This document shows, one piece after another, positions 1-64,000 of a stretch of DNA of 64,000 nucleotides. Both the position numbers and the translations under genes were made by a program. The DNA is taken from contig JACQXA010000003.1 in assembly GCA_016208975.1 (NCBI GenBank), positions 62,001-126,000 on the forward strand. The letters are read 5' to 3'. Under the pieces are notes generated by a model, which worked only from the letters and a program-made list of their open reading frames with translations, had not been told where the DNA came from and did not search any database. Within the stretch, counting starts at the first letter, position 1. The number at the start of each line of letters is the position of its first letter. This DNA is from Nitrospinota bacterium. GTDB lineage: Bacteria; Nitrospinota_A; UBA7883; JACRLM01.

Positions 1-485
1 CTTTGGATGACCGTAGCAGAAGCCGCAGAAGCCCGATGCTGGAGGTGAGGGGCGACCGGATATCGTGGGAGATTACGGACATTATGCGGTTGCGGAACGC
101 CTCAACCTCTCGAAGCTTCTCGGCTCCGTTACCCGGCGCCGCCGATACGGGCTCCATGACGATAACATGGCCCATGGCCTTGTCGCTTTTAGAGAAGCGC
201 GTTTTGGCCAGGCGGTAATGGATGGGTATCTTTTGCCCGTTAACCAGGGCCACGGTTTGGCCCTGCGCCTCAAAAGCCTCCCCCAGCAAGGTTTTGGGCT
301 CGTGCAACACTACGGCCCCTTCGCCCGCAAAAAACGGATGGGCCAGGACGCTCCATTTCTTTCCGAACGCCCTGGGCGCCGGTATGTTGAAAAAGGTGGA
401 GGCCGCCCGGTTAAACTGGGCCACCCGCCCATGCGGGTCCAACACCACAACCGCTTCCCGAATCAGGTCCGCCGCGCCGTTCATT
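1..485 (-). CDS. PAS-domain sensor histidine kinase (N-terminal part, cut by window edge)
   Basis: The reverse strand reads openly from an ATG at 485 to the window edge, giving about 161 residues. Residues about 8-110 look like a PAS fold (AVVVLDPHGRVAQFNRAAS near the start). The last 30 residues contain a HisKA phosphoacceptor box, ISHDIRSPL, with the His codon at 65-67. The ATPase domain must lie beyond position 1. No transmembrane segment precedes the PAS domain, so the visible part looks cytoplasmic. The start is uncertain: the ribosome site before 485 is weak, and the frame stays open a little further upstream. The signal sensed cannot be told. It is followed upstream by a hairpin repeat and then mdh in the same orientation. 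Confidence 0.75.
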
Positions 486-589
486 CCATAAACCCGCCAC
501 CAGACTTTTTTTATCCTAAATAAATAACACATTTACCGGTTCAATGGAGAGGTCTTTTCGGGCTGTTGCCCAAATAGTTTAGCGCCGTT

Positions 590-716
590 TCAGCGATGTC
601 GTCCCGGGCGTAGCGCAAGCGGAGACCCGGGATCAGGGCCTCTTTTCAAATACATATAAGGTCGCGGCCCCGGCTCGCGCTTCGCTTGGCCGGGGTGACC
701 GGGCTATATAAACCCG
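590..716. repeat. Family-B hairpin repeat pair between the kinase and mdh
   Basis: Two imperfect palindromes lie back to back. The first is GTCCCGGGCG...ACCCGGGATC around 602-640 with a GCGCAAGCG centre. The second is GGCCCCGGCTCG...TTGGCCGGGG around 665-700. The same arrangement recurs at 12472-12576, and a related one at 19765-19860. No coding potential is seen. It sits just past the 3' end of mdh, where it could act in transcript termination or stability. Confidence 0.6.
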
Positions 717-747
717 GCGGCGCAAATCAGCAAAAGTAACGGGACGG

Positions 748-1689
<942 letters not shown>

Positions 1690-1737
1690 TTAAAAGCCCT
1701 TACATGTTTTCGATTACAACGGCCGAAGGCCGCGCGA

Positions 1738-3666
1738 TTATTTCGCGGCGGCCTTGGCGGCGGCGTAGCCTAATAAACCGCCCGCCTTCATCACGTCCAG
1801 GTCCCGGCCGCCCATGGCGTGTTTCACCGGTATCCGGGCGCCCTTGGTCTTGTTCACCACCACAAGGTTCCCCAGGTCGGAAGTGTCCAACTCCAGCTCA
1901 TCCCCCTGGTCTATCTTGTCGTAGTCCGGCTCGTTGACGAAATTCAGCGGCAGGATGCCGAAATTTATAAGGTTGGCCATGTGTATCCTGGCGAAAGACT
2001 TGGTTATCACCGCTTTCACCCCCAGATACTTGGGCGCTATGGCCGCGTGCTCCCGCGAGGAGCCCTGGCCGTAGTTGGCGCCGCCGATAACAAAACCGCC
2101 GCCCGCGTCTTTAGCCCGTTTCGGGAAACTCTTGTCCACCCGCTCGAACACGAATTCCGATATGGCCGGGATGTTCGACCGCAGGGGCAGGACCTTCGCC
2201 CCGGCGGGCATGATGTCGTCGGTGGTGATGTTGTCCCCGGTCTTCAACAGCACAGGGCCCGACAGGGAGCCGGGCAACGCGTCGAACCTGGGCAGGGGCG
2301 CTATGTTCGGCCCGCGCACTATCTCCACCTTGGCCGACTTGGCCGGGGCCGCGGGCGCCACCAGCATGTTGTCGTTAATCTCATAAGCCTTGGGCAGGGT
2401 GACGCCCTTGTATTTCAGCCCCGCCTTGCGCGGATCGGCTATCTCCCCTTTCAGGGCCGAGGCCGCCGCGGTCTCGGGGCTTACAAGGTACACGCCCGCA
2501 TCGTCGGTTCCGGAGCGGCCCTTGAAGTTGCGGTTGAACGTGCGCAGGGACACCCCGGCGGAGTTGGGCGCCGCCCCCATGCCTATGCACGGGCCGCAGG
2601 CCGACTCCAGTATCCTGGCGCCGGCGGCTATCAAAGTGGCCAGCGCGCCGTTGTCGGAGATCATCTTGAACACCTGCTTGGAGCCGGGGCTGATGACCAG
2701 CGAACAGCCGGGATGCACCGTTTTGCCCTTGAGCATGTTGGCCACTATCATCAGGTCGCGGTAAGAGGAGTTGGTGCAGGAGCCTATGGCCACCTGGGTC
2801 ACCTTCACCCCTTTAAGCTTCCGGGCCTCTATGACGTTGTCGGGCATATGGGGCTGGGCTACCAGCGGCTCCAGTTTCGACAGGTTGATAACAATCTCCT
2901 CGTCGTAAACCGCGCCTTTGTCCGGCCCCAGCTCTTTCCACGCGTTGGCCCGTTTCTGGGCTTTCAGGAACTCGAGGGTCTTCGCGTCCGAAGGGAATAC
3001 CGAGGTGGTGGCCCCAAGCTCCGCGCCCATGTTGGTTATGGTGGCCCTGTCCGGCACGCTGAGCGTTTTCACGCCCGGGCCGGTGTATTCCATTATCTTG
3101 CCAACCCCGCCCTTCACGGTCAGTTTGCGCAAGACTTCCAGAATAACGTCCTTGGCGGACACCCAGGGGCCCATTTTCCCCTCCAGCCGCACCGAAAGCA
3201 CTTTCGGGCAGGGAAGCTCGAAAGGCTGGCCCGCCATGGCCATGGCCACGTCCAGCCCGCCAGCGCCTATGGCTATCATGCCAAGGCCGCCCTGGGTGGG
3301 CGTGTGGCTGTCGGAGCCCAGCAGTGTGCCGCCGGGCACGCCGAACCGCTCCAGATGCACCTGGTGGCAAATGCCGTTGCCCGGGCGGGAGAAGTGGATT
3401 CCGTACCTGGCCGCAACGCTCTGGAGATACAGATGGTCGTCCGCGTTCTTGAAATCGGTCTGCAGAGTGTTATGGTCAACGTAGGATACGGAAAGCTTGG
3501 TCTTCACCCTGGGGATCCCCATGGCTTCAAACTGGAGGTACGCCATGGTGCCCGTGGCGTCCTGGGTCAAGGTCTGGTCAATACGGATGGCGATCTTTTC
3601 GCCGGGATTGAGGTTGCCCTCCACAAGATGGCTCTTTAATATCTTCTGTGTAAGATTGAGTCCCAT
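1738..3666 (-). CDS. acn: Aconitate hydratase, short Aquifex-type
   Basis: This enzyme isomerises citrate to isocitrate through a 4Fe-4S cluster. The protein is 642 residues, well short of the 850-900 of AcnA/AcnB, and matches the lean putative aconitase of Aquifex and several anaerobic lineages. Cluster ligands are C297 in GSCTNSS and C357/C360 in ACGPCIGMG. The active-site stretch GSDSHTPTQGG is at 117-127. The C-terminal swivel domain (about 470-642) carries GQGSSREHA. It is the first gene of an acn-mdh pair. The ATG at 3666 is preceded by GGAGAG about 9 nt away. Other hydro-lyases of the superfamily (LeuC, homoaconitase) lack the fused swivel domain, so the call is secure. Confidence 0.93.
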   Translation of the reverse strand: MGLNLTQKILKSHLVEGNLNPGEKIAIRIDQTLTQDATGTMAYLQFEAMGIPRVKTKLSVSYVDHNTLQTDFKNADDHLYLQSVAARYGIHFSRPGNGICHQVHLERFGVPGGTLLGSDSHTPTQGGLGMIAIGAGGLDVAMAMAGQPFELPCPKVLSVRLEGKMGPWVSAKDVILEVLRKLTVKGGVGKIMEYTGPGVKTLSVPDRATITNMGAELGATTSVFPSDAKTLEFLKAQKRANAWKELGPDKGAVYDEEIVINLSKLEPLVAQPHMPDNVIEARKLKGVKVTQVAIGSCTNSSYRDLMIVANMLKGKTVHPGCSLVISPGSKQVFKMISDNGALATLIAAGARILESACGPCIGMGAAPNSAGVSLRTFNRNFKGRSGTDDAGVYLVSPETAAASALKGEIADPRKAGLKYKGVTLPKAYEINDNMLVAPAAPAKSAKVEIVRGPNIAPLPRFDALPGSLSGPVLLKTGDNITTDDIMPAGAKVLPLRSNIPAISEFVFERVDKSFPKRAKDAGGGFVIGGANYGQGSSREHAAIAPKYLGVKAVITKSFARIHMANLINFGILPLNFVNEPDYDKIDQGDELELDTSDLGNLVVVNKTKGARIPVKHAMGGRDLDVMKAGGLLGYAAAKAAAK

Positions 3667-4161
3667 GCTGTCGTTCTCTCCACGCCCCTTGTTTTTAATA
3701 ATTTAGACATTCCCCGCCTTAAATACACTGGACGAATCACCGTCTTGAAAAACACCCGGGAACCCTTGCGGCACATCGTATCCAAGCATAGTTCGGGACA
3801 TAAATTGTGTTCTTTTTCCAAAATAAAAGTCAAGCTCAAACTGCCCGGTTCCGCGGATTATTTGCCCCCTTCCGGCTTTGCGTTGCCCCCCCCCAACCGC
3901 GTCCCCGTGGCCGCCCGACCACGGCTCCTACTGTAACGCTTCCCCATGGTCGCTGACCACGGTTTCCTGTGCTGGCAACCCGTTGACTTACCATGGGCGA
4001 TTAGCAAATCGCCCCTACTGGATATCGCCCCACCTCGGCTCCTGCTCTACCGCTTCCCCGTGGTCGCCCGGCCACGGACTCCTTAGCCCGCTTTTAACAT
4101 TGCGTGAAACGTAACGGGTGGTAACATATCCACTCATCCGGATTCGAGAGGTGTTTTGTAA
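3667..4161. other. Repeat-bearing intergenic region between acn and the methyltransferase gene
   Basis: This 495-bp divergent gap holds a plain AT-richer stretch (3667-3840), where promoters for both neighbours may lie, and then the composite repeat annotated separately. I see no gene in it. Confidence 0.6.
3895..4083. repeat. Composite hairpin repeat block (family A)
   Basis: The block contains three copies of the CCGTGGTCG..CGACCACGG-type hairpin (around 3905, 3944 and 4058) and one GGGCGATT-AGCA-AATCGCCC hairpin followed by CCCTAC (3994-4018). The order hairpin 1, spacer with TGCTGGCAACCCGTTG, hairpin 2, GGATATCGCCC, hairpin 1 is the same as in blocks at 5.2, 5.5, 7.6, 7.7, 10.4, 10.5 and 11.8 kb. 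Copies here are more diverged than those at 5.2-5.5 kb. Confidence 0.75.
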
Positions 4162-5079
4162 ATGGCTACCAGCTCCATCGGCCATGTGCGGCATGTGCTG
4201 TTCCACGTGCTAAAGAACGGCCCCGCCAGCGTGCTGGATGTGGGTATCGGGTTCGGCCGCTGGGGGTTCCTGTGCCGGGAGCTTCTGGACGTTTTCCACG
4301 AACGGGTGACAAAAGACAAATGGAAAACCCGCATCGAGGGTATCGAGATTTACGAGCCATACATCCAGCCCCACCAGCGTTACATATACGACCAGATCCA
4401 CATCGGCGACGCCAAAGACGTTATAAACACACTGGGCCGGTACGACATCATCATCATCGGCGACATGCTGGAGCATCTCACCAAAGACGACGGTTGGGCG
4501 CTTTTCCATTCGGCCATGGAACGGGCCAACATGGGCCTTATCTTAAACCTCCCTATCGGCAAGGAATGGCTAAGGGAAACGGGCTCCGAAAACAAATATG
4601 AAGACCACCTTTCCTGGTGGGCGCTGGACGAATTCGCGGACCTAAAGCCGGACACCTACCTGACGAAACTGGAGAACGGCATGGAGCACGCCTCCATGTT
4701 CATCAGTTCCTCCGAATACGGATATATCATCCTTTTGGGCGACGGGGAAAACGCCGAGAGCCAGGGGCAGATACAACAGGCCGCCGAACGCTACCTGGCG
4801 GCCATAAAACGCGTTCCAACCCGCCCCGAGGCGTACATAACCCTGGCCAACATGCTCATAGGCCACGGCCAGACCGCCGACGCGGAGAACATCCTGGCCT
4901 CCATGATCAACGCCTGTCCAAATTTCACCGGCGGCCGTTTGTTGCTCGCCAACCTTCAGAGGATCACAGGAAACGCGGACAAGGCGTTGGAGAACGCCCG
5001 CGCCGTCCTGGAACAGGCGGGAGACAATCAGGAGCTCAAAGACCAGGCTGGCGACCTTATCGGCCGGATACAGGGCTAA
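4162..5079 (+). CDS. SAM-dependent methyltransferase fused to TPR repeats
   Basis: A protein of 305 residues. Residues 20-175 form a class I methyltransferase: the SAM-binding glycine loop VLDVGIGFGRWG is at 24-35, an acidic IEGIEIYE follows for ribose binding, and IIIIGDMLEHL is the motif that ends the substrate-side strand. Residues about 188-305 are helical TPR-like repeats (AAERYLAAIKRVPTRPEAYITLANML and two more), usual in protein-protein contact. The substrate is unknown. Such fusions are often found with glycan or surface-modification enzymes, but there is no such neighbour here; the gene is flanked on both sides by repeat blocks. The ATG at 4162 follows GAGAGGTG. Confidence 0.75.
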   Translation: MATSSIGHVRHVLFHVLKNGPASVLDVGIGFGRWGFLCRELLDVFHERVTKDKWKTRIEGIEIYEPYIQPHQRYIYDQIHIGDAKDVINTLGRYDIIIIGDMLEHLTKDDGWALFHSAMERANMGLILNLPIGKEWLRETGSENKYEDHLSWWALDEFADLKPDTYLTKLENGMEHASMFISSSEYGYIILLGDGENAESQGQIQQAAERYLAAIKRVPTRPEAYITLANMLIGHGQTADAENILASMINACPNFTGGRLLLANLQRITGNADKALENARAVLEQAGDNQELKDQAGDLIGRIQG

Positions 5080-5170
5080 CGCGCGAAACAGTTCTGCCCC
5101 TTTATGTCGTCCGTTGAACGCTTCCCCGTACCCGCCCATCAACCGCTTCCCCGTGGTCGCCCTTCCACGG

Positions 5171-5281
5171 TTTTCCAACGCTTCCCCGTGGTCGCCCGAC
5201 CACGGACTCCTGTGCTGGCAACCCGTTGGGTTACCCTGGGCGATTAGCAAATCGCCCCTACTGGATATCGCCCGGCCACGG
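5171..5281. repeat. 111-bp composite hairpin repeat, copy 1
   Basis: Begins TTTTCCAACGCTTCC and ends GCCCGGCCACGG. It differs from the copy at 5436-5546 at only two positions by my hand alignment. It contains hairpin 1 (CCGTGGTCG / CGACCACGG) and hairpin 2 (GGGCGATT / AATCGCCC), followed by the CCCTAC tail. Confidence 0.85.
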
Positions 5282-5435
5282 CTCCTGCTCTTCACCCCTC
5301 CTTCGATGGAGGGGTTTGGGGAGGGTGTTTTCTGATTCCTACCCGGGGTCGGGCGACCCCGGCGAAGCGGATGAAGCAAGTTTGGCCATAAAGGAGGTGC
5401 CCCTCCAACCGCTTCCCCGTGGTCGCTGACCACGG

Positions 5436-5546
5436 TTTTCCAACGCTTCCCCGTGGTCGCCCGACCACGGACTCCCGTGCTGGCAACCCGCTGGGTTACC
5501 CTGGGCGATTAGCAAATCGCCCCTACTGGATATCGCCCGGCCACGG
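5436..5546. repeat. 111-bp composite hairpin repeat, copy 2
   Basis: A direct repeat of 5171-5281 in the same orientation, with two T-to-C differences. Near identity over 111 bp in a non-coding context implies recent duplication or conversion. It ends 9 bp before the stop codon of the convergent TIGR02757 gene. Confidence 0.85.
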
Positions 5547-5555
5547 ATTCCCGCG

Positions 5556-6407
5556 TCATTCCGCGTGCAACCGTGAACACACCGGGTCCAGGTCGCACGT
5601 CCTGCATTTCTCCGGATCAACCTGCCGCACGCAATAGCCCAGCTTGCCATATGAGCAAATGGCGAAATCGTATTTCACCGGGTCTTGCGGATCCAGCTTT
5701 CTCAAAAACCTTGTAAGCTCCAGCGCGGCTTTCCAGTCGTTGGCGTTGCGGTCCAGCATGCCCAGTTGACGCGCTATGCGCCCCACGTGGGTGTCCAGCG
5801 GAATCACCAGCCGCGCGGTGGATATGGCCCCATGCCACGGGCCGGGATCCACGCCGTCTTTCCTTACCAGCCAGCGCAGGAACAGGTTCCACCGTTTGGA
5901 TGCCCCGCCCAGCGACGGGTCGGCCAACAGCGTGTTGAACGACTGGGCGTTTCTACCCGAATACCGGCGAAGATGGGTCACGAAGTGGGTTAGCCCCGGC
6001 AATATGGTTTCTTCCAAAGGCGCGTCCCCTTCCAGAAACAGGGCCTTTAACGAACCATGTTTCCGCCGGGCGCTCCCTATGGCTTTTATGAGGGCCGAAA
6101 GGTCTTCCCGCTTGTTGAACCGGTACGAAAACCCCCGCATCCATTTCCCGTCATCTTTCACCGCGAACCGGTCGCAGAACTCCGCCGGGGAGCAGTCCAT
6201 GGAGCGCAAAATGCTGTGTACGTTGCGCTGGATAAGGTCCGCCCGGCCATAGGCGAACACGCCAGCGATGAGGCACGAAACCTCCAGGTCCGCGGGGTTG
6301 GAATCAAACTCCAGGGCGGCGGCCAGCGGGTCTGGCGCAAGGTAGCTTTTATTGAACCGTTTTAAAAGACGGTCCAGATGGGGTTTTATAACGGAGGGGT
6401 CTATCAT
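5556..6407 (-). CDS. TIGR02757 (DUF2400) family protein with C-terminal Cys cluster
   Basis: A conserved bacterial family without settled function. The protein is 283 residues and all-helical in character. Its middle resembles helix-hairpin-helix glycosylases: RLVIPLDTHVGRIARQLGML recalls the (P)LDTHV stretch before the catalytic Asp region of the EndoIII-like fold. The C-terminus has four cysteines, YC-x8-CRTC-x5-C, close to the Fe-S loop of EndoIII (C-x6-C-x2-C-x5-C) but two residues longer. I infer an Fe-S, possibly nucleic-acid-acting protein; no activity is proven for the family. It starts 57 nt from the Lys/Ala-rich gene upstream and ends next to a repeat block. Confidence 0.8.
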   Translation of the reverse strand: MIDPSVIKPHLDRLLKRFNKSYLAPDPLAAALEFDSNPADLEVSCLIAGVFAYGRADLIQRNVHSILRSMDCSPAEFCDRFAVKDDGKWMRGFSYRFNKREDLSALIKAIGSARRKHGSLKALFLEGDAPLEETILPGLTHFVTHLRRYSGRNAQSFNTLLADPSLGGASKRWNLFLRWLVRKDGVDPGPWHGAISTARLVIPLDTHVGRIARQLGMLDRNANDWKAALELTRFLRKLDPQDPVKYDFAICSYGKLGYCVRQVDPEKCRTCDLDPVCSRLHAE

Positions 6408-6465
6408 CGGAGAGCGTCCTTCACCCGGCCATTTAAAGCCATGCCGGGTGAAGGCGGTATTAAAG

Positions 6466-6756
6466 TTACTCCGCCGAACCTGCGCCAGCGGCCTTTTCGG
6501 CGGCGGCGTTCAGGGCCGCTTCCTTGGCGGCTTTCAGCTTGGCCGCTTTCTCGGCGGCCTTGTCCAGGTTCTTCTGCCGGTTGGTCCCATACGCCTCCTT
6601 GCGGGCGCCAATGATTTTTTCAACCTTCAGTTTCCGCTGGGCGCGTTTCACTTTTTTCTTCGCCGCGCGCAGGGCCACGGCGTCTTCACCGCCCTTTACG
6701 GCTTTCAGCTTTTCCGTAGCTTTCGCCAGTTTGCCGGCGGTAGTTTTATCTGCCAT
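6466..6756 (-). CDS. Lys/Ala-rich helical small protein
   Basis: A 96-residue protein made almost wholly of Lys, Ala, Glu and Arg in a long amphipathic, coiled-coil-prone helix (KLAKATEKLKAVKGGED, AAKKKVKRAQRKLKVEK, KAAEKAAKLKAAKEAA). It is highly basic. Composition recalls histone-H1-like or nucleoid-associated tails, but no fold is recognisable and function is unknown. The ATG at 6756 has AGAGGAAATAAG upstream. It could share a transcript with the TIGR02757 gene downstream. Confidence 0.6.
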   Translation of the reverse strand: MADKTTAGKLAKATEKLKAVKGGEDAVALRAAKKKVKRAQRKLKVEKIIGARKEAYGTNRQKNLDKAAEKAAKLKAAKEAALNAAAEKAAGAGSAE

Positions 6757-6897
6757 TTTCCTTATTTCCTCTCAATATTAAAAACGCCTTCCGGCGTGGC
6801 CTTATGAAGGGTTCCTATATTACCAGTTGAAATTGAAAATACAACATTTTTTGGATATTATAAAGGTTCAAAGCTTAATTGGAGTTTACCCGGTTTT

Positions 6898-7146
6898 ATG
6901 CCCATTTACGAATATACCTGCGCGGATTGCGGCGCCGGGTTCGAGGCGCTGGTTTTCACCGCCGAAAGCGCCGCCTCGCTCACCTGCCCCAAATGTTCCA
7001 GCGGTTCGATTGTAAAGAAAATGTCGGTCTTCGCCCCGTCGGTGGCCCATTCCGGCCCGGCTCTGCCGCCCCGGTGCGAAACCTCCGGCCCCTGCGGCTC
7101 CCCCAACATGCCCGGATGCCGTAGCGGCATGTGCGGCCTGGGCTAA
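6898..7146 (+). CDS. FmdB-family zinc ribbon protein
   Basis: This 82-residue protein begins MPIYEYTCADCG, the hallmark start of the FmdB/CxxC_CxxC_SSSS putative regulatory family. Zinc ligands are C8/C11 and C30/C33, followed by the SSGS..KK stretch. The remainder is Pro/Gly/Cys rich with more cysteines (CETSGPCGS, CRSGMCGLG), unusual but seen in some family members. Cytoplasmic and small; its role is unproven. No strong ribosome site precedes the ATG. The next gene starts 12 nt downstream on the same strand, so they are probably co-transcribed. Confidence 0.85.
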   Translation: MPIYEYTCADCGAGFEALVFTAESAASLTCPKCSSGSIVKKMSVFAPSVAHSGPALPPRCETSGPCGSPNMPGCRSGMCGLG

Positions 7147-7158
7147 AGGTTTTAAACC

Positions 7159-7497
7159 ATGAGCGAACTGTCCACCACCAACGTTTTAATGCGCATCAAC
7201 GCCATCAAAACCCTCTTGCGCAACCGCCCCACGCTCCTTTCCATCCTGTTCCCCGGCGACGGCAAAAGGTTCGACACCACAGCCAACCCCGACACGCTGG
7301 ACCTGGAGGACACGGCGGACATACTGGCCCGCCTGGCGTGGGACATATGGAACGGCGCCGGATCCGTGGAGTTCGACAGGGTCCTGCACGAACTGCCGGA
7401 GGAGGATTTCGAGGCGTTCATAGACTCCATGAAAGATTTCGCCGCCCTGCGCAAAAAGATCCGCCACGCCTACGCCACCGGTACGCAGAACGACTGA
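7159..7497 (+). CDS. Hypothetical protein, co-transcribed with the FmdB-like gene
   Basis: A 112-residue acidic, mostly helical soluble protein (LEDTADILARLAWDIWNGAG, EEDFEAFIDSMKDFAALRKKI). I see no signal peptide, membrane segment or metal motif, and I do not recognise the family. It starts 12 nt after the FmdB-like gene and is followed by repeats, so it ends the unit. Codon use and composition match its neighbours, which supports it as a real gene. Confidence 0.6.
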   Translation: MSELSTTNVLMRINAIKTLLRNRPTLLSILFPGDGKRFDTTANPDTLDLEDTADILARLAWDIWNGAGSVEFDRVLHELPEEDFEAFIDSMKDFAALRKKIRHAYATGTQND

Positions 7498-7557
7498 TCG
7501 GCGTTACCGGCTCCCCCCCACTCGCACTATAATCGCTTCCCCGTGCCCTTCTTTCGA

Positions 7558-7775
7558 TGCTTCCCCGTGGTCGCCCGACCACGGTTCCCTGTGCTGGCGG
7601 CCCGTTGACCTACCCTGGGCGATTAGCAAATCGCCCCTACTGGATATCGCCCGACCTCGGCTCCTGCTCTACCGCTTCCCCGTGGTCGCCCGACCACGGA
7701 TTCCTATGCTGGCGGCCCGTTGACCTACCCTGGGCGATTAGCAAATCGCCCCTACTGGATATCGCCCGACCACGG
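7558..7775. repeat. Two tandem family-A composite hairpin blocks
   Basis: Copy 1 spans about 7558-7660 and copy 2 about 7673-7775. Both read hairpin 1 (CCGTGGTCGCCCGACCACGG), TGCTGGCGGCCCGTTGACCTACC, hairpin 2 (GGGCGATTAGCAAATCGCCC), CTACTGGATATCGCCC. They share GCTGGCGGCC where most other blocks have GCTGGCAACC, so they are more similar to each other than to other loci, as expected of local duplication. Confidence 0.8.
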
Positions 7776-7827
7776 CTCCTCTTCCACCGCCGTCCCGATG
7801 CGTTCCCTAACAACGTTTTTACAGGTA

Positions 7828-7970
7828 GTGTCCCAGTTTGAAAGTGCAGGGGAGGTTCTTCACTTACGCTCAGAATGACAATATAAAATCCGTTGATAAC
7901 ATTGTCATCCTGAACGAAGCGCAAGCGAAGTGAAGGATCTGTCCATTATTTGATATTCAAACTGGGACAC
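7828..7970. mobile_element. MITE-like element, copy 1 (143 bp)
   Basis: Perfect 15-bp terminal inverted repeats GTGTCCCAGTTTGAA / TTCAAACTGGGACAC enclose 113 bp with no coding capacity. Subterminal CTTCACTT / AAGTGAAG and AATGACAAT / ATTGTCAT also pair, so the whole element can fold into one long hairpin. A second copy at 46139-46281 matches at 133 of 143 positions by hand alignment. Both are preceded by GGTA; no clear target duplication is visible. No transposase with matching ends is in the window. Confidence 0.75.
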
Positions 7971-7986
7971 CTTTCTACACATATTC

Positions 7987-8015
7987 TTGACATGACGCTC
8001 CCGGCTGGATAGAAT
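7987..8015 (+). promoter_or_regulatory. Near-consensus sigma-70 promoter for the 4-Cys ORF and tRNA-Met
   Basis: TTGACA at 7987-7992, a 17-nt spacer, and TAGAAT at 8010-8015. Transcription would start near 8022, about 17 nt before the ATG at 8039. It lies 17 bp past the MITE-like element. Confidence 0.75.
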
Positions 8016-8038
8016 TTTCATTTCATTCGGTTTTCGGG

Positions 8039-8233
8039 ATGAGCGTAACGGAATGCGCCGTGTGCGCCTGGCGCGCCACGTGCAACTTGAAGTTCCAGTA
8101 CCAAACCACCTCCCTGCATTGCAAGGAGTACACGCGGGATATTCTGTTGCCAACCGGCAAGGAGGGCGAAGCGGAACGCCCCGCCGGAACGAAAACCGGT
8201 GATGCCAATCACACAGTTGATACGGCGGAGTAG
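8039..8233 (+). CDS. Small four-cysteine protein overlapping the tRNA gene
   Basis: A 64-residue reading frame with C6-x2-C9-x5-C15 and C28, followed by KEYTRDI. This spacing recalls a small conserved bacterial family in which a Cys cluster is followed by C-x-[DE]-[YF]-[ST]-RD-[IL]; I believe it is the same family but cannot check. The cysteines suggest zinc or Fe-S binding. The C-terminal half is hydrophilic and low complexity. The last three codons run into the tRNA gene and the UAG stop is formed by tRNA bases 8231-8233. The ribosome site is weak. If it is not translated, the region is a tRNA leader. Confidence 0.55.
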   Translation: MSVTECAVCAWRATCNLKFQYQTTSLHCKEYTRDILLPTGKEGEAERPAGTKTGDANHTVDTAE

Positions 8234-8300
8234 CTCAGGTGGTTAGAGCAAGCGGTTCATATCCGCTGTGTCGGGGGTTCGAGTCCCTCCTCCGCTACCA
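8224..8300 (+). tRNA. tRNA-Met (CAT), elongator type
   Basis: A 77-nt cloverleaf. Acceptor GGCGGAG pairs with CTCCGCT (the first pair is G-U). The D arm starts GCTCAGG and ends AGAGC. The anticodon stem AGCGG/CCGCT holds loop TTCATAT with anticodon CAT. The T arm is GGGGGTTCGAGTCCCTC, and the CCA end is encoded (8298-8300). No C1:A72 mismatch and no GGG/CCC anticodon stem, so it is not an initiator. The GTTCATA context favours elongator Met over lysidine-type Ile2, though that is not excluded. It probably shares the promoter at 7987-8015. Confidence 0.93.
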
Positions 8301-8442
8301 TTATTCCCAATGTAAATACAATTGGTTGGCTCACCACCGCCCAGCGGATGGCTCCATCCGCTTTGTAACCCTCCCCTAAATTAGCGCCATTATAATTGGA
8401 GTTCTCCGGTATATTTTTACCCAGATAAGGATAGCTTAACCA

Positions 8443-9525
8443 ATGAACTCCAAACTGATCCTGATGGCCATGAGCGGGGGTGTGGACAGTTCCGTCACCG
8501 CCGCCCTGCTCAAAGACGCTGGCCATCGCCTCATCGGCGTCACCATGAAGGTGTGGGACGCTCCGGAAGAGGTGGAAAGACGCCATGGCGCCTGCTGTTC
8601 GCTGGACGACGCGGAAGACGCCCGGCGGGTGGCGGAGAGGTTGGGCATCCCCCATTACACCCTGAACACGCAGAACGAGTTCAAAGAGAAAGTGGTGGAC
8701 TATTTCGTCTCTGAATACCTCAAAGGCAGAACCCCGAACCCCTGCGTCCTGTGCAACTCCGAGGTAAAGTTCGACTACCTTTTTAAAAAAGGCGCCTCTT
8801 TCGGCGCGGAGCTGGTGGCCACGGGCCATTACGCCCGCATTGGCGAGTTCATGGGCCGCAAAGTCATCCTTAGGGGGCATGACGACACCAAAGACCAAAG
8901 CTATTTCCTGTTCTCCATCAAACCCGAAAGGCTTGACAGCATCCTGTTCCCCCTGGGCGGTTATTCAAAAACCCAGGTAAGGGCGATGGCGGATAAATAC
9001 GCGCTACCCGTGGCCCAAAAGCAGGAGAGCCAGGAGATTTGTTTTATCCCCGATAACGATTACGGAAGGTTCATCCGTAGCCTGCCCGAGGGTAAAAACA
9101 CCCCATCGGGGGATATTGTGGACGACACCGGTAAAAAGATCGGCGTCCACAAAGGCTATCCTTTCTACACCGTGGGCCAGCGGCGCGGGCTGGGTATCGG
9201 CCATTCCGAACGGCTATACGTCACCGCCATCGAACCGGAGCGGAACAGGATAGTGGTGGGCCATAAAGACTCCATATACGGCAAGGCACTGCTTGCCCGG
9301 GGGATGAACTGGTTCGTCCCGCCGCAGGAGTTGGCCGGGCTGGCGTTGACCGCCCGGATCCGCCATCAGGGCAAAGACGCGCCGGCGCAGGTTACGCCGG
9401 GCGAAAATAATTCCGCCACCGTCGAATTCGAGTCGCCGCAAATGTCCATCACCCCCGGCCAGGCGGTAGTCCTGTATCATGAAGATGCGCTGTTGGGCGG
9501 CGGATGGATCGAAAAGAAGGTGTGA
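8443..9525 (+). CDS. mnmA: tRNA-specific 2-thiouridylase MnmA
   Basis: Adds sulfur to C2 of U34 in tRNA Lys, Glu and Gln, using ATP to adenylate the base and a persulfide relay. The 360-residue length is standard. The PP-loop SGGVDSS is at 11-17. Catalytic cysteines are C101 in PNPCVLC and C200 in SQEICF, at the classical spacing of about 100 residues. The central GHDDTKDQSYFL and C-terminal beta-barrel (about 265-360) are intact. It lies 142 bp after tRNA-Met and overlaps or abuts suhB, whose ATG follows its TGA by one base. The upstream 142-bp gap shows no clear terminator, so it may share the tRNA transcript. Confidence 0.95.
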   Translation: MNSKLILMAMSGGVDSSVTAALLKDAGHRLIGVTMKVWDAPEEVERRHGACCSLDDAEDARRVAERLGIPHYTLNTQNEFKEKVVDYFVSEYLKGRTPNPCVLCNSEVKFDYLFKKGASFGAELVATGHYARIGEFMGRKVILRGHDDTKDQSYFLFSIKPERLDSILFPLGGYSKTQVRAMADKYALPVAQKQESQEICFIPDNDYGRFIRSLPEGKNTPSGDIVDDTGKKIGVHKGYPFYTVGQRRGLGIGHSERLYVTAIEPERNRIVVGHKDSIYGKALLARGMNWFVPPQELAGLALTARIRHQGKDAPAQVTPGENNSATVEFESPQMSITPGQAVVLYHEDALLGGGWIEKKV

Positions 9526-9526
9526 G

Positions 9527-10318
9527 ATGAGTTATCTGGACATAGACCTGGAACAGGCCCTCTCGGTGGCCAAACGGGCCGCCCGGGAAGCCGGAAAGAT
9601 ACAGGAAGATTACCGCTCACGCGGGTTCACCGTGGGCAAGAAGGGGGAAACCGACCTGGTGACCGAGGCGGACCTGGCCTGTGAAGAGGCCATCATCCGC
9701 GTGATACGGGAAACCTACCCGGACCACGATACCCTGGCCGAGGAAAAAGGCGGCTCCGGCGCCTCCTCCCCTTTCCGCTGGCTTATAGACCCGCTGGACG
9801 GCACCACCAACTTCGCCCACGGGTTCCCGGTTTATTGCGCCTCGGTGGCGCTAACCTATGGCGGGGAGCCGCTGGCCGGGGCGGTGTTCGACCCCACACG
9901 GAACGAAATGTTTTACGCCGCCGAGGGGCGCGGGGCCTACCTTAACGGAGACATTATAAAAGTGTCCGCCACGAACGACCTGATAAGTTCCCTGCTGGCC
10001 ACCGGGTTTCCCTATGAGATACGCGCGGTGGAGCAGAACAATATTAAACACTTCACCAATTTCGCCATGCTGTCCCAGGCGGTGCGGCGGCCCGGCGCGG
10101 CGGCCATAGACCTGTGTTATGTCGCCTGCGGCAGACTGGACGGGTTCTGGGAGTTCCATCTAAAACCGTGGGACATGGGCGCCGGAGCGTTGATAGTGGC
10201 CGAGGCGGGCGGGAAATTGTCCGCCAGCGATGGAACAAAACTGGACCTTTACCGCGCGGACATCGTAGCCAGCAACGGCCACATCCACAAGGCCATGCTT
10301 GACACGCTGGCGATGTAG
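9527..10318 (+). CDS. suhB: Inositol-1-monophosphatase family protein (SuhB-like)
   Basis: A Mg-dependent phosphatase of the IMPase superfamily that hydrolyses inositol-phosphate-like substrates; SuhB also acts on rRNA transcription in enterobacteria. 263 residues. Metal ligands are visible in AEEK (E72/E73), the diagnostic IDPLDGTTNF (D88, D91) and the C-terminal KPWDMGAGALIVAEAGG. An earlier in-frame ATG at 9479 would lie inside mnmA; I chose 9527 because AAGAAGGTG precedes it and the family begins with such a short helix. One base separates it from mnmA. The true substrate cannot be told (inositol, histidinol or fructose-bisphosphatase-like activities occur in the superfamily). Confidence 0.88.
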   Translation: MSYLDIDLEQALSVAKRAAREAGKIQEDYRSRGFTVGKKGETDLVTEADLACEEAIIRVIRETYPDHDTLAEEKGGSGASSPFRWLIDPLDGTTNFAHGFPVYCASVALTYGGEPLAGAVFDPTRNEMFYAAEGRGAYLNGDIIKVSATNDLISSLLATGFPYEIRAVEQNNIKHFTNFAMLSQAVRRPGAAAIDLCYVACGRLDGFWEFHLKPWDMGAGALIVAEAGGKLSASDGTKLDLYRADIVASNGHIHKAMLDTLAM

Positions 10319-10325
10319 ATAAACC

Positions 10326-10579
10326 GTGGCCGCCCTTCAATCGCTTCCCCGTGGTCGCTGACCACGGTTTCCCGTGCTGACAACCTGTTGAGTTACCCTG
10401 GGCGATTTGCAAATCGCCCCTACTTGACATCGCCCTACCACGGCATCCTTTCGCCACCCCGTGGCCGCCCTTCAATCGCTTCCCCGTGGTCGCCCGACCA
10501 CGGATTCCCGTACTGGCAACCCGTTGGCTTACCCTGGGCGATTAGCAAATCGCCCCTACCGGATATCGCCCGGCCACGG
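10326..10579. repeat. Two family-A composite hairpin blocks
   Basis: Block 1 (about 10340-10442) has the perfectly palindromic hairpin 2 GGGCGATTTGCAAATCGCCC and hairpin 1 with loop GCT (CCGTGGTC/GACCACGG). Block 2 (about 10476-10579) has the AGCA-loop hairpin 2 and the CC-loop hairpin 1. They fill most of the 406-bp gap between suhB and the next gene; 10580-10724 holds nothing else I can recognise. Confidence 0.75.
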
Positions 10580-10724
10580 CTCCTTTTCCCCGCCTTAACA
10601 AGGAGGGGTGGCGAAGGCGAAGCCTTTCGCCGGGGCGGTTCCCATGGATGCAACAGCGTCTTCAAATATTCGTAATATCCTCCCTCGTAAAATAATGCGA
10701 CCATATCCGGCAGGAGGCGCCATC

Positions 10725-11042
10725 ATGAAATCCTGCAAACATCTCCAGCCGCTGGTAGATGTTTTAAAACTTCGCGGCGGCCGGGTCCTGGCCCAGCACC
10801 GGAACTGGTCGGAGGACAAAGGCTATACCGGCTCGTCGCTTTATTACGACCTGGTGTTCAAACCATCCCTTAAAACCGAGGCGGGGCTTAAACCGGACAT
10901 CCGCTACCAGGTGTTCGGCATCACCGCCCAATACGCCGGGTTTTTCTGCGACCGGTGCCAAAGCATGATAGCCGGGGCAAACCCGGATTACGATCCGTCC
11001 AATCCCCCAAAGTGGACACCCTTCACCCCGGACGGCGTTTAG
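10725..11042 (+). CDS. Hypothetical protein, 105 residues
   Basis: Begins MKSCKHLQPLVDVL at an ATG with a textbook ribosome site (CAGGAGG, 7 nt away), which decides this start over one at 10608. Two cysteine sites (C4; C72 and C75 in FFCDRCQSM) suggest a metal site or disulfide. The rest is mixed alpha/beta with aromatic residues and ends in a Pro-rich tail. No signal peptide or membrane segment. I do not recognise the family. A metallo-hydrolase gene follows 48 nt later on the same strand. Confidence 0.65.
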   Translation: MKSCKHLQPLVDVLKLRGGRVLAQHRNWSEDKGYTGSSLYYDLVFKPSLKTEAGLKPDIRYQVFGITAQYAGFFCDRCQSMIAGANPDYDPSNPPKWTPFTPDGV

Positions 11043-11090
11043 CCACGCCCGCATTGGCCCTCATCCCGCCAGGGGGTGTATATTAAATTT

Positions 11091-11777
11091 ATGGCAACGA
11101 TAAAGAATCGGCTGGAAGCCAACGATGAGGGGTTAACCCAAACCCGCGCCCTGTTCCCCCAATTGATAGACGGCGAAGTGTTTTATTGCGGGTTCAACTC
11201 GCCGCTCAGCTTCGGCGCCTCGTCATACTTCGTCCGAAGGCCAGAGGGGAACGTGTTGGTGGACTCGCCCCGGTTCGAGCCGGAGCTAATCGAGAAGTTC
11301 CAGTCCATGGGCGGCATCGAATATATTTTCCTCACCCATAAAGACGACGTAGCCGAACACTCGGCTTTCGCCGCCCATTTCAAGGCGAAACGGATACTGA
11401 GCGGTTGGGACCAGCGCCGCGGGCTGGAGGATGTGGAGATACTTATAGATGGGCAGGACCCGGTGAAACTGGCGGACGACCTATTAATAATCCCCGTGCC
11501 CGGCCACACCAAAGGCAGTATGTGCCTTCTGCACAAGGGTTTCCTTTTCACCGGCGACCATCTGGCGCAAAACCCGGGCCACTCCCATCCCACCGCGTTC
11601 AACAACCATTGCTGGTATTCGTGGAGCGAGCAGATAGCCTCCATGAAACGCCTGGCGGAATACGATTTCGAGTGGATACTTCCCGGCCATTCCGGTAGCG
11701 CCCACTACACCCTGCCCGAGATGAAACAGAAAATGGCCCAGTGCATAAGCTGGATGGAGTCTGTCACCGTGCGGTAG
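11091..11777 (+). CDS. Metallo-beta-lactamase fold hydrolase
   Basis: A cytoplasmic 228-residue MBL-fold protein. The metal motif is THKDDVAEH (H83, D85/D86, H90), an H-x-D-D-x3-H variant of the classical HxHxDH in which the second His is replaced. Further ligands are H139 in PGHTKGS, D156 in TGDHLA and H200 in LPGHSGS. The replaced His marks a distinct subgroup, probably with one altered metal site. Substrate unknown. The ATG at 11091 is preferred over the GTG at 11076, since the AGGGGG ribosome-like site lies upstream of both and is too close to the GTG. Repeats follow the gene. Confidence 0.82.
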   Translation: MATIKNRLEANDEGLTQTRALFPQLIDGEVFYCGFNSPLSFGASSYFVRRPEGNVLVDSPRFEPELIEKFQSMGGIEYIFLTHKDDVAEHSAFAAHFKAKRILSGWDQRRGLEDVEILIDGQDPVKLADDLLIIPVPGHTKGSMCLLHKGFLFTGDHLAQNPGHSHPTAFNNHCWYSWSEQIASMKRLAEYDFEWILPGHSGSAHYTLPEMKQKMAQCISWMESVTVR

Positions 11778-11808
11778 CTATAGTTCCCCCCAGCGCGCCT
11801 TTATAATT

Positions 11809-11951
11809 GCTACCCCGTGGTCGCTGACCACGGACTCCCGTGCTGGCGACCCGTTGAGTTACCCTGGGCGATTTGCAAATCGCCCCTACTGGATATCGCC
11901 CTACCACGGATTCCCCACGTTTTTCGCTACCCCGTGGTCGCTGACCACGGC
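11809..11951. repeat. Family-A composite hairpin block plus extra hairpin
   Basis: Hairpin 1 with GCT loop (about 11815-11833), then GGGCGATTTGCAAATCGCCC (about 11867-11886) with its CCCTAC tail, GGATATCGCCC, and another hairpin 1 at about 11932-11950. It begins about 30 nt after the MBL gene stop. Confidence 0.75.
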
Positions 11952-12471
11952 ATCCTCCTCTTCCCCACGTTTTTCATCTTTATCATCTTTTTCAAATCCC
12001 TCAAGTCCTTCAAATCCTCCAAATTCTCCTTTTCCTCCACCTTCGATTAACCTTCGCAAACATAGCGGCTAGACTGCGTTCCGTGGCTGGCTGTGGCTGG
12101 CCGGGCGGCGGGCCTTGGGAACCCGATGACGGGTTTATTAAACCCTCGGCCAACGCGGGGTCTTCCAAACCCCGCCGCCGGTATTTGGCGGGGGCTGGCC
12201 CCTATAAAGGACCGGCCCCGCCACAAACGTAACGAAGGAGGCTGAAGTGATTACGCGATGGATGGAACGGCTCCCGGGCGTCCCCCTCTCCGGAACGGTT
12301 ACCCCCAACCTTGCCGGATCCCGCCTTACTGGGTTCCCACCCGCCCCGTTCAACATTCGGGGCATGGCCCGGCGAACGGGAGCCGTCCCTTCCACCGCGT
12401 ATCCTCAACCCCATCTTTTTCCCGGGGGCGCGTTAGTCGGGCTCTCAAACCGTTTTTCGCCACCTTCGCCA

Positions 12472-12576
12472 CGTCATCCCGGGCGTAGCGCAGGCGAAGA
12501 CCCGGGATCATGGCCTGTCAGCGCCATGCTTGAGGCCGTGGCCCCGGTTCGCGCTCCGCTTGGCCGGGGTGACAGC
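12472..12576. repeat. Family-B hairpin repeat pair next to the phage-like module
   Basis: CGTCATCCCGGGCG...ACCCGGGATCATGG (12472-12512) followed by GGCCCCGGTTCGCGC...TTGGCCGGGGTGAC (about 12540-12572). Same two-part arrangement as 590-716. It ends about 40 bp before the first gene of the Mu-like module. Confidence 0.7.
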
Positions 12577-12614
12577 TCTTTTACCGCGCTTTTATGCGCC
12601 ATTCCAGCGTGACC

Positions 12615-13085
12615 ATGGAAAATTACGTTTTGTCCGACAACCGTTTCCTTCTGGCCGTCATCGGCGTCGGCTGGTCGGCTTTGCTGGCCCTGCTTCGCCG
12701 CGCCATCGCCCAGGTGGAGGGGAAGATAGACGACAACGCCAGATCCGTGGCGGAGCTGAAAAGCCAGATGGGCGCCAGCATGGGCGAAACCAAGTACCGC
12801 ATCGAGCGGAGCCTGCGCGACCTGCTGGACGATTACCGCGCCGAGCTAAAAGACCTCTCCAACCGCATGGATACGGCCATGGAGGCCCGCCGCGCCGAAT
12901 TGGAAAGAATCTCCCGCCACCAGGCCGCCAGCGACTCCGCCACCAGAAAAGCGCTGGAAGAGCGCATCGAAAACGAGCGGCGCCATCTGGTCACCCGTCA
13001 CGAGTTCAACCTGCTGGCCGCTAACCTTCAGGGGATGGTGGAAGCCATATACAACCACGTCATTTCTCATGGAGTCAAAAACTGA
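12615..13085 (+). CDS. Mu gp25-like (DUF2730-type) membrane-anchored coiled-coil protein
   Basis: 156 residues from ATG 12615 (an ATG at 12594 would add seven residues; neither has a ribosome site). One transmembrane helix near the N-terminus (FLLAVIGVGWSALLALL) is followed by a long charged coiled coil up to about residue 125. Size, topology and position, first in the module and three genes ahead of terminase, fit Mu gp25/DUF2730. Function is unknown even in Mu. Its TGA overlaps the ATG of the next gene (TGATG), so translation is coupled. Confidence 0.6.
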   Translation: MENYVLSDNRFLLAVIGVGWSALLALLRRAIAQVEGKIDDNARSVAELKSQMGASMGETKYRIERSLRDLLDDYRAELKDLSNRMDTAMEARRAELERISRHQAASDSATRKALEERIENERRHLVTRHEFNLLAANLQGMVEAIYNHVISHGVKN

Positions 13086-13684
13086 TGGCCCAGCCAAGAC
13101 AGACAGACAAAATTCGCGCCCTGCGAAGGCTCTCCCTCCAGCTTCTGGCGGGGCTATACCTCTTCCCGCAGGCAGACCGGGCCATAGCCGGCGCCCTTCG
13201 AAAACGCTTCCCGGACATGGACGCCAAATCCGTCCGGGACTGCCTTTCATACCTCGCCAAGAAAGGTTACGTTTCCATCACCCGCTTGGGCGACGGGGCG
13301 CTCTCCGCGCAGATAACCCCCGCCGGGATAGACATAGTGGACGGCGCCATGGAAGACGACGGCGTGCTTCCCGGCAGGGCAGACCTTTCGGCCCTCACCG
13401 CCAAGAAGTCCATCCGCCAGGCCCTGCTCAACTATTGCCGCCAGTTCCCGGAATCCTTCAACGGCGACGACGAAATGGGCATGACCCTGGCCGACCAGGG
13501 CATGGAGCGCGTATTGATAGACCAGGTGCGGTTCCACATCTGGTACTTGTCGGGAAAAGGTTTTCTGGACCTGAGGTCGCAACCCGTGAACGGCGACGTG
13601 GTCTATCTGGCCCGCATCACCGCGCTGGGGATGGACGTGGCCGACGGCATAGCCGCAGACCCCGGAGTTACCGGCCATGAGTAA
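13085..13684 (+). CDS. Mu gp26-like winged-helix phage protein, duplicated domain
   Basis: 199 residues with two similar halves, each a winged-helix-like unit ending in a beta wing and the phrase (I/A)TPAGIDIVDG (about 75-85) or ITALGMDVADG (about 178-188). Mu gp26-like proteins are about half this length, so this looks like a tandem duplication or fusion. The likely role is DNA or protein binding close to packaging; that is inference from position between gp25-like and gp27-like genes. Starts in the TGATG overlap and itself overlaps the next gene by 8 nt. Confidence 0.55.
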   Translation: MAQPRQTDKIRALRRLSLQLLAGLYLFPQADRAIAGALRKRFPDMDAKSVRDCLSYLAKKGYVSITRLGDGALSAQITPAGIDIVDGAMEDDGVLPGRADLSALTAKKSIRQALLNYCRQFPESFNGDDEMGMTLADQGMERVLIDQVRFHIWYLSGKGFLDLRSQPVNGDVVYLARITALGMDVADGIAADPGVTGHE

Positions 13685-14261
13685 CACTTCTATTACCCTC
13701 CGCGCCGTTCCGGACGACATGGAGACCCAGGCCATGGAGCTGAAGCGCCACTTCAAACAGGAAGGCGCCAGGCTCATCCGCGAGTTTCTGGAGCGGGCCA
13801 AAACCGGTAGCGACGTGGAAGACATGGCCGCCCTGCTGGAGCTGGCCATATACCGCGACCTCCTGCGCAGATACGCCGACGACGACAAGGCGCTGGAACG
13901 CATCTCCATGGAACAGCTGTTGAAACTGGATATTTATTACCGCAGGGCCAGGTTGCAGGCCCGGCGCGAGGAGAGCCGGAGCAAAGACAGCGCGGCCATT
14001 AAAAAAACCGCCGCCCGCCTGTGCGTGAAGATCCTCGCCAAGGTGGAGGAGATGTCCGGCGAAGAGGACCAGGAGAAGATCCGCGCCCTGCGCGCACCGC
14101 TTCTAAGCTGGGCCGGGGCGGAGTTCGACAGGGAATCTATCGAGGAAATGGAAAGGGAGAACGATGGAATCGAACGGTTATCGGCGGCCATGCTCAACGG
14201 CGCCGGGGATTGTGGCGAGGAGCGGGCCGGAAATGGAAAAGCTGTTGGGCTGGCTGGCTGA
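13677..14261 (+). CDS. Putative terminase small subunit (Mu gp27 position)
   Basis: 194 residues, strongly helical and charged. It sits directly upstream of, and overlaps by about 98 nt, the terminase large-subunit gene, where Mu encodes gp27 (DUF3486). The N-terminal 60 residues begin SITLRAVPDDMETQAMELKRHF, with helices that could form an HTH. I assign the role by position and size rather than by a recognised motif. The long overlap with the next gene is unusual; if terminase starts at 14233 the overlap is 29 nt. Confidence 0.55.
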   Translation: MSNTSITLRAVPDDMETQAMELKRHFKQEGARLIREFLERAKTGSDVEDMAALLELAIYRDLLRRYADDDKALERISMEQLLKLDIYYRRARLQARREESRSKDSAAIKKTAARLCVKILAKVEEMSGEEDQEKIRALRAPLLSWAGAEFDRESIEEMERENDGIERLSAAMLNGAGDCGEERAGNGKAVGLAG

Positions 14262-15693
14262 TCCCGCCAATTTCGCCGAGGGGCTTATGGGCGCCAACGG
14301 CCAGGCGGTAAAGCTGGACCCGTGGCAGAAAAGCTACCTGCGCAACCCGGCCAAGCTTGTGTGCCTCCTTAAAAGCCGCCGGGTGGGAGGCTCCTGGATA
14401 ATGGCCATGAAATTTTTCATCCGCTCCCAGACCCGGGGGCGCTACTCCGGCGTGTTCGTAAGCATGAACCGGGAAGAGGCGCGGGGAAAAATAGATTACG
14501 TGGACGAGTTGCACGACTCCCTTCCGCTCCGCTGGCGGTTAAAACGCGTCCGCCGGAGCAAGGACGAGATAGCCTTTGTAAACTCCAACGGCCGCCGCGC
14601 CGTCTTGCGTTCCCTCGCCGCAAAGGCCCCGCGTGGCCGGGGCGGCGACGTGGGCATCTCCGAGCTTCCCCATTGCTGGAACTCCCAGGCCATATACGAA
14701 GGCGCCCTGCACGTCACCGCGCGGAATATGGATGACATCTTGACCATCGAGTCCACCCCCCTGGGCAAGGGGGGCGTGTTTCACGACGTTTGCCGGGGTG
14801 TTTATCCGGGCTTCGTCCGTTACGAAACGCCATGGTGGCTCTGCTCGGCGCTGTGCGTGGGCGTGGCGGAGGCCGCCCAAAACGCCCCGTCTATGGATAC
14901 CGGCGCCCGGGTGGCCAAGTACGGCTCCGCCAGTTTGAAAACCATTTTCGCCTCCATGCCCCTGCGGGCCTTCCAGCAGGAGTCGGAGCTCGAGTTTTGC
15001 GACATCGAGAACGCCGCATTCCCCATGAACGTCATCATCGCCTGCGCCGAGGCGGATTTCGCCGAAGACCCCGGCGCGCATTTGGTGTTCCGCAAGGTGG
15101 CCCGCGTCCCTTCGGATACGGATTGGGAATGGCTCCGCCGCAACCGCAAGGGAAGGCTTTTCGCCGGGTTCGACCCGGGCAGGAAAAAAGACCAGGCCGC
15201 CATGGTGATACTGGACTTCCACGCGGGAAGGTTTGAAACCCGCATGACCGTATCCATGCGGGATACTCCTTTTGCCCGGCAACGGAGCGCTTTGGAAACG
15301 GTCCTTTCCCTCGGTTGCGCCGGACTGCGGATGGACTCCACCGGCATCGGCATGGACATGGCCGAGCGGCTCCAACGCGCCTATCCCGGCGTGGCCGAAG
15401 GCGTAACGTTCACCCTCCAGTCCAAATCCCGCCTGGTGGCCGGGGCCTACAACGCCTTCGCCGACCGCAGGATAAAGATCCCAGCCGACCGGGAACTGAT
15501 GGCGGAGATAGGCTCCATCCGCGAGATAGTCACCGGGTCCGGCGCCACCATTTATCAGCCCGAAGGGGGCGAGGCCCATCACGCCGACTTGGCCTGGAGC
15601 CTGTTCCTGGCGCTGGACGCCGCCCGGCGTGAAGACCGGCCCGCCACGTCGGATTATGTCTCCGTGTCACGGCGGCGCGGGGCTCTGGTTTAA
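14164..15693 (+). CDS. Terminase large subunit, Mu gp28-like
   Basis: The packaging motor: an N-terminal ATPase and a C-terminal RNase-H-like headful nuclease. 509 residues. DPWQKSYLRNP (52-62) is the adenine-binding Q-motif region. SRRVGGSW (71-78) occupies the Walker A position in a degenerate form typical of Mu-like terminases. GFDPGRKKDQAAMVI carries the first nuclease acid (D337), and MDSTGIGMDMAERL follows for the second. The start at 14164 has GGGAGA 5 nt upstream; ATG 14233 is an alternative. All motifs appear intact, so packaging activity may be retained. Confidence 0.88.
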   Translation: MESNGYRRPCSTAPGIVARSGPEMEKLLGWLADPANFAEGLMGANGQAVKLDPWQKSYLRNPAKLVCLLKSRRVGGSWIMAMKFFIRSQTRGRYSGVFVSMNREEARGKIDYVDELHDSLPLRWRLKRVRRSKDEIAFVNSNGRRAVLRSLAAKAPRGRGGDVGISELPHCWNSQAIYEGALHVTARNMDDILTIESTPLGKGGVFHDVCRGVYPGFVRYETPWWLCSALCVGVAEAAQNAPSMDTGARVAKYGSASLKTIFASMPLRAFQQESELEFCDIENAAFPMNVIIACAEADFAEDPGAHLVFRKVARVPSDTDWEWLRRNRKGRLFAGFDPGRKKDQAAMVILDFHAGRFETRMTVSMRDTPFARQRSALETVLSLGCAGLRMDSTGIGMDMAERLQRAYPGVAEGVTFTLQSKSRLVAGAYNAFADRRIKIPADRELMAEIGSIREIVTGSGATIYQPEGGEAHHADLAWSLFLALDAARREDRPATSDYVSVSRRRGALV

Positions 15694-15723
15694 CAAATGA
15701 AAGCAACAATGGAGAAAGCCGCG

Positions 15724-16965
15724 ATGACACGAAAGCCTGTCCCGCGAAAAGGGGAGATAATCCCCACCCGGCCTCTCACCTTCTACGCCGGGCTCGCCCC
15801 CCGCGCCCTTACGCCCGGCTCCCTCACGGCGGTGTTGAACGGGCTGGACGCGGGTGATGTGGCCGAGGCCATGGCCCTGTTCGATGAAATGGGCGAGAAA
15901 GACCTGCACTTGGGCGCCGTATCCCAAACCCGCGCCCTCGCCGTTATCTCCAAGGACCGTGACGTGGCCCCCGCTTCTTCCTCCGCCGGAGATGAAAAGA
16001 TAGCCGCCTTCGTGCGGGAGGTTTTCGAAAACCTGCCCCGCAAACAGTCTCTGCTGGCGTCACTGATGTCGGCCTTCAGCCACGGGTTTTCCATGGCGGA
16101 AATGATCTGGGACGTGTCCGGGGGTCAGGCCGTTGTCACCGAGATAGCCCCCCGGCCTCAAAAGCTGTTCACCTTCGTGGATTATGAAGACCCAGCGCGC
16201 CTGCTGGATTTCCCGAATTACCTGGATCCCCATAACCGCGCGGGTATAAAACTGCCCCGCGACAAGTTCATCTTCCACAAAACCGCCCACGGGCCGGGGG
16301 ACGTTTTGAAATCCGGGCTCTATCGCGGCATCGCCTGGTATTACCTGTTCACCAACTATACCGTGAAAGACTGGCTGTCGTTCATGGACATATACGGCAT
16401 CCCCCTGCGGCTGGGCAAATACCGCCCCACCGCCGATGAACAGGCCCGCTCCACGCTCAAAGACGCCGTGGCCAATCTGGGCTCCGACGCGGCCGCGGTC
16501 ATCTCCGACGACACCACCATAGAGTTCATCCAGTCCGCCGTCTCCGGAAACAGCGCCCTGTATATGGACGCGGTGGAGTTCTTCAACCGGCTTAAATCCA
16601 AGCGCGTGCTGGGGCAAACATTGACCACCGAGGTTTCCGGTGGCTCCGGCGGGGCCTACGCCCTGGGCAAGGTGCACGACCTTGTGCGGCAGGACATCCT
16701 GGCCTTCGACTGCAAAGCGCTGGACGAAACCCTCACCCACGATTTCGTCCGCCCCCTGGTGGACGTAAATTTCGGCCCTCGCGCCAGATATCCGCGCGTC
16801 GTCACCCGCCTCACCCGCGCCGGGGAGTCGGAGGAAAAACTGGCGCAGTTGAAAACCCTCATAGAACTGGGCGCCCAGGTTCCCGCCCGGGTGGCGGCGG
16901 AGATAACCGGCGTGCCGCTCATCGGGGATATGGACTCGCCCCTCTCTCCCAAAGGAGGCAATTGA
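15724..16965 (+). CDS. Portal protein, Mu gp29-like (DUF935)
   Basis: Forms the dodecameric portal at the capsid vertex. 413 residues from ATG 15724, which has GGAG 9 nt upstream; ATGs at 15697 and 15709 are possible earlier starts. Family features include ALFDEMGEKDLHLGAVSQTRALAV near the start, SAFSHGFSMAEMIWDV, GIAWYYLFTNYTVKDWLSFMDIYGIPLRLGKY, and a C-terminal clip/wing region with LTHDFVRPLVDVNFG. It lies directly between terminase and the protease/scaffold gene; the Mu gp30 (F, minor head) gene that normally follows is missing here. Confidence 0.88.
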   Translation: MTRKPVPRKGEIIPTRPLTFYAGLAPRALTPGSLTAVLNGLDAGDVAEAMALFDEMGEKDLHLGAVSQTRALAVISKDRDVAPASSSAGDEKIAAFVREVFENLPRKQSLLASLMSAFSHGFSMAEMIWDVSGGQAVVTEIAPRPQKLFTFVDYEDPARLLDFPNYLDPHNRAGIKLPRDKFIFHKTAHGPGDVLKSGLYRGIAWYYLFTNYTVKDWLSFMDIYGIPLRLGKYRPTADEQARSTLKDAVANLGSDAAAVISDDTTIEFIQSAVSGNSALYMDAVEFFNRLKSKRVLGQTLTTEVSGGSGGAYALGKVHDLVRQDILAFDCKALDETLTHDFVRPLVDVNFGPRARYPRVVTRLTRAGESEEKLAQLKTLIELGAQVPARVAAEITGVPLIGDMDSPLSPKGGN

Positions 16966-16966
16966 A

Positions 16967-17905
16967 ATGAACGGAACGGTTTTGGACGCAAAAGACGGTT
17001 ACACCCTTATAGCGCCGCTGGGGGTTTTCCCCCATCCATTGGGCGAACAAGTGGTGGACCGTCAAACGGCGGAGCGGATTTTAAAACAGTTTCAGTCCTG
17101 GGGCCGCGACGTGGTGGTGGATTACATGCACGAATCGCTGAAAGAATGTGGCCGCGCCCCCGCCGCCGGATGGGTAAAAACCGCCACAGCCCGTCTTGCC
17201 GAAGATGGCGTGGAGGCGGTCATCGAATGGACCGCCGGGGCGTTGAACGCCATTGAGTCGAAAGAGTACCGCTTCCTGTCGCCGGTGTTCATCACCGACG
17301 GTAAAAGTATAAACGGCATTCTCAACCTGGGATTGACCAACAACCCCAACATCCACGCAATGCCCCCTTTGGTTAACGAATACCCAATCAACAAGGAGAC
17401 CATGATGACCAGTGATTTAAACCGATCCATAAGGGAAATTCTGGGGCTGGGCCCCGACGCGCCAGACAGCGCCGCGCTGGAGGCGGTAAAGGCGCTACTG
17501 GAAAAACCGTCCGCGCAGGCGGAGCCGTTAAAGACCGCCCTGGGCGACAAGGTGGCCCTGCTGGGCCTCACGCCGGACGCCACTGAGGAAGAGATTCTGG
17601 CCCGCATCGAAGAGATGGCAAAAGAGGCCGCCCGGGATGTCGAGTCGCAGACCACCCAACTGGTAAACGATGCGGTATCGGCGGGCAAACTGCGCCCCGC
17701 CCTGGCCGGGTGGGCCAATAACCTCGCCAGAAAAAACCCCGAGGCTTTGAAAGTGTTCCTGGCCAACAGCGGCCCCCCGGCGCCGTTGGGGGGCTACATC
17801 ACCACCTGTTCCTCCGGGAAAAAACCGGTATCGGAGAGCGAGGCCAACGTTTGCGCCCTGCTCAACATCTCCGAGTCCGATTTCGCTAAATACGGAAACC
17901 TGTAA
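16967..17905 (+). CDS. Mu I-like prohead protease with nested Z-like scaffold
   Basis: 312 residues. Residues 1-135 match the Mu-I protease domain (TLIAPLGVFPHPLGEQVVDRQ, DVVVDYMHESL, SPVFITDGKSINGILNLGLTNNPNI). Residues 147-312 are helical and acidic, as expected of a scaffold. In Mu the scaffold Z is translated from inside I. Here AAGGAG at 17393-17398 precedes in-frame ATGs at 17402 and 17405, so the same nested arrangement appears to exist. Starts one base after the portal stop. A tandem hairpin repeat follows the stop codon. Confidence 0.85.
   Translation: MNGTVLDAKDGYTLIAPLGVFPHPLGEQVVDRQTAERILKQFQSWGRDVVVDYMHESLKECGRAPAAGWVKTATARLAEDGVEAVIEWTAGALNAIESKEYRFLSPVFITDGKSINGILNLGLTNNPNIHAMPPLVNEYPINKETMMTSDLNRSIREILGLGPDAPDSAALEAVKALLEKPSAQAEPLKTALGDKVALLGLTPDATEEEILARIEEMAKEAARDVESQTTQLVNDAVSAGKLRPALAGWANNLARKNPEALKVFLANSGPPAPLGGYITTCSSGKKPVSESEANVCALLNISESDFAKYGNL
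17393..17407 (+). promoter_or_regulatory. Internal ribosome site and start for a Z-like scaffold
   Basis: AAGGAG (17393-17398) lies 6 nt before ATG 17405 (codon 147 of the protease gene; codon 146 is also ATG). Translation from here would give a scaffold-only product of about 166 residues beginning MTSDLNRSIREILGLG, exactly at the protease-scaffold boundary. Confidence 0.65.
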
Positions 17906-17909
17906 TTCA

Positions 17910-18010
17910 CCGTAGGACCGTTTCGTGAAGCGCCCGCATAAAACCGTGGGGCCGTTTCGTGAAGCGCCCGCATAAAACCGTAGGGGCGCTTCGTGAAGCG
18001 CCCTGCAAGA
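17910..18010. repeat. Three tandem 34-bp hairpin repeats inside the phage-like module
   Basis: Units at about 17910-17943, 17944-17977 and 17978-18010. Each holds (G)CGTTTCGTGAAGCGC or, in the last unit, the near-perfect palindrome GGCGCTTCGTGAAGCGCC preceded by GTAGGGGCG. The GTAGGGGC head is the reverse complement of the GCCCCTAC tail of the dispersed hairpin 2, so this is a stem variant of the host repeat. It lies between the protease/scaffold and decoration genes. Confidence 0.8.
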
Positions 18011-18026
18011 AAAGGAGATCAATAAA

Positions 18027-18677
18027 GTGGCCAACCTTACATCCGACAGAAAATCCATCCGCAAGGACGGAGCGCTCTTCGCCTACCCCGTGGCCGCGGC
18101 AACGGCTGTGTACTCCGGGTCGCTGGTGAACCTGAACGCCTCGGGCTACGCCGTGCCCGCCGCCGACAATTCCGCCCAGACTTTCGCGGGCAAGGCCGAC
18201 TACCGCGGCGACAACCTCACCGGAGCCAACGGCGACGCCAGCGTGGAAGGGCGGCGGTCGGGCGTGTTCGAGTTCAACGCCTCCGGCATGAGCATGGCCG
18301 ACATCAACGCCGACGCCTACGTGGTGGACGACAACACCGTGGGCCGGGGCGTCGTGGCCCAGCCGGTGAACGTCACCGGCGTATCGCTTAAACGGATACC
18401 CATGAGCCGGGGCGGTTCCCGCCAGCTTTCATACACCGCCACGGGAACCACTCTCGCCTATGGCGGCGGAACCGCCGTTAACGTGGGCGCGGGCGGCGAA
18501 TTCGTACTCACAGCCGCCGACGGCTCGCAGATATTGGCGCTGGTCACTTCAGCTTCTTTGCCAGGCTCCGACCAGGCCGACACCATCCAGCTCCGCCACA
18601 TCCGTTGCGGAAAGATCGTGGAGGTGGTCTCCTCGGCGTCGGTGTTCGTGGACATACTCTCCGCCTGCAGGTTCTAG
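18027..18677 (+). CDS. Capsid decoration / head protein (DUF2190-like)
   Basis: 216 residues, Ala/Gly/Val rich and all-beta in character. It has the typical start of small head-decoration proteins (KDGALFAYPVAAATAVYSGSLVNLNASGYAVPA). The region RGVVAQPVNVTGVSLKRI fits the exposed lattice-binding part of such proteins. The role, sitting on or stabilising the capsid, is inferred from composition and the position directly before the major capsid gene. The GTG start at 18027 is supported by AAAGGAG 9 nt upstream. The last 80 residues (TATGTTLAYGGGTAVNVG...) look like an added beta domain. Confidence 0.65.
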   Translation: MANLTSDRKSIRKDGALFAYPVAAATAVYSGSLVNLNASGYAVPAADNSAQTFAGKADYRGDNLTGANGDASVEGRRSGVFEFNASGMSMADINADAYVVDDNTVGRGVVAQPVNVTGVSLKRIPMSRGGSRQLSYTATGTTLAYGGGTAVNVGAGGEFVLTAADGSQILALVTSASLPGSDQADTIQLRHIRCGKIVEVVSSASVFVDILSACRF

Positions 18678-18722
18678 AAGGACCGTTAACCGTAATAACC
18701 CATTAAAGGAAGGTTGTCGAAA

Positions 18723-19727
18723 ATGCCTCACATAACCATGGCTCTTCTTTTTCTTCTGGCCGCAGTGGCCGCTTACGTCTCTGGCGATGGCGAAAGCTCC
18801 GCCCATTCGGCCATGTGGCCGGTCATCCTTGGCCCGGTCATAAACCGGCAAACCCTGTCCGACACCATGCGGGGTTTCAAAACCGTTTTCTCAAAAGCCT
18901 ACGAGGCCGCCATCACCCACTCCAATGACCTGGCCATGCGGGTGGACTCGAAAACCAAACAGGAGGAGTACCGCTGGCTTGGCGCCTTCCCCGGCTTGAA
19001 AGAGTGGATCGGCGAGCGGGCCGTCAAAGACCTGGCCATGAACGGGTTCGTGATAAAGAACCGGGATTTCGAGGCCACCGTGGCCGTCAGCCGCAACGAC
19101 GTGGAAGACGACAACATCGGCGTGTACGCCCCGCTCTTCTCCCAGCTGGGCGAGAACGCCAAACAGCACCCCGACGAGCTTATCTTCAGCATGTTGTCCG
19201 CCGGGTTCACCACCCCATGTTTCGACGGCATGAATTTCTTCGACACCGCCCATCCCAACGGCGCCCTCTCCCCTTGGAGCAACAAGGGTGTGGACCCGCT
19301 CTCCGCCGCCTCTTACGAGGCCGCGCGGCAGGGCATGATGAGCCTCGTCAACGAAGACGGCAGGCCCATGCGCGTTATGCCGTCGCACATCATCGTGCCG
19401 CCCCAGCTGGAAAAAGAGGCGCTGGACATCCTCCGGGCCGACCTTGCCACCGGGGCCGTCTCCAACGTGTGGAAGAACTCCGCCGACGTGATAGTGGCGC
19501 CGGAGCTTTCCGCCACGCCCACGCACTGGTTCCTGGCGTGTCTGAAAAAACCGGTGAAACCTTTCATCCTCCAGATGAGGAAAGAGGCGCAGTTCGTCTC
19601 CCTGGACAACCCCGACGACGAGAACGTGTTCATGCGCAAGGAGTACATCTACGGCGTGGACTATCGCGGCGCCGCAGGTTATGGCCTGCCCCAGCTCATT
19701 TTCGGCTCCACCGGCGGGGCTTTGTGA
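18723..19727 (+). CDS. Major capsid protein, Mu gpT-like, with hydrophobic N-terminal extension
   Basis: 334 residues. From about residue 37 (VINRQTLSDTMRGFKTVFSKAYEAA) it follows Mu gpT closely: YRWLGAFPGLKEWIGERAVKDL, FEATVAVSRNDVEDDNIGVYAPLF, HPDELIFSMLSAGFTTPCFDGMNFFDTAHP. Residues 1-36 are an extra leader containing a strongly hydrophobic run (ITMALLFLLAAVAAYVSG), like a signal peptide or membrane anchor, which this capsid family does not normally have. The ATG at 18723 has AAAGGAAGG 9 nt away; an in-frame ATG at 18813 would remove most of the leader but lacks a ribosome site. The leader joins in frame without any break. Confidence 0.87.
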   Translation: MPHITMALLFLLAAVAAYVSGDGESSAHSAMWPVILGPVINRQTLSDTMRGFKTVFSKAYEAAITHSNDLAMRVDSKTKQEEYRWLGAFPGLKEWIGERAVKDLAMNGFVIKNRDFEATVAVSRNDVEDDNIGVYAPLFSQLGENAKQHPDELIFSMLSAGFTTPCFDGMNFFDTAHPNGALSPWSNKGVDPLSAASYEAARQGMMSLVNEDGRPMRVMPSHIIVPPQLEKEALDILRADLATGAVSNVWKNSADVIVAPELSATPTHWFLACLKKPVKPFILQMRKEAQFVSLDNPDDENVFMRKEYIYGVDYRGAAGYGLPQLIFGSTGGAL

Positions 19728-19943
19728 AAGGGCTGGCGGCGATAATCATGCCGTGCGCCTTATTGTCATCCCGGCCAAGCGACAGCGCGAGCCGGCATCA
19801 GGACAGAGCCTGATGCCGCGTCAAGCGCGGCATGACCACCCCTCCCGCTGGCCGGGGTGTTTCCGCCCTCTCCCCTCCTCTCCCATGGCGGGCCGTTTCG
19901 TTTCGGCGAGGCGGCCCGCCACAAAAAAAGGAATGGTGAATAA
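19728..19943. repeat. Family-B-like hairpins between capsid and DUF1320 genes
   Basis: The gap holds GTCATCCCGGCCAAGCG...GCGAGCCGGCATCAG and CTGATGCCGCGTCAAGCGCGGCATGAC palindromes (about 19765-19830), then CTGGCCGGGG and a further GC-rich palindrome (GGCGGGCCG / CGGCCCGCC about 19888-19921). These resemble the host family-B repeats at 590 and 12472 more than phage sequence. No gene is seen. Confidence 0.6.
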
Positions 19944-20375
19944 ATGTCTTACTGCGTGATAGACGACATAACAAAGAAGCTGGACGAACGGACGCTCATC
20001 GAGCTTACAGACACCGCCGGAACCGGAACCGTGGACGCCGCGAAGGTGGAACGGGCCATCCGCGACGCCGACGCGCTCATAGACTCGTTCGTGGCCAAGC
20101 ATTACAAGACCCCCATGAGCCCGGTTCCCGCGCTGGTGGCGGACCTTTCGGCCACAATCGCTATCGTCAGCCTGCACCGGTTCCGCTCGGTGGAGTCGCC
20201 CGCATGGTCGCAAGCATACGACCGCGCCATGACGGTATTGAAAGGGGTGGCCGAGGGTAACGCAACCCTTGACGGGGCGCCGGAAAATCCGCCACCCGCC
20301 GATTCGGTGGCCTCCGCCCTCACTTTCTCCGCGCCGGGCCGGGTTTTCTCCCGCGACTCTCTTAAAGGGATGTGA
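19944..20375 (+). CDS. Mu gp36-like protein (DUF1320), head-tail connector
   Basis: 143 residues starting SYCVIDDITKKLDERTLIELTD, followed by RAIRDADALIDSFVAKHYKTPMSPVPALVADLSATIAIVSLHRFR. This helical arrangement is characteristic of Mu gp36/DUF1320, a probable head completion (gp6-like) adaptor. The C-terminal 30 residues are flexible and end SAPGRVFSRDSLKGM, a frequent DUF1320 ending. It directly precedes the gp37-like gene as in Mu. Confidence 0.83.
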   Translation: MSYCVIDDITKKLDERTLIELTDTAGTGTVDAAKVERAIRDADALIDSFVAKHYKTPMSPVPALVADLSATIAIVSLHRFRSVESPAWSQAYDRAMTVLKGVAEGNATLDGAPENPPPADSVASALTFSAPGRVFSRDSLKGM

Positions 20376-20394
20376 CCGTTACCAGAGGTGATCC

Positions 20395-20850
20395 ATGAAC
20401 TACACCATAAGCGAGATAGAAGACGCCGTCCTGACAGCCCTGGCCCCCATGAGCGTGGCCAACGGCGGCCCATTGAGGACTCTGGGCTCCTACGAAGGGC
20501 AGTTCGAAGAAGCTCTGACCGGGCGCGACCAGACAATAGTACTTCTGCCCGCCGCGCTGGTCACCTTCACCGGGGCCACATATCTGCCCGATGACGAGCC
20601 GTGTTTCGAGCGTACCGTGCGGTTCGCAGTCCTCCACGCCTCCATGAACTTGAAATCGGAGCCCGCCCGGCGGCGCGAGGTTTACACGCTGTTGGAAACC
20701 TCCAAGCGCTTGCTGTTAAACCAGACGTTGGGGCTGGAGATTACGCCGCTGGTCCTGGAGCGGGAAACCGTGGTGGAGTCGTCCCGTTCCGTCACCGTTT
20801 ACGGCGCCGAATACAGCCTCTCTTATCAGGAAGACCTGTCCGCCTACTGA
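20395..20850 (+). CDS. Mu gp37-like protein (DUF1834)
   Basis: 151 residues starting YTISEIEDAVLTALAPM and ending SLSYQEDLSAY, typical of the Mu gp37 family, thought to sit at the head-tail interface or tail terminator. The ATG at 20395 has AGAGGTG 6 nt away. Gene order gp36-gp37 is as in Mu; after this point the module departs from Mu, with no sheath, tube or tape-measure genes. Confidence 0.78.
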   Translation: MNYTISEIEDAVLTALAPMSVANGGPLRTLGSYEGQFEEALTGRDQTIVLLPAALVTFTGATYLPDDEPCFERTVRFAVLHASMNLKSEPARRREVYTLLETSKRLLLNQTLGLEITPLVLERETVVESSRSVTVYGAEYSLSYQEDLSAY

Positions 20851-20888
20851 CCCGGGCATCAACAATTAACCGCTGGAGTTTTATCACT

Positions 20889-21119
20889 ATGAATTACATC
20901 AAAACCGGAGCCGGAACGGTAACGCGGTTCCTTAAAGGCGGGGCGGCGCCCGCCACCGGCGCGGTTAAACCTTTGTCGAAACCGCAATCAGCCGCCCATG
21001 GGAAGCCAGCCGCCGATCAAAGGCGTTACGCCCGGTCGAAAATCGCCCCGGAGATTAACCGTTACCTCATCCGGTCTGGCCGTAAAAGCATGTTCTCTGG
21101 CGGCGTGGAGGGATTATAG
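20889..21119 (+). CDS. Small basic protein of the phage-like module
   Basis: 76 residues from ATG 20889, with GGAG 11 nt upstream. Rich in Lys, Arg, Ala and Gly (VTRFLKGGAAPATGAVKPLSKPQS, RRYARSKIAPEINRYLIRSGRK). No fold recognised. It lies between the gp37-like gene and the next small tail gene with only a few bases between genes, so it is probably translated as part of the operon. Function unknown. Confidence 0.5.
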   Translation: MNYIKTGAGTVTRFLKGGAAPATGAVKPLSKPQSAAHGKPAADQRRYARSKIAPEINRYLIRSGRKSMFSGGVEGL

Positions 21120-21121
21120 CC

Positions 21122-21520
21122 ATGGCTGTAAAACCGGAAATGGCCTACCCCTCCTTCGCCTCGGCCACGGCCACCTTCGCCCCATCCCGCTGGCCGGCCA
21201 TCGAGGGCGCCGGGTTCACCTTCATAAGGTTCGAGGCGGAAGGGCGTTCCGCCGGAGGTTCGTTTTTCCGGCAGACCTCACCCGTCACCGAGCGGCGGAT
21301 TCAGCTGACCTACAAATTCCTCACCACCGCCGAGCGGGACTCTTTTATGTCGCCCTCCGGCTCCGGGTTCCTGGCAACCGCAGGTGGCGCGCTGTTTGAG
21401 TACCGCAACCATGACGGATCCGTCCATCAGGCGCGTTTGGCCTCCGTGTCGGTGGACTCTTTCCCCACAGGGCCGGGCAGATGGACCCTCGGCCCCATAG
21501 AGTTGCTTATCACCGGCTGA
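21122..21520 (+). CDS. Small beta-rich tail protein
   Basis: 132 residues, beta-rich (RIQLTYKFLTTAERDSFMSPSGSGFLATAGGALFEYRNHDGSVHQARLASVSVDSFPTG...). It sits 18 nt upstream of the large hub gene. Size, composition and position suggest a distal-tail or tail-tip component or tail tube-like subunit; I cannot decide which. It follows the 76-residue gene by two bases. Confidence 0.55.
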   Translation: MAVKPEMAYPSFASATATFAPSRWPAIEGAGFTFIRFEAEGRSAGGSFFRQTSPVTERRIQLTYKFLTTAERDSFMSPSGSGFLATAGGALFEYRNHDGSVHQARLASVSVDSFPTGPGRWTLGPIELLITG

Positions 21521-21538
21521 ATCCTATCGGAGATTGAC

Positions 21539-24184
21539 GTGAAAACATTATCTAACACGATGTTGGCCGCCCTGTCCTCCGGCGTCATAAAACCGGCATG
21601 GCTGTTGAAGCTTGCGATGAAAGAGGGCGCCGCACCGGGCCGCGTGTTCTATCTCGCCGACAGGCCTGTAACCCTCTGGGGCGCAAACTGGCTTCCGCTG
21701 GTGAAACAGTGGGGCGGCATAGACAGGTATTTCGACCCCAACCTGGGCGGCGTCAGCGTGTCGGACATCACCGTGGAGCTTGTAAACTTCCGCGAGGCTC
21801 TCGGCCCCGGCGAGCCCAACATAAGCTGGTATTTCAGAAAATACGACCTGGCCGCGTCCACCGCCACCATCTATCTATGGCTGGACGGAGCCGGTTTGAT
21901 GGAGCCATCCGGTTCCAGCCAGAACGACCTGCTCACCATTATCACCGGCGCTCCGGAACTGGCCGGGGAGATAACGCCCTTCATATGCCCGCTGGACATC
22001 GTGGCCGGCCACTCCGGAGCAGACCCGCAGGAAACAAAGCTGGGCGACCTTCTCACCGGCAAATACAGCGCAAACCAGTGGGAAGGCCTGCCGGAAAACC
22101 TCGTTGGGCAATGGAAACCGCAGGTCTTCGGCGATAACGCCGTTAGCGATGGCGTGGCCCTCTTACAGCCCAAACGGGCGGGCACACTGGCGGGCCCCGA
22201 TGCGCTTTTCGACCCGGCCACCGGAGTCAATTACATATTGGTGAATTTCGGCGCGTCCGGCGCGGATGCTATCCCATTCCCCGCCCCGTGCGACATTTAT
22301 CTGGGCGACTGGCGCGTATCCGTCATCGCCCCTCCCTACAAGATTTCCGGCTCCCTATGGCGTTACGACATCGGCGGTTCCGGCCCCGCCAATTACTTCA
22401 TACCCACGCCCCTTCTGGGAGCGGAGCCTTTATTCATCCCCAGCGCCCAGGGTTTGTGGAGGCGTTCAGACGAAACAGGCTATGGCCCATACTCCAGCGC
22501 CGAGCCTCCTACTGGCGTCCCGTACCAGTTCCATCACGGCCCTTCGGATACCGGCAATGCCAGCGACGGCCACAACCCCGGCAAGCCGGGGCCGTTCATA
22601 AAATCCATTTTCGTCAACGGGGAAGAGCTTGCGGCCGCCGATTACGTCATAGACAATCCGTTCGGCATCGCATGGCTCAAGCTGGCCCGGGCCGGGGCGC
22701 TGGGCAAGATAGGCAACCCAAAATCCATCCTTCTAAAGTGGACGGCGGTGGATCCGGTCTTCACCACCGGCGACCAGTTTTTACGCCCCCAACAGCTCAC
22801 CGCGCAATATCCCTATGGATACAACGCCGACACCAACCCGTGCATCCTCGGCGATTTCGCCGTGCCTGCCTCCGGCGGCGGCGCGCCCGCTTCCACAACC
22901 CTGGGGCTTATAAACTCCATCCGCTATCCATATATAGGCGCCCGCCTGGCCTCCGTCCGGTTCGTAATGCGTTACACGGGGCTGGAGGTTTCCACCGGCT
23001 CGTTCAACCTGGAGATTTTCGGGCAAAGCTACTCTTTCGCCGCCTCGGAGTTAAATGACGGCGCGGGCATCGCATCCTCCGGCTGGTGGCTCAACAAAGA
23101 TCAAAAAGGCGCCCAGTTCGAGATTTGGCCCAACAACAACGGCTATCCGTACACCCAAACCAGCCCCGACCCGCGATATTGGGACATCCTCGAGCTTTCC
23201 CGCGATGTCACCGCCGACGCCATAAGCGCCATTGATGGCGCACATGGGTTCGACGACCGGGTGCGGCTCTGGTTCTCCGGAACCCAATGGCCGCTTACCA
23301 ACAGTTTCATTCTGCTCTCGGTGGAGTTGGAGGCGCTGTTCGATGGGGTGGAGTCCGCCCTGGAATCTCCCAAGGTGACCGCCATCATGGGCGACAGCGC
23401 CGTTACCGCCGGAGACATCATCCAACGCATTCTGCCTTCCGGCTCCATCGGTTCGGGTTTTACGGACCCCTCCCTGCCCGCGCTCCAATACCGGGTGGAC
23501 TCCCAGCAGGACGCGTTCACTTTCGCCTGTTCCGTGGCATTAAGCTCCAACCGCGAGCTATCGTTCAACAACAGCTCCGGCAAGTGGGACCTGGTTGAAA
23601 AATCCGCCATCACCAGCAATTTTAATCTCCCGCCCGCAACCGGCGGGCTGGCGGTAATAAACGAAGCCGGATTACTGGCCGGTGATGACGGCGCCCCAAT
23701 GATCAGCCGCTTGCGTTCCGCCCCGCAGTCGGTGATAAACGAAGTGGCCGTCACCTATACGGACACTTCCGGAGCCGTTATCACCTCCACTTTCCGCGAC
23801 CAGGGTTCCGTGGATGTTTATGGGGTCAAACGGCTGGAAACCGTAATGCCCGCCACAGCCTCTACCCAAACCGCCGAAGAATACGCGCTGGAAATTCTCA
23901 ACGAGTATTGCGACGTGGCGGACTATTACAAACTAACCTTCCCTCTGGGGCCCGCGCTGGCTTTGGAGCCCAACGATATCGCCACCATCAGCGCGTCCAT
24001 GGATTCGCTTTCGAACACTAAAATGCGTGTGGTCTCGGTGGAGATAGACCCGGGAAACCTCGCCGAGGGCGATTTTTCCACCATTACACTAAACCTTCGG
24101 CGGTACCTCAAGGCCCGTAGAGGCTATGGACAAACCACATTCGGCCAGGCCCCTTTCGGCCTTGGCCAGATTCAGGAGAACTGA
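21539..24184 (+). CDS. Large tail hub / baseplate protein
   Basis: 881 residues. The N-terminal about 190 residues recall tail-hub N-terminal domains (LAALSSGVIKPAWLLKLAM, then YLADRPVTLWGANW, VSVSDITVELVNF). Residues about 190-640 are beta-rich, Gly/Pro/aromatic rich and poorly recognisable. The C-terminal 170 residues read like gp44/gpD-type hub domains (EEYALEILNEYCDVADYYKLTFPLGPALALEPNDIATI... MRVVSVEIDPGNLAEGDFSTITLNLRRY). GTG start with GGAG upstream. The likely role is to link the tail tip or short tail to the fibre; no enzymatic domain is seen. Confidence 0.65.
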   Translation: MKTLSNTMLAALSSGVIKPAWLLKLAMKEGAAPGRVFYLADRPVTLWGANWLPLVKQWGGIDRYFDPNLGGVSVSDITVELVNFREALGPGEPNISWYFRKYDLAASTATIYLWLDGAGLMEPSGSSQNDLLTIITGAPELAGEITPFICPLDIVAGHSGADPQETKLGDLLTGKYSANQWEGLPENLVGQWKPQVFGDNAVSDGVALLQPKRAGTLAGPDALFDPATGVNYILVNFGASGADAIPFPAPCDIYLGDWRVSVIAPPYKISGSLWRYDIGGSGPANYFIPTPLLGAEPLFIPSAQGLWRRSDETGYGPYSSAEPPTGVPYQFHHGPSDTGNASDGHNPGKPGPFIKSIFVNGEELAAADYVIDNPFGIAWLKLARAGALGKIGNPKSILLKWTAVDPVFTTGDQFLRPQQLTAQYPYGYNADTNPCILGDFAVPASGGGAPASTTLGLINSIRYPYIGARLASVRFVMRYTGLEVSTGSFNLEIFGQSYSFAASELNDGAGIASSGWWLNKDQKGAQFEIWPNNNGYPYTQTSPDPRYWDILELSRDVTADAISAIDGAHGFDDRVRLWFSGTQWPLTNSFILLSVELEALFDGVESALESPKVTAIMGDSAVTAGDIIQRILPSGSIGSGFTDPSLPALQYRVDSQQDAFTFACSVALSSNRELSFNNSSGKWDLVEKSAITSNFNLPPATGGLAVINEAGLLAGDDGAPMISRLRSAPQSVINEVAVTYTDTSGAVITSTFRDQGSVDVYGVKRLETVMPATASTQTAEEYALEILNEYCDVADYYKLTFPLGPALALEPNDIATISASMDSLSNTKMRVVSVEIDPGNLAEGDFSTITLNLRRYLKARRGYGQTTFGQAPFGLGQIQEN

Positions 24185-24187
24185 CCG

Positions 24188-26014
24188 ATGCCAATTTCAG
24201 GCTACACCCCAAACCGCGCCCTGGCCAAAATCCTTCAAGGCTCCACCGACAATTGGGACGCGTGGCTCAACCAGAATTTCGACACGCTGGACGCGCCGTC
24301 GCTCATCTACCAGATAACCGCCGCCGAAAATCTCCCGGCGGGCCAGGTGGCCGTTATAAAAGATGACGGATCCGGCGCCAAGAAGGCGTATCTTGCCGCT
24401 TCCGGCGCCGTGACGATGGGCGATCCGCTTGGTGTGGTGAACGAAACCGTCTCTTCGAACAGCCCGGCCAGGCTCACCCTGGCCGGGCGCGTGCAGGACA
24501 ACGGCTGGAATTTCGGCCCGGCGGACAAACACGTTTATCTCTCCGCCTCGGGAACCGTCACCACCGCCCAAACCACCACGAAGCTGGGGTTCGCCCTCTC
24601 GTCATCGGCCATCTTTTTTAATCCGCAAAACCCATCCGGCGGCTCCGGCGGGCAGACCAACACCGTCACCGGCGCCAACGGCGTATCCAACACCGGCAAT
24701 AACGTGGACGCGGTCATCTCCCCTGTTTACGGCGCCACCGCCAACACCGTTTGTCAGGGTAACGACTCGCGCCTGCACAACCAGAACACCGATTTGGGAA
24801 CCTCCGCCGCCTCGTTCGAAATCAATTACACCGGTAACAGCGCCCGTCTGCTCACCACGGGATTAACAGCCAACCGGGATTTCACGTTTCCAGACGGCCC
24901 CACAAAACTTGTGGGGGAATCCGTTTCCGCCAGCATCACCGCGGCGCACACTTTTGCCCCGGCTACGGCGCAGGCGCCTTTTGCGTTAGGCGCCAACGCC
25001 CAGGGGCAACTTGTAACGGGATTGAACGCCGACAAGCTGGACGGGCAGGACGCCTCGGCCTTCGCCGCCTCAACGCACAATCATGACGCTTCATATTCCG
25101 TGTTGAGCCACAATCACACCGGGACTTACGAGCCCGCCAATGCCAACATACAATCTCACATCACCGAAACCGCAAATCCGCACAGCGTCACCGCTTCGCA
25201 GGTTGGAAACGCCACAGCCCAGTGGAACGCGGACAAGATTCAGGGCGTGTCCGTGGTCTCCACAGCGCCGTCCGACGGGCAGGTTTTAAAGTACGTCTCA
25301 GCCAACTCCCGCTACGAACCGGCCACCGTTTCCGGCGGCGGAGGCGGTTCATCATCGGGTTTTGGCGCCTTCGCAAGGCTTGTAATAAAGAACAACGCCA
25401 CCGCGCCGAACAGCAAGGTGGACATCACCGCCGACGCCATCACCCTCGAAGACTCCGCCGGCGCGGAAGTGAAAATGCGGGCTGTCAGCCTCACCGTGGA
25501 CATCACCGTTACCGGAGCCAATGGGCTGGACACGGGCGCCGAGTCAGCCAGCGCGTGGTATTACCTGTGGGCCATTTCCAACGGAACCGCCGTGGCCGGG
25601 CTTTTCTCCATTTCAGGCTCCACGCCATCAATGCCCTCCGGTTATACCTACAAACGCCTGTTGGGGGCCGCGCGCAACAACGCCTCGTCCAACTTCCTTG
25701 GGTTCAGGCAGGGCGGAAACAACTATTACTACAACACCCCGGTGACCGACTTGAGCGCCGGTACCGCCACCACATTCACCACCGTTACCCCCACTTTGCC
25801 TCCAATGTCGGTGGCGGCGAGGTTCACGCTGGACGGCGGAACCAATAACTTTTCATTCTCGCTGGACGGCTCCAACGCCTCGGCCTATGCCTATGGCATC
25901 AACCGCGCATATCAGGAGCTTCCCCTCAACGACGCGGGCCAGTTCTATTACAAACGGGACGCGGGCTCCGGCGGCATGACCATATACACAATGGGGGCCG
26001 CGCTGAACCTGTGA
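24188..26014 (+). CDS. Tail fibre protein
   Basis: 608 residues, Asn/Thr/Ser/Gly rich. The N-terminal part carries an attachment domain, then fibre phrases such as LNADKLDGQDASAFA, HNHDASYSVLSHNHTGTY, NPHSVTASQVGNATAQWNADKIQG, found in trimeric phage fibres. A GGGGGSSSG linker near residue 385 precedes a C-terminal receptor-binding-like beta domain ending GGMTIYTMGAALNL. It starts 3 nt after the hub stop. No chaperone gene follows. It presumably decides host contact. Confidence 0.8.
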   Translation: MPISGYTPNRALAKILQGSTDNWDAWLNQNFDTLDAPSLIYQITAAENLPAGQVAVIKDDGSGAKKAYLAASGAVTMGDPLGVVNETVSSNSPARLTLAGRVQDNGWNFGPADKHVYLSASGTVTTAQTTTKLGFALSSSAIFFNPQNPSGGSGGQTNTVTGANGVSNTGNNVDAVISPVYGATANTVCQGNDSRLHNQNTDLGTSAASFEINYTGNSARLLTTGLTANRDFTFPDGPTKLVGESVSASITAAHTFAPATAQAPFALGANAQGQLVTGLNADKLDGQDASAFAASTHNHDASYSVLSHNHTGTYEPANANIQSHITETANPHSVTASQVGNATAQWNADKIQGVSVVSTAPSDGQVLKYVSANSRYEPATVSGGGGGSSSGFGAFARLVIKNNATAPNSKVDITADAITLEDSAGAEVKMRAVSLTVDITVTGANGLDTGAESASAWYYLWAISNGTAVAGLFSISGSTPSMPSGYTYKRLLGAARNNASSNFLGFRQGGNNYYYNTPVTDLSAGTATTFTTVTPTLPPMSVAARFTLDGGTNNFSFSLDGSNASAYAYGINRAYQELPLNDAGQFYYKRDAGSGGMTIYTMGAALNL

Positions 26015-26478
26015 GAGGGATGAAAACAAACAGCGAGGGTTTGGCGCTGATCATGGATAGCGAAGGTTTTAGAGCCGATTGGTATCTTTGTCCAGCTGGC
26101 AAACCTACCATCGGTTTCGGGCATACAGGCCCGTTGCCCGAGGGATTTAACGCGCCCCTTTCGCAGGATCAGGCCGAGCGGCTGTTAAGGCTGGACCTGG
26201 CGGCGTTCGAAAAAGCCGTGTCTGAGCTGGTGAAAGTACAACTCACCGCAAACCGGTTTTCCGCGCTGGTGTCGTTCGTTTACAACGTTGGGGTTCAAAG
26301 CTTCAGGAAGTCCGCCCTTCTCCGGCGCTTGAACGCCCTCGATTACGCCCTGGCCGCCGAAGAGTTCAAACGATGGGTGAAGGCCCGGGGAAAACCCCTG
26401 CCCGGTCTCGTAAAACGGCGTTTGGCGGAACGCGAACTTTTTTTAAAGGAGGATACAGATGAGTTTTTTCCCGCATGA
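26011..26478 (+). CDS. Phage lysozyme (GH24 endolysin)
   Basis: 155 residues (152 from ATG 26020). The catalytic triad is E18-x8-C27-x5-T33 in SEGFRADWYLCPAGKPTIGFGHT, the E-C-T variant of the usual E-D-T. FSALVSFVYNVG and LPGLVKRRLAERELF are family landmarks. No signal peptide or signal-anchor, so release would need a holin. The GTG at 26011 overlaps the fibre stop; the ATG at 26020 has AGAGG close by. It hydrolyses peptidoglycan and opens the lysis cassette. Confidence 0.88.
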   Translation: MRGMKTNSEGLALIMDSEGFRADWYLCPAGKPTIGFGHTGPLPEGFNAPLSQDQAERLLRLDLAAFEKAVSELVKVQLTANRFSALVSFVYNVGVQSFRKSALLRRLNALDYALAAEEFKRWVKARGKPLPGLVKRRLAERELFLKEDTDEFFPA

Positions 26479-26716
26479 CAAACGGCCCGCGGCCCTGGGG
26501 GCGCTGGCGCTTTTCGGGCTGGCCGCCGCCCCGATCATTTCGCTTGCTGGTTGTGGAGGCGCGTCACTCCATGCAGGCGTATCCGGCTCCCGCTCCGTAA
26601 AGATAATGACGGTGGTGGAAGCCCACGGCATGAGCGACCCGGAAGAGGCTGGGGCGTTGGCCCGCAAGTTCATTAATACCGCGCCAGCTTTTCCGGAGGT
26701 CTCGGAAAATGAGTGA
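26459..26716 (+). CDS. Small lipoprotein of the lysis cassette
   Basis: 85 residues. After a charged start (MSFFPHDKRPA) comes a hydrophobic segment ending in the lipobox LAGC (C32), then a 50-residue mature part. It overlaps the lysozyme gene and is overlapped by the next ORF. In phages a small lipoprotein here is often the outer-membrane spanin; that is inference. Confidence 0.55.
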   Translation: MSFFPHDKRPAALGALALFGLAAAPIISLAGCGGASLHAGVSGSRSVKIMTVVEAHGMSDPEEAGALARKFINTAPAFPEVSENE

Positions 26717-26816
26717 GGTTATTGCGAACACGGCCCGGGTTGCGCTTTTTGTGGTTGCGCTTTTTGTGGGCGCCATCCTTCTGGGCTTGGCCACCCTTGC
26801 GGAAGGAGGCAGGTGA
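26709..26816 (+). CDS. 35-residue single-span membrane miniprotein
   Basis: The frame from ATG 26709 encodes one hydrophobic helix (VALFVVALFVGAILLGLATLA) flanked by short polar ends. GGAGG lies 10 nt upstream, inside the preceding gene, and its own 3' end contains GGAGG for the next gene. Possibly an i-spanin or holin fragment; too short to classify. Confidence 0.5.
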   Translation: MSEVIANTARVALFVVALFVGAILLGLATLAEGGR

Positions 26817-26817
26817 A

Positions 26818-27234
26818 ATGAGGATCGTATTGATTTTGGCTACTGCCCTGTCGTTCACGGCTTGCGGCAACTTCAACACCACCAACACCACATCCACAAG
26901 CCAGAGCGGGAACGTAACATCCTCCCAAACCGGCCAGACGGAATCTTCATCGTCACTATCGCTGGAAGTGGCGGTAACCCCGGCTGTGGTGGATAGCGCC
27001 ACCGGGGAAATAATCGCGCCGTCGCAATGGACGGTATTCATCATGGACTCCATGAATTTGCCGGAGATCGTGTACCAGATCACCGTGACAAAACCGGATG
27101 GGGCCACACTGGATTCAGAACGTATTTACGGCTCTTCCTGGTCATTCGCTCCGGACCTTTTGGGCTCTTACGTCATAGAGGCATGGGATCAGAATGGCCG
27201 CTCGGCGCGGCTTGTGATGTCCAGGGACAGCTGA
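26818..27234 (+). CDS. Lipoprotein of the lysis region
   Basis: 138 residues from ATG 26818, with GGAGG about 11 nt upstream. A signal peptide ends in the lipobox FTAC (C16), followed by a Ser/Thr/Asn-rich linker (SQSGNVTSSQTGQTESSSS) and a beta domain (VFIMDSMNLPEIVYQITVTKPDG...). The fold suggests an Ig-like extracytoplasmic domain. Could be a superinfection or surface-modifying (moron) lipoprotein rather than a lysis factor; its role is unknown. Confidence 0.6.
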   Translation: MRIVLILATALSFTACGNFNTTNTTSTSQSGNVTSSQTGQTESSSSLSLEVAVTPAVVDSATGEIIAPSQWTVFIMDSMNLPEIVYQITVTKPDGATLDSERIYGSSWSFAPDLLGSYVIEAWDQNGRSARLVMSRDS

Positions 27235-27235
27235 C

Positions 27236-27364
27236 GTGAAACCCGAACAAGAAGCCGGAGCCGATGGCAAAAAGGAGCCACGCCCCTTAACCATCTGGGT
27301 TGCGCGGTTTTGGTGGCGATTCCCGGCGATATTTTCAAACACTCGTAAGAAGGAGGAAAAATGA
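27236..27364 (+). CDS. 42-residue basic ORF, translationally coupled
   Basis: GTG at 27236 opens a short frame rich in Lys/Arg/Trp (ITIWVARFWWRFPA-like centre) whose TGA overlaps the ATG of the next gene (ATGA). Weak ribosome site. It may only serve to couple translation of the downstream holin-like gene. Confidence 0.35.
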   Translation: MKPEQEAGADGKKEPRPLTIWVARFWWRFPAIFSNTRKKEEK

Positions 27365-27627
27365 CACAGATTTTAGGCGTTATCAGGTTTCTTTTCGAGC
27401 TTCGCGGCGCGATGGCCGGGTATAAAACCTACATAGCCTCTGCGGCGGGCATATTGGCGGCCACGGCGGCGTTCCTTACCGGCGATGTTACGCCATTTCT
27501 GGAAGGGGGCATTACCGGCACGGAATTTATCACTAAATCCCTGCCGGACTACATCACCACGGTCACCGGATTTTTCGCCGTTGGCGCATTGAGGGTTGGA
27601 ATGGAATCCTCGCCCACGAAACGATAA
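27361..27627 (+). CDS. Holin-like small membrane protein
   Basis: 88 residues with two hydrophobic segments (TYIASAAGILAATAAFLTG, ITTVTGFFAVGALRVGM) joined by a short loop. The AGYKTYI...FLTGDVTP start resembles small phage membrane proteins near holins. The ribosome site AAGGAGG is strong. It is the last gene of the module; a GC hairpin follows. Confidence 0.6.
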   Translation: MTQILGVIRFLFELRGAMAGYKTYIASAAGILAATAAFLTGDVTPFLEGGITGTEFITKSLPDYITTVTGFFAVGALRVGMESSPTKR

Positions 27628-27635
27628 ATTTCCAG

Positions 27636-27666
27636 GCCGGGCGCTTGTTTCGTTACATCGCCCGGC
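27636..27666 (+). terminator. Hairpin at the right end of the phage-like module
   Basis: GCCGGGCG (27636-27643) pairs with CGCCCGGC (27659-27666) over a 15-nt loop. No T-tract follows, so it would be Rho-assisted or an RNA 3'-end stabiliser. It marks the end of the module. Confidence 0.4.
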
Positions 27667-27760
27667 GATTATAAAACAGCGCGATTATTGTTGAGAAAGG
27701 GTTGATAATCAGGTAATTTATATCAACTTACACTCAATTAGAATAAATTCCACATTCATC

Positions 27761-30169
27761 ATGGGGCAAAAACAGATGTGGCATGCCTTAATATTGCTGA
27801 TATTTTCACTGGTGGCGGTTTGCCCGGCGCTGTCCGAGGCTTCCCGCGACCCTGAAACAGAGATAAAGCTGGAAGGCCTGGATGGGACCGCCTCTATCAA
27901 TCCTGATAGCGTCGTCAGTGATAAAGAAGGCCCTCGGGAAATTAGCCCTCAATTCGCGGTACCGCCCGCTTTGCGCTCCAGGGTGGATTTCTGGAAGAAG
28001 ATATACTCCATATACACCACCCGCCAGGTGGTCATCCACGACAATGACGACCTGAACATAATTTATGAAGTGGTGGATCTGGACGCCCATCCCAAGCGGT
28101 ACGTTATAGAGCGCAAGCGCCGCATCGTATCCATCCTAAACAGACTGGCCGGCAACAAGGGCAACGCGATTACGTCCGAAGAGGAGGCCATAGCCGCCAA
28201 GTTCGGCCACATCCCTGGTAACAGGAAATTCTCCGATGCGGCTGAGGGCGTTCGGCTACAGCTTGGCCAGGCGGACCGGTTCAAGAAAGGGCTGGAGCGG
28301 TCGGGAAAATACATCAACTATATCCGTGAAGTGTTCCGCGCCTATGGCCTTCCCGAAGAGTTGTCCGCCCTGCCCCACGTGGAATCATCGTTCAACTACA
28401 AAGCATATTCCAGCGTTGGCGCGGCGGGTATCTGGCAGTTCATGAGGTACACCGGGCGGCTATTCATGCGGGTTGATTACACCGTGGATGAACGGCGGGA
28501 TCCCATAGCCGCAACCGAGGCGGCGGCGCGGCTGTTGCGCATCAACTATAACGAGCTCCAGTCCTGGCCGCTGGCCATCACCGCCTATAACCATGGGCTC
28601 AACGGAATGAAAAACGCCAAGCGGCTTCATGGCGACGACATGGCGGAGATCATCAATAACTATAAAAGCAAGTCTTTCGGGTTCGCCTCAAAAAACTTTT
28701 ACTCCGAGTTCATGGCGGCTATGGAAGTTTCGCGGGACTATAAAAAATACTTCGAAGCGGTGGAGTTCGAACCGGAATACAGGTTCCGCGAGGTGGTGCT
28801 TACGAAAAGCGTCGCCCCCTCAACTGTGGCGGCGGCGCTGAAAATCCCGGTGGAGACCCTTAAAGAGCACAACCTTTCTTTGAGGCCGGTAGTCTGGACC
28901 GGCAAGCGACCCATTCCCGCGGGATACCGTCTCCGGGCGCCTGTCACCACTAACATGGATACGCTTATCAGGACCAACGTGGCGATGGCCTCGGATGAAC
29001 GCAGGCCCGCGCCGTCCCTTGCCTCCGCCCGGCTCATGAACAAACCATCGTCCAAAAGGGTTGAATATATAACTCACATTGCCAGAAAAGGCGAAACGTT
29101 GCGCTCCATCGCCGCAACCTATGGAACCACGGTGGCCGCTTTGAAAAAAGCCAACCGTTTACGGTCGCTAAAGGTTCGGAGGGGAATGAAGCTCAGGGTG
29201 CCTGAGACCTTGTATGAAACCATCGAGGTGGCGTCGCTGGATAATCGGCTACCAGCGCCAGTAACGGTGAAGCAGGCCGTGGTGAATGATATTAAACAGG
29301 TTGCGCTCCCTTCCTCTCCGCTCGAAGGGGCCGCGGTAAAAGCCGCCGTGGCGGATGAAGCGCAGGAGCAGGAGTCCCCCGATTTCCATTACGTTAAACG
29401 TGGCGAGACACTTTTCGCCATCAGCAAGAAATACGGTTTGACCGTGGCGCAGATATCCTCGCTAAACGGCCTTTCCAAAAAAGCCCGCATCCACCCAGGG
29501 CAAAAACTGATCCTGGACGGCGGCGAGGTTGAAGACTCAACCAGCGACATGGGGACACAAGTGGCCTCCCTTTCTCCGGTGGTTCCGGCTCCTGTCGCGT
29601 CGAGGAATGCTTCCGATGATCTGGCATCCATCGAGCCGGACCAAAAAAGTTTCGCCAAAAACTATATGGAACCCATCATCACGCAGGATGGAGCGGCGTT
29701 CACGATAAACGGCAAAACCTTGAAAGTGCGGCCCCAGGATTTCTCCGTAAGGGTGATAAATTCCGGCGTAGGTCTGGTGAAGATAAAAAGCGAAGAGACC
29801 CTGGGGCATTACGCCGACTGGCTCAACGTAAGCCGCAGGCAGATACTGCGGCTCAACGGCAGGAGCGCCGCCAAATCGTTCCGCATCGGCGGTTCGGTGA
29901 AAGTGCCTCTCAACAAGGTGTCCCGGGATAAATTTGAGCGCAAGCGGATGGAATATCACATGGGGATCATCGAGGATTTCTTCAGCGATTTCCGGGTGGA
30001 TGGGGAGAAGGTCGTAACTGTTGGCAGGGGACAGACGATTTGGGATATCGTCTCTTCCGAACCTAACGAACCGCCCCTGTGGCTTGTGAGGCTTTATAAC
30101 AACAACTCGAAAATAGAGAGCCTCAGACCCAACGACACCATAGCCATACCATTGGTTGTCAGGAAATAA
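27761..30169 (+). CDS. MltD-like lytic transglycosylase with LysM repeats
   Basis: Periplasmic enzyme cutting peptidoglycan glycan strands. 802 residues. A signal peptide (about 1-28) ends PALSEAS. The SLT domain (about 195-310) has the catalytic Glu in PHVESSFN, then AGIWQFM and AITAYNHGLNGM. LysM domains follow: ITHIARKGETLRSIAATYG (about 435), HYVKRGETLFAISKKYGL (about 545), a third degenerate one (about 665), and a C-terminal VGRGQTIWDIVS (about 750). It starts 130 bp after the phage-like module but is host-type in architecture. A strong terminator follows. Confidence 0.88.
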   Translation: MGQKQMWHALILLIFSLVAVCPALSEASRDPETEIKLEGLDGTASINPDSVVSDKEGPREISPQFAVPPALRSRVDFWKKIYSIYTTRQVVIHDNDDLNIIYEVVDLDAHPKRYVIERKRRIVSILNRLAGNKGNAITSEEEAIAAKFGHIPGNRKFSDAAEGVRLQLGQADRFKKGLERSGKYINYIREVFRAYGLPEELSALPHVESSFNYKAYSSVGAAGIWQFMRYTGRLFMRVDYTVDERRDPIAATEAAARLLRINYNELQSWPLAITAYNHGLNGMKNAKRLHGDDMAEIINNYKSKSFGFASKNFYSEFMAAMEVSRDYKKYFEAVEFEPEYRFREVVLTKSVAPSTVAAALKIPVETLKEHNLSLRPVVWTGKRPIPAGYRLRAPVTTNMDTLIRTNVAMASDERRPAPSLASARLMNKPSSKRVEYITHIARKGETLRSIAATYGTTVAALKKANRLRSLKVRRGMKLRVPETLYETIEVASLDNRLPAPVTVKQAVVNDIKQVALPSSPLEGAAVKAAVADEAQEQESPDFHYVKRGETLFAISKKYGLTVAQISSLNGLSKKARIHPGQKLILDGGEVEDSTSDMGTQVASLSPVVPAPVASRNASDDLASIEPDQKSFAKNYMEPIITQDGAAFTINGKTLKVRPQDFSVRVINSGVGLVKIKSEETLGHYADWLNVSRRQILRLNGRSAAKSFRIGGSVKVPLNKVSRDKFERKRMEYHMGIIEDFFSDFRVDGEKVVTVGRGQTIWDIVSSEPNEPPLWLVRLYNNNSKIESLRPNDTIAIPLVVRK

Positions 30170-30182
30170 CCTTTTAACGCAA

Positions 30183-30228
30183 AACGCCCTGGTAGAGCCC
30201 TTATCGGGATCCCTTCCAGGGCGTTTTT
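30183..30228 (+). terminator. Rho-independent terminator after the lytic transglycosylase
   Basis: ACGCCCTGG (about 30184-30192) pairs with CCAGGGCGT (30216-30224), followed by TTTTT. AAAA lies upstream, so it could also work for transcripts arriving from the right. Confidence 0.85.
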
Positions 30229-30258
30229 AAATCGCGCTAAAACTTCGGCTGGCCGGAT

Positions 30259-30423
30259 TTATTCCTCCACCCTGCTGAACTGGGCTTTGGTCACTCCGCA
30301 ATCCGGGCAAACCCAGTCATCCGGCACATCCTCAAATGAAGTGCCGGGGGCTATTCCGCTCTCCGGATCGCCCACTTCGGGATCATAAATGTAACCGCAA
30401 ACGTCACAAACGTATTTAGCCAT
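30259..30423 (-). CDS. Rubredoxin
   Basis: A 54-residue one-iron electron carrier. The two knuckles are C6-x2-C9-G and C39-P-D-C42-G, with the usual aromatic [13 protein letters not shown] core. GAGGAG lies 7 nt before the ATG at 30423. It is the last gene of a three-gene minus-strand set with a ferritin-like half-bundle protein and a four-span membrane protein, and probably passes electrons to the former. Cytoplasmic. Confidence 0.95.
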
Positions 30424-30548
30424 CAGCCACTCCTCAGGAAATGGTTATAAATCCACCGGTGGCGGTTTTAGCCCCGAATCAGAATCCATCCGGCGCCCAC
30501 CGGCTATCCACATCACATGGCCCGCAAGAAGAAACATTGCCTTTTAGC

Positions 30549-30797
30549 TTAAGAGGCTTTCCTGCCTGTCAGCGCCTGCTCCAGCTTTGCCTGAAGGTCC
30601 GCCAGCAGGCGCTCCAGCGTATCTCTATGCGAAAGTTCCTGTTTGGCCAGGAACAGGAACATCTCCTTGGAAGCCTGGTCCTCATACTTGGCCGCCAGGT
30701 CCACGTAAAACTCATAGGCGGAAAGTTCTTTGGGTATGGCAATAACCAGCGCTTCTATCTTGGCCTTGAGCTCATTAATAAGTTTCTTGTCAGACAT
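30549..30797 (-). CDS. Ferritin-like (rubrerythrin-type) half-bundle protein
   Basis: 82 residues forming two helices. E24 in KELSAYEFY and E54-x2-H57 in KQELSH match one half of the diiron site of the rubrerythrin/ferritin-like family (E-x29-E-x2-H). A full rubrerythrin domain has two such halves, so this protein would need to dimerise to build the iron site. With the separate rubredoxin 126 nt downstream, the pair resembles a rubrerythrin split into parts; likely role peroxide reduction or iron handling (inference). ATG at 30797; a CAGGGAGAT site is upstream. Confidence 0.75.
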   Translation of the reverse strand: MSDKKLINELKAKIEALVIAIPKELSAYEFYVDLAAKYEDQASKEMFLFLAKQELSHRDTLERLLADLQAKLEQALTGRKAS

Positions 30798-30837
30798 TCC
30801 AGCAATCTCCCTGCGGCATTTCTTTCGCTTGTGAGCT

Positions 30838-31257
30838 TCAGTTCAAGAATTTACTGCCCAAATGGCCCAGGTATGTGGCCGCGGCGGTGGCCGCATAAAG
30901 GGAAACAAGATAAACCCATTTCCCCGCCGTCTCCTCCAGCATGATCTCCGGCCATATCAGCCTCGCCACGACCATGGCCAGGGAGATGGTGAGGAAGAAC
31001 AGGCCAAACCCGATCTTGTGGTCGAATATTCGGGTGCGCCGGCCCTTGAACCTGGTTTTCCAGTCATACACACCAGATAAATATGTGGGCGGAATCCCGA
31101 GGAGGCCGAAAACAACGCAATAGAACGCCGCTGTTTCAAAGCTCCTGTCGCCCGTTAAAACGAAGGCGGTAAGAAGAACCGAGGCCACCGGAAAAAGCCC
31201 ATTGGTAAAATGGCTACCAATGTGATGAATATGTATGGGCGCTTTTTTCAAGTTCAC
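30838..31257 (-). CDS. Four-span inner-membrane protein (DUF2231-like)
   Basis: 139 residues with four hydrophobic helices (VASVLLTAFVL, AAFYCVVFGLLGIPPTYLSG, KIGFGLFFLTISLAMVVARLI, WVYLVSLYAATAAATYLG). The N-terminus has HIHHIGSHFTNGLFP and the second loop ends DHKIG; paired histidines in helices suggest haem b or quinone contact, as in the DUF2231/cytochrome-b561-like group. It is the first gene of the minus-strand set with the ferritin-like protein and rubredoxin, so a membrane electron donor is likely (inference). Confidence 0.65.
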   Translation of the reverse strand: MNLKKAPIHIHHIGSHFTNGLFPVASVLLTAFVLTGDRSFETAAFYCVVFGLLGIPPTYLSGVYDWKTRFKGRRTRIFDHKIGFGLFFLTISLAMVVARLIWPEIMLEETAGKWVYLVSLYAATAAATYLGHLGSKFLN

Positions 31258-31364
31258 GGCCGCTCTCCCATCCTTTGGAATAATCCTAACCCACAGGAGA
31301 GGCGTAAAGCAACGCTCTTTTAGGCAGGCTTTAACCGCTGTTCAGCCGCGCGGTAAACTGATTA

Positions 31365-33311
31365 TTACCGGAGGTCCACCGTAAGCACGCCGGACTTCTC
31401 GCTTTCCAGCTTATCCGCGTCCACGCAAGATATGGCGAAATCCTCCTTGGATCCGGCCTTCATGTCCGGAACCACAAAGAATGAGTCTTTGGCGCTTCCC
31501 ACCTTCTGCCAGCCGAAGAAACCGCGCTTGTGGACGATGTATTCCACCACGTCCACTTCCCTGTTTTTCTCCCAGCGGAGAACAACCTTTTCGCCTTCCC
31601 TGGACGATTTAAGGCCGGCCGGTGGAGCAGGAGGGCTTTTTGTGGTCCCACTGACAATACCAGATGTCTCCCCTTCAAGGCCAAACACATCCACTGCCTG
31701 GATGCGGTAGAGATATGTCTTGCTGTTTTCCAGCCCGCTGTCGAGATGGTAGTTCCTGTCCGCTGGTATATCTATAATCTTCCTGAACGCGCCCTTCTCA
31801 TCATCGGCCCTGTAAACGCGGTATTCCTTTATGTCCGGCTCCGGGTTCTTCCGCCAGTCCAAGGGAACCTGTTTGGGCCGGTTGCCGGTGGCTTTAAGGT
31901 TCTCGGGGGCCATGGGGGCGGGCTTGGTGGTGGCGGATACAGCCTCGCTCATGCCAGAGCGGGAACCGGCCCAGTTATACGCCTCTATCTTATAAAAATA
32001 GAGGGTGAAATCCTTCAGTTTCCCCATGGCGCCACCGCCACTGAATATGGACGAATCGCCCATGTCCACAAAGCTGGTCTTCTCGCGGCCCTTTATCTCC
32101 GTTATCTGGGCATAGGGCCCCTTTTCCTCGCTGGAACGGTAAATATAGTAGCCGCGGACATTCTCATCGCTATGGGCTTTCCAGGTAAGCGGCACCTTGC
32201 GCGGTTGCCAGCCTTTGGCTCCGAAATCTTTTGTTATCGACGGAGGGTTGGCCGTCCTTACCAGGGAGGGTTGGCTTTTTGGCCCTTCGTCATTGAAAGG
32301 GCTATATGCTGATATGGCGTAATAATAAGTTCTGGAATCATCCAGCTTGGGTTCTGAGGCGGAGCCGCCGGGATTATAATCTATAAAACTCTTCTCCCCC
32401 TTACCCTTTATGTCTTTTATAAGCTCAAACTTGCCGGTGGGCGAATCTCCCTTGTATATCTTGTAACCTGCCACGTCCAAATCGTGAGGCTCCCATTTCA
32501 ACGGGGCTGAACGCACTTTTCCAGACTCGCCGATAAATCCTCTGGGTGGTGATGGAGGGCCCATGCTAGCCACAGAAACCACAGCTGATTTATCGCTCTC
32601 CCTGTCCAGAGAGTTGATGGCGGTGACTTTGTAGTGATAATACTTCGAGTCTTCCATTGGCATGCTGGAAGAATGCTCGTCCAGATAACGCAAAGTTTCC
32701 TGGCTGGAAACCTTACCGGCAAGTTTGAACTCACCGGAGGGGGAGTCTGCCCGGTAAACTTGATAACCTTTCGTTTCCGGCTCCGGCTGGTAGTTCCAGG
32801 AGACTTCTATTTTACGGAAGTTCACCGCTTTGGCTTTTACGCCTGCCGGAGCCGAGGTCTTGCTCCGGATCACGTCATTCTTGGCCACGTCCGAAGAGCC
32901 TTTGGTTATCTTCACGTCGGAGAAAGATTCGTTGGCGGCGATTACTTCCAACTCGCCCATCATCGTCTGCTTAATCCGAATAACCTTCTTTGTGCCGGGA
33001 TCCATAATCGGCTCACCCTTCCGGATGATGATGAACCTGTCCCCTTTTTTCACACCGTTTTTAGCGCCGATGCTGATTATCCCCTTGCCTGCCTTATTGT
33101 CGGCGTCCAGGAGTAATCCTTCGAAGAACACACCGTTGACATCATGCGATCCGTTGGAGGCGGCAGGCTCCGCGCTTTTCGCCGCTTGGGGTGTTTCCGC
33201 CTTTTTCTTCTTGGCGGCCTGCGCGGGGTTGAAAACAAGCGCAACCGCCACAATGGCCATTGTGGCCGCGGGTACGATGGAAGCCTTTAATCGGGTTTCT
33301 ATCTTCGTCAT
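31365..33311 (-). CDS. Exported protein with FlgT-C-like domain and about five FN3 repeats
   Basis: 648 residues. A signal peptide (about 10-33, ends NPAQA-AKKKK) is followed by a Lys/Ala linker. Residues about 75-150 (GIISIGAKNGVKKGDRFIII... IGELEVI-like... SDVAKNDVI) resemble the small beta domain at the C-terminus of FlgT. Then five fibronectin type III units start near 155, 255, 365, 475 and 560, each with a (V/L)xLxW core and YYYxI/YLYRI strand and GYxIYR/EYRVYR phrases. Likely a periplasmic or surface-anchored scaffold; ligand unknown. Single-gene unit on the minus strand, divergent from the kinase. Confidence 0.75.
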   Translation of the reverse strand: MTKIETRLKASIVPAATMAIVAVALVFNPAQAAKKKKAETPQAAKSAEPAASNGSHDVNGVFFEGLLLDADNKAGKGIISIGAKNGVKKGDRFIIIRKGEPIMDPGTKKVIRIKQTMMGELEVIAANESFSDVKITKGSSDVAKNDVIRSKTSAPAGVKAKAVNFRKIEVSWNYQPEPETKGYQVYRADSPSGEFKLAGKVSSQETLRYLDEHSSSMPMEDSKYYHYKVTAINSLDRESDKSAVVSVASMGPPSPPRGFIGESGKVRSAPLKWEPHDLDVAGYKIYKGDSPTGKFELIKDIKGKGEKSFIDYNPGGSASEPKLDDSRTYYYAISAYSPFNDEGPKSQPSLVRTANPPSITKDFGAKGWQPRKVPLTWKAHSDENVRGYYIYRSSEEKGPYAQITEIKGREKTSFVDMGDSSIFSGGGAMGKLKDFTLYFYKIEAYNWAGSRSGMSEAVSATTKPAPMAPENLKATGNRPKQVPLDWRKNPEPDIKEYRVYRADDEKGAFRKIIDIPADRNYHLDSGLENSKTYLYRIQAVDVFGLEGETSGIVSGTTKSPPAPPAGLKSSREGEKVVLRWEKNREVDVVEYIVHKRGFFGWQKVGSAKDSFFVVPDMKAGSKEDFAISCVDADKLESEKSGVLTVDLR

Positions 33312-33548
33312 GGCTTTAATAATAAATCCCCTATTTTCATCATCAACGCCACCTGGATACTCTTAATGTCCCGGAAAATTTGTAATCCAACCGCCATCTA
33401 GCCGTTAACGCTCTTGATGACGCAATCCAGCCAGTTATTCTTTCACACAACCCGCGCTATTTCAACTTATTGTGTTACATGTAAGGTGTATAATAGGTTC
33501 AGGTTTATTAAACGCGTTCTCCATCTCCTCCGTTTTTCAGGGCGGAAA

Positions 33549-35609
33549 ATGTTCGCTGGAAGAATGCCATGTTTCGCCATTGCGCTGTTCATGGGGTTTT
33601 GTCTGTTCAGCGCCAATGCGCTCGCCCAGCCCAGGCCCATGCCCCAACCGCTAACAGCCGCTGAAAGGGAATGGTTGCGCGCCCACCCTGTTTTAAGGCT
33701 CGGCGGCGTGCCATCCTGGGATCCCATAATGATGCTTGATTCAAGCGGAAAACTCTCCGGCATTGCCAGCGAGTACAAGGCGCTCATCGAAAACAAGCTT
33801 GGCGTGAAGCTTGAACTTACCGATTACGGAATACCCTGGGGAGAGGCGCTAAGAAGAATCCGGAAAAAAGAACTGGATGTGGTAATGATTCTCGGCCAGA
33901 CCCCGGAGCGGGACACATACATGAATTTCTCCGACGGGCTTATCGACCTTCCATATGTGATCATCACAAGATCGGATTACCCACACGTCAAAGGAATATC
34001 GAGCCTGTCCGGTAAGGTGGTGGCGGTAGCCAGGAATTTCGTTGCCCATGAATGGCTGAAAAGGGAACATCCGGAAATCAATCTCCTACCAGTGGAAACC
34101 ACATCTAACGCCATGGAAGCCGTCGCCTTGGGTGAGGCGGACGCGTATGTTGGAGACTTTGCGTCCGCCAGCCACGCCATTACAACATTCGGCATCACCA
34201 AACTGAAAGTGGCGGCCGAGGCCGGGTTTGTTAACCGTGTGCGCATAGGTGTCCGCAATGATATGCCGGAGCTTGTGGGGATTCTTAACAAGGCCATCGC
34301 CACAATACCCCAGAGCCAGCGAGATGAGATATGGGTAAAATGGATTGGCCTGCAACCTCATGGAGTGGATCCGCGCCTGTTTTATGCCATGGGTGCCCTG
34401 TTGGTGGCGGCGGTTTTCGCTTCCCTGGCCTTTGGCGGATGGAGGTTGCGCAGGGCGTATGCGCGAATGGAAGACATGGTGCGTGAGCGCACAAAGGAGC
34501 TTGTCAACGCCAACGAATACCTCCGCAACAGTGAAACCAGGTTCCGGGAAGCTATCATAAACTCTCCACATCCAGCCATGATGCACGCGGAGGGGGGCGA
34601 GATTCTACTCATAAGCAATTCGTGGACCGGGTTAACCGGCTATTCCCGAGCCGAAATCCGCACAACTGGCCTTTGGGCGCAAAAAGCCTTCGGCGATTCG
34701 GGTAGCGCCATGAAACGCGAACTGGACGAGAGTTACAGCCTTTCCGGAATCCGGGAGGAAGGTGAGCGCCGTATAACCACAGCAAAAGGAGAAACACTTA
34801 TTTGGCTAATGCACAGCGCCCAGTTGCCCCGCCTGGCCGATGGAAGGCGCGCCGCGCTGACCATGGGAATGGATGTCACTGAACGGAAGAAAGCCGAAGA
34901 GAGGGTCAGCCTTTTGGCTGGGGAATTGGCAAGATCCAATGAGGAGCTGGAGAAGTTCGCCTTTGTAGCGTCTCATGATCTTCAGGAGCCGTTACGCACA
35001 GTCATAAGTTTCCTGCAACTGCTGAGAAAGGAATACAGCGGAAATCTGGGGCAGGACGCTAACATTTATATCAATCACGCCGTGGATGGGGCAAGGAGGA
35101 TGTCCTCGTTCATTGAAGGGCTCCTCGCCTACTCCCGCGTAACAGTAAGTGAAAACAGCCCGGAAACGGTGAATGCCGGCATTTGCGTTGATGACGCGAT
35201 CCTGGCGCTGGCGGCGGCTATTCAGGAATCGGGAGCCGTGATCGAGAAATCAGCTATGCCTGCCGTTATTGCTGTAGAAAGCCAGCTTACCGGCGTTTTC
35301 CAGAATCTTCTTGCAAACGCCATAAAGTTCCAGCCGAAATGTCAAACGCCACGCATAAGCGTCTCCGCGGTTCCCGAGGGCGCGTTCTGGGAATTTTCCG
35401 TGAAAGACAACGGGATTGGTTTCGAGCCCCAGTTTCAGGAAAAAATATTCGGCATGTTCGCCCGCAACCATTCCAGAGCGGAGTTCTCCGGTTCCGGCAT
35501 TGGGCTGGCCGTGTGCAAGAAAATAGTGGAAAACCTTGGAGGAAAAATAAGCGCCGAATCCTCGCCCGGCGCCGGAAGCGTTTTCAGGTTCACACTTCCA
35601 GCGGGATAA
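33549..35609 (+). CDS. BvgS-like hybrid sensor: periplasmic SBP domain, PAS, histidine kinase
   Basis: 686 residues from ATG 33549, chosen because the signal peptide MFAGRMPCFAIALFMGFCLFS starts here; the longer frame from 33414 would bury it. A periplasmic SBP_bac_3-type solute-binding domain follows (about 35-265; LRLGGVPSWDPIMM, EADAYVGDF), then a transmembrane helix (LFYAMGALLVAAVFASLAF), a PAS domain (about 330-440) and a HisKA (FVASHDLQEPLR). The N-box is NLLANAIKF, the G-boxes DNGIGFEP and GSGIGLAVC. No receiver domain and no response regulator gene adjoin. It senses a small amino-acid-like ligand by family analogy. Confidence 0.85.
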   Translation: MFAGRMPCFAIALFMGFCLFSANALAQPRPMPQPLTAAEREWLRAHPVLRLGGVPSWDPIMMLDSSGKLSGIASEYKALIENKLGVKLELTDYGIPWGEALRRIRKKELDVVMILGQTPERDTYMNFSDGLIDLPYVIITRSDYPHVKGISSLSGKVVAVARNFVAHEWLKREHPEINLLPVETTSNAMEAVALGEADAYVGDFASASHAITTFGITKLKVAAEAGFVNRVRIGVRNDMPELVGILNKAIATIPQSQRDEIWVKWIGLQPHGVDPRLFYAMGALLVAAVFASLAFGGWRLRRAYARMEDMVRERTKELVNANEYLRNSETRFREAIINSPHPAMMHAEGGEILLISNSWTGLTGYSRAEIRTTGLWAQKAFGDSGSAMKRELDESYSLSGIREEGERRITTAKGETLIWLMHSAQLPRLADGRRAALTMGMDVTERKKAEERVSLLAGELARSNEELEKFAFVASHDLQEPLRTVISFLQLLRKEYSGNLGQDANIYINHAVDGARRMSSFIEGLLAYSRVTVSENSPETVNAGICVDDAILALAAAIQESGAVIEKSAMPAVIAVESQLTGVFQNLLANAIKFQPKCQTPRISVSAVPEGAFWEFSVKDNGIGFEPQFQEKIFGMFARNHSRAEFSGSGIGLAVCKKIVENLGGKISAESSPGAGSVFRFTLPAG

Positions 35610-35691
35610 GGCGGAGGGAAGAGGAATCCAGCCAATCTTTTAGTAATTCCGGATTCCTGAAAGGAATACCCATATCGCCCACGAGATGCCC

Positions 35692-35732
35692 ATGCCGATA
35701 GGCTTAAACTATGCTTATGGCGCTATCGGCAT
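35692..35732. terminator. Bidirectional hairpin between convergent kinase and leuS
   Basis: ATGCCGATAG (35692-35701) pairs perfectly with CTATCGGCAT (35723-35732) across a 21-nt loop containing a further GCTTA/TATGC pairing. It lies between the convergent 3' ends, 4 nt from the leuS stop. No U-tract on either side. Confidence 0.45.
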
Positions 35733-35736
35733 AGGC

Positions 35737-38238
35737 TTATATAACTATGTTCACCAGCCGTCCTGACACCACAATCACCTTTTTCACAGGCTTGCCCTCC
35801 AGCGATGCTTTAACCTTAGGATCCGCCAGGGCGGTGTTTTGCGCTAACTCGTCGCTAGCCCCGGCGGGCAAGGTTATTTTACCCCTAAGTTTACCGTTTA
35901 CCTGCACCACTACGGTTATCTCATCCTCTTTCATGCAGGCTTCGTCAGCGATGGGCCAGGAGGTCCTGTTTATCTCCCCTTCCCCACCAACAGTTTCCCA
36001 AAGCTCGCTGGAGAGATGGGGGGTGATAGGCTGGAGAAGAGTTATGAGAGTTAAAATGGCCTCCCTCAGAATAGCGGCCCCCTGAACGTCACCCTCTTTC
36101 AGATTGAACGCCGAAAGGGCGTTGACGAACTCCATGATTGCCGCGATGGAGGTGTTGAACTGAAACCGCTCGAAATCGTTATTCACCCGGGCGATGGTCT
36201 TATGCGTCATGCGGCGCAGGGAGGCGGTTTCCCTTTCCAGCCCGTCCAGCCCATCAGAAGCCGAGCCAGCGGTGCTTACAACCTCCGCGTTGGAACTGAC
36301 GATCCTGAATACACGGTTCATGAACCGCGAGGCGCCTTCTATACCCGCGTCGTCCCATTCCAGGTCGCGCTCCGGCGGGGCGGCGAAGAGGATGAAAAGC
36401 CGCGTGGCGTCCGCCCCGAACCGGTTGATCAGATCGTCCGGATCCACCACATTTCCTTTGGACTTGCTCATTTTGGCCCCGTCTTTAATCACCATCCCCT
36501 GGGTGAGAAGCCGCTGGAACGGCTCCCCCACGGGCACTACGCCGATGTCTTTAAGGAACTTCATAAAGAACCGGGCGTACAGGAGGTGCAAAACGGCATG
36601 TTCGATGCCGCCCACATACTGGTCCACCGGAAGCCAATAGTTTGCATTATCTTTTTCCACCATGGCGGTTGTAAGCCGTGGGGAGGTGTAGCGGGTGAAA
36701 TACCAGGAGGAGCACATGAACGTGTCCATAGTGTCGGTCTCCCGCCGGGCGGAGCCACCGCATTTGGGGCAGGTGGTATTAATGAACCTGTCGAGGGAGG
36801 CTATCGGCGATTTGCCATCCTCCGGAAACTCCACATCGGTGGGCAATATCACCGGCAATTGTTCATCGGGCACACGCACGGGCCCGCATTTGGGGCAAGA
36901 CACCACCGGGATAGGCGCGCCCCAGTACCTTTGTCTGCTAACGCCCCAGTCGCGGAGGCGGTAGTTCACCGATTTCTTGCCGATGTTTTTCGCCTCCAGG
37001 TGTTCGATGACCTTTTCAATCCCCTGCTCCCGGTTGCGCAAGCCGGTGAACGGACCGGAATTGGCCATCAATCCATCGCCATCATAGGCTTCGGCCATGG
37101 ATTCGGCGTCCATCTCGCCCGCCTCGTCCGCGCCTTTGCCTTCCGGGAGGATGACGATGCGGATAGGCAGGTCGTACTTCACGGCGAAATCGAAGTCCCG
37201 CTGGTCGTGGGCCGGAACGCTCATAATGGCTCCGTGGCCGTACTCGATAAGAACGAAGTTGGCTATCCAGATGGGCACAAGTTCGCCGTTCAACGGGTTC
37301 CTGGCGTAACGGCCGGTGAACACCCCTTTCTTCTCGGCTCCTTCGGCGGAACGCTCTATTTTGTCCTGGTTGATGACGCTTTGGATAAACTCATCCACTT
37401 CGCCTTCCAGCTCCGTACCGGCGGCCAGTTGGCGGCTTAACGGATGCTCCGGGGCCAGACATATGAACGTGGCGCCATAAAGCGTGTCGGGCCGCGTGGT
37501 GAAAACCCTGAGGGCTCCGCCCCCTTCTATGGGAAAATCCACTTCCGCCCCCACGCTCCGGCCAATCCAGTTCCTTTGCATGGTCAACACCCTCTCGGGC
37601 CAGTTGTCTTTCAATTCTTCCAAGGCGTTGAGCAGGGCCTCGGCGTATTGGGTGATTTTAAGGAACCATCCTTCCCGCTCCTGCTGGACCACCACCGAGT
37701 CGCACCGCCAGCACTGGCCGTTTATCACCTGCTCGTTGGCCAGCACGGTGTGACAGCTTTCGCACCAGTTGACGAAGGAATTCTTCCGGTAAGCCAGCCC
37801 CTCGTCGAACATGCGGGCGAATATCCATTGGGTCCATTTGTAATAACCTGGGTGTGAGGTGGCCAGCTCCCTATCCCAGTCGTATGAGAGGCCGAGGGAT
37901 TTGAACTGTTCCCGCATCCTGTCTATGTTGGACACAGTCCACGGGGATGGATGGGACTTGTGGGCGATGGCGGCGTTTTCGGCGGGCATGCCGAAACTGT
38001 CCCACCCTATGGGATGCAACACGTTGAACCCCATCATGGTTTTCCTGCGGGCGATGGCGTCGCCGATTGTGTAGTTTCGCACATGCCCCATGTGTATTTT
38101 GCCGGAGGGGTATGGGAACATCTCCAGAAGGTAGTATTTGGGCTTTGCGGGATCCCGCTCCACCGCGAAAGTCTTATTCTTTTCCCAAATTGAGCGCCAC
38201 TTGGCCTCTATACCCTTAAAGTCATAAAAATCGGACAT
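35737..38238 (-). CDS. leuS: Leucyl-tRNA synthetase
   Basis: Class Ia synthetase charging tRNA-Leu. 833 residues, normal for the bacterial form. The HIGH motif reads HMGH (49-52) in PYPSGKIHMGHVRNY. The CP1 editing domain is present (TTRPDTLYGATFICLAPEHPL and the D-rich SVPAHDQRDFDFA). Two zinc-type CxxC pairs are seen (CESC..CWRC, CPKCGP, CPKCGGSA). KMSKSKGNVV lies in the last third, and the C-terminal domain ends KKVIVVSGRLVNIVI. It converges with the sensor kinase and diverges from two exported-protein genes. Confidence 0.97.
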   Translation of the reverse strand: MSDFYDFKGIEAKWRSIWEKNKTFAVERDPAKPKYYLLEMFPYPSGKIHMGHVRNYTIGDAIARRKTMMGFNVLHPIGWDSFGMPAENAAIAHKSHPSPWTVSNIDRMREQFKSLGLSYDWDRELATSHPGYYKWTQWIFARMFDEGLAYRKNSFVNWCESCHTVLANEQVINGQCWRCDSVVVQQEREGWFLKITQYAEALLNALEELKDNWPERVLTMQRNWIGRSVGAEVDFPIEGGGALRVFTTRPDTLYGATFICLAPEHPLSRQLAAGTELEGEVDEFIQSVINQDKIERSAEGAEKKGVFTGRYARNPLNGELVPIWIANFVLIEYGHGAIMSVPAHDQRDFDFAVKYDLPIRIVILPEGKGADEAGEMDAESMAEAYDGDGLMANSGPFTGLRNREQGIEKVIEHLEAKNIGKKSVNYRLRDWGVSRQRYWGAPIPVVSCPKCGPVRVPDEQLPVILPTDVEFPEDGKSPIASLDRFINTTCPKCGGSARRETDTMDTFMCSSWYFTRYTSPRLTTAMVEKDNANYWLPVDQYVGGIEHAVLHLLYARFFMKFLKDIGVVPVGEPFQRLLTQGMVIKDGAKMSKSKGNVVDPDDLINRFGADATRLFILFAAPPERDLEWDDAGIEGASRFMNRVFRIVSSNAEVVSTAGSASDGLDGLERETASLRRMTHKTIARVNNDFERFQFNTSIAAIMEFVNALSAFNLKEGDVQGAAILREAILTLITLLQPITPHLSSELWETVGGEGEINRTSWPIADEACMKEDEITVVVQVNGKLRGKITLPAGASDELAQNTALADPKVKASLEGKPVKKVIVVSGRLVNIVI

Positions 38239-38390
38239 TTCCCAAACCTCGAACGCGAACTGTTATTGTCCCCGGCGCCGGGGATGGGGTTAGTATATTT
38301 CAACAGCCAAATCAAGCAAACCGCATTTTGGCCCGGCGCTTGCTTTTATCCATCACCAGAAGGGAAAAAAGGTAAACCAGGGCGTATAAC

Positions 38391-38777
38391 ATGAAAATTC
38401 TGCCTTTCACGCTGGCTGTTTGGGCAATTATTGCCTTTGGCCCCGCCATGGCCAGCAACGCCAGGCCATTGGATCCGGTTTATATAGACCGGGACGCGGG
38501 ATTCGTATATTTCCTGGTGGAAAACCGGTGGAAGACTGATATAGAGAGCCTTTACGGCTGGGTTTACGGCCACGGTTCCCCATCGGTTCCCGGCGTGTAC
38601 CTTTCGAACAATCCCCACATCCAGGGTATGAAAGTTTCGCTGGGGAGCCATGTGCCCGGTTCGGCGGCGCTGTACCGTTTTCCTTTGAGGGGAGACTCCA
38701 CCGAGTTCCCCAGGTATAGCCTGGCGGTGAATGACAAGAGCCTGTTCCACCCCGTAAACATGAGGGTAGCGCGATGA
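38391..38777 (+). CDS. Exported hypothetical protein
   Basis: 128 residues with a signal peptide (about 1-21, ending GPAMA). The mature part is beta-rich (FVYFLVENRWKTDIESLYGWVYGHG). No family recognised. Its stop overlaps the ATG of the next gene (GATGAA; ATG at 38774), so both exported proteins are translationally coupled and probably act together. AGGGCG precedes the ATG. Confidence 0.65.
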   Translation: MKILPFTLAVWAIIAFGPAMASNARPLDPVYIDRDAGFVYFLVENRWKTDIESLYGWVYGHGSPSVPGVYLSNNPHIQGMKVSLGSHVPGSAALYRFPLRGDSTEFPRYSLAVNDKSLFHPVNMRVAR

Positions 38778-39460
38778 AACGAGTGATAATGCTGGTTGCG
38801 ATATTTTTTATGGTTATAGCCACCACGGCCATGGCCGCCGACAAGCCGGTGAAGATCCGGCAGAACCGGGTGGATTTCGGCCCGTTCACCCCCGGCGCGC
38901 CCCTGTTTTTGGAAACGGCCCCGGCCTTGAAAGACTCGGGGCAAACCAACTGGCTCAAGTTCACCAAGGACGCGGACAAACTAAGTGTGTGGGCCCCGGC
39001 TCCGGAAGACATCAAGATATCCGAACGCATAGCCGCTAAAATACCGGTGATGACGGTGACATCCCCGGAACAGGGATGCGGCTCCGCGCCGAGGCTTTTG
39101 TTTTTGTCGGGCCCGGTTGCGGCAGTCACCACCGCCGCTGAAACCAAACCAGCCGCGACCGGCAAACTGTACTCTTACGAATATGTGGTGTGCGACCCGT
39201 CGGGTCTGCTTACGCCAGAGTCCATGACCGACCAGTACATCTCAAAATACGGCATGTATGACGGCAAGGATTACGACCGGCAAATGATCTTCTACAAAAA
39301 CGTGCAGGGTCATTACCGGGTGGGCGTAAGGCCCTTTACCGGCGGCGACCGGGCCGGGCTGATGGTGACCGTGGTGGACGAGAACGTGTTCCGCGAGGTT
39401 TACCAGCAATGGCGCGGAGTTATCCGTTCCGCCTCCAAGAGGGTGTTGAGCGAGTTTTAG
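38774..39460 (+). CDS. Exported hypothetical protein, coupled to the preceding gene
   Basis: 228 residues; signal peptide MKRVIMLVAIFFMVIATTAMA. A mature alpha/beta domain contains two cysteines (C102 near PEQGCGSAP, C150 near VVCDPSG) that could form a disulfide. It ends with an amphipathic helix (EVYQQWRGVIRSASKRVL). No motif recognised. It overlaps the upstream gene by 4 nt. Located between leuS and the thiamine riboswitch without functional link to either. Confidence 0.65.
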   Translation: MKRVIMLVAIFFMVIATTAMAADKPVKIRQNRVDFGPFTPGAPLFLETAPALKDSGQTNWLKFTKDADKLSVWAPAPEDIKISERIAAKIPVMTVTSPEQGCGSAPRLLFLSGPVAAVTTAAETKPAATGKLYSYEYVVCDPSGLLTPESMTDQYISKYGMYDGKDYDRQMIFYKNVQGHYRVGVRPFTGGDRAGLMVTVVDENVFREVYQQWRGVIRSASKRVLSEF

Positions 39461-39486
39461 GGCATCAAATCCTCAATCCGCCATAT

Positions 39487-39516
39487 TTGACTTCCATTCG
39501 CCCCCTGCGCTATCTT
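39487..39516 (+). promoter_or_regulatory. Promoter upstream of the TPP riboswitch
   Basis: TTGACT (39487-39492), an 18-nt spacer, then TATCTT (39511-39516). Transcription would start near 39523, a few bases before the riboswitch. Confidence 0.55.
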
Positions 39517-39530
39517 TAAATCTATTGTTA

Positions 39531-39615
39531 ACGCGCAAGGGGCGCCTTTCTTGACACAGGCTGAGAAGCAACCCTTACAACCTGATCCGGGTAATGCCGG
39601 CGGAGGGATGCGCAA
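39531..39615 (+). ncRNA. TPP riboswitch (THI element)
   Basis: The conserved core is present in order: GGGGCGCC (P2 side), GGCTGAGA, ACCCTT then ACCTGATCCGGGTAATGCCGG, and CGGAGGGATGCGC closing P1 against GCGCAAGG. It binds thiamine pyrophosphate and lowers expression of the thiC gene, which starts 88 nt downstream. The intervening sequence can form the expression platform. Confidence 0.95.
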
Positions 39616-39703
39616 ATGGACGCCATCGCCATCCCCCTCATCAGCATATCCGCGCCCGCGCGCCTTATTATTGGAATTCGCCTGAAACACGGGATGTAAC
39701 ATC

Positions 39704-40999
39704 ATGACTACACAGCTATTGGCCGCCCGCGAGGGCAAGATCACCGGCGCCATGAAGACCCTTGCCGGTAGCGAGAACGTCTCGCCGGAGTTCATCCGCG
39801 ACGGCATATTGAACGGCTCCATCGTCATCACCAAGAACAACCGGCATGACATCGAAGGTCTGGCCATCGGCGCGGGGCTGAAAACCAAGGTCAACGCCAA
39901 CATCGGCTCCTCCGGGTACGACACGGACATGGAGAACGAGCTGGAGAAGATGCGCGTGTCCATATCCGCCGGGGCCGACACCATAATGGACCTTTCCACG
40001 GGCGGCGACATACCGTTAATAAGGAAAACCGTGATGGCCCAATGCCCTGTTCCCATCGGCACGGTGCCCATATACCAATGCGCCGCCGAGAATGTGGCCG
40101 AAGGGAAACACCTGCTGGACCTGACGGCGGAGGACATGTTCCGCGCCATAGAGGACCACGGCAGGGACGGGGTGGATTTTATAACCATCCATTGCGGCAT
40201 CACCCGTGAGTCCGTGCGAAGGATGAAAGAAGAGGGGCGCCTGCTGGACATAGTGAGCCGGGGCGGAGCCATACACGCCAAATGGATTGATTACCACGAC
40301 GCCGAGAACCCGCTGTACGCCCAGTATGACCGTTTGCTGGAGATAGCCCGGGAATATGACATGACATTGAGCCTTGGCGACGGGCTTCGCCCCGGATGCC
40401 TGGCGGACGCCACGGACCGCGCCCAGGTGCAGGAGACCATAGTGCTGGGCGAACTGGCCCAACGGGCGCGAAAAGCTGGCGTGCAGGTGATGATAGAAGG
40501 CCCCGGCCACATGCCGTTGAACCAGATAGCCGCCAACATGCAGTTGCAGAAGAGGCTGTGCAACAACGCCCCGTTCTATGTATTAGGCCCGCTGGTGACA
40601 GACGTGGCTCCGGGTTACGATCACATCACCGCCGCCATCGGCGGGGCCATCGCCGCCTCGTCCGGGGCGGATTTCCTGTGTTACGTCACCCCGGCGGAGC
40701 ATCTGCGCCTGCCCACGCCGCAAGACGTGCGCGACGGGGTCATCGCCACCCGCATAGCCGCCCACGCGGCGGACATCGCTAAGGGTATCAAGGGCGCCAG
40801 GGATTGGGACGACAACATGGCCCGCGCCAGAAAAGCGTTGGACTGGGAGGCCCAGTTCAACCTGGCCATGGACCCGCAAAAGGCCAGGGAACGCCGGGCC
40901 GAAACAAACCCGGACGACCAGGAAGTTTGCACCATGTGCGCGTCGCTGTGTTCCATAAAGACCGGCCACATGGCGGTGGACGGCTCCGGGGTGAAATGA
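39704..40999 (+). CDS. thiC: Phosphomethylpyrimidine synthase ThiC, short form
   Basis: A radical SAM enzyme converting AIR to HMP-phosphate for thiamine. 431 residues: it lacks the N-terminal domain of the 630-residue E. coli enzyme and matches the short form of anaerobes and archaea. The C-terminal cluster motif is C409-TM-C412-ASL-C416 (Cx2Cx3C), as in the short group, instead of Cx2Cx4C. Motifs TDVAPGYDHITAAIGG and CYVTPAEHL are intact. It sits under the TPP riboswitch. No other thi gene adjoins. Confidence 0.95.
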   Translation: MTTQLLAAREGKITGAMKTLAGSENVSPEFIRDGILNGSIVITKNNRHDIEGLAIGAGLKTKVNANIGSSGYDTDMENELEKMRVSISAGADTIMDLSTGGDIPLIRKTVMAQCPVPIGTVPIYQCAAENVAEGKHLLDLTAEDMFRAIEDHGRDGVDFITIHCGITRESVRRMKEEGRLLDIVSRGGAIHAKWIDYHDAENPLYAQYDRLLEIAREYDMTLSLGDGLRPGCLADATDRAQVQETIVLGELAQRARKAGVQVMIEGPGHMPLNQIAANMQLQKRLCNNAPFYVLGPLVTDVAPGYDHITAAIGGAIAASSGADFLCYVTPAEHLRLPTPQDVRDGVIATRIAAHAADIAKGIKGARDWDDNMARARKALDWEAQFNLAMDPQKARERRAETNPDDQEVCTMCASLCSIKTGHMAVDGSGVK

Positions 41000-41047
41000 T
41001 TTGCGCCATCCCCGCCGCACGATGAACACCATTAGCGAGGCGCTCTC

Positions 41048-41770
41048 TTGAGGCTGTTCATCGTGGAGCCCGGCGCCGTGACGGGGGACACCGTTACCAT
41101 CCAGGGGCCGGACGCCCGCCACATATGCGCCGTGTTACGCATGGCGCCGGGGGACATCATTACCGTATCCACCGGCGAAGGCCCGAAACTGTCCTGCGAA
41201 ATAAGCCGTATCGAGCGCGACCTGGTGGAAGCGCAAGTTATCGGCGAGAGTCATTCGAAAGCCTCCACCGCCCCTTCTATAACCCTGGCCCAGGCGCTTC
41301 CCAAGGGCAGGAAGATGGACGATATCATCCGAATGAACTGTGAGTTGGGGGTGGAGAAGATAATACCTGTCATTACGGAACGGTGCGTGGCCAGGCCGGA
41401 CGAGGCGGGCATGAAACAAAAGGTTGAGCGCTGGAGGGCTATCGCCAAGGCCGCGGCGCAACAGTGCCGGGCCCATAAACCGGCCATGGTGGCCGATGTC
41501 TCCACCATAGATGAGATACCTTTGGCGGACATTTCCATTACGCTATGGGAGGAAGAAACCGCCTCCTTAAAGTCCGCGCTGGCCGATAGCGGCGAAGGCC
41601 GTTCGTTGATACTGGTGGTGGGGCCTGAAGGGGGTTTGAGCGCCGATGAAGCGCGAAGGCTTACGGCCCGGGGGTTTGTTACCGCCTCGCTGGGCGGAAC
41701 TGTTTTGCGGACCGAAACCGCCGGGCTTTGCGCGGTGAGCGCGGCGCTTTACCATTTCAGCAAGGCGTGA
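41048..41770 (+). CDS. rsmE: 16S rRNA m3U1498 methyltransferase RsmE
   Basis: A SPOUT-fold methyltransferase of 240 residues. An N-terminal PUA-like domain (about 1-70, IQGPDARHICAVLRM) precedes the knot domain. SAM-knot motifs are VVGPEGGLSADEARRL and SLGGTVLRTETAGLCAVSAALY. The start is TTG 41048, supported by GCGAGG upstream; no other start fits the family's MRLFIV-type N-terminus. The aminotransferase gene follows by 2 nt. The pairing with thiC is probably not functional. Confidence 0.93.
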   Translation: MRLFIVEPGAVTGDTVTIQGPDARHICAVLRMAPGDIITVSTGEGPKLSCEISRIERDLVEAQVIGESHSKASTAPSITLAQALPKGRKMDDIIRMNCELGVEKIIPVITERCVARPDEAGMKQKVERWRAIAKAAAQQCRAHKPAMVADVSTIDEIPLADISITLWEEETASLKSALADSGEGRSLILVVGPEGGLSADEARRLTARGFVTASLGGTVLRTETAGLCAVSAALYHFSKA

Positions 41771-41772
41771 CC

Positions 41773-42918
41773 ATGCCGCGCGAGCCTTCCGGACGGGTAT
41801 CCAAAATCACCCAGTTCATCGTAATGGACGTGCTGGAGGAAGCCCGGCGAATGGAACGGGCCGGGGAAAACATAATCCACCTGGAGATAGGCGAGCCGGA
41901 TTTCGACACGCCGGAGCCCGCGCGGAAAGCCGCCATCGCCGCCATTGAGGGTGGGCACATAAAATACACCCCAAGCCTGGGCCTGCCGGAACTGCGGGAG
42001 GCCATATCCGCAAGCTTCACGAAAGATTATGGGGTGGAAGTAAATCCGGAACGGATAATCGTAACCGCCGGGTCATCCAACGCCCTGTTCATGGCCCTGG
42101 CGTCGCTTATTGATACTGGCGACGAGGTGATAATCGCCGATCCGTGTTACTCGTGCTACCCGAACTTCATAAGGTTCCTTGGTGGAACACCGGTGTATGC
42201 GCAAGCGCGGGAGAGCGAGGGTTTTCAATTAACCATGGAGAGCGTGAAAAGAAAGCTTTCCCTAAAGACAAAAGCCATCATAATAAACTCCCCATCGAAC
42301 CCATCCGGCTCCATGATGGGCAGGCATGCCATGGAGCGCCTGGCAAGTCTTGGCGTTAGCATAGTGTCCGACGAGATTTATCACGGCCTGCATTACGAGG
42401 ATAAACCAACCTCTATCCTTGAACTGCCCGGCGACAATATCGTGATAAACGGGTTCTCCAAACGGTACGCCATGACCGGCTGGAGGCTGGGATACGCCAT
42501 AACGCCCGGAAACCTGGTCCGGCCCATGCAAAAACTCCAGCAAAACCTGTATATTTCCGCCTCGTCGGTGGCCCAGTGGGCGGCCCTTTCGGCTATCACG
42601 GAATGCGCCAGCCATGTGGAAGAGATGCGGACGGTGTTCAACCGCAGAAGGCTCTTGATGATTGATGGGCTGGAGCGGATTGGATTGAAAATAGCCATCC
42701 GGCCCAAAGGGGCGTTCTACGTTTTTGTGGACGTTTCAGGATTCTCCGGCGACTCGCTTTCGTTCGCCATGGAGGCGCTGGCGAAAGCCAAGGTGGCCGT
42801 GGCGCCGGGGGTGGATTTCGGCCCGTCCGGCGAGGGATACATCCGCCTTAGCTACGCCACCAGCGAAGAGAACATTAAAGAAGGCGTAAGACGGCTTGGG
42901 GCGTTCCTGGGCCGGTAA
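41773..42918 (+). CDS. PLP-dependent aminotransferase, class I (aspartate/alanine type)
   Basis: 381 residues of the fold-type I family. The Schiff-base lysine is K230 in NGFSKRYAMTGWRLGY. PLP contacts include N176 in SPSNPSG and D200 in SDEIYHGL. The N-terminal IHLEIGEPDFDTPEPAR is usual for AspC/AlaA-like enzymes. The exact amino donor cannot be told. I chose ATG 41773, two bases after the rsmE stop, because earlier in-frame starts lie within rsmE. It converges with pheS. Confidence 0.88.
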   Translation: MPREPSGRVSKITQFIVMDVLEEARRMERAGENIIHLEIGEPDFDTPEPARKAAIAAIEGGHIKYTPSLGLPELREAISASFTKDYGVEVNPERIIVTAGSSNALFMALASLIDTGDEVIIADPCYSCYPNFIRFLGGTPVYAQARESEGFQLTMESVKRKLSLKTKAIIINSPSNPSGSMMGRHAMERLASLGVSIVSDEIYHGLHYEDKPTSILELPGDNIVINGFSKRYAMTGWRLGYAITPGNLVRPMQKLQQNLYISASSVAQWAALSAITECASHVEEMRTVFNRRRLLMIDGLERIGLKIAIRPKGAFYVFVDVSGFSGDSLSFAMEALAKAKVAVAPGVDFGPSGEGYIRLSYATSEENIKEGVRRLGAFLGR

Positions 42919-42937
42919 CCGCGCCCCGTTAAAAACC

Positions 42938-43978
42938 TTACCGCAAACCCGTGAACTGCCGGTTGAACCGCATGTCGTTCTCGTAGAATTTGCGGATGTC
43001 CGACAACCTGTATTTGAGCATGGCTATGCGCTCCACGCCCATCCCGAAAGCGCAACCGGAGTAAACCTTCGGGTCCACCCCCACCGCCTCGAACACGTTT
43101 GGGTCCACCATGCCGCAACCCATTATCTCCAGCCAGCCGGTGTTCTTGCACATCCTGCATCCGGAGCCGTTACACACTGTGCAACCTATGTCCACCTCGG
43201 CGGAAGGCTCGGTGAACGGAAAGAAACTGGGCCTGAACCGTATGGGAATGCCCTTGCGGAACGTGGATTCCAGGAAGATTTTCAGTATCCCCTTCAAGTC
43301 CCTGAAGGTCACGTTTGTGTCAACGAACAGCCCTTCAATCTGGTGGAACATGGGGGAATGGGTCTGGTCCGAATCGCGCCTGTACACCCGCCCCGGCGCC
43401 ACTATGGCGATGGGCGGTTTCTGTTTTAGCATGGTGCGTATCTGCACCGTGGAGGTGTGGGCGCGTAAAAGGATACCCTCGCTTATGTAGAAAGTGTCCT
43501 GCATGTCGCGGGCGGGATGGTCTTTCTTGAAATTGAGCATGTCGAAGTTGTTCTCTTCGGTGTCTATCTCCGGCCCCTCGGCCACGGTGAAACCTATGGC
43601 TGTGAACACCTCGCATATTTCGATAAGGGTGGCCGGAATGGGGTGGGAACTGCCCGCGCGGTAGTAGGCGCCAGGCAGGCTGATGTCCAGCTGTTCTTCT
43701 TTCAGCTTGCGGGCGCGCTCTTCTTTTTTAAAACGCTCTTCCCTTTCGGCCACAAGGCTTTCGGCTTCGGCTTTAAGCTTGTTGGCCAGAGCGCCCGCCG
43801 CCTTGCGCTCCTCCGGCGAAAGGCCCCCCAGGGATTTTAAGATGTTGGTTATTGTCCCCTTTTTGCCCAGGTATTTGACGCGGACGCTTTCCACCCCGGC
43901 CAGCCCCTCGGCGGCCGTAAGCGAGCTTATAAATTCGTCCCGGATGTTTTGTATGTCGTTTTCAGCGGTATTTCCCAT
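42938..43978 (-). CDS. pheS: Phenylalanyl-tRNA synthetase alpha chain
   Basis: Class IIc synthetase subunit; charges tRNA-Phe as an alpha2beta2 complex. 346 residues. The N-terminal coiled coil (about 1-85) is followed by class II motif 2 (APGRVYRRDSDQTHSPMFHQIEGL), FRPSFFPFTEPSAEVD and motif 3 (GMGVERIAML). The CTVCNGSGCRMCKNTGWLE insert with four cysteines is usual for many bacterial PheS. pheT is not next to it: the downstream side is the convergent aminotransferase gene. PheT must lie outside the window. Confidence 0.96.
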   Translation of the reverse strand: MGNTAENDIQNIRDEFISSLTAAEGLAGVESVRVKYLGKKGTITNILKSLGGLSPEERKAAGALANKLKAEAESLVAEREERFKKEERARKLKEEQLDISLPGAYYRAGSSHPIPATLIEICEVFTAIGFTVAEGPEIDTEENNFDMLNFKKDHPARDMQDTFYISEGILLRAHTSTVQIRTMLKQKPPIAIVAPGRVYRRDSDQTHSPMFHQIEGLFVDTNVTFRDLKGILKIFLESTFRKGIPIRFRPSFFPFTEPSAEVDIGCTVCNGSGCRMCKNTGWLEIMGCGMVDPNVFEAVGVDPKVYSGCAFGMGVERIAMLKYRLSDIRKFYENDMRFNRQFTGLR

Positions 43979-44123
43979 TGTTTCCAGCGCAATGTATCAG
44001 TTAAAGCGGAAATTATAGCACCGGGCCGGGCTTGCCACAGGGTTTTGTTTGAATACATATCGGCTTTTTCCAGGCGGGCGGGTCAGGCATTATGTGACGG
44101 CCCGGGTTAATTCTGGAAGACCG

Positions 44124-45956
44124 TCAAAATACCACCGGCTCCGGATGGGGCTGGGCAACAGGAAGCCATACACGGAAAACAGCCCCGTGACCGAATTCGC
44201 TTTCGGCGGATATTGTCCCATGATGTCTGTTTATGATTTCGCGCGACAGGGCAAGACCCAATCCTGTACCCACACCTGCGGGCTTGATGGTGAAAAACGG
44301 ATCGAATATCCGGTTCAAATGTTCGGGCTGGATTCCTTTACCGGTATCCCTGATTTCCACCACAACGCCGCCATTTTCCGCGCTGGTCCTTATGGTTATG
44401 ACGCCACGCGCATCCATGGCCTGGGCCGCGTTTAACAAAATATTCATGAAAACCTGCCCCAGTTGCGCCGGAACGCATTCCACCATCCGCGCCGGGCCAT
44501 ATTCACAATTGATATCGGCCCTGTATTTTATCTCGTGGCGCATCATGTTCAGGGCGCTGTTCACTATCGTTATGATGTCGGAAAGCTCCCACATTTCGCC
44601 CGATGGATGGGAAAATGTTTTTAAGTCCTGCACGATTTTCATGATCCTTTTTAGCCCTTCCGCCGATTCGGCCATCACTTCGCGCAAGCTTTCTTTCAAC
44701 CGCAGAATCCGGGTTTTGATCTCGGGAGTGATAACGCCCCCCTCTTCGCCCATCAAGTCGAAAGCGGCGACACAGTTTCTTTCAATCCATGCCTGGTTTG
44801 AATAAACAAAACCAAGCGGGTTGTTGATCTCATGGGCTACCCCCGCCGCCACTTGCCCGATAATCGCCATTTTTTCGGACTGGAGCATAAGTTCCTCCAT
44901 TTTCTTCTTACGCTCCGACACGTCTCTTACCACTCCAATGGCGTTCCATCCGTCGCCAGCTCTAAGTATGGACCACGAAAATTCCGCCGGAAAAACCATC
45001 CCATCGCGTCTGGAAACGGCCAATTCCACGGTTTTTCCGTATTGGGGCCCCTCGCCCGTCTGGCTGAAAAGGCCGGAGACCCGGTTATCGTCGGCGCGGT
45101 TCGCCGATGGAAGGAGCAGACCAAATAATTGCGCCCCGACAACCTCCCCGGCCGGCCAGCCGAATATCCGCTCGGCGGCGCGGTTCCAATAAGACACCTC
45201 CCACCGTTGATTCACCATGATCAAGGCGTCGTTGGCGGATTCGCTGATTATCCTGAATTTTTCCTCGCTTTCCCGCAACCTGGTCCGCGCCAGCTTCGCT
45301 TCTGTGATGTCGCGGAGAAAGCATATGAACCGCCCGCCTTCATATTGGGGGAGATATGAGACGCTTAGATCAACATCCACAAGGCTTCCATCCTTCCGCC
45401 TGTGGCGGGTCTCAAAGCGCGTGAAGCCGGTCTTGTCTATTTTTTCCTTTTGGATGGTCATTTTATCGGGATTGTGATCGGCTTCAACGTCAAGCACCGA
45501 CATTTTCAGCAGTTCATCGTGACCATACCCGGTCATTTTGCAGTATGCGGCGTTAACCTCCAGAAACCGCAGTTTATCGTCAAAAGCCAGGAAACCGTCG
45601 TTGGTGGTGTTCAATATTGATTTATGCCAATCATCGTCACGCTTCAAATCCATGGCCGCCTTACGCATATCCTCCATGTGCCGGAGAATACGGCGGTAAA
45701 ACAATAAGTAGATGAGAGGCAACGCGGTACATGATATGAACAAAGCGTCCAGGCCCGCTTTGGCCAAATAATGCATATCTTGAAACATCTCCAAAACCAA
45801 CATTCCCATGTATTCCGCGGCGAATATAGCCAACACGGATACAATGAGAAGTAATTTTGGAGAGAAGCGATGGGAATAAAATTCACCTGGCGCCTTTTCT
45901 TCTAGGCGATGCGGATTGGACGCTTCAATTTGGTTTGTGCCTCCAAGATTATCCAT
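44124..45956 (-). CDS. Membrane-anchored PAS-PAS sensor histidine kinase
   Basis: 610 residues. Two transmembrane helices (LLLIVSVLAIFAAEYMGMLVLEM, LDALFISCTALPLIYLLFY) with a short periplasmic loop, two PAS domains (about 115-230 and 245-360; both end in DITE/DVSERKKK coils), and a phosphoacceptor AGVAHEINNPLGF. The N-box is NILLNAAQAMD, the G-boxes RDTGKGI and GTGLGLALS. NtrB-like HEINNPL type. No partner response regulator adjoins. A 10-bp inverted repeat lies 60-90 bp upstream of its start and could be its operator. Confidence 0.88.
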   Translation of the reverse strand: MDNLGGTNQIEASNPHRLEEKAPGEFYSHRFSPKLLLIVSVLAIFAAEYMGMLVLEMFQDMHYLAKAGLDALFISCTALPLIYLLFYRRILRHMEDMRKAAMDLKRDDDWHKSILNTTNDGFLAFDDKLRFLEVNAAYCKMTGYGHDELLKMSVLDVEADHNPDKMTIQKEKIDKTGFTRFETRHRRKDGSLVDVDLSVSYLPQYEGGRFICFLRDITEAKLARTRLRESEEKFRIISESANDALIMVNQRWEVSYWNRAAERIFGWPAGEVVGAQLFGLLLPSANRADDNRVSGLFSQTGEGPQYGKTVELAVSRRDGMVFPAEFSWSILRAGDGWNAIGVVRDVSERKKKMEELMLQSEKMAIIGQVAAGVAHEINNPLGFVYSNQAWIERNCVAAFDLMGEEGGVITPEIKTRILRLKESLREVMAESAEGLKRIMKIVQDLKTFSHPSGEMWELSDIITIVNSALNMMRHEIKYRADINCEYGPARMVECVPAQLGQVFMNILLNAAQAMDARGVITIRTSAENGGVVVEIRDTGKGIQPEHLNRIFDPFFTIKPAGVGTGLGLALSREIINRHHGTISAESEFGHGAVFRVWLPVAQPHPEPVVF

Positions 45957-46014
45957 TGTTTTTTCAGGATTTAGTCAGGTTGGCATTCATGATCACCTTT
46001 TCCGCCGGAGTGAG

Positions 46015-46047
46015 TAAAGAGTATAAGTGAATAATTCATACTCTTTA
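46015..46047. promoter_or_regulatory. Inverted repeat upstream of the PAS kinase gene
   Basis: TAAAGAGTAT (46015-46024) and ATACTCTTTA (46038-46047) are perfect 10-bp arms around GAATAATTC, itself nearly palindromic. Such a site can be a dimeric regulator's operator or a transcript-end hairpin. Confidence 0.45.
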
Positions 46048-46138
46048 TTAAAATATACGCCTACCACAGGATTTTTGCAATTGGCGGCCTCAACATATAG
46101 AATGTAACGTTTGTATCAAGGGTTTTCAAACCCGGGTA

Positions 46139-46281
46139 GTGTCTCAGTTTGAAAGTACAGGGGAGATTCTTCACTTACGCCCAGAATGACAATATAAAAG
46201 CCGTTGATAACATTGTCATCCTGGGCGAAGCGCAAGCGAAGTGAAGGATCTGTCTGTTATTTGAGATTCAAACTGGGACAC
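46139..46281. mobile_element. MITE-like element, copy 2 (143 bp)
   Basis: Ten differences from copy 1 at 7828-7970, same length and orientation. Terminal repeats are GTGTCTCAGTTTGAA / TTCAAACTGGGACAC, with one mismatch. The inner GCGAAGCGCAAGCG core is kept. It ends 45 bp before the oleA start codon, so it may affect ole expression. Confidence 0.75.
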
Positions 46282-46325
46282 CACCCAAACCCGAAACTGT
46301 TTTATTTTGAGCCAACGCCAACGTA

Positions 46326-47372
46326 ATGAAGTTCGAAAACGTCTGTATTGAATCGGTTGGGTATATTCTTCCGCCCAACGTGGTTACCTCAGCCATGATA
46401 GAGGAACGCCTGGCGCCTCTTTACGACCGTCTCAAACTGCCCCATGGAAGGCTGGAGCTTATGTCCGGCATCCGGGAACGCAGGTTCTGGAACCCCGGCA
46501 CGCGGCCCAGCGCCGTGGCCCAGGAGGCGGGCAAACAAGCCGTGGCCGCGTCGGGAATACCGCTGGAAAAATTCGGCGCGCTGTTCCATTGCGCGGTTTG
46601 CAGGGATTACCTGGAGCCTGCCACCGCCAGTTTTGAGCACAACAGCCTGGGGTTGCGCCCCGACTGCATGGTGTTCGACATATCCAACGCTTGCCTTGGA
46701 GTATTGAACGGAATAATTACACTGGCCGCGATGATTGAGCTTGGCCATATCGAGGCGGGAATAGTGATGGCGGGGGAGATGGGTGAAACGCTGGTGGAAA
46801 GCACCATAAACTCGCTGTTGTCCGACCCTAACGTTACCCGGCAAAGCGTGAAACTGGCTTTCGCCTCGCTCACCATAGGCTCCGGAGCAGTGGCCGTAAC
46901 GCTGGCCTCCCGCAAAATATCCAAAACCGGCCTCAAGCTTATTGGGGGCGTGGCCCGGGCGGACACTTCCAGCAACAACCTGTGCACCAGCGATATGGAC
47001 CTGGGCTTCAGTTCCAACGCCACGCCGCTGATGCAAACCGATTCGGAAGAGCTTTTGAAAGCGGGTTGCAAACTGGCCGCCGATACGTGGAAAGATTTCA
47101 TCAGCCATACCGGCTGGAACCCGGAAACCATAAGCCGCTGTTTCACCCATCAGGTGGGAGTGGCCCACCGGCGCCTGTTGTATCAATCCATCGGGGTGGA
47201 CATGGCCAAAGATTTCGCCACTCTGGAGTTTTTGGGGAACGTGGGGTCGGTTTCCCTGCCCATAACCTTTGGCATGGGGCTGGAGCAAGAAGCGTTCAAG
47301 AAAGGGGATAGGGCTGTGTTGATGGGCATAGGAAGCGGGCTCAACAGCGTAATGCTGGGGCTGGAATGGTGA
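46326..47372 (+). CDS. oleA: OleA, fatty acyl-CoA condensing thiolase-superfamily enzyme
   Basis: Joins two fatty acyl-CoAs head to head into a beta-keto acid, the first step of long-chain olefin synthesis. 348 residues, KAS-III-like. The nucleophile is C123 in SNACLGVLNG. E97 in RDYLEPAT matches the essential Glu of OleA and separates it from FabH. H275 in FTHQVG and N305 in LGNVGS complete the active site. The first of four genes oleABCD in canonical order; the OleB start lies 9 nt after its stop. No ribosome site is visible before the ATG. A MITE-like element lies just upstream. Confidence 0.9.
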   Translation: MKFENVCIESVGYILPPNVVTSAMIEERLAPLYDRLKLPHGRLELMSGIRERRFWNPGTRPSAVAQEAGKQAVAASGIPLEKFGALFHCAVCRDYLEPATASFEHNSLGLRPDCMVFDISNACLGVLNGIITLAAMIELGHIEAGIVMAGEMGETLVESTINSLLSDPNVTRQSVKLAFASLTIGSGAVAVTLASRKISKTGLKLIGGVARADTSSNNLCTSDMDLGFSSNATPLMQTDSEELLKAGCKLAADTWKDFISHTGWNPETISRCFTHQVGVAHRRLLYQSIGVDMAKDFATLEFLGNVGSVSLPITFGMGLEQEAFKKGDRAVLMGIGSGLNSVMLGLEW

Positions 47373-47381
47373 GGAGCGGCC

Positions 47382-48275
47382 ATGGGGATTGATCTGGCCG
47401 ACATAAGGGACGAATACCCGTTCACCCCCAAAAGAATAGACATAAACGGCCATCAGCTAAGTTATCTGGACGAGGGGCCGGAGGAGGCGCCGGTAATACT
47501 GGCCCTGCATGGCAACCCCACATGGTCGTTCTATTACCGGAAACTGGCGCTGGCCTTGCGGGGGGAGTTCCGGGTGATAGCCCCGGACCATATGGGTTGC
47601 GGCCTTTCGGACAAACCGCAGGATTACGATTACACCCTTAAAACGCATATAGGCAACCTGTCGGCGCTTGTTGCCAAACTAAAGCTGGAACGGTTCACGC
47701 TGGCGGTGCATGACTGGGGCGGGGCCATAGGTTTTGGCCACGCCATCAGGAATCCGGAGATGGTTAAATCCATCATCATTTTCAACACCGCCGCTTTCCC
47801 CTCAACCGACGTGCCTATGAGGATAAAAGTTTGCGCGTGGCCCTATGTGGGGGAGTTTCTTGTAAGGAAACTCAACGCATTCGCCGGTGGGGCCATAAAC
47901 CTTAAAATGGCCACCAACAAACCGGAGAGGCTTACCCACACGGTAAAACAGGGCTACCTGGGCCCATACGACAGCCCGGAGAACAGGATAGCCATTGCCC
48001 GGTTCGTGCAGGACATTCCCATGTCGCCCGCCCACCCTACTTACAGGCTGGTGGAGAACATAGGCGATAACCTGAAGATTTTCGAGAACACCCCTTCCCT
48101 GGCCCTTTGGGGCATGAAGGATTTCTGCTTCCACGAGGGGTTTCTAAAAGAATGGCTCAAAAGGCTGAAAAACGTGGAGGCGCACATGCTAACCAACGCC
48201 GGGCATCTGGCGCTGGAAGACGCCCACGAGGAGATAATCCCCTTCATAAAGGCGTTCCTTGAAAGAACCCAATGA
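47382..48275 (+). CDS. oleB: OleB, alpha/beta-hydrolase (beta-lactone decarboxylase)
   Basis: Turns the beta-lactone made by OleC into the cis-olefin plus CO2. 297 residues of the haloalkane-dehalogenase-like family. The nucleophile is D111 in VHDWGGAIGFG, the oxyanion motif HGNPTWSFYYR, and the catalytic His lies in NAGHLALED near the C-terminus. GAGGAG lies 5 nt before the ATG. Its stop overlaps the start of oleC (ATGA at 48272), so translation is coupled. Without this context it could be called a haloalkane dehalogenase. Confidence 0.88.
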   Translation: MGIDLADIRDEYPFTPKRIDINGHQLSYLDEGPEEAPVILALHGNPTWSFYYRKLALALRGEFRVIAPDHMGCGLSDKPQDYDYTLKTHIGNLSALVAKLKLERFTLAVHDWGGAIGFGHAIRNPEMVKSIIIFNTAAFPSTDVPMRIKVCAWPYVGEFLVRKLNAFAGGAINLKMATNKPERLTHTVKQGYLGPYDSPENRIAIARFVQDIPMSPAHPTYRLVENIGDNLKIFENTPSLALWGMKDFCFHEGFLKEWLKRLKNVEAHMLTNAGHLALEDAHEEIIPFIKAFLERTQ

Positions 48276-49954
48276 GCGGTCTTTTCAACGTTGGCGATCT
48301 GCTCACCACCGCCTCGGGTAAATACGCCGGCAGGGTAGCCGTGTCTGTCCCCATAAGCGGGCATGGCGCCAGCACCCGATACCAACACCACACTTTCCGC
48401 CAGTTGAACGATGAGTGCGACAGGTACGCCAGGGGTCTTCGGGAATTGGGGATAAAAGACGGGGCGCGAACCCTGCTATTCGTAAAACCGGGATTCGATT
48501 TTATGGCGTTGGCGTTCGCCCTTTTCAAGACCGGCGCCGTGCCGGTGATGATTGATCCCGGCGTGGGGAAACAGAATTTTTTAAACTGCGTCCGGCAGGC
48601 TGAAGCCTCGGCCCTTATCGGTATTCCCAAGGCCCACATAGGCAGGATTCTTTATCCTGGTTACTTTAGGACCGTTGATAAATTCATCACGGTGGGGCCC
48701 AGGCTTTTCTGGGGCGGCCATTCGTGGAAAAAGGTTAGAAAAGAGGGCGCCGAACCATTCACAACGGCCCCCACAAGGGAAGAAGACACCGCCGCCATCC
48801 TGTTCACCTCCGGCTCCACCGGCGCCCCGAAAGGGGTGGTTTATGAGCATGGCATTTTCGGCGCGCAGGTGCGGCTGATACAAAGACAGTACGGGATAAC
48901 CGGGAACGATGTGGACCTGCCGGCGTTCCCGCTTTTCGCCCTCTTCTCGGTGTCCATGGGCATGAGGGTGGTGATCCCGAGAATAGATCCCACACGCCCG
49001 GTTTCCGCCGACCCGGCGGAAGTGGTGGAGGCAATCAACAGCCAGAAAGTCACTTTCACTTTCGGCTCCCCTGCCATATGGCGAAAGGTGAGCGCCTATT
49101 GCGTGGATAACGGCGTGAAACTGCCCACGTTAAAAAAAGCGCTCATGGCCGGAGCGCCGGTGAGGGACTCCATCCACCACCGTCTGCTACGGCATGGGGT
49201 CCTATCCCCGGGCGCGGCCACGCACACACCCTTCGGCGCAACCGAATGTCTTCCGATAGCCGACATCACCGGTGAGGAAGTTTTGAGCGAAACCTCGGAA
49301 TCCACCAAACAGGGACATGGGGTATGCGTGGGAAAACCGTTGCCGGAGATCCGGGTGGAGATAATCGGGATCAATGACGGGGTGATTGATAATTGGGATG
49401 AAACCCTTTGCCTTGCCCCAGGCCGGATTGGCGAAATCGCCGCCACAGGGCCAGTGGTGACCAGGCAATATTACGGACTGCCCGAAAACACCCGGCTGGC
49501 GAAGATATATGATAAAAAAACCGGCGCGGTGTGGCACCGTATGGGGGACGCCGGATACAAGGATGAAAAAGGCAGGATATGGTTCTGCGGCAGGAAAAGC
49601 CACCGGGTGGTCACAAATAATGGCCCTTTGTTCACCATCCCCTGCGAGGCGGTGTTCAACCAGCATCCGCAGGTGTTCCGGTCCGCGCTCATTGGCATCG
49701 GGCAGGCGCCTGAGCAGATGCCCGTGATAGTGGTGGAGTTGAACCGCTCATCCTGCGATGCGGATAAAGGGAAAATCGCCTCGGAGCTTTTTGAATTGGG
49801 AGCCAAAAACCCGATCAGCGCTCCCATCAAGTTAATCGTGTTCCATAATGAATTTCCTACCGATGCCCGGCACAACGCCAAGATATTCCGCGAAAATCTT
49901 AAAGACTGGGCCGAGTCCCTGCCCGCTTCCGGTTTCTACAAGGCGGCGCCATGA
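48272..49954 (+). CDS. oleC: OleC, ATP-dependent beta-lactone synthetase
   Basis: Member of the acyl-AMP ligase superfamily that makes a beta-lactone from the beta-hydroxy acid. 560 residues. The P-loop-like TSGSTGAPKGVVYEH is near residue 175. Motifs PFGATECLPIA (A5 region) and WHRMGDAGYKDEKGRIWFCGRKSHRV (A7/A8 hinge) follow. It overlaps oleB by 4 nt and oleD by 4 nt. Alone it would be annotated as a fatty-acid-CoA ligase; the OleABCD order fixes the role. Confidence 0.9.
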   Translation: MSGLFNVGDLLTTASGKYAGRVAVSVPISGHGASTRYQHHTFRQLNDECDRYARGLRELGIKDGARTLLFVKPGFDFMALAFALFKTGAVPVMIDPGVGKQNFLNCVRQAEASALIGIPKAHIGRILYPGYFRTVDKFITVGPRLFWGGHSWKKVRKEGAEPFTTAPTREEDTAAILFTSGSTGAPKGVVYEHGIFGAQVRLIQRQYGITGNDVDLPAFPLFALFSVSMGMRVVIPRIDPTRPVSADPAEVVEAINSQKVTFTFGSPAIWRKVSAYCVDNGVKLPTLKKALMAGAPVRDSIHHRLLRHGVLSPGAATHTPFGATECLPIADITGEEVLSETSESTKQGHGVCVGKPLPEIRVEIIGINDGVIDNWDETLCLAPGRIGEIAATGPVVTRQYYGLPENTRLAKIYDKKTGAVWHRMGDAGYKDEKGRIWFCGRKSHRVVTNNGPLFTIPCEAVFNQHPQVFRSALIGIGQAPEQMPVIVVELNRSSCDADKGKIASELFELGAKNPISAPIKLIVFHNEFPTDARHNAKIFRENLKDWAESLPASGFYKAAP

Positions 49955-50937
49955 AAGCGCTGGTAACCGGCGGAGGCGGCTTTTTGGGGCGGTATATCGT
50001 AGAAAAGCTTTTAGCGGCTGGGGCCGATGTTCAAACCCTGTCGCGAAACCCTCAGCCGGAGCTTATCGCCATGGGGGTGAAGACGTTCTGCGGCGACGTG
50101 GGCGAAAGCGATGAGGTGATGAAAGCCACGGCTGGGGTGGACACGGTTTTCCATGTGGCGGCCAAGGTTGGTATCGGCGGGAATCACCGGGAGTTTCACC
50201 AGACAAACGTGGTGGGCACGCGGAACGTTATCAACGCCTGCAGGGCCCAGGGCGCGCGGAAACTGGTATTCACCAGTTCGCCTTCGGTGGTGTTCGACGG
50301 CAAACCCCACGAAGGAATAGACGAGACATACCCATACCCTGCCAAACACACAGCCTTCTACCCCATGACCAAGGCCATAGCGGAGCGGGAGGTTTTAGAG
50401 GCCAACGGCCCCGGACTTTTAACATGCTCCCTCAGGCCACATCTGGTATGGGGCCCCCGGGACACGAATTTAATCCCCCGCCTGCTGGCCCGCGCCAAGG
50501 CCGGACGGCTACGGATAGTGGGCGATGGCGCAAACCTTATAGACACCGTATATGTGGAGAACGCGGCGGATGCCCATCTATTGGCGGCCCAGCGGCTGGA
50601 AACAGGCTCCAAAGTGGCGGGTTCCGCCTATTTCATAAGCCAGGGGGAGCCGGTGAACTGCTGGGAGTTCGTAAACCGCATCCTGGAAAAACTGGGAGGG
50701 AAACCGGTGACCAAACATATCCCGTACCCGGTGGCGTACACAATCGGCGGGGCGCTGGAATTTATCTATGGCGTTTTGGGACGAAACGACGAGCCGCCCA
50801 TGACCCGGTTTCTTGCGCAACAACTGGCCATGCCCCACTACTTTAATATAACAAAGGCCAGGGAAGAGTTAGGCTACACCCCATTAGTAAACACGGAAGA
50901 GGGGCTGGAGAGGTTAGCGAAGACTTTTCAGGCATAG
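49951..50937 (+). CDS. oleD: OleD, NADPH-dependent beta-keto acid reductase
   Basis: An extended short-chain dehydrogenase that reduces the OleA product. 328 residues. The Rossmann motif is TGGGGFLG (6-13). The catalytic pair is Y137 and K141 in FYPMTKAIAE, with S110 in the FTSSPSVV strand. Overlaps oleC by 4 nt. It is similar to 3-beta-hydroxysteroid dehydrogenase/isomerase-like proteins, with which it is often confused. It ends the operon; an AT-rich gap with a promoter for the next unit follows. Confidence 0.9.
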   Translation: MKALVTGGGGFLGRYIVEKLLAAGADVQTLSRNPQPELIAMGVKTFCGDVGESDEVMKATAGVDTVFHVAAKVGIGGNHREFHQTNVVGTRNVINACRAQGARKLVFTSSPSVVFDGKPHEGIDETYPYPAKHTAFYPMTKAIAEREVLEANGPGLLTCSLRPHLVWGPRDTNLIPRLLARAKAGRLRIVGDGANLIDTVYVENAADAHLLAAQRLETGSKVAGSAYFISQGEPVNCWEFVNRILEKLGGKPVTKHIPYPVAYTIGGALEFIYGVLGRNDEPPMTRFLAQQLAMPHYFNITKAREELGYTPLVNTEEGLERLAKTFQA

Positions 50938-50986
50938 AAATTTTGTGTAAACTTAGAAATAGGATGAAGTAAATAATTCAATCCTG

Positions 50987-51015
50987 TTGACTTTTTGTGT
51001 TATTTATACGATAAT
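50987..51015 (+). promoter_or_regulatory. Promoter of the zinc-ribbon / RDD gene pair
   Basis: TTGACT (50987-50992), a 17-nt spacer, GATAAT (51010-51015). It lies in a clearly AT-rich stretch 37 nt before the ATG at 51052, which has GGGGGA upstream. Confidence 0.7.
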
Positions 51016-51051
51016 TATCTTTAAATTATCCGGCTTGGGGGAAGTTTCCAA

Positions 51052-51942
51052 ATGAGATGCCCGTATTGCAGTTACGTCAGTTTCGAGTTTTTGGACACCT
51101 GCAAAAAATGCTCTAAGGATTTATCCTCCCATAAGCAACAGTATGGCATTGAGTTCCTTGAGCCGGTGTCGCTGGGCGTCCTCACTTTTGTGGAAGGGGC
51201 CGCGCCCTCCGCGGAGCCATCAGCTCCAGCCGGTTTCTCTTTCCATGAGGAAGCGGATCACGGCATCCTCATAGAAGATGTTTCAGCCCCGTCAGCGCAG
51301 GAGCCCGCCGTAGCGGAGTTTTCCGCCGACGACATTAAGCTTGATTTCGGCGAGTCCACCGAAGAGATCCTCTCCGAAACCGGCGGAACGGAAGACATAG
51401 GAATCAAGTTTGACGCCGGTATAGACGAGATCGCCTCCGACAGCGGCTTCACCCTCAGCCTGGGGGATGAGCTGGACATCGGCATGGGCGATGAAAAAAC
51501 CCCCGCAGAAGAGACCGGCGGATCCATATCCTTGGGTGAGCCGGAAGAAGAAGGCGGCATTGTAATGAGAGGCTTTGATGAAGAGGACGAAGGGGGTATC
51601 ACCCTGTCCGCCCTGGAAGAAAAAGCCGCCGCCGTGGAAGAGCCTGGGGAAATAGTCATAGGCGGGTCCGCCGCCGAAGAGGAGGAAGGGATTTCCCTGG
51701 ATCTGGACATCGAGGGGATAGGCGATATCGAGATAAAAGACGCCAAAGCCGATGAGGATACCGTCAAGATAGAAGGCGCCGCCGCCAAAACCGCTAAAAA
51801 ACCTGAAGAAGACGATTTCGCCGACATAGAGCTCTCTCTGGACGATAAAGACCTGTTCGGTGAAAAAGGTGGCGATGAAGAGATAGACCTGGGCGATCTG
51901 GATCTGCAAATAGGCGACGACGACCTGGGCCTGAAACTTTAG
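51052..51942 (+). CDS. Zinc-ribbon protein with long acidic repeat region
   Basis: 296 residues. N-terminal zinc ribbon C3-PYC6 and C17-KKC20 in MRCPYCSYVSFEFLDTCKKCSKD. From about residue 60 on the chain is acidic and low complexity, with repeating phrases such as ISLGEPEEEGGI, ITLSALEEKAA, ISLDLDIEGIGDIEIKD and IELSLDDKDL, likely disordered or beta-strand repeats. It is followed 13 nt later by an RDD membrane protein gene; such ribbon-plus-RDD pairs suggest a membrane-associated adaptor. Function unknown. Pfam-like zinc_ribbon families start similarly. Confidence 0.65.
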   Translation: MRCPYCSYVSFEFLDTCKKCSKDLSSHKQQYGIEFLEPVSLGVLTFVEGAAPSAEPSAPAGFSFHEEADHGILIEDVSAPSAQEPAVAEFSADDIKLDFGESTEEILSETGGTEDIGIKFDAGIDEIASDSGFTLSLGDELDIGMGDEKTPAEETGGSISLGEPEEEGGIVMRGFDEEDEGGITLSALEEKAAAVEEPGEIVIGGSAAEEEEGISLDLDIEGIGDIEIKDAKADEDTVKIEGAAAKTAKKPEEDDFADIELSLDDKDLFGEKGGDEEIDLGDLDLQIGDDDLGLKL

Positions 51943-51955
51943 CCCCGTCGGCCTT

Positions 51956-52468
51956 GTGGAAAATATAAGCGAGGAAAATCCGGCGCCGCCCGCCGCTCCC
52001 GCATTGCCTCCCCCTCTGGAGGGTCCTTCTCCTTCCATAGCCCCCCCTGCCCTTTACGCCTCGTTTATCCGGCGGTTCGTGGCATATTTTCTGGATAACT
52101 TCATAATCGTCATATTCACCGTTATCGTTTCGGTGGGCACACTGGCGGGCGATACGAGTGATATGGGAGAATTCGAGGCGCTGTTCTCGCTGGTATGGCT
52201 GGTTTACGGCCTAAACTCCGTCGCATTCATCGGCTATTTCACCCTGGCCACGGCCAACGGCGGCCAAACCCCCGGCAAATACCTGTTGGGCATAAAGGTC
52301 GTTGGAACCAACGGAATGGATATAGATTATATTCGCGCCTTCATCCGGGCTATCGGCTATTTTATCAGCTCTTTCCTGTACATCGGGTTTATCTACGCCC
52401 TGTTCGACAAAAAAAGCCAGTCGTTCCATGACAAAATGGCCGACACGGTTGTGGTGGAAAAGGATTAG
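51956..52468 (+). CDS. RDD-family membrane protein
   Basis: 170 residues. A Pro-rich cytoplasmic N-terminus (about 1-30) precedes the RDD hallmarks: SFIRRFVAYFLDNFIIVIF (RxxAxxxDxxI), the NGGQTPGKYLLGIKVVG loop after the second helix, and FHDKMADTVVV at the end. Three hydrophobic segments. The GTG start has no clear ribosome site; coupling to the zinc-ribbon gene is likely. RDD proteins are of varied, mostly unknown function. Confidence 0.82.
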   Translation: MENISEENPAPPAAPALPPPLEGPSPSIAPPALYASFIRRFVAYFLDNFIIVIFTVIVSVGTLAGDTSDMGEFEALFSLVWLVYGLNSVAFIGYFTLATANGGQTPGKYLLGIKVVGTNGMDIDYIRAFIRAIGYFISSFLYIGFIYALFDKKSQSFHDKMADTVVVEKD

Positions 52469-52603
52469 GGTCGCCGTATATAATTACGGTTCGGCGCTTT
52501 AGGGCGCCGCGTTTTTGCGGGGAGCCCCAAGGTTTCCCTTTCCGCTTAAAATAAGGATGATCCAGGTTTACAGCTTCCACTTTTGCGAATGGAGAGTTCC
52601 CAG

Positions 52604-53752
52604 ATGAAGAAACGGTACCTAATATCCCCCGGCCCCACCCCAGTGCCAGAAGAAGCCTTGCTGGAGATGGCAAAACCCATTATGCACCATCGCACACCGC
52701 AATTTTCGGCCATATTCGCCGAGTGCGCCGCAGGTTTAAAGGAGATATTCGGCACCGGGCAGGATGTGCTTATGCTGGCATCTTCCGGCACGGGGGCGAT
52801 GGAATCGGCCATTGTGAACCTGTTCTCCCCGGGAGACACGGTTCTGGTGGTGAACGCCGGGAAATTCGGCGAGCGCTGGGGCAAGATATCCGAGGCGTAT
52901 GGGCTGAACGTGGAATGGCTCAACGTGCCATGGGGCGAGGGGGTATCTCCGGATGCCGTGGCCGAAGCGCTGGAGCGCAACCCGAAGATTGCGGCGGTGC
53001 TCACCCAGGGGTCGGAGACATCAACCACGGCGGCCCATCCCATAAAGGAACTGGCCAAACTCACCGAGGGGAAAGACACGCTTCTGATCGTGGACGGCAT
53101 CACCTCCGTCGGCGTGGTGGACATGCCCATGGATGGATGGGGCATAGACGTGCTGATAACCGGCTCGCAAAAAGCGTTGATGCTTCCGCCGGGGCTGGCT
53201 TTCATCGCCCTTTCGGAGCGGGCCTGGAAAAGGACGAAAACATCGAAACTCCCCAAATATTATTTCGACCTGAACCGGGAGTTGAAAAACTACAAGGAAC
53301 ACACCACCGCGTACACTCCCGCTGTCTCCTTGATATGCGGCCTGCGTGTGGTGTTGAAGATGCTGTTCGACGAGGGTCTTGAGAACACCTACAAGCGGCA
53401 CGACCTGCTGGCCCGGGCATGCCGGGCGGGAACGGCGGCGCTGGGTTTAAGGCCGCTGGCGCCCGCCTCCCCGGCAAATTCGGCCACCGGCGTGTATCTG
53501 CCGGAAGGGGTGGACGGCGGCAAGCTGATAAAAGACCTGCGGGACAATTACGGCGTAACCTTCGCCGGGGGACAGGACTCGCTGAAGGGCAAGATCGTGC
53601 GGATAGCCCATCTGGGTTATTTCGACTCGTTCGACATGGTAATCGCCATGGGCGCTCTGGAGATGGCGCTGGCCAAAACCGGCAAGCCCGTAACCATGGG
53701 AGCGGGAGTGGCCGCGGCCCAGGCTGTGCTGAACGCCAGGTACGGCGGCTGA
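52604..53752 (+). CDS. Class V aminotransferase (alanine-glyoxylate / serine-pyruvate type)
   Basis: 382 residues, fold-type I. PLP lysine is K190 in TGSQKALMLPPG; SGTGAMESAI (61-70) and IVDGITSVG (162-170) are family sites. GGAGAG lies 7 nt before ATG 52604, which decides it over 52589 and 52583. It lies 30 nt upstream of serA, so it probably acts in serine biosynthesis as the phosphoserine or serine aminotransferase, as in archaea that use this type in place of SerC. PucG (ureidoglycine) activity is the alternative by homology but lacks context. Confidence 0.88.
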   Translation: MKKRYLISPGPTPVPEEALLEMAKPIMHHRTPQFSAIFAECAAGLKEIFGTGQDVLMLASSGTGAMESAIVNLFSPGDTVLVVNAGKFGERWGKISEAYGLNVEWLNVPWGEGVSPDAVAEALERNPKIAAVLTQGSETSTTAAHPIKELAKLTEGKDTLLIVDGITSVGVVDMPMDGWGIDVLITGSQKALMLPPGLAFIALSERAWKRTKTSKLPKYYFDLNRELKNYKEHTTAYTPAVSLICGLRVVLKMLFDEGLENTYKRHDLLARACRAGTAALGLRPLAPASPANSATGVYLPEGVDGGKLIKDLRDNYGVTFAGGQDSLKGKIVRIAHLGYFDSFDMVIAMGALEMALAKTGKPVTMGAGVAAAQAVLNARYGG

Positions 53753-53782
53753 TTAAACTCCTAAAATGACGGTTAAAGCCCA

Positions 53783-55369
53783 ATGAGTGACCCTATCAAG
53801 ATACTGGTGAGCGACAAGCTTTCCGACGCCGGCCTTGCGATTCTCAAAAGCGCCGGGTTTGAAGTGGATGTGAAGATCGGGCTCAAGCCCGCCGAACTGG
53901 CCGCTGTAATCGCCCCTTACGACGGCCTTGTCATCCGTTCCGGCTCCAAAGTTACGCGGGAGGTTATAGAAGCCGCTGACAACCTAAAAGTGGTGGGCCG
54001 GGCAGGCATCGGGGTGGACAACGTGGATGTTCCCGCCGCCTCCGAACGGGGCGTGGTGGTGATGAACACCCCTGGCGGCAACGCCGTGACCACCGCCGAG
54101 CACGCCATAGCAATGATGATGGCGCTGTCCCGCAAGATACCGCAGGCCAGCGCCTCCATGAAATCCGGCAAGTGGGAAAAAACCTTCATGGGGGTGGAGC
54201 TTTGCGGCAAGACCCTTGGGATTATCGGGCTGGGCCGCATAGGGGCGCTGGTGGCCAAACGTGCCCGCGGGCTGGAGATGAAAGTGATAGGGTTCGACCC
54301 GTACATTTCCCCCGAGGCGGCCGAGAAGCTTGGGGTGGAAACCGTGGGGCTGGAGGAGTTGTATTCCAGGGCGGACTTTATAACCATCCACACCATCCTC
54401 AACGATGAAACCCGTGGATTGTTGAACAGCAAAGCCTTCGCCAAGATGAAAAAGGGGGTGCGGATAATAAACTGCGCCCGGGGTTCCATAGTGGACGAGA
54501 AGGATTTGGCCGAGGCCATCCGGCAGGGTATCGTGGCCGGGGCGGCGCTGGACGTGTTCGAGAAAGAACCGCCGGACGACATGGACTTCATAAAAATGGA
54601 CGAGCTTGTGGCCACGCCCCATCTTGGCGCATCCACCAAGGAGGCCCAGGAAAGCGTGGCGTTGGGCATAGCCCACCAGGTTGTGGATTTTTTCAGCCGT
54701 GGGGTGATAATCAACGCTGTGAACGTGCCATCGCTGAGCCCGGAGCAGATCCCCGTGGTGAGGCCATATCTTGAGCTGGGGGAGAAACTGGGTTTGTTCA
54801 TAGCCCAAGCGGCCGGAGGGGCGCCCACCAAGCTGGAGATAACGTACATGGGCGACGCGGCGGCCCTGCCCACCCAGGCCATCACGCAGGCTGTGGTGAA
54901 AGGGCTTTTGGAGGCCCATGTGGGGAAAACCGTTAATTTCGTGAACGCCTCCCACCTGGCCCGGAGCCGGGGCGTTACTGTGTCTTCCACATCCAGCGCG
55001 GCGGAGGGTAGCTATACCTCGGTGGTAGGGGTGAAACTTACCACCGGCAACCGTGAAACAAGGATCGAGGGGGCGGTGTTCCCCGGCGGAAGGGCCATGC
55101 TGTTAAAGCTGGACGATTTTTACCTGGAAGCGCACTTGAGCGGCGACATGATACTTTTCACCAACAACGACAAACCTGGCGTTATAGGCGCCGTGGCAAC
55201 GGCGTTGGGGAAAAACGGGGTCAACATCGCCTCGTTCGAGCTTACCCGGGTGGAACAGGGCGGGCTGGCCATGGCCGTGGTAACTGTGGATTCGGCCCCC
55301 GAACCCGCGGTTATTTCCCAGCTTTCGAAAATAGAAAACGTGCGGGAAGTGAGGCTTGTCAGGCTGTGA
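53783..55369 (+). CDS. serA: D-3-phosphoglycerate dehydrogenase
   Basis: Oxidises 3-phosphoglycerate, the first step of serine synthesis. 528 residues, the long form: substrate-binding halves around an NAD domain (GLGRIGALVAKRARGLEMKVIGFDP), the catalytic set in INCARGSIVDEKDLAEAI and TPHLGASTKEAQ, then an ASB-like intervening domain (about 320-450) and a C-terminal ACT domain (about 455-528) for serine feedback. Starts 30 nt after the aminotransferase and overlaps hisZ (GTGA). So carbon flow to serine and histidine genes are on one transcript. Confidence 0.96.
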   Translation: MSDPIKILVSDKLSDAGLAILKSAGFEVDVKIGLKPAELAAVIAPYDGLVIRSGSKVTREVIEAADNLKVVGRAGIGVDNVDVPAASERGVVVMNTPGGNAVTTAEHAIAMMMALSRKIPQASASMKSGKWEKTFMGVELCGKTLGIIGLGRIGALVAKRARGLEMKVIGFDPYISPEAAEKLGVETVGLEELYSRADFITIHTILNDETRGLLNSKAFAKMKKGVRIINCARGSIVDEKDLAEAIRQGIVAGAALDVFEKEPPDDMDFIKMDELVATPHLGASTKEAQESVALGIAHQVVDFFSRGVIINAVNVPSLSPEQIPVVRPYLELGEKLGLFIAQAAGGAPTKLEITYMGDAAALPTQAITQAVVKGLLEAHVGKTVNFVNASHLARSRGVTVSSTSSAAEGSYTSVVGVKLTTGNRETRIEGAVFPGGRAMLLKLDDFYLEAHLSGDMILFTNNDKPGVIGAVATALGKNGVNIASFELTRVEQGGLAMAVVTVDSAPEPAVISQLSKIENVREVRLVRL

Positions 55370-56652
55370 TAGACGCTCCCAGGGGCGTAAAAGCCCTTCT
55401 TTTCGAAGAAGCCACGCTTAAAGGCCATATCGAAAGCAGAATACTTTCCCTGCTGGAAAGCTGGGGATACATGCGGGTGGAAACACCAGCCATGGAGTTT
55501 TTCCATGTGCTTTCGCGTGGGCTGGACGCCGAAACGCTGAAGCGGGTCATCACCTTCACCGATCCCGCCGGTGGTGGAAAACCGCTGGCGCTCCGTTCCG
55601 ACGTTACCCCGCAGATAGCCAGGCTTGCGGCCACATCGCTTTATAACCGGCCCAAACCGGTGCGTTTGTGTTACGCGGCCACTGTTTACCGGTCGCAGAT
55701 ACCCGGCGCCGGAGGCAGGATGGAGGTTTACCAGGCCGGGGCGGAGCTTGTGGGGTTATCTTCCCCGGAGGCCGACGCGGAGATTCTGGCGCTGGCGCTG
55801 GAATCTCTTGCCAGGCTGGGGTTGGCAGACGGGCACATTTCGCTAAGCCATGCCGGTTATATAAAATCCATCGTGGACGAGCTTGGCCTGGCTGAACCAG
55901 CCCGGGCCGAGGTGAAACTTGCCCTCAAGAAAAAAGACATGCGCGGGCTGGAACGGGCGCTGGAAAACCACAAAACCAGCGGCCCCGCCAGAGAAGCCCT
56001 GTTGGCGGCGCCAACGCTGTTTGGCGGGGTGGAGCTTGCCGGGAAGGCCAAGGCCGTAAACAAAGGCTCGGAAGAGGCGCTGATTAACCTTTCGAAGATA
56101 ATAGAACTCCTCGTCAAACGCGGGCTTGGGGCCAAGGTTACGCTAGACCTTGGCGAAACCAGGGGGATGGGCTACTATACCGGCGTCACGTTCGAGGGTT
56201 TCGTTAAAGGCATCGGCAAACGGGTGCTTTCCGGCGGACGGTACGACAAACTCCTTTCCCTCTACGGCGCGGACATTCCCGGAGCCGGGTTCGCCATTGA
56301 TGTGGACCGGATACTGGATCATTTCACCCGGGCCGGGGAACCGGCCGGATGGGCCCCGGCGGACGCCACGCTGGTGGAATTGAATGACGCGGTGGGAGTG
56401 GACGCTCTGGCGGCCCGGTTGAGGGAGCATGGGTTCAGGATAGTCCAGGAGCTTATATCCAGGCCGATTCATGAAATAATAAAAGAAGCGGCCGGGATGA
56501 AGATAATGACTGTGATAGTGTGCGGCGACAAGGACACGCCGCCTGACATGGTCAAGATTATAGACACGGCGGACGGGAAGGAAACAAAAGCCCACGCCGA
56601 AGACATGATGGGCCGTCCGGCCAATTACCTGCATCGCAGGAAAGTTAAGTGA
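55366..56652 (+). CDS. hisZ: HisZ, ATP phosphoribosyltransferase regulatory subunit
   Basis: A HisRS-like paralogue without tRNA-charging activity that pairs with the short HisG. 428 residues. The HisRS-type core is visible (RVETPAMEFFHVLSRGLDAETLKRVITF, LRSDVTPQIARLA, RGMGYYTGVTFEGFVKG, GGRYDKLL), and no anticodon-binding domain follows in the usual HisRS form (the last 100 residues are a short alpha/beta domain). GTG start overlaps the serA stop. HisG is not in the window. The identity rests on position and on lack of the tRNA-binding domain. Confidence 0.88.
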   Translation: MIDAPRGVKALLFEEATLKGHIESRILSLLESWGYMRVETPAMEFFHVLSRGLDAETLKRVITFTDPAGGGKPLALRSDVTPQIARLAATSLYNRPKPVRLCYAATVYRSQIPGAGGRMEVYQAGAELVGLSSPEADAEILALALESLARLGLADGHISLSHAGYIKSIVDELGLAEPARAEVKLALKKKDMRGLERALENHKTSGPAREALLAAPTLFGGVELAGKAKAVNKGSEEALINLSKIIELLVKRGLGAKVTLDLGETRGMGYYTGVTFEGFVKGIGKRVLSGGRYDKLLSLYGADIPGAGFAIDVDRILDHFTRAGEPAGWAPADATLVELNDAVGVDALAARLREHGFRIVQELISRPIHEIIKEAAGMKIMTVIVCGDKDTPPDMVKIIDTADGKETKAHAEDMMGRPANYLHRRKVK

Positions 56653-56662
56653 AGGAAGTGAT

Positions 56663-57937
56663 ATGCCCGTTACTGTAGTTGTTGGCGCCCAATGGGGCGA
56701 TGAAGGCAAAGGCAAGGTTGTGGACATGCTGGCCGAAAGCATGGACGTTATCGCCCGTTACCAGGGGGGCGCCAACGCCGGACACACGGTGGTGGTGGGG
56801 GCCGAGGAATATATTCTGCACCTTATTCCCTCCGGCATCCTGCACAAGGGAAAAACCTGCGTGATAGGAGCCGGGGTGGTTATAGACCCGGAAGCCCTAC
56901 TGCTGGAAATAGACGAGCTTGAGAAACGAGGATTCACCGTGAAAGGCTCGCTGGTGGTTTCCGGCAGGTCGCATTTAATAATGCCCTATCACAAGCTAAT
57001 GGACCAGGCGTCCGAAAAGAACTCCGGCGCCGGCAAGATAGGCACCACCGGCCGGGGCATCGGCCCGGCATACGCGGACAAAGCCTCCAGGACCGGCCTT
57101 AGGATGCTGGACCTTTTCAAACCGGATTATTTCAAGACCAGGCTGACGGCGGCGGTGACGCAGAAAAACGCCCTGCTGGAAAAACTGTACGGCCAGCCAC
57201 CCGTTGATCCGGAGCCGATATTCGAACAGTATATGAAATACGCGGCGCGGCTGAAAGATTACGTGTCCGATTGCGGCAGGGTAATCCGCAAGGCCATCGC
57301 CGACGGCAAGAACGTGCTGGCCGAAGGCGCCCAAGGCACCATGCTGGATATAGACCAGGGAACCTATCCGTTCGTCACCAGTTCACCGGCGGCGGCGGGC
57401 GGGGCATGCACGGGGCTGGGGATACCGCCCCGGGCCGTGCAATACGTAATAGGCATCATGAAAGCTTACACCACCCGCGTGGGTGAAGGCCCCTTCCCTT
57501 CCGAGCTTTGCGACGGGATGGGTGAAGACCTGCGCAAGATAGGACACGAGTTTGGCGCCACCACCGGCAGGCCGCGCCGGTGCGGCTGGCTGGACGCTGT
57601 TGTGGGCAGATACGCCGTGGAGGTGAACGGCATCACCGGCATAACCCTTACCAAGCTGGACGTGCTGGACGACTTCGACGAGCTTAAAATATGCGTGGCC
57701 TACGAGGTGGACGGGGAGACCATAACCCACATGCCCGAAGACACGGACGTGTTCGCCCGGTGCAAACCGGTTTACGAGACCATGAAAGGCTGGAAGACCT
57801 CCACATCCGGCGTTTCCCGTTATGAAGACTTGCCCTTGGCGGCTAAAAACTACATCGCGCGGGTGGAGGAGCTTACAGGCGCCCCCGTCAGCATCATATC
57901 CACAGGGCAGGACCGGGCCGCCACCATCCTGCGCTAA
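56663..57937 (+). CDS. purA: Adenylosuccinate synthetase
   Basis: Makes adenylosuccinate from IMP, aspartate and GTP in AMP synthesis. 424 residues. GTP-binding GDEGKGK (12-18), AGHTVV (His), TTGRGIGPAYADKASR and the C-terminal TGRPRRCGWLDAVVGRYAVEVNG are all there. ATG 56663 follows hisZ by 10 nt with GGAAGTG upstream. The order hisZ-purA is known in several Gram-positive and deltaproteobacterial genomes. Confidence 0.96.
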   Translation: MPVTVVVGAQWGDEGKGKVVDMLAESMDVIARYQGGANAGHTVVVGAEEYILHLIPSGILHKGKTCVIGAGVVIDPEALLLEIDELEKRGFTVKGSLVVSGRSHLIMPYHKLMDQASEKNSGAGKIGTTGRGIGPAYADKASRTGLRMLDLFKPDYFKTRLTAAVTQKNALLEKLYGQPPVDPEPIFEQYMKYAARLKDYVSDCGRVIRKAIADGKNVLAEGAQGTMLDIDQGTYPFVTSSPAAAGGACTGLGIPPRAVQYVIGIMKAYTTRVGEGPFPSELCDGMGEDLRKIGHEFGATTGRPRRCGWLDAVVGRYAVEVNGITGITLTKLDVLDDFDELKICVAYEVDGETITHMPEDTDVFARCKPVYETMKGWKTSTSGVSRYEDLPLAAKNYIARVEELTGAPVSIISTGQDRAATILR

Positions 57938-57954
57938 TTTTTGAACAGGCAGTT

Positions 57955-59325
57955 ATGCCCGCCGATTCCCATTGCCATTTGAACGACCCGGCTTTTGAAG
58001 CCGACCGGGAAGAGGCCATCGCCCGAGCCCAGGAGGCCGGCGTAAGCCTTATCCTTAACGTGGGGTACGACGCGCCCACCTCCCACCTGGGCATTAAACT
58101 TGCCGAACGGCACGGGTGGATGTACGCCTCCGCCGGGATACATCCCAACAGCGCCACCATGGCGGACGGGAAAACATTGTCCACAATCCGCGACCTGGCA
58201 AAACATCCGGCGGTTGTGGCCATCGGCGAGACGGGGCTGGACTATTACCGCGACCGGGCGCCAAAGGATGTTCAGGAAAATTCTTTCCGCGCCCACATAG
58301 CCATCGCCCGCGAACTGGGCAAACCGGTGATAATCCATTGCCGGGACGCTTATGAAGACGCTTTGCGGATACTCAAGGAAGAAGAGATAGAAAAGACAGG
58401 CGGGGTGATGCACTGTTTCGGCGGCTCGCCGGAGGAGGCCCGCAAATTCCTGGAGCTAAACCTGCACATATCGTTCGCCGGGAACATCACCTACCCTAAA
58501 GCTGGCGGCCTTCGCGAGGCGGTGAAAGCCGTGCCGGGCCACAGGCTGTTGATAGAGACCGACGCGCCATATCTTGCGCCCCAGAAAAACCGGGGCGCCC
58601 GCAACGAGCCTTCATATCTGCCGGAAGTGGCCAAAACGGCGGCGGAGACCAGAGGCGTTACGTATGAGGACATCCAACGGATAAGCGTCACCAATTTCGA
58701 GGAGCTGTTCAACATCGGCGGGGCCAAAGAGGGGGAGATCGTTTATAAAATCCGCGACTCCCTATACCTGAACGTCACCCGAGCATGCACGAACCGGTGT
58801 TATTTCTGCCCCCGGTTCTATTCGGACACCATCCAGGGTCACAACCTGCGCCTTACCCGCGACCCTTCGGCGGAGGAGCTTATAGAAGCCATCGGCGATC
58901 CGGAGAATTACAGCGAAATAGTGTTCTGCGGATATGGCGAGCCGACATTGCGGTTGAATGTGATTCTCGCCGTGGCGAAGTGGGTGAAGGAAAACGGCGG
59001 CGTAACCCGGCTTAACACCAACGGCCACGGCAACCACATCGCCAAACGGGACATCATCCCGGAAATTGCCGGGCTTATAGACACAGTATCGGTAAGCCTC
59101 AACGCCACCGACCCGCAGATATACGATGAAATCTGCGACCCGCAAATACCCCATGCGTGGGAGGCCACGGTGGAATTTATAAAACTATGCAAGGGGCGCA
59201 TACCCAAAGTGACCGCCACGGTAGTGGCCATCCCGGACAAGGTGGATATTGAAACGGCCCGCAGGTTCGTGGAGGACGGGCTGGGGGTAAAATTCCGTGT
59301 GCGGGAATATAACCTGGTAGGGTGA
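57955..59325 (+). CDS. TatD DNase - radical SAM fusion protein
   Basis: 456 residues. Residues 1-258 are a TatD-type metal hydrolase: H6-x-H8, E91 in IGETGLDYYRD, H128 and H153, D203 in IETDAPYLAP. From about 262 it turns into a radical SAM domain with C278-x3-C282-x2-C285 (ACTNRCYFC), then FCGYGEPTLR, and RLNTNGHGN. The radical SAM part corresponds to the TatD-linked family (usually a separate neighbour gene). The fusion argues that the two activities act on the same substrate; which, is unknown. It lies 17 nt after purA. Confidence 0.9.
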   Translation: MPADSHCHLNDPAFEADREEAIARAQEAGVSLILNVGYDAPTSHLGIKLAERHGWMYASAGIHPNSATMADGKTLSTIRDLAKHPAVVAIGETGLDYYRDRAPKDVQENSFRAHIAIARELGKPVIIHCRDAYEDALRILKEEEIEKTGGVMHCFGGSPEEARKFLELNLHISFAGNITYPKAGGLREAVKAVPGHRLLIETDAPYLAPQKNRGARNEPSYLPEVAKTAAETRGVTYEDIQRISVTNFEELFNIGGAKEGEIVYKIRDSLYLNVTRACTNRCYFCPRFYSDTIQGHNLRLTRDPSAEELIEAIGDPENYSEIVFCGYGEPTLRLNVILAVAKWVKENGGVTRLNTNGHGNHIAKRDIIPEIAGLIDTVSVSLNATDPQIYDEICDPQIPHAWEATVEFIKLCKGRIPKVTATVVAIPDKVDIETARRFVEDGLGVKFRVREYNLVG

Positions 59326-59354
59326 GGTGGTGATGCGCTTAATGCCGATTCATA

Positions 59355-59381
59355 TTGACTTATAACGTCATAGGATATAAT
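59355..59381 (+). promoter_or_regulatory. Promoter and possible operator of the toxin-antitoxin pair
   Basis: TTGACT (59355-59360) and TATAAT (59376-59381) with a 15-nt spacer. The AT-rich interval contains TTATAAC / GATATAA, a partial inverted repeat that HigA could bind. Transcription would start within about 2-4 nt of the ATG at 59390, so the toxin message would be nearly leaderless. Confidence 0.6.
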
Positions 59382-59389
59382 ATTGCCTT

Positions 59390-59671
59390 ATGATAAAGAG
59401 CTTCAAGGATAAGGAAGCTGAAAAAATATTTCACAGGCAACCTAGTAAAAAATTGGCGCCAGATATTCAAAGGACGGCAAAAAAGAAACTAAACATGCTA
59501 GACGCGACTGTATCGCTAGGAGCCTTAAACATACCCCCAGGCAACAGGCTAGAGGCTTTAAAGGGAAACAGGGCCGACCAATTTAGTATAAGGATTAACG
59601 ACCAGTGGCGGATCTGCTTCATTTGGCATGATGGGGACGCTTATGATATGGAAATCGCGGATTATCATTAA
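59390..59671 (+). CDS. higB: HigB/RelE-like toxin
   Basis: 93 residues, the HigB subgroup of RelE-fold ribosome-dependent mRNA nucleases. Family markers: MIKSFKDKEAEKIFHRQPSKKL, LDATVSLGALNIPPGNRLEALKG, then the conserved QFSIRINDQWRICFIWHDGDAYDMEIADYH. Toxin first, antitoxin second is typical of higBA. No ribosome site precedes the ATG, which sits right behind the promoter. Antitoxin starts 15 nt downstream. Confidence 0.9.
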   Translation: MIKSFKDKEAEKIFHRQPSKKLAPDIQRTAKKKLNMLDATVSLGALNIPPGNRLEALKGNRADQFSIRINDQWRICFIWHDGDAYDMEIADYH

Positions 59672-59686
59672 ATCCGGAAACCTAAG

Positions 59687-59992
59687 ATGAAAAAGATGGA
59701 ACCTATTTACCCGGGCGAAATCCTCCTTGAGGAATTTTTGGAGCCTATGGGTATTAGCCAGAACCTTCTGGCGCGTGAAACTAAAACGTCGCCCCGGCGG
59801 ATTAACGAAATCGTCTTGGGCAAACGCGCCATCACTGGTGACACCGCAATCAGGCTTGGCAGGTTTTTCGGCGTGGAGCCGGAATTCTGGATGAACCTGC
59901 AATCCCGGTATGATCTGGAGGTAGCAGAAGACCGTTTCGACCCTAAATTGAAGATTGAGGTTGGCCGGTACAAAGAATTGGCCAGAAAATAA
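59687..59992 (+). CDS. higA: HigA-like XRE antitoxin
   Basis: 101 residues with an XRE helix-turn-helix at about 15-65 (PGEILLEEFLEPMGISQNLLARETKTSPRRINEIVLGKRAITGDTAIRLGRFFG), followed by EFWMNLQSRYDLE, the HigA hallmark. Neutralises HigB and represses the operon. ATGs at 59687 and 59696 are both possible; the first is used here. Followed by the terminator of apt from the other strand. Confidence 0.9.
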   Translation: MKKMEPIYPGEILLEEFLEPMGISQNLLARETKTSPRRINEIVLGKRAITGDTAIRLGRFFGVEPEFWMNLQSRYDLEVAEDRFDPKLKIEVGRYKELARK

Positions 59993-60019
59993 AAAAAGGA
60001 CGGCCTTTTACAGCCGCCC
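59991..60019 (-). terminator. Intrinsic terminator of apt (minus strand)
   Basis: Read on the minus strand: GGGCGGC (60019-60013), 8-nt loop, GCCGTCC (60004-59998) with one G-U pair, then seven T. It begins 32 nt after the apt stop and also overlaps the 3' end of higA. Confidence 0.8.
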
Positions 60020-60050
60020 TCACGGAACCTTTTAAAATTCCCACCCTACC

Positions 60051-60575
60051 CTAGCCGTCGTACTTTATCAGCGAGTGCACGTTGTAACCGGGTATCTTGT
60101 CCCGGCCTTTAAGAAACGTCAGTTCCACGAAAAACGCCAATTCCTGGATATCCCCCCCGACCTTTTTCACCAGCTCCGCCGCGGCGTTAATGGTGCCGCC
60201 GGTGGCCAGGAGGTCGTCCACTATAACCACTTTCTGGCCGGGGGTGATCGCGTCCTGATGGATCTCTATCTCGTTCTTCCCATATTCCAGCTCGTAGGCC
60301 ATCTTGTATGTTTTCCAGGGAAGTTTACCCGGTTTCCTTATGAGCACCACGCCGGTTCCCAAAGCGTAAGCCAGGGCCGAGGCGATGATGAACCCGCGGG
60401 ACTCTATGCCTACGAAAATGTCCGGCCGCCAATTAACGTAGCGATGCACCAGCATGTCCACCGAGCGGCGGAACGCGCGGGCGTCGGAAAAAAGCGTGGT
60501 GATATCGTAAAAAAGAATCCCTTTTTTAGGAAAATCCGGCACTTCCCGGATGGATTGCTTTAAATCACTGGGCAT
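60051..60575 (-). CDS. apt: Adenine phosphoribosyltransferase
   Basis: Salvages adenine to AMP with PRPP. 174 residues, normal. The PRPP motif VVIVDDLLATGGT is at 116-128; FYDITTLFSD and GIESRGFIIA are family markers. I use ATG 60575 (MPSDLKQSIREVPDFPKKGI, the conserved start); an upstream frame from 60620 adds 15 residues without family match. Transcribed divergently from dsbD and ended by the terminator at 59991. Confidence 0.95.
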   Translation of the reverse strand: MPSDLKQSIREVPDFPKKGILFYDITTLFSDARAFRRSVDMLVHRYVNWRPDIFVGIESRGFIIASALAYALGTGVVLIRKPGKLPWKTYKMAYELEYGKNEIEIHQDAITPGQKVVIVDDLLATGGTINAAAELVKKVGGDIQELAFFVELTFLKGRDKIPGYNVHSLIKYDG

Positions 60576-60633
60576 TTTAAGGGTACACTCCGGTTGATTG
60601 AGGTTTAAACATAAATACATTCAGGGCCGGGCT

Positions 60634-60663
60634 TTGTCAATCAACATTGGAGGCTGGTATAAT
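60634..60663 (+). promoter_or_regulatory. Promoter of dsbD
   Basis: TTGTCA (60634-60639), an 18-nt spacer, TATAAT (60658-60663), 32 nt before the ATG at 60696. Confidence 0.65.
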
Positions 60664-60695
60664 TTAAAACTCAACGCCAACTCAACAGGAACCGG

Positions 60696-62477
60696 ATGAA
60701 ACGCCTCTTTTTTATCGCCTTATTGTTTTTGACTGCCGCCCCGGCCAGCGCCCAGCTTATGAAAAGTTCGGACGTGGTTATCTTCGCCCCTGTCCACAGG
60801 ATGGAACGGTACCCCGCGGGCGCGTCTTACAAAATGCTGTTCAGCCTGAAATTCCGGGAGGGGTGGCACAGCCAGTCCCACACCCCTTCCATGCCAAACC
60901 TTATCCCCACCAAACTTACCGTTGCGGGAAACGAGGGGATCAGCCCCGGGCGGGTGTTTTACCCCGAAGGCAAGCTTACAAAATTCGCTTTCTCCCAGGA
61001 ACCGCTATCCACTTACGAGGGAACCACCTACATTGGCGTTAACATCGCCATTGACACATCCACAAAACCGGGCGAACACCGTTTGCCGGTGACGCTTACG
61101 CTCCAGGCGTGCGATGAGAAGGCATGCATCATGCCAGCCAACATCACCCTTGACCTGCGTGTGATAGTGGTGGCCCCCGACGCCCCGGCGGTGGAGATAA
61201 ACCATGACGTCTTCTCCATGAACGAGGAGCTTTTCAAGGCTAAAGACGGTGAATATATTGCCGGGGGAGATATAAAGACATATCTTACCGAACACGGCCT
61301 GCCGCTGACTTATCTATTCATCTTCCTGGGCGGGCTGGCGCTGAACCTTACCCCGTGCGTGTATCCGCTTATTCCCATCACCGTGTCATACTTCGGCGGC
61401 GAGAGTGAACAGAAACGCAGGCGTTTGTTTGTCCATTCCGTCCTGTATCTTTTAGGAATGGCGATGACATATTCCATGCTGGGCCTTTTCGCGGCCATGA
61501 CGGGTAGCCTGTTCGGCGGCCTTCTCCAGCACTGGGCGGTGATTGCGGTAATAGCCGGGGCCATGGCGGTGTTGAGCCTTGCCATGTTCGGGTTCTATGA
61601 AATCCGGCCACCGGCGTTCCTCACCCAGATCGGCGGAAAGAACCGTCAGGGCTTTTTCGGCACCTTCATGATGGGAGCCACGGTGGGGATAATCGCCGCG
61701 CCTTGCATAGGGCCCTTCGTGCTGGGGCTGTTGACGTTCGTCGGCGAGAAGGGGGACCTGTTCCTGGGATTCACCATGTTCTTCACCCTGGCGGTTGGAT
61801 TGGGGATTCCATTCGTGATACTGGCGCTGTTCTCCGGGGCCGTCTCTTCCCTGCCCCGTTCTGGCATGTGGATGGTGTGGGTGAAACACGTGTTCGGTTT
61901 CATAATGCTGGTGATGGCGGTTTATTTCCTGCAACCGCTCCTGCCGGATAGACTTTTCGGATATATCTTGAGCGGCCTGTTGATAATCTCCGGCGCGGCG
62001 CTGGTTTTCATTCCGAAAATAAAAGGGGCGGGCAAGGCGTTCCGCTCCATCAGATGGGCGGTGTCGCTGGCCTTTGTGGCGGCGGGGGCGTACCTTTTAT
62101 ATCCATCCACCGCCCCGGCTGTTGCGGTGAAGTGGGAAAAGGCCAGCATTGCGGCCATAGACGGGGCAAAGGCCCAGGGCAAACCGGTGATGATAGATTT
62201 CTCAGCCGAGTGGTGCGTGCCCTGTAAAGAGCTGGAGCATTACACCTTCCCAGACCCGAGGGTGGCGGCTTATTCCACCGATGTGGTTTTCATGAAAGCC
62301 GACATTACCAAAGGTGACGACGCGGAGAACGAGTCGCTGAAGAAACGGTTCCGCGTGATAGGCGTGCCCACCATAATCTTCCTGGATAAAAACGGAACGG
62401 AACTGGGCGACCTTAGGCTGGCCGGTTTCGAGAACGCCGAGGATTTTTTGAAGAGGTTGGACAGAGCCAAGCAGTAA
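60696..62477 (+). CDS. dsbD: Thiol:disulfide interchange protein DsbD
   Basis: Carries electrons from cytoplasmic thioredoxin across the inner membrane to periplasmic partners. 593 residues in three parts. A signal peptide and N-terminal Ig-like domain with C139-x4-C144. A membrane domain of about eight spans with the redox pair C221 (NLTPCVYPL) and C337 (AAPCIGPF). A C-terminal thioredoxin domain with C507-VP-C510. All six redox cysteines are present. Relevant partners (cytochrome c maturation, DsbC) are not in the window. A standalone gene with its own promoter. Confidence 0.93.
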   Translation: MKRLFFIALLFLTAAPASAQLMKSSDVVIFAPVHRMERYPAGASYKMLFSLKFREGWHSQSHTPSMPNLIPTKLTVAGNEGISPGRVFYPEGKLTKFAFSQEPLSTYEGTTYIGVNIAIDTSTKPGEHRLPVTLTLQACDEKACIMPANITLDLRVIVVAPDAPAVEINHDVFSMNEELFKAKDGEYIAGGDIKTYLTEHGLPLTYLFIFLGGLALNLTPCVYPLIPITVSYFGGESEQKRRRLFVHSVLYLLGMAMTYSMLGLFAAMTGSLFGGLLQHWAVIAVIAGAMAVLSLAMFGFYEIRPPAFLTQIGGKNRQGFFGTFMMGATVGIIAAPCIGPFVLGLLTFVGEKGDLFLGFTMFFTLAVGLGIPFVILALFSGAVSSLPRSGMWMVWVKHVFGFIMLVMAVYFLQPLLPDRLFGYILSGLLIISGAALVFIPKIKGAGKAFRSIRWAVSLAFVAAGAYLLYPSTAPAVAVKWEKASIAAIDGAKAQGKPVMIDFSAEWCVPCKELEHYTFPDPRVAAYSTDVVFMKADITKGDDAENESLKKRFRVIGVPTIIFLDKNGTELGDLRLAGFENAEDFLKRLDRAKQ

Positions 62478-62812
62478 TATATCGTGGTCAGCGACCACGG
62501 GGAGGCATTTAAATAAACATCCCCTCATCCGGCGCTTCGCGCAATCCTCTCCCGCAACAACGGCTCTCCTGCGCGCCGTTCGGGAAACTCATGCGCCCGC
62601 CACAGACAGCGCGGCGCGAAGTTTTGCGGCAGGTCGGTAAGGGGGCACATTTACATTGCTTCGCCGGGGCCGCCCGACCCCGGTCCTGAATGTAGCGCAC
62701 CGTCCCGGTGGCATGGCGGCGGTACTAGAAACCGTGGTCAGCGACCACGGGGAAGCGTGAGTGGCCGGGTGAATAAAAGGAAGCATATAAAGGGCTGGTT
62801 TCAGACCAGCCC
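62478..62812. other. 335-bp intergenic region with dispersed hairpins
   Basis: Between dsbD and the convergent glutamate dehydrogenase gene. Contains family-A hairpin 1 in reverse orientation at about 62484-62502 and 62733-62753 (CCGTGGTC-AGC-GACCACGG), a GC stem variant CCGGGGCCG..CGACCCCGG at about 62663-62682, and GGGCTGGTTTCAGACCAGCCC at 62792-62812. No gene is seen. Confidence 0.6.
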
Positions 62813-62816
62813 CTAC
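62484..62816. repeat. Scattered family-A hairpins
   Basis: Four hairpins (positions in the preceding entry) in an otherwise unremarkable spacer. The last, GGGCTGG...CCAGCCC, carries the CCCTAC tail of hairpin 2, and its tail supplies the stop codon of the dehydrogenase gene (TAG read from 62815 to 62813). Confidence 0.65.
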
Positions 62817-64000
62817 TGAATCCCCCGCACGTGGACGGCGCGGGCGATTTTCTCCACCGCCAGGCAATATGCGGCTTCGCGCAAGTTCAGCTTCTTTTCG
62901 GCGGCGTATTTGGTGACCTTGCCGTACACGGCGCCCATCTTGTCCATCAACCTCTGTTTCACCAGCGCCTCGTCCCAATAAAACCCTTCGCGGTTCTGCA
63001 CCCACTCGAAATAGGAGACAATCACCCCGCCAGCGTTGGCCATTATGTCCGGAACCACGGTTATGCCCCGCTCGCGCAGTAAAGGCTCCGCGTCCAGCGC
63101 CACGGGGGCGTTGGCCCCTTCCACAATTATTTTGGCCGTTACCGATCCTGCGTTATCTACCCGTATGGAGTCTTCCAGGGCGCAGGGGATGAACACGCCG
63201 GCCCTGGTTGCAATTATCTCTTCCCGCGGGCGGGCCGGTAGAAATCCCGCCACGGTTCCGTTCTTCGCTTTGTGGGCGATAAGCTCCGGCACGTTTATCC
63301 CCGCCGGATCTTCCACCATGGCGGAGCTGTCGCTGACGGCCACAACTTTCACGCCACGCTCCCACAACCACCGGGCGCAATGGATGCCCACTTTCCCGAA
63401 ACCTTCAATGGCTACGGTGAAACTTTTGTTTAGCCCGGCGTCCTGAGCCGCTCTGGTGGCGATGTAAGCAACCGCCTCCCCCGTGGCTTCGTTTCGCCCC
63501 GCCGAGCCGCCCAGCTCCAGCGGTTTACCGGTCACCACACCTCGCGCAAGCTCTCTATATTTTCTATACTCGTCGTATATCCACGCCATTTCCCGTTCGC
63601 CGGTGTTCACGTCCGGCGCGGGGATGTCTGTGTTGGGGCCGATATCGTTTAAAAGTTTCAGCGCGTATTTGCGGATGAGCCGCTCCACCTCGGAACGGGA
63701 CATTTTGGATGGGTCGGCCACTATGCCGCCTTTGCCCCCGCCGAATGGCACATCCACCAGGGCGGTTTTCAAGGTCATGAGGGTGGCCAATATCTTCACC
63801 TCGTCCATGTTCACTGCCGGATGAAGCCGTGTGCCGCCTTTATATGGCCCCAGGGTGTCTGAATGCTGGACGCGGAAACATTGGAAAATCCCCACCGTTC
63901 CGTCATCCATCCGTATGATGGACTTGAACCTTATGATTTTATCGGACGCGGCGATGCGGTCTATAATCCGCTCGCCGGGATAGCGGGTGTCCAGCTCCAG
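62813..64000 (-). CDS. gdhA: Glutamate dehydrogenase (5' end cut by window edge)
   Basis: Interconverts glutamate with 2-oxoglutarate and ammonia. The frame is open to the window edge: 395 residues from before the visible start, so the N-terminus is missing. Catalytic and substrate sites: GPYKGGTRLHP and PFGGGKGGI (active-site Lys), the IPAPDVNTGEREMAW loop, the cofactor loop EGFGKVGIHCARWL followed by VAVSDSSAM, and DIMANAGGVIVSYFEWVQN. Leucine dehydrogenases are shorter, so glutamate is the likely substrate. Stop codon lies inside a hairpin repeat. Confidence 0.92.
   Translation of the reverse strand: MELDTRYPGERIIDRIAASDKIIRFKSIIRMDDGTVGIFQCFRVQHSDTLGPYKGGTRLHPAVNMDEVKILATLMTLKTALVDVPFGGGKGGIVADPSKMSRSEVERLIRKYALKLLNDIGPNTDIPAPDVNTGEREMAWIYDEYRKYRELARGVVTGKPLELGGSAGRNEATGEAVAYIATRAAQDAGLNKSFTVAIEGFGKVGIHCARWLWERGVKVVAVSDSSAMVEDPAGINVPELIAHKAKNGTVAGFLPARPREEIIATRAGVFIPCALEDSIRVDNAGSVTAKIIVEGANAPVALDAEPLLRERGITVVPDIMANAGGVIVSYFEWVQNREGFYWDEALVKQRLMDKMGAVYGKVTKYAAEKKLNLREAAYCLAVEKIARAVHVRGIQ

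Follow-up and report, generated by a model that had tools for sequence, protein, structure and literature searches.

The 64 000-nucleotide stretch of Nitrospinota DNA analysed here (the window) carries a phage-derived module, at positions 12594–27627 and on the plus strand only, in which intact Mu-type head and packaging genes are followed by genes for tail-tip proteins, a fibre and a lysozyme (Table 1). We read it as a phage-particle locus that has been domesticated and handed down vertically in a single bacterial class, and that is probably, on balance, similar to a gene transfer agent (GTA) with a Mu-type head. Domestication is well supported, because the sites are conserved, the phylogeny is host-like, selection is purifying, the carriers have no MuA and the tape measure has collapsed in parallel; on the same evidence the suggestion made in the preliminary description of this DNA, that the particle is domesticated and its tail short or missing, is strongly supported. 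We infer further that a particle is formed, carries host DNA and delivers it.

Ordinary host genes are situated on either flank of the module, an MBL-fold gene before it and mltD after it. Its start was placed at 12594; an ORF at 12247–12612 has no homologue in any relative. A tRNA-Met gene (8224–8300), considered as an integration site, is separated from the module by host genes, and the gene at 8443–9525, considered as a QueC-like defence gene, is mnmA according to Pfam. The preliminary description had reported a Mu-like head-packaging-lysis module on one strand, with intact frames of the packaging and capsid genes; matches to phrog, Pfam and PDB entries confirmed the genes in order, and the frames are indeed intact. 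Its list of 17 genes held in part: the module genes were confirmed, but some of the listed ORFs are probably not genes and one gene of 76 aa had been missed. We rejected as probable non-genes the ORFs 19681–19959 and 20998–21399, as well as the first half of ORF 20601–21119, the frame of which contains the missed gene. Family profile searches gave no match for the 85-aa, 173-aa and 88-aa membrane proteins.

Table 1. Genes of the module, with window positions and the basis of assignment
Product	Position	Strand	Basis
163-aa membrane-anchored coiled-coil protein, module gene 1, Mu gp25 position	12594..13085	+	same-place orthologues in G001, G004, G006, G020, G022, L107
199-aa protein, Mu gp26 position	13085..13684	+	phrog_436 1.1e-20; gene kept in relatives
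Candidate small terminase	13677..14261	+	position before TerL; orthologues in G001, L107, G004, G006, G007, G020, G022
Large terminase TerL	14164..15693	+	phrog_5909 1.6e-28; Terminase_6C PF17289
Portal, Mu gp29-like	15697..16965	+	phrog_113 7e-95
Head maturation protease, Mu gpI-like	16967..17905	+	phrog_328 3e-52
Decoration/minor head protein, gpZ-like	18027..18677	+	phrog_1731 1.5e-26
Major capsid protein, Mu gpT	18714..19727	+	PF10124 3e-95
Head-tail adaptor, Mu gp36/gpJ, DUF1320	19944..20375	+	phrog_195 1e-36; 8rka E 1.8e-12; Mu gpJ 9khx
Mu gp37-like connector/stopper-region protein	20395..20850	+	PF08873 1e-13
Mini tape measure, 76 aa, C-terminal anchor only	20889..21119	+	SD-preceded ORF; similarity to f5 tape-measure C-terminus
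132-aa distal-tail-like protein	21122..21520	+	directly 3′ of mini tape measure; 49–56% identity, 5 relatives
881-aa tail hub/tip protein, Phage-tail_3	21539..24184	+	PF13550 0.0014 (weak); 52–55% identity to three orthologues
608-aa fibre/receptor-binding protein	24188..26014	+	phrog_17105 2.6e-12; Mtd second-domain match; orthologues in L107, G006
Endolysin (phage lysozyme)	26011..26478	+	phrog_7 1.5e-56
Two small membrane/lipoproteins, 85 + 173 aa, likely spanin-like lysis helpers	26459..27234	+	signal/lipobox-like N-termini
88-aa two-helix membrane protein, holin-like, final module gene	27361..27627	+	sequence

In the TerL alignment the ATPase motif K70-R72-G75-S77 and E167, as well as the nuclease residues D337, D391 and D475, are all conserved. 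The small-terminase candidate of the window has lost an N-terminal segment of ∼38 aa that is kept in relatives, and searches of two family libraries returned no match for it, a DNA-binding domain included. Known GTAs have a small terminase without a DNA-binding domain (PMC11841831). The capsid is Mu gpT rather than a major capsid protein of the type found in the GTA of Rhodobacter capsulatus (RcGTA), and the significant matches in a PDB profile search were to Mu-type capsids only (8rkc, 5e-72); we take 8rkc and 8rka, from the record names together with the JBD30 paper, to be entries of phage JBD30. Translation of the capsid probably starts at ATG 18723, 9 nt past the SD sequence. The protein begins with a hydrophobic extension of ∼40 aa, the Mu and JBD30 structures being aligned from profile position 38–42. 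As a mark of domestication this extension was ruled out, for it is also present in L108 and L114, contigs of phages with long tails, and in a prophage-like copy in genome G003. AlphaFold2 models of the capsid (10 rows, pLDDT 33) and of the f5 tube protein (3 rows, pLDDT 30) were discarded.

The tail is represented by its tip. A whole-genome search of the window genome detected no f5-type tail tube, no Phage_tail_S (tail completion) and no TIGR01760 tape measure; thus the absence of a tube and a tape measure noted earlier extends to the whole genome, except that a 76-aa relic of the tape measure had been overlooked. Of the tube and tape measure of a tailed siphophage only this relic remains, a mini tape measure that retains ..IAPEINRYLIRSGR.., the C-terminal anchor. 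An SD-preceded ORF is found in the same place in G000, G001 and L107, and none of 2000 shuffles matched its similarity to the C-terminus of the f5 tape measure, either for G000 or for L107. For this gene, too short to allow a conclusion on selection, pN was 0.28 and pS 0.59 in a pair that includes G001. Tape measures are 209–216 aa long in family f5 and 80–106 aa in family f6, where they look like the C-terminal end of a phage tape measure of 853 aa; in f1, the family of the window, they have 55–76 aa and the tube gene is also lost. A 351-aa protein of f5 may be the tail tube, as suggested by where its gene lies and by a single weak hit (phrog_290, 2e-5); a 325-aa protein of f6 is a further tube candidate. 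The sequences suggest that the tail was lost as the tape measure collapsed and only its C-terminal anchor was retained, and that tape measures were shortened in parallel in another order.

Profile searches with the 132-aa and 881-aa proteins had been proposed as a check. The 881-aa protein, described earlier as a hub, matches PF13550 under the cut-off of 23 bits, while its 55% identical G007 orthologue passes it (30.5 bits, 4e-7). No known family was found for the 132-aa protein, which evolves with an omega of 0.21. PDB profile searches with the tube, the hub and the 132-aa protein gave chance matches only.

MuA (PF02914, DDE_2), reported as not seen in the window, is absent from the whole window genome and from all 12 carriers of the module; the module combines Mu-type head genes with the lack of the transposase expected of a Mu-like transposable prophage. 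No integrase and no regulators of PICIs or satellites were recognised in the module or annotated flanks, no repressor or sheath in the window and no regulator for host control within the module.

A capsid orthologue is present in 12 of the 23 genomes of the class, with at most one close copy per genome. Its identity is 79% within the family, where LeuS has 73%; 67–75% within the order (G003 and a partial G005 copy left out; LeuS 66–68% for full-length copies); and 59–63% to the other order, where LeuS has 55–61%. Distances of the module and of host LeuS are strongly correlated when G003 is left out (Mantel r = 0.956, 3 of 10 000 permutations, mean ratio 1.22). The G003 copy looks like a real prophage, having an S24 repressor, a 661-aa tape measure and a position off the host tree. 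Comparison of the locus across relatives, also proposed earlier, revealed shared sites in two genus pairs: in G020 and G022 the module lies between glyA and tig-clpP-clpX-lon, with both flanks and the entire module collinear, and G006 and G007 have downstream host genes in common. Between the tube-less relatives G001 and L107 dN/dS was 0.12–0.25 over 10 genes (dS 0.49–0.76), without internal stops, and the tube-less architecture is common to three lineages at about 0.5–0.9 amino-acid identity. Presence is patchy (in genus g12, one of four species), so that many losses are needed. Insertion sites differ from family to family, and among the relatives, mostly fragmented MAGs, none in the window's own family shows both flanks. 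Of the properties that characterize GTAs we thus find a phage-derived head-tail cluster with intact packaging genes, vertical inheritance and co-evolution with the host (G003 excepted), purifying selection on structural genes and, in the module and its annotated flanks, no recognised genes for excision, replication or transposition.

Patchiness, sites that vary between families and the related heads of the long-tailed contigs L108 and L114 would also suit a host-restricted minimal phage or a cf-PICI-like satellite, borrowing tails and mobility from a helper and co-diverging with its hosts by chance. We consider this origin unlikely: two genera have the module at one host site, collinear on either side, MuA and a recognised integrase are missing as described, and the module has a hub and a fibre of its own. 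Moreover, portal and capsid are single copy in the window genome (whole-genome search); with no second capsid or portal, no TIGR01760 and no Phage_tail_S, there is no obvious tailed helper.

A domesticated head-plus-tip particle could instead have a job other than transfer, e.g. killing, signalling or serving as an empty shell. The evidence of inheritance and selection suits any host benefit, tail loss takes away the usual DNA conduit, and the truncated small-terminase candidate points the same way. Still, none of terminase, portal and head protease has been lost, their catalytic residues are in place and their dN/dS is low, and loss of TerL is expected if nothing is packaged; we regard such a role as improbable. 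The possibility, raised earlier, of a decaying Mu-like prophage kept by chance would explain the missing tail, regulatory and transposition genes, but is rejected as very improbable given the intact frames, the dN/dS of relatives with the same tail loss, the identical tube-less architecture in three lineages and the parallel shortening of tape measures, C-terminal end kept, in another order.

The GTA-like reading can be given a more specific form, which we hold tentatively, at slightly less than even confidence: an independent class-wide GTA lineage with a Mu-type head, in which the tail shrank to the tape-measure C-terminal anchor in two or more parallel collapses, leaving a tube-less, DNA-delivering particle. 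In the GTA-like reading as such, the operon would be expressed by the host; the gpT shell, gpI protease and portal would assemble a head, to be packed by the terminase with host DNA in headful manner and closed by the gp36 adaptor and gp37. A tip complex of mini tape-measure anchor, 132-aa distal protein, 881-aa hub and fibre would be joined almost directly to the neck, replacing the long tail, and particles would be released via the lysozyme and small membrane proteins.

Few GTAs are known, and none of the papers searched dealt with one in Nitrospinota; since this lineage is known mostly from MAGs, a Mu-headed, vertically inherited GTA there would be an additional, independent origin. The tape-measure series, from 853 aa in the phage relative through 209–216 and 80–106 to 55–76 aa in the modules, is a natural experiment on long-tail removal under continued selection on head, neck and tip. 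It makes the need of a tail tube for DNA delivery testable. We regard the module as a strong candidate for a DNA-transfer particle of a kind new to bacteria.

Among known systems, a Mu-like prophage has the same order and families for head genes gp27–gp37, T, I, portal and lysozyme; the module differs by having no MuA, no recognised repressor or sheath, no tail genes, and fixed syntenic sites in relatives. The capsid-forming PICIs (cf-PICIs) likewise carry their own capsid and packaging genes without a tail tube; in contrast to them, the module has no recognised integrase or satellite regulators, has its own hub, fibre and lysozyme, and co-diverges with the host. Casadabanvirus JBD30 and B3-type phages, which combine a Mu-type head with a siphovirus tail, are alike in head gene set, gpT capsid and DUF1320 adaptor. 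The JBD30 tail is 180 nm long and contains 45 tube discs, and its tape measure has no fewer than 1158 residues (PMC11445458). Compared with it, the module has the 76-aa anchor, no tube, no MuA and the hydrophobic N-terminal extension of the capsid. RcGTA, encoded by a cluster of ∼15 kb, similar in size to the module, likewise derives from a prophage, is inherited vertically and has conserved packaging genes in its head-tail cluster; the module, described here from its genes, differs in its Mu gpT head, in a far more reduced tail (no tube in the window's family) and in belonging to another phylum. The RcGTA tape measure is itself short, 113 + 83 + 20 = 216 residues by domain lengths (PMC7296036), close to the 216-aa f5 protein.

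The module is a cluster of genes on one strand, located between ordinary host genes in a 2.97-Mb genome (G000; 4 contigs, 100% complete) in which the window corresponds to G000:C3:62001-126000; related contigs carry labels of Nitrospinota or Nitrospirae MAGs. On the left the module is flanked by mnmA, an inositol phosphatase gene and an MBL-fold gene; on the right, a gene for a lytic transglycosylase could be co-transcribed with it. The head and packaging genes (TerL, portal, gpI protease, decoration protein, gpT capsid, gp36 adaptor and gp37) have family matches of the Mu/JBD30 type, bearing out the one-strand Mu-like head-packaging-lysis module of the preliminary description. The genome search found a single copy of the portal and, likewise, of the capsid.

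Features of the module and of related loci
Feature	Location	Remarks
Module	window 12594-27627	
Shortened N-terminus of small-terminase candidate	window 13677-13740	
Capsid N-terminal extension	window 18723-18850	
132-aa distal-tail-like protein		after head/packaging genes
881-aa hub		after 132-aa gene; PF13550, match convincing in orthologue
608-aa fibre, then lysozyme, then small membrane/lipoproteins		distal end of module
MltD/LysM lytic transglycosylase	window 27761-30169	same strand as module; start 134 bp past module end
HigBA-like toxin-antitoxin pair	window 59390-59992	60% identical to L023:2069-2659, a pair directly upstream of the G007 module
Longer related element of G003	L027:7883-18001 and L028:1-9796 (G003:C79)	

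Several tail genes that relatives from its order possess are missing in the window's family (f1): the tail-completion gene (PF05069), a 351-aa presumed tail tube, two chaperone-like genes and almost the entire tape measure. In G005, G006 and G007 all of these sit between gp36 and the 132-aa gene. Neither a tail tube, PF05069, a TIGR01760 tape measure nor MuA was found anywhere in G000, so that the absence of tube, tape measure and MuA noted earlier for the window holds for the whole genome, with the qualification that a relic of the tape measure is present as a small ORF between gp37 and the 132-aa gene. In G001 one PF05069 gene is located on a different contig from the module. The class's only two MuA transposases (L156 in G009 and L157 in G008) are in genomes without the module.

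The small ORF encodes 76 aa in G000, 55 aa in the genome G001 and 59 aa in the metagenome contig L107, in each case with a Shine-Dalgarno-like sequence upstream. Its product is similar to the C-terminus of the tape measures, 209-216 aa long, found in another family, f5 (..R.NLAPEIFRYLRRSGR..). Against both f5 tape measures, the G000 and L107 products scored above 2000 of 2000 shuffles; the G001 result was weaker (1 and 5 of 2000 shuffles matched its score). In the sister order, family f6 has proteins of 80-106 aa at the same place. They share 50-67% identity with the final 36-63 residues of the 853-aa tape measure encoded on the phage contig L108 (E values of about 1e-11 to 1e-22 when 12 sequences were compared); f6 also retains a 325-aa protein 35-39% identical to the presumed tube of L108. 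Judged from these C-terminal matches, f1 to f5 and f6 to L108, the tape measure is shortened with its C-terminal end retained in at least two lineages. The JBD30 tape measure is fixed in the baseplate by its C-terminal domain (PMC11445458), and the retained end may serve as an anchor in the modules. L108 (IMGVR_UViG_3300022697_000216), with an extended capsid and tail genes related to f6, is the closest long-tailed relative found.

The preliminary description would have taken a module present in one strain alone, with pseudogenes, as the mark of a prophage remnant. This module is more widespread: of the class's 23 genomes, 12 carry a capsid orthologue, with at most one close copy per genome (none was found in the 24th genome of the phylum). 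Distant second capsid copies in G020 and G022, at divergent Mu-like loci L082 (G020:C28) and L083 (G022:C5), probably belong to ordinary prophages. Capsid identities track kinship and are near those of the host protein LeuS; a tree of six module genes splits the order (G000, G001, G004-G007) from f6 with full support, in agreement with the LeuS tree. With G003 left out, the pairwise distances of module and LeuS give a correlation of r = 0.956, a value reached by 3 of 10000 permutations, and the module evolves at about 1.2 times the rate of LeuS; r falls to 0.67 once G003 is included. The best reading of the G003 element, which has an S24-type repressor, a 661-aa tape measure, a capsid with the hydrophobic extension and a phylogeny departing from that of the host, is that of a separate prophage.

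A shared site in relatives, proposed earlier as a check, was found for two pairs of genera, in one of them on both sides of the module. In G020 and G022 the whole module is collinear between glyA with its neighbours and tig-clpP-clpX-lon, while G006 and G007 have downstream host genes in common (host gene names were read from the sequences). Sites differ from family to family. Both flanks are available from just one genome of the window's family, so that vertical inheritance in this family is argued from the tree and from the tail loss that its members share.

Decay of a prophage, the alternative offered earlier, is contradicted by the tube-less pair G001-L107, in which dN/dS, expected to be well under 1 in a domesticated module, is 0.12-0.25 (dS 0.49-0.76) across ten genes that lie to either side of the tail deletion and have no internal stops. 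No other result speaks as cleanly against decay, since selection was measured in relatives missing the same tube; in L107 the tube-less module is complete and extends as far as hub, fibre and lysozyme. Across families, TerL retains the Walker B acid, three nuclease aspartates and a lambda-gpA-like ATPase loop, KSRRVGGS.

Throughout the class, the capsid of each module member with an intact start has a hydrophobic, signal-peptide-like N-terminal extension of ∼40 residues, its start preceded by an SD sequence. The extension was found neither in solved Mu-type capsids nor in most other Mu-like prophages compared; the ordinary Mu-like prophages compared lack it, their capsids starting at MIVNQ or equivalent. 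As the long-tailed phage contigs L108 and L114 have it too, it is a clade trait. Could its role be membrane targeting? The small-terminase candidate of G000 is missing about 38 N-terminal residues present in seven of seven relatives compared. According to a review (PMC11841831), small terminases of known GTAs have no DNA-binding domain, and the resemblance of the shortened putative terminase to them is therefore suggestive, provided that the missing residues belong to such a domain.

At the level of the genes compared, we consider domestication and tail collapse to be shown. Most likely the host uses the module as a GTA-like particle, whose formation, packaging and delivery we infer. Host DNA would be packed by headful into a Mu-type head, gp36 and gp37 would close the neck, the tip (anchor, distal protein, hub and fibre) would sit almost directly on the neck in a podovirus-like manner, and the lysozyme would release the particles. 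The small-terminase point aside, the module looks GTA-like in the genomic respects tested. It is set apart from Mu-like transposable prophages by having no MuA, and it is outside the RcGTA family (that of Rhodobacter capsulatus) because its capsid family differs. The RcGTA tape measure has 216 residues as a sum of domain lengths (PMC7296036), and the tail of the window module is reduced further than that of RcGTA. The module appears to be an independent origin of a GTA-like system, with tail reduction beyond that of RcGTA.
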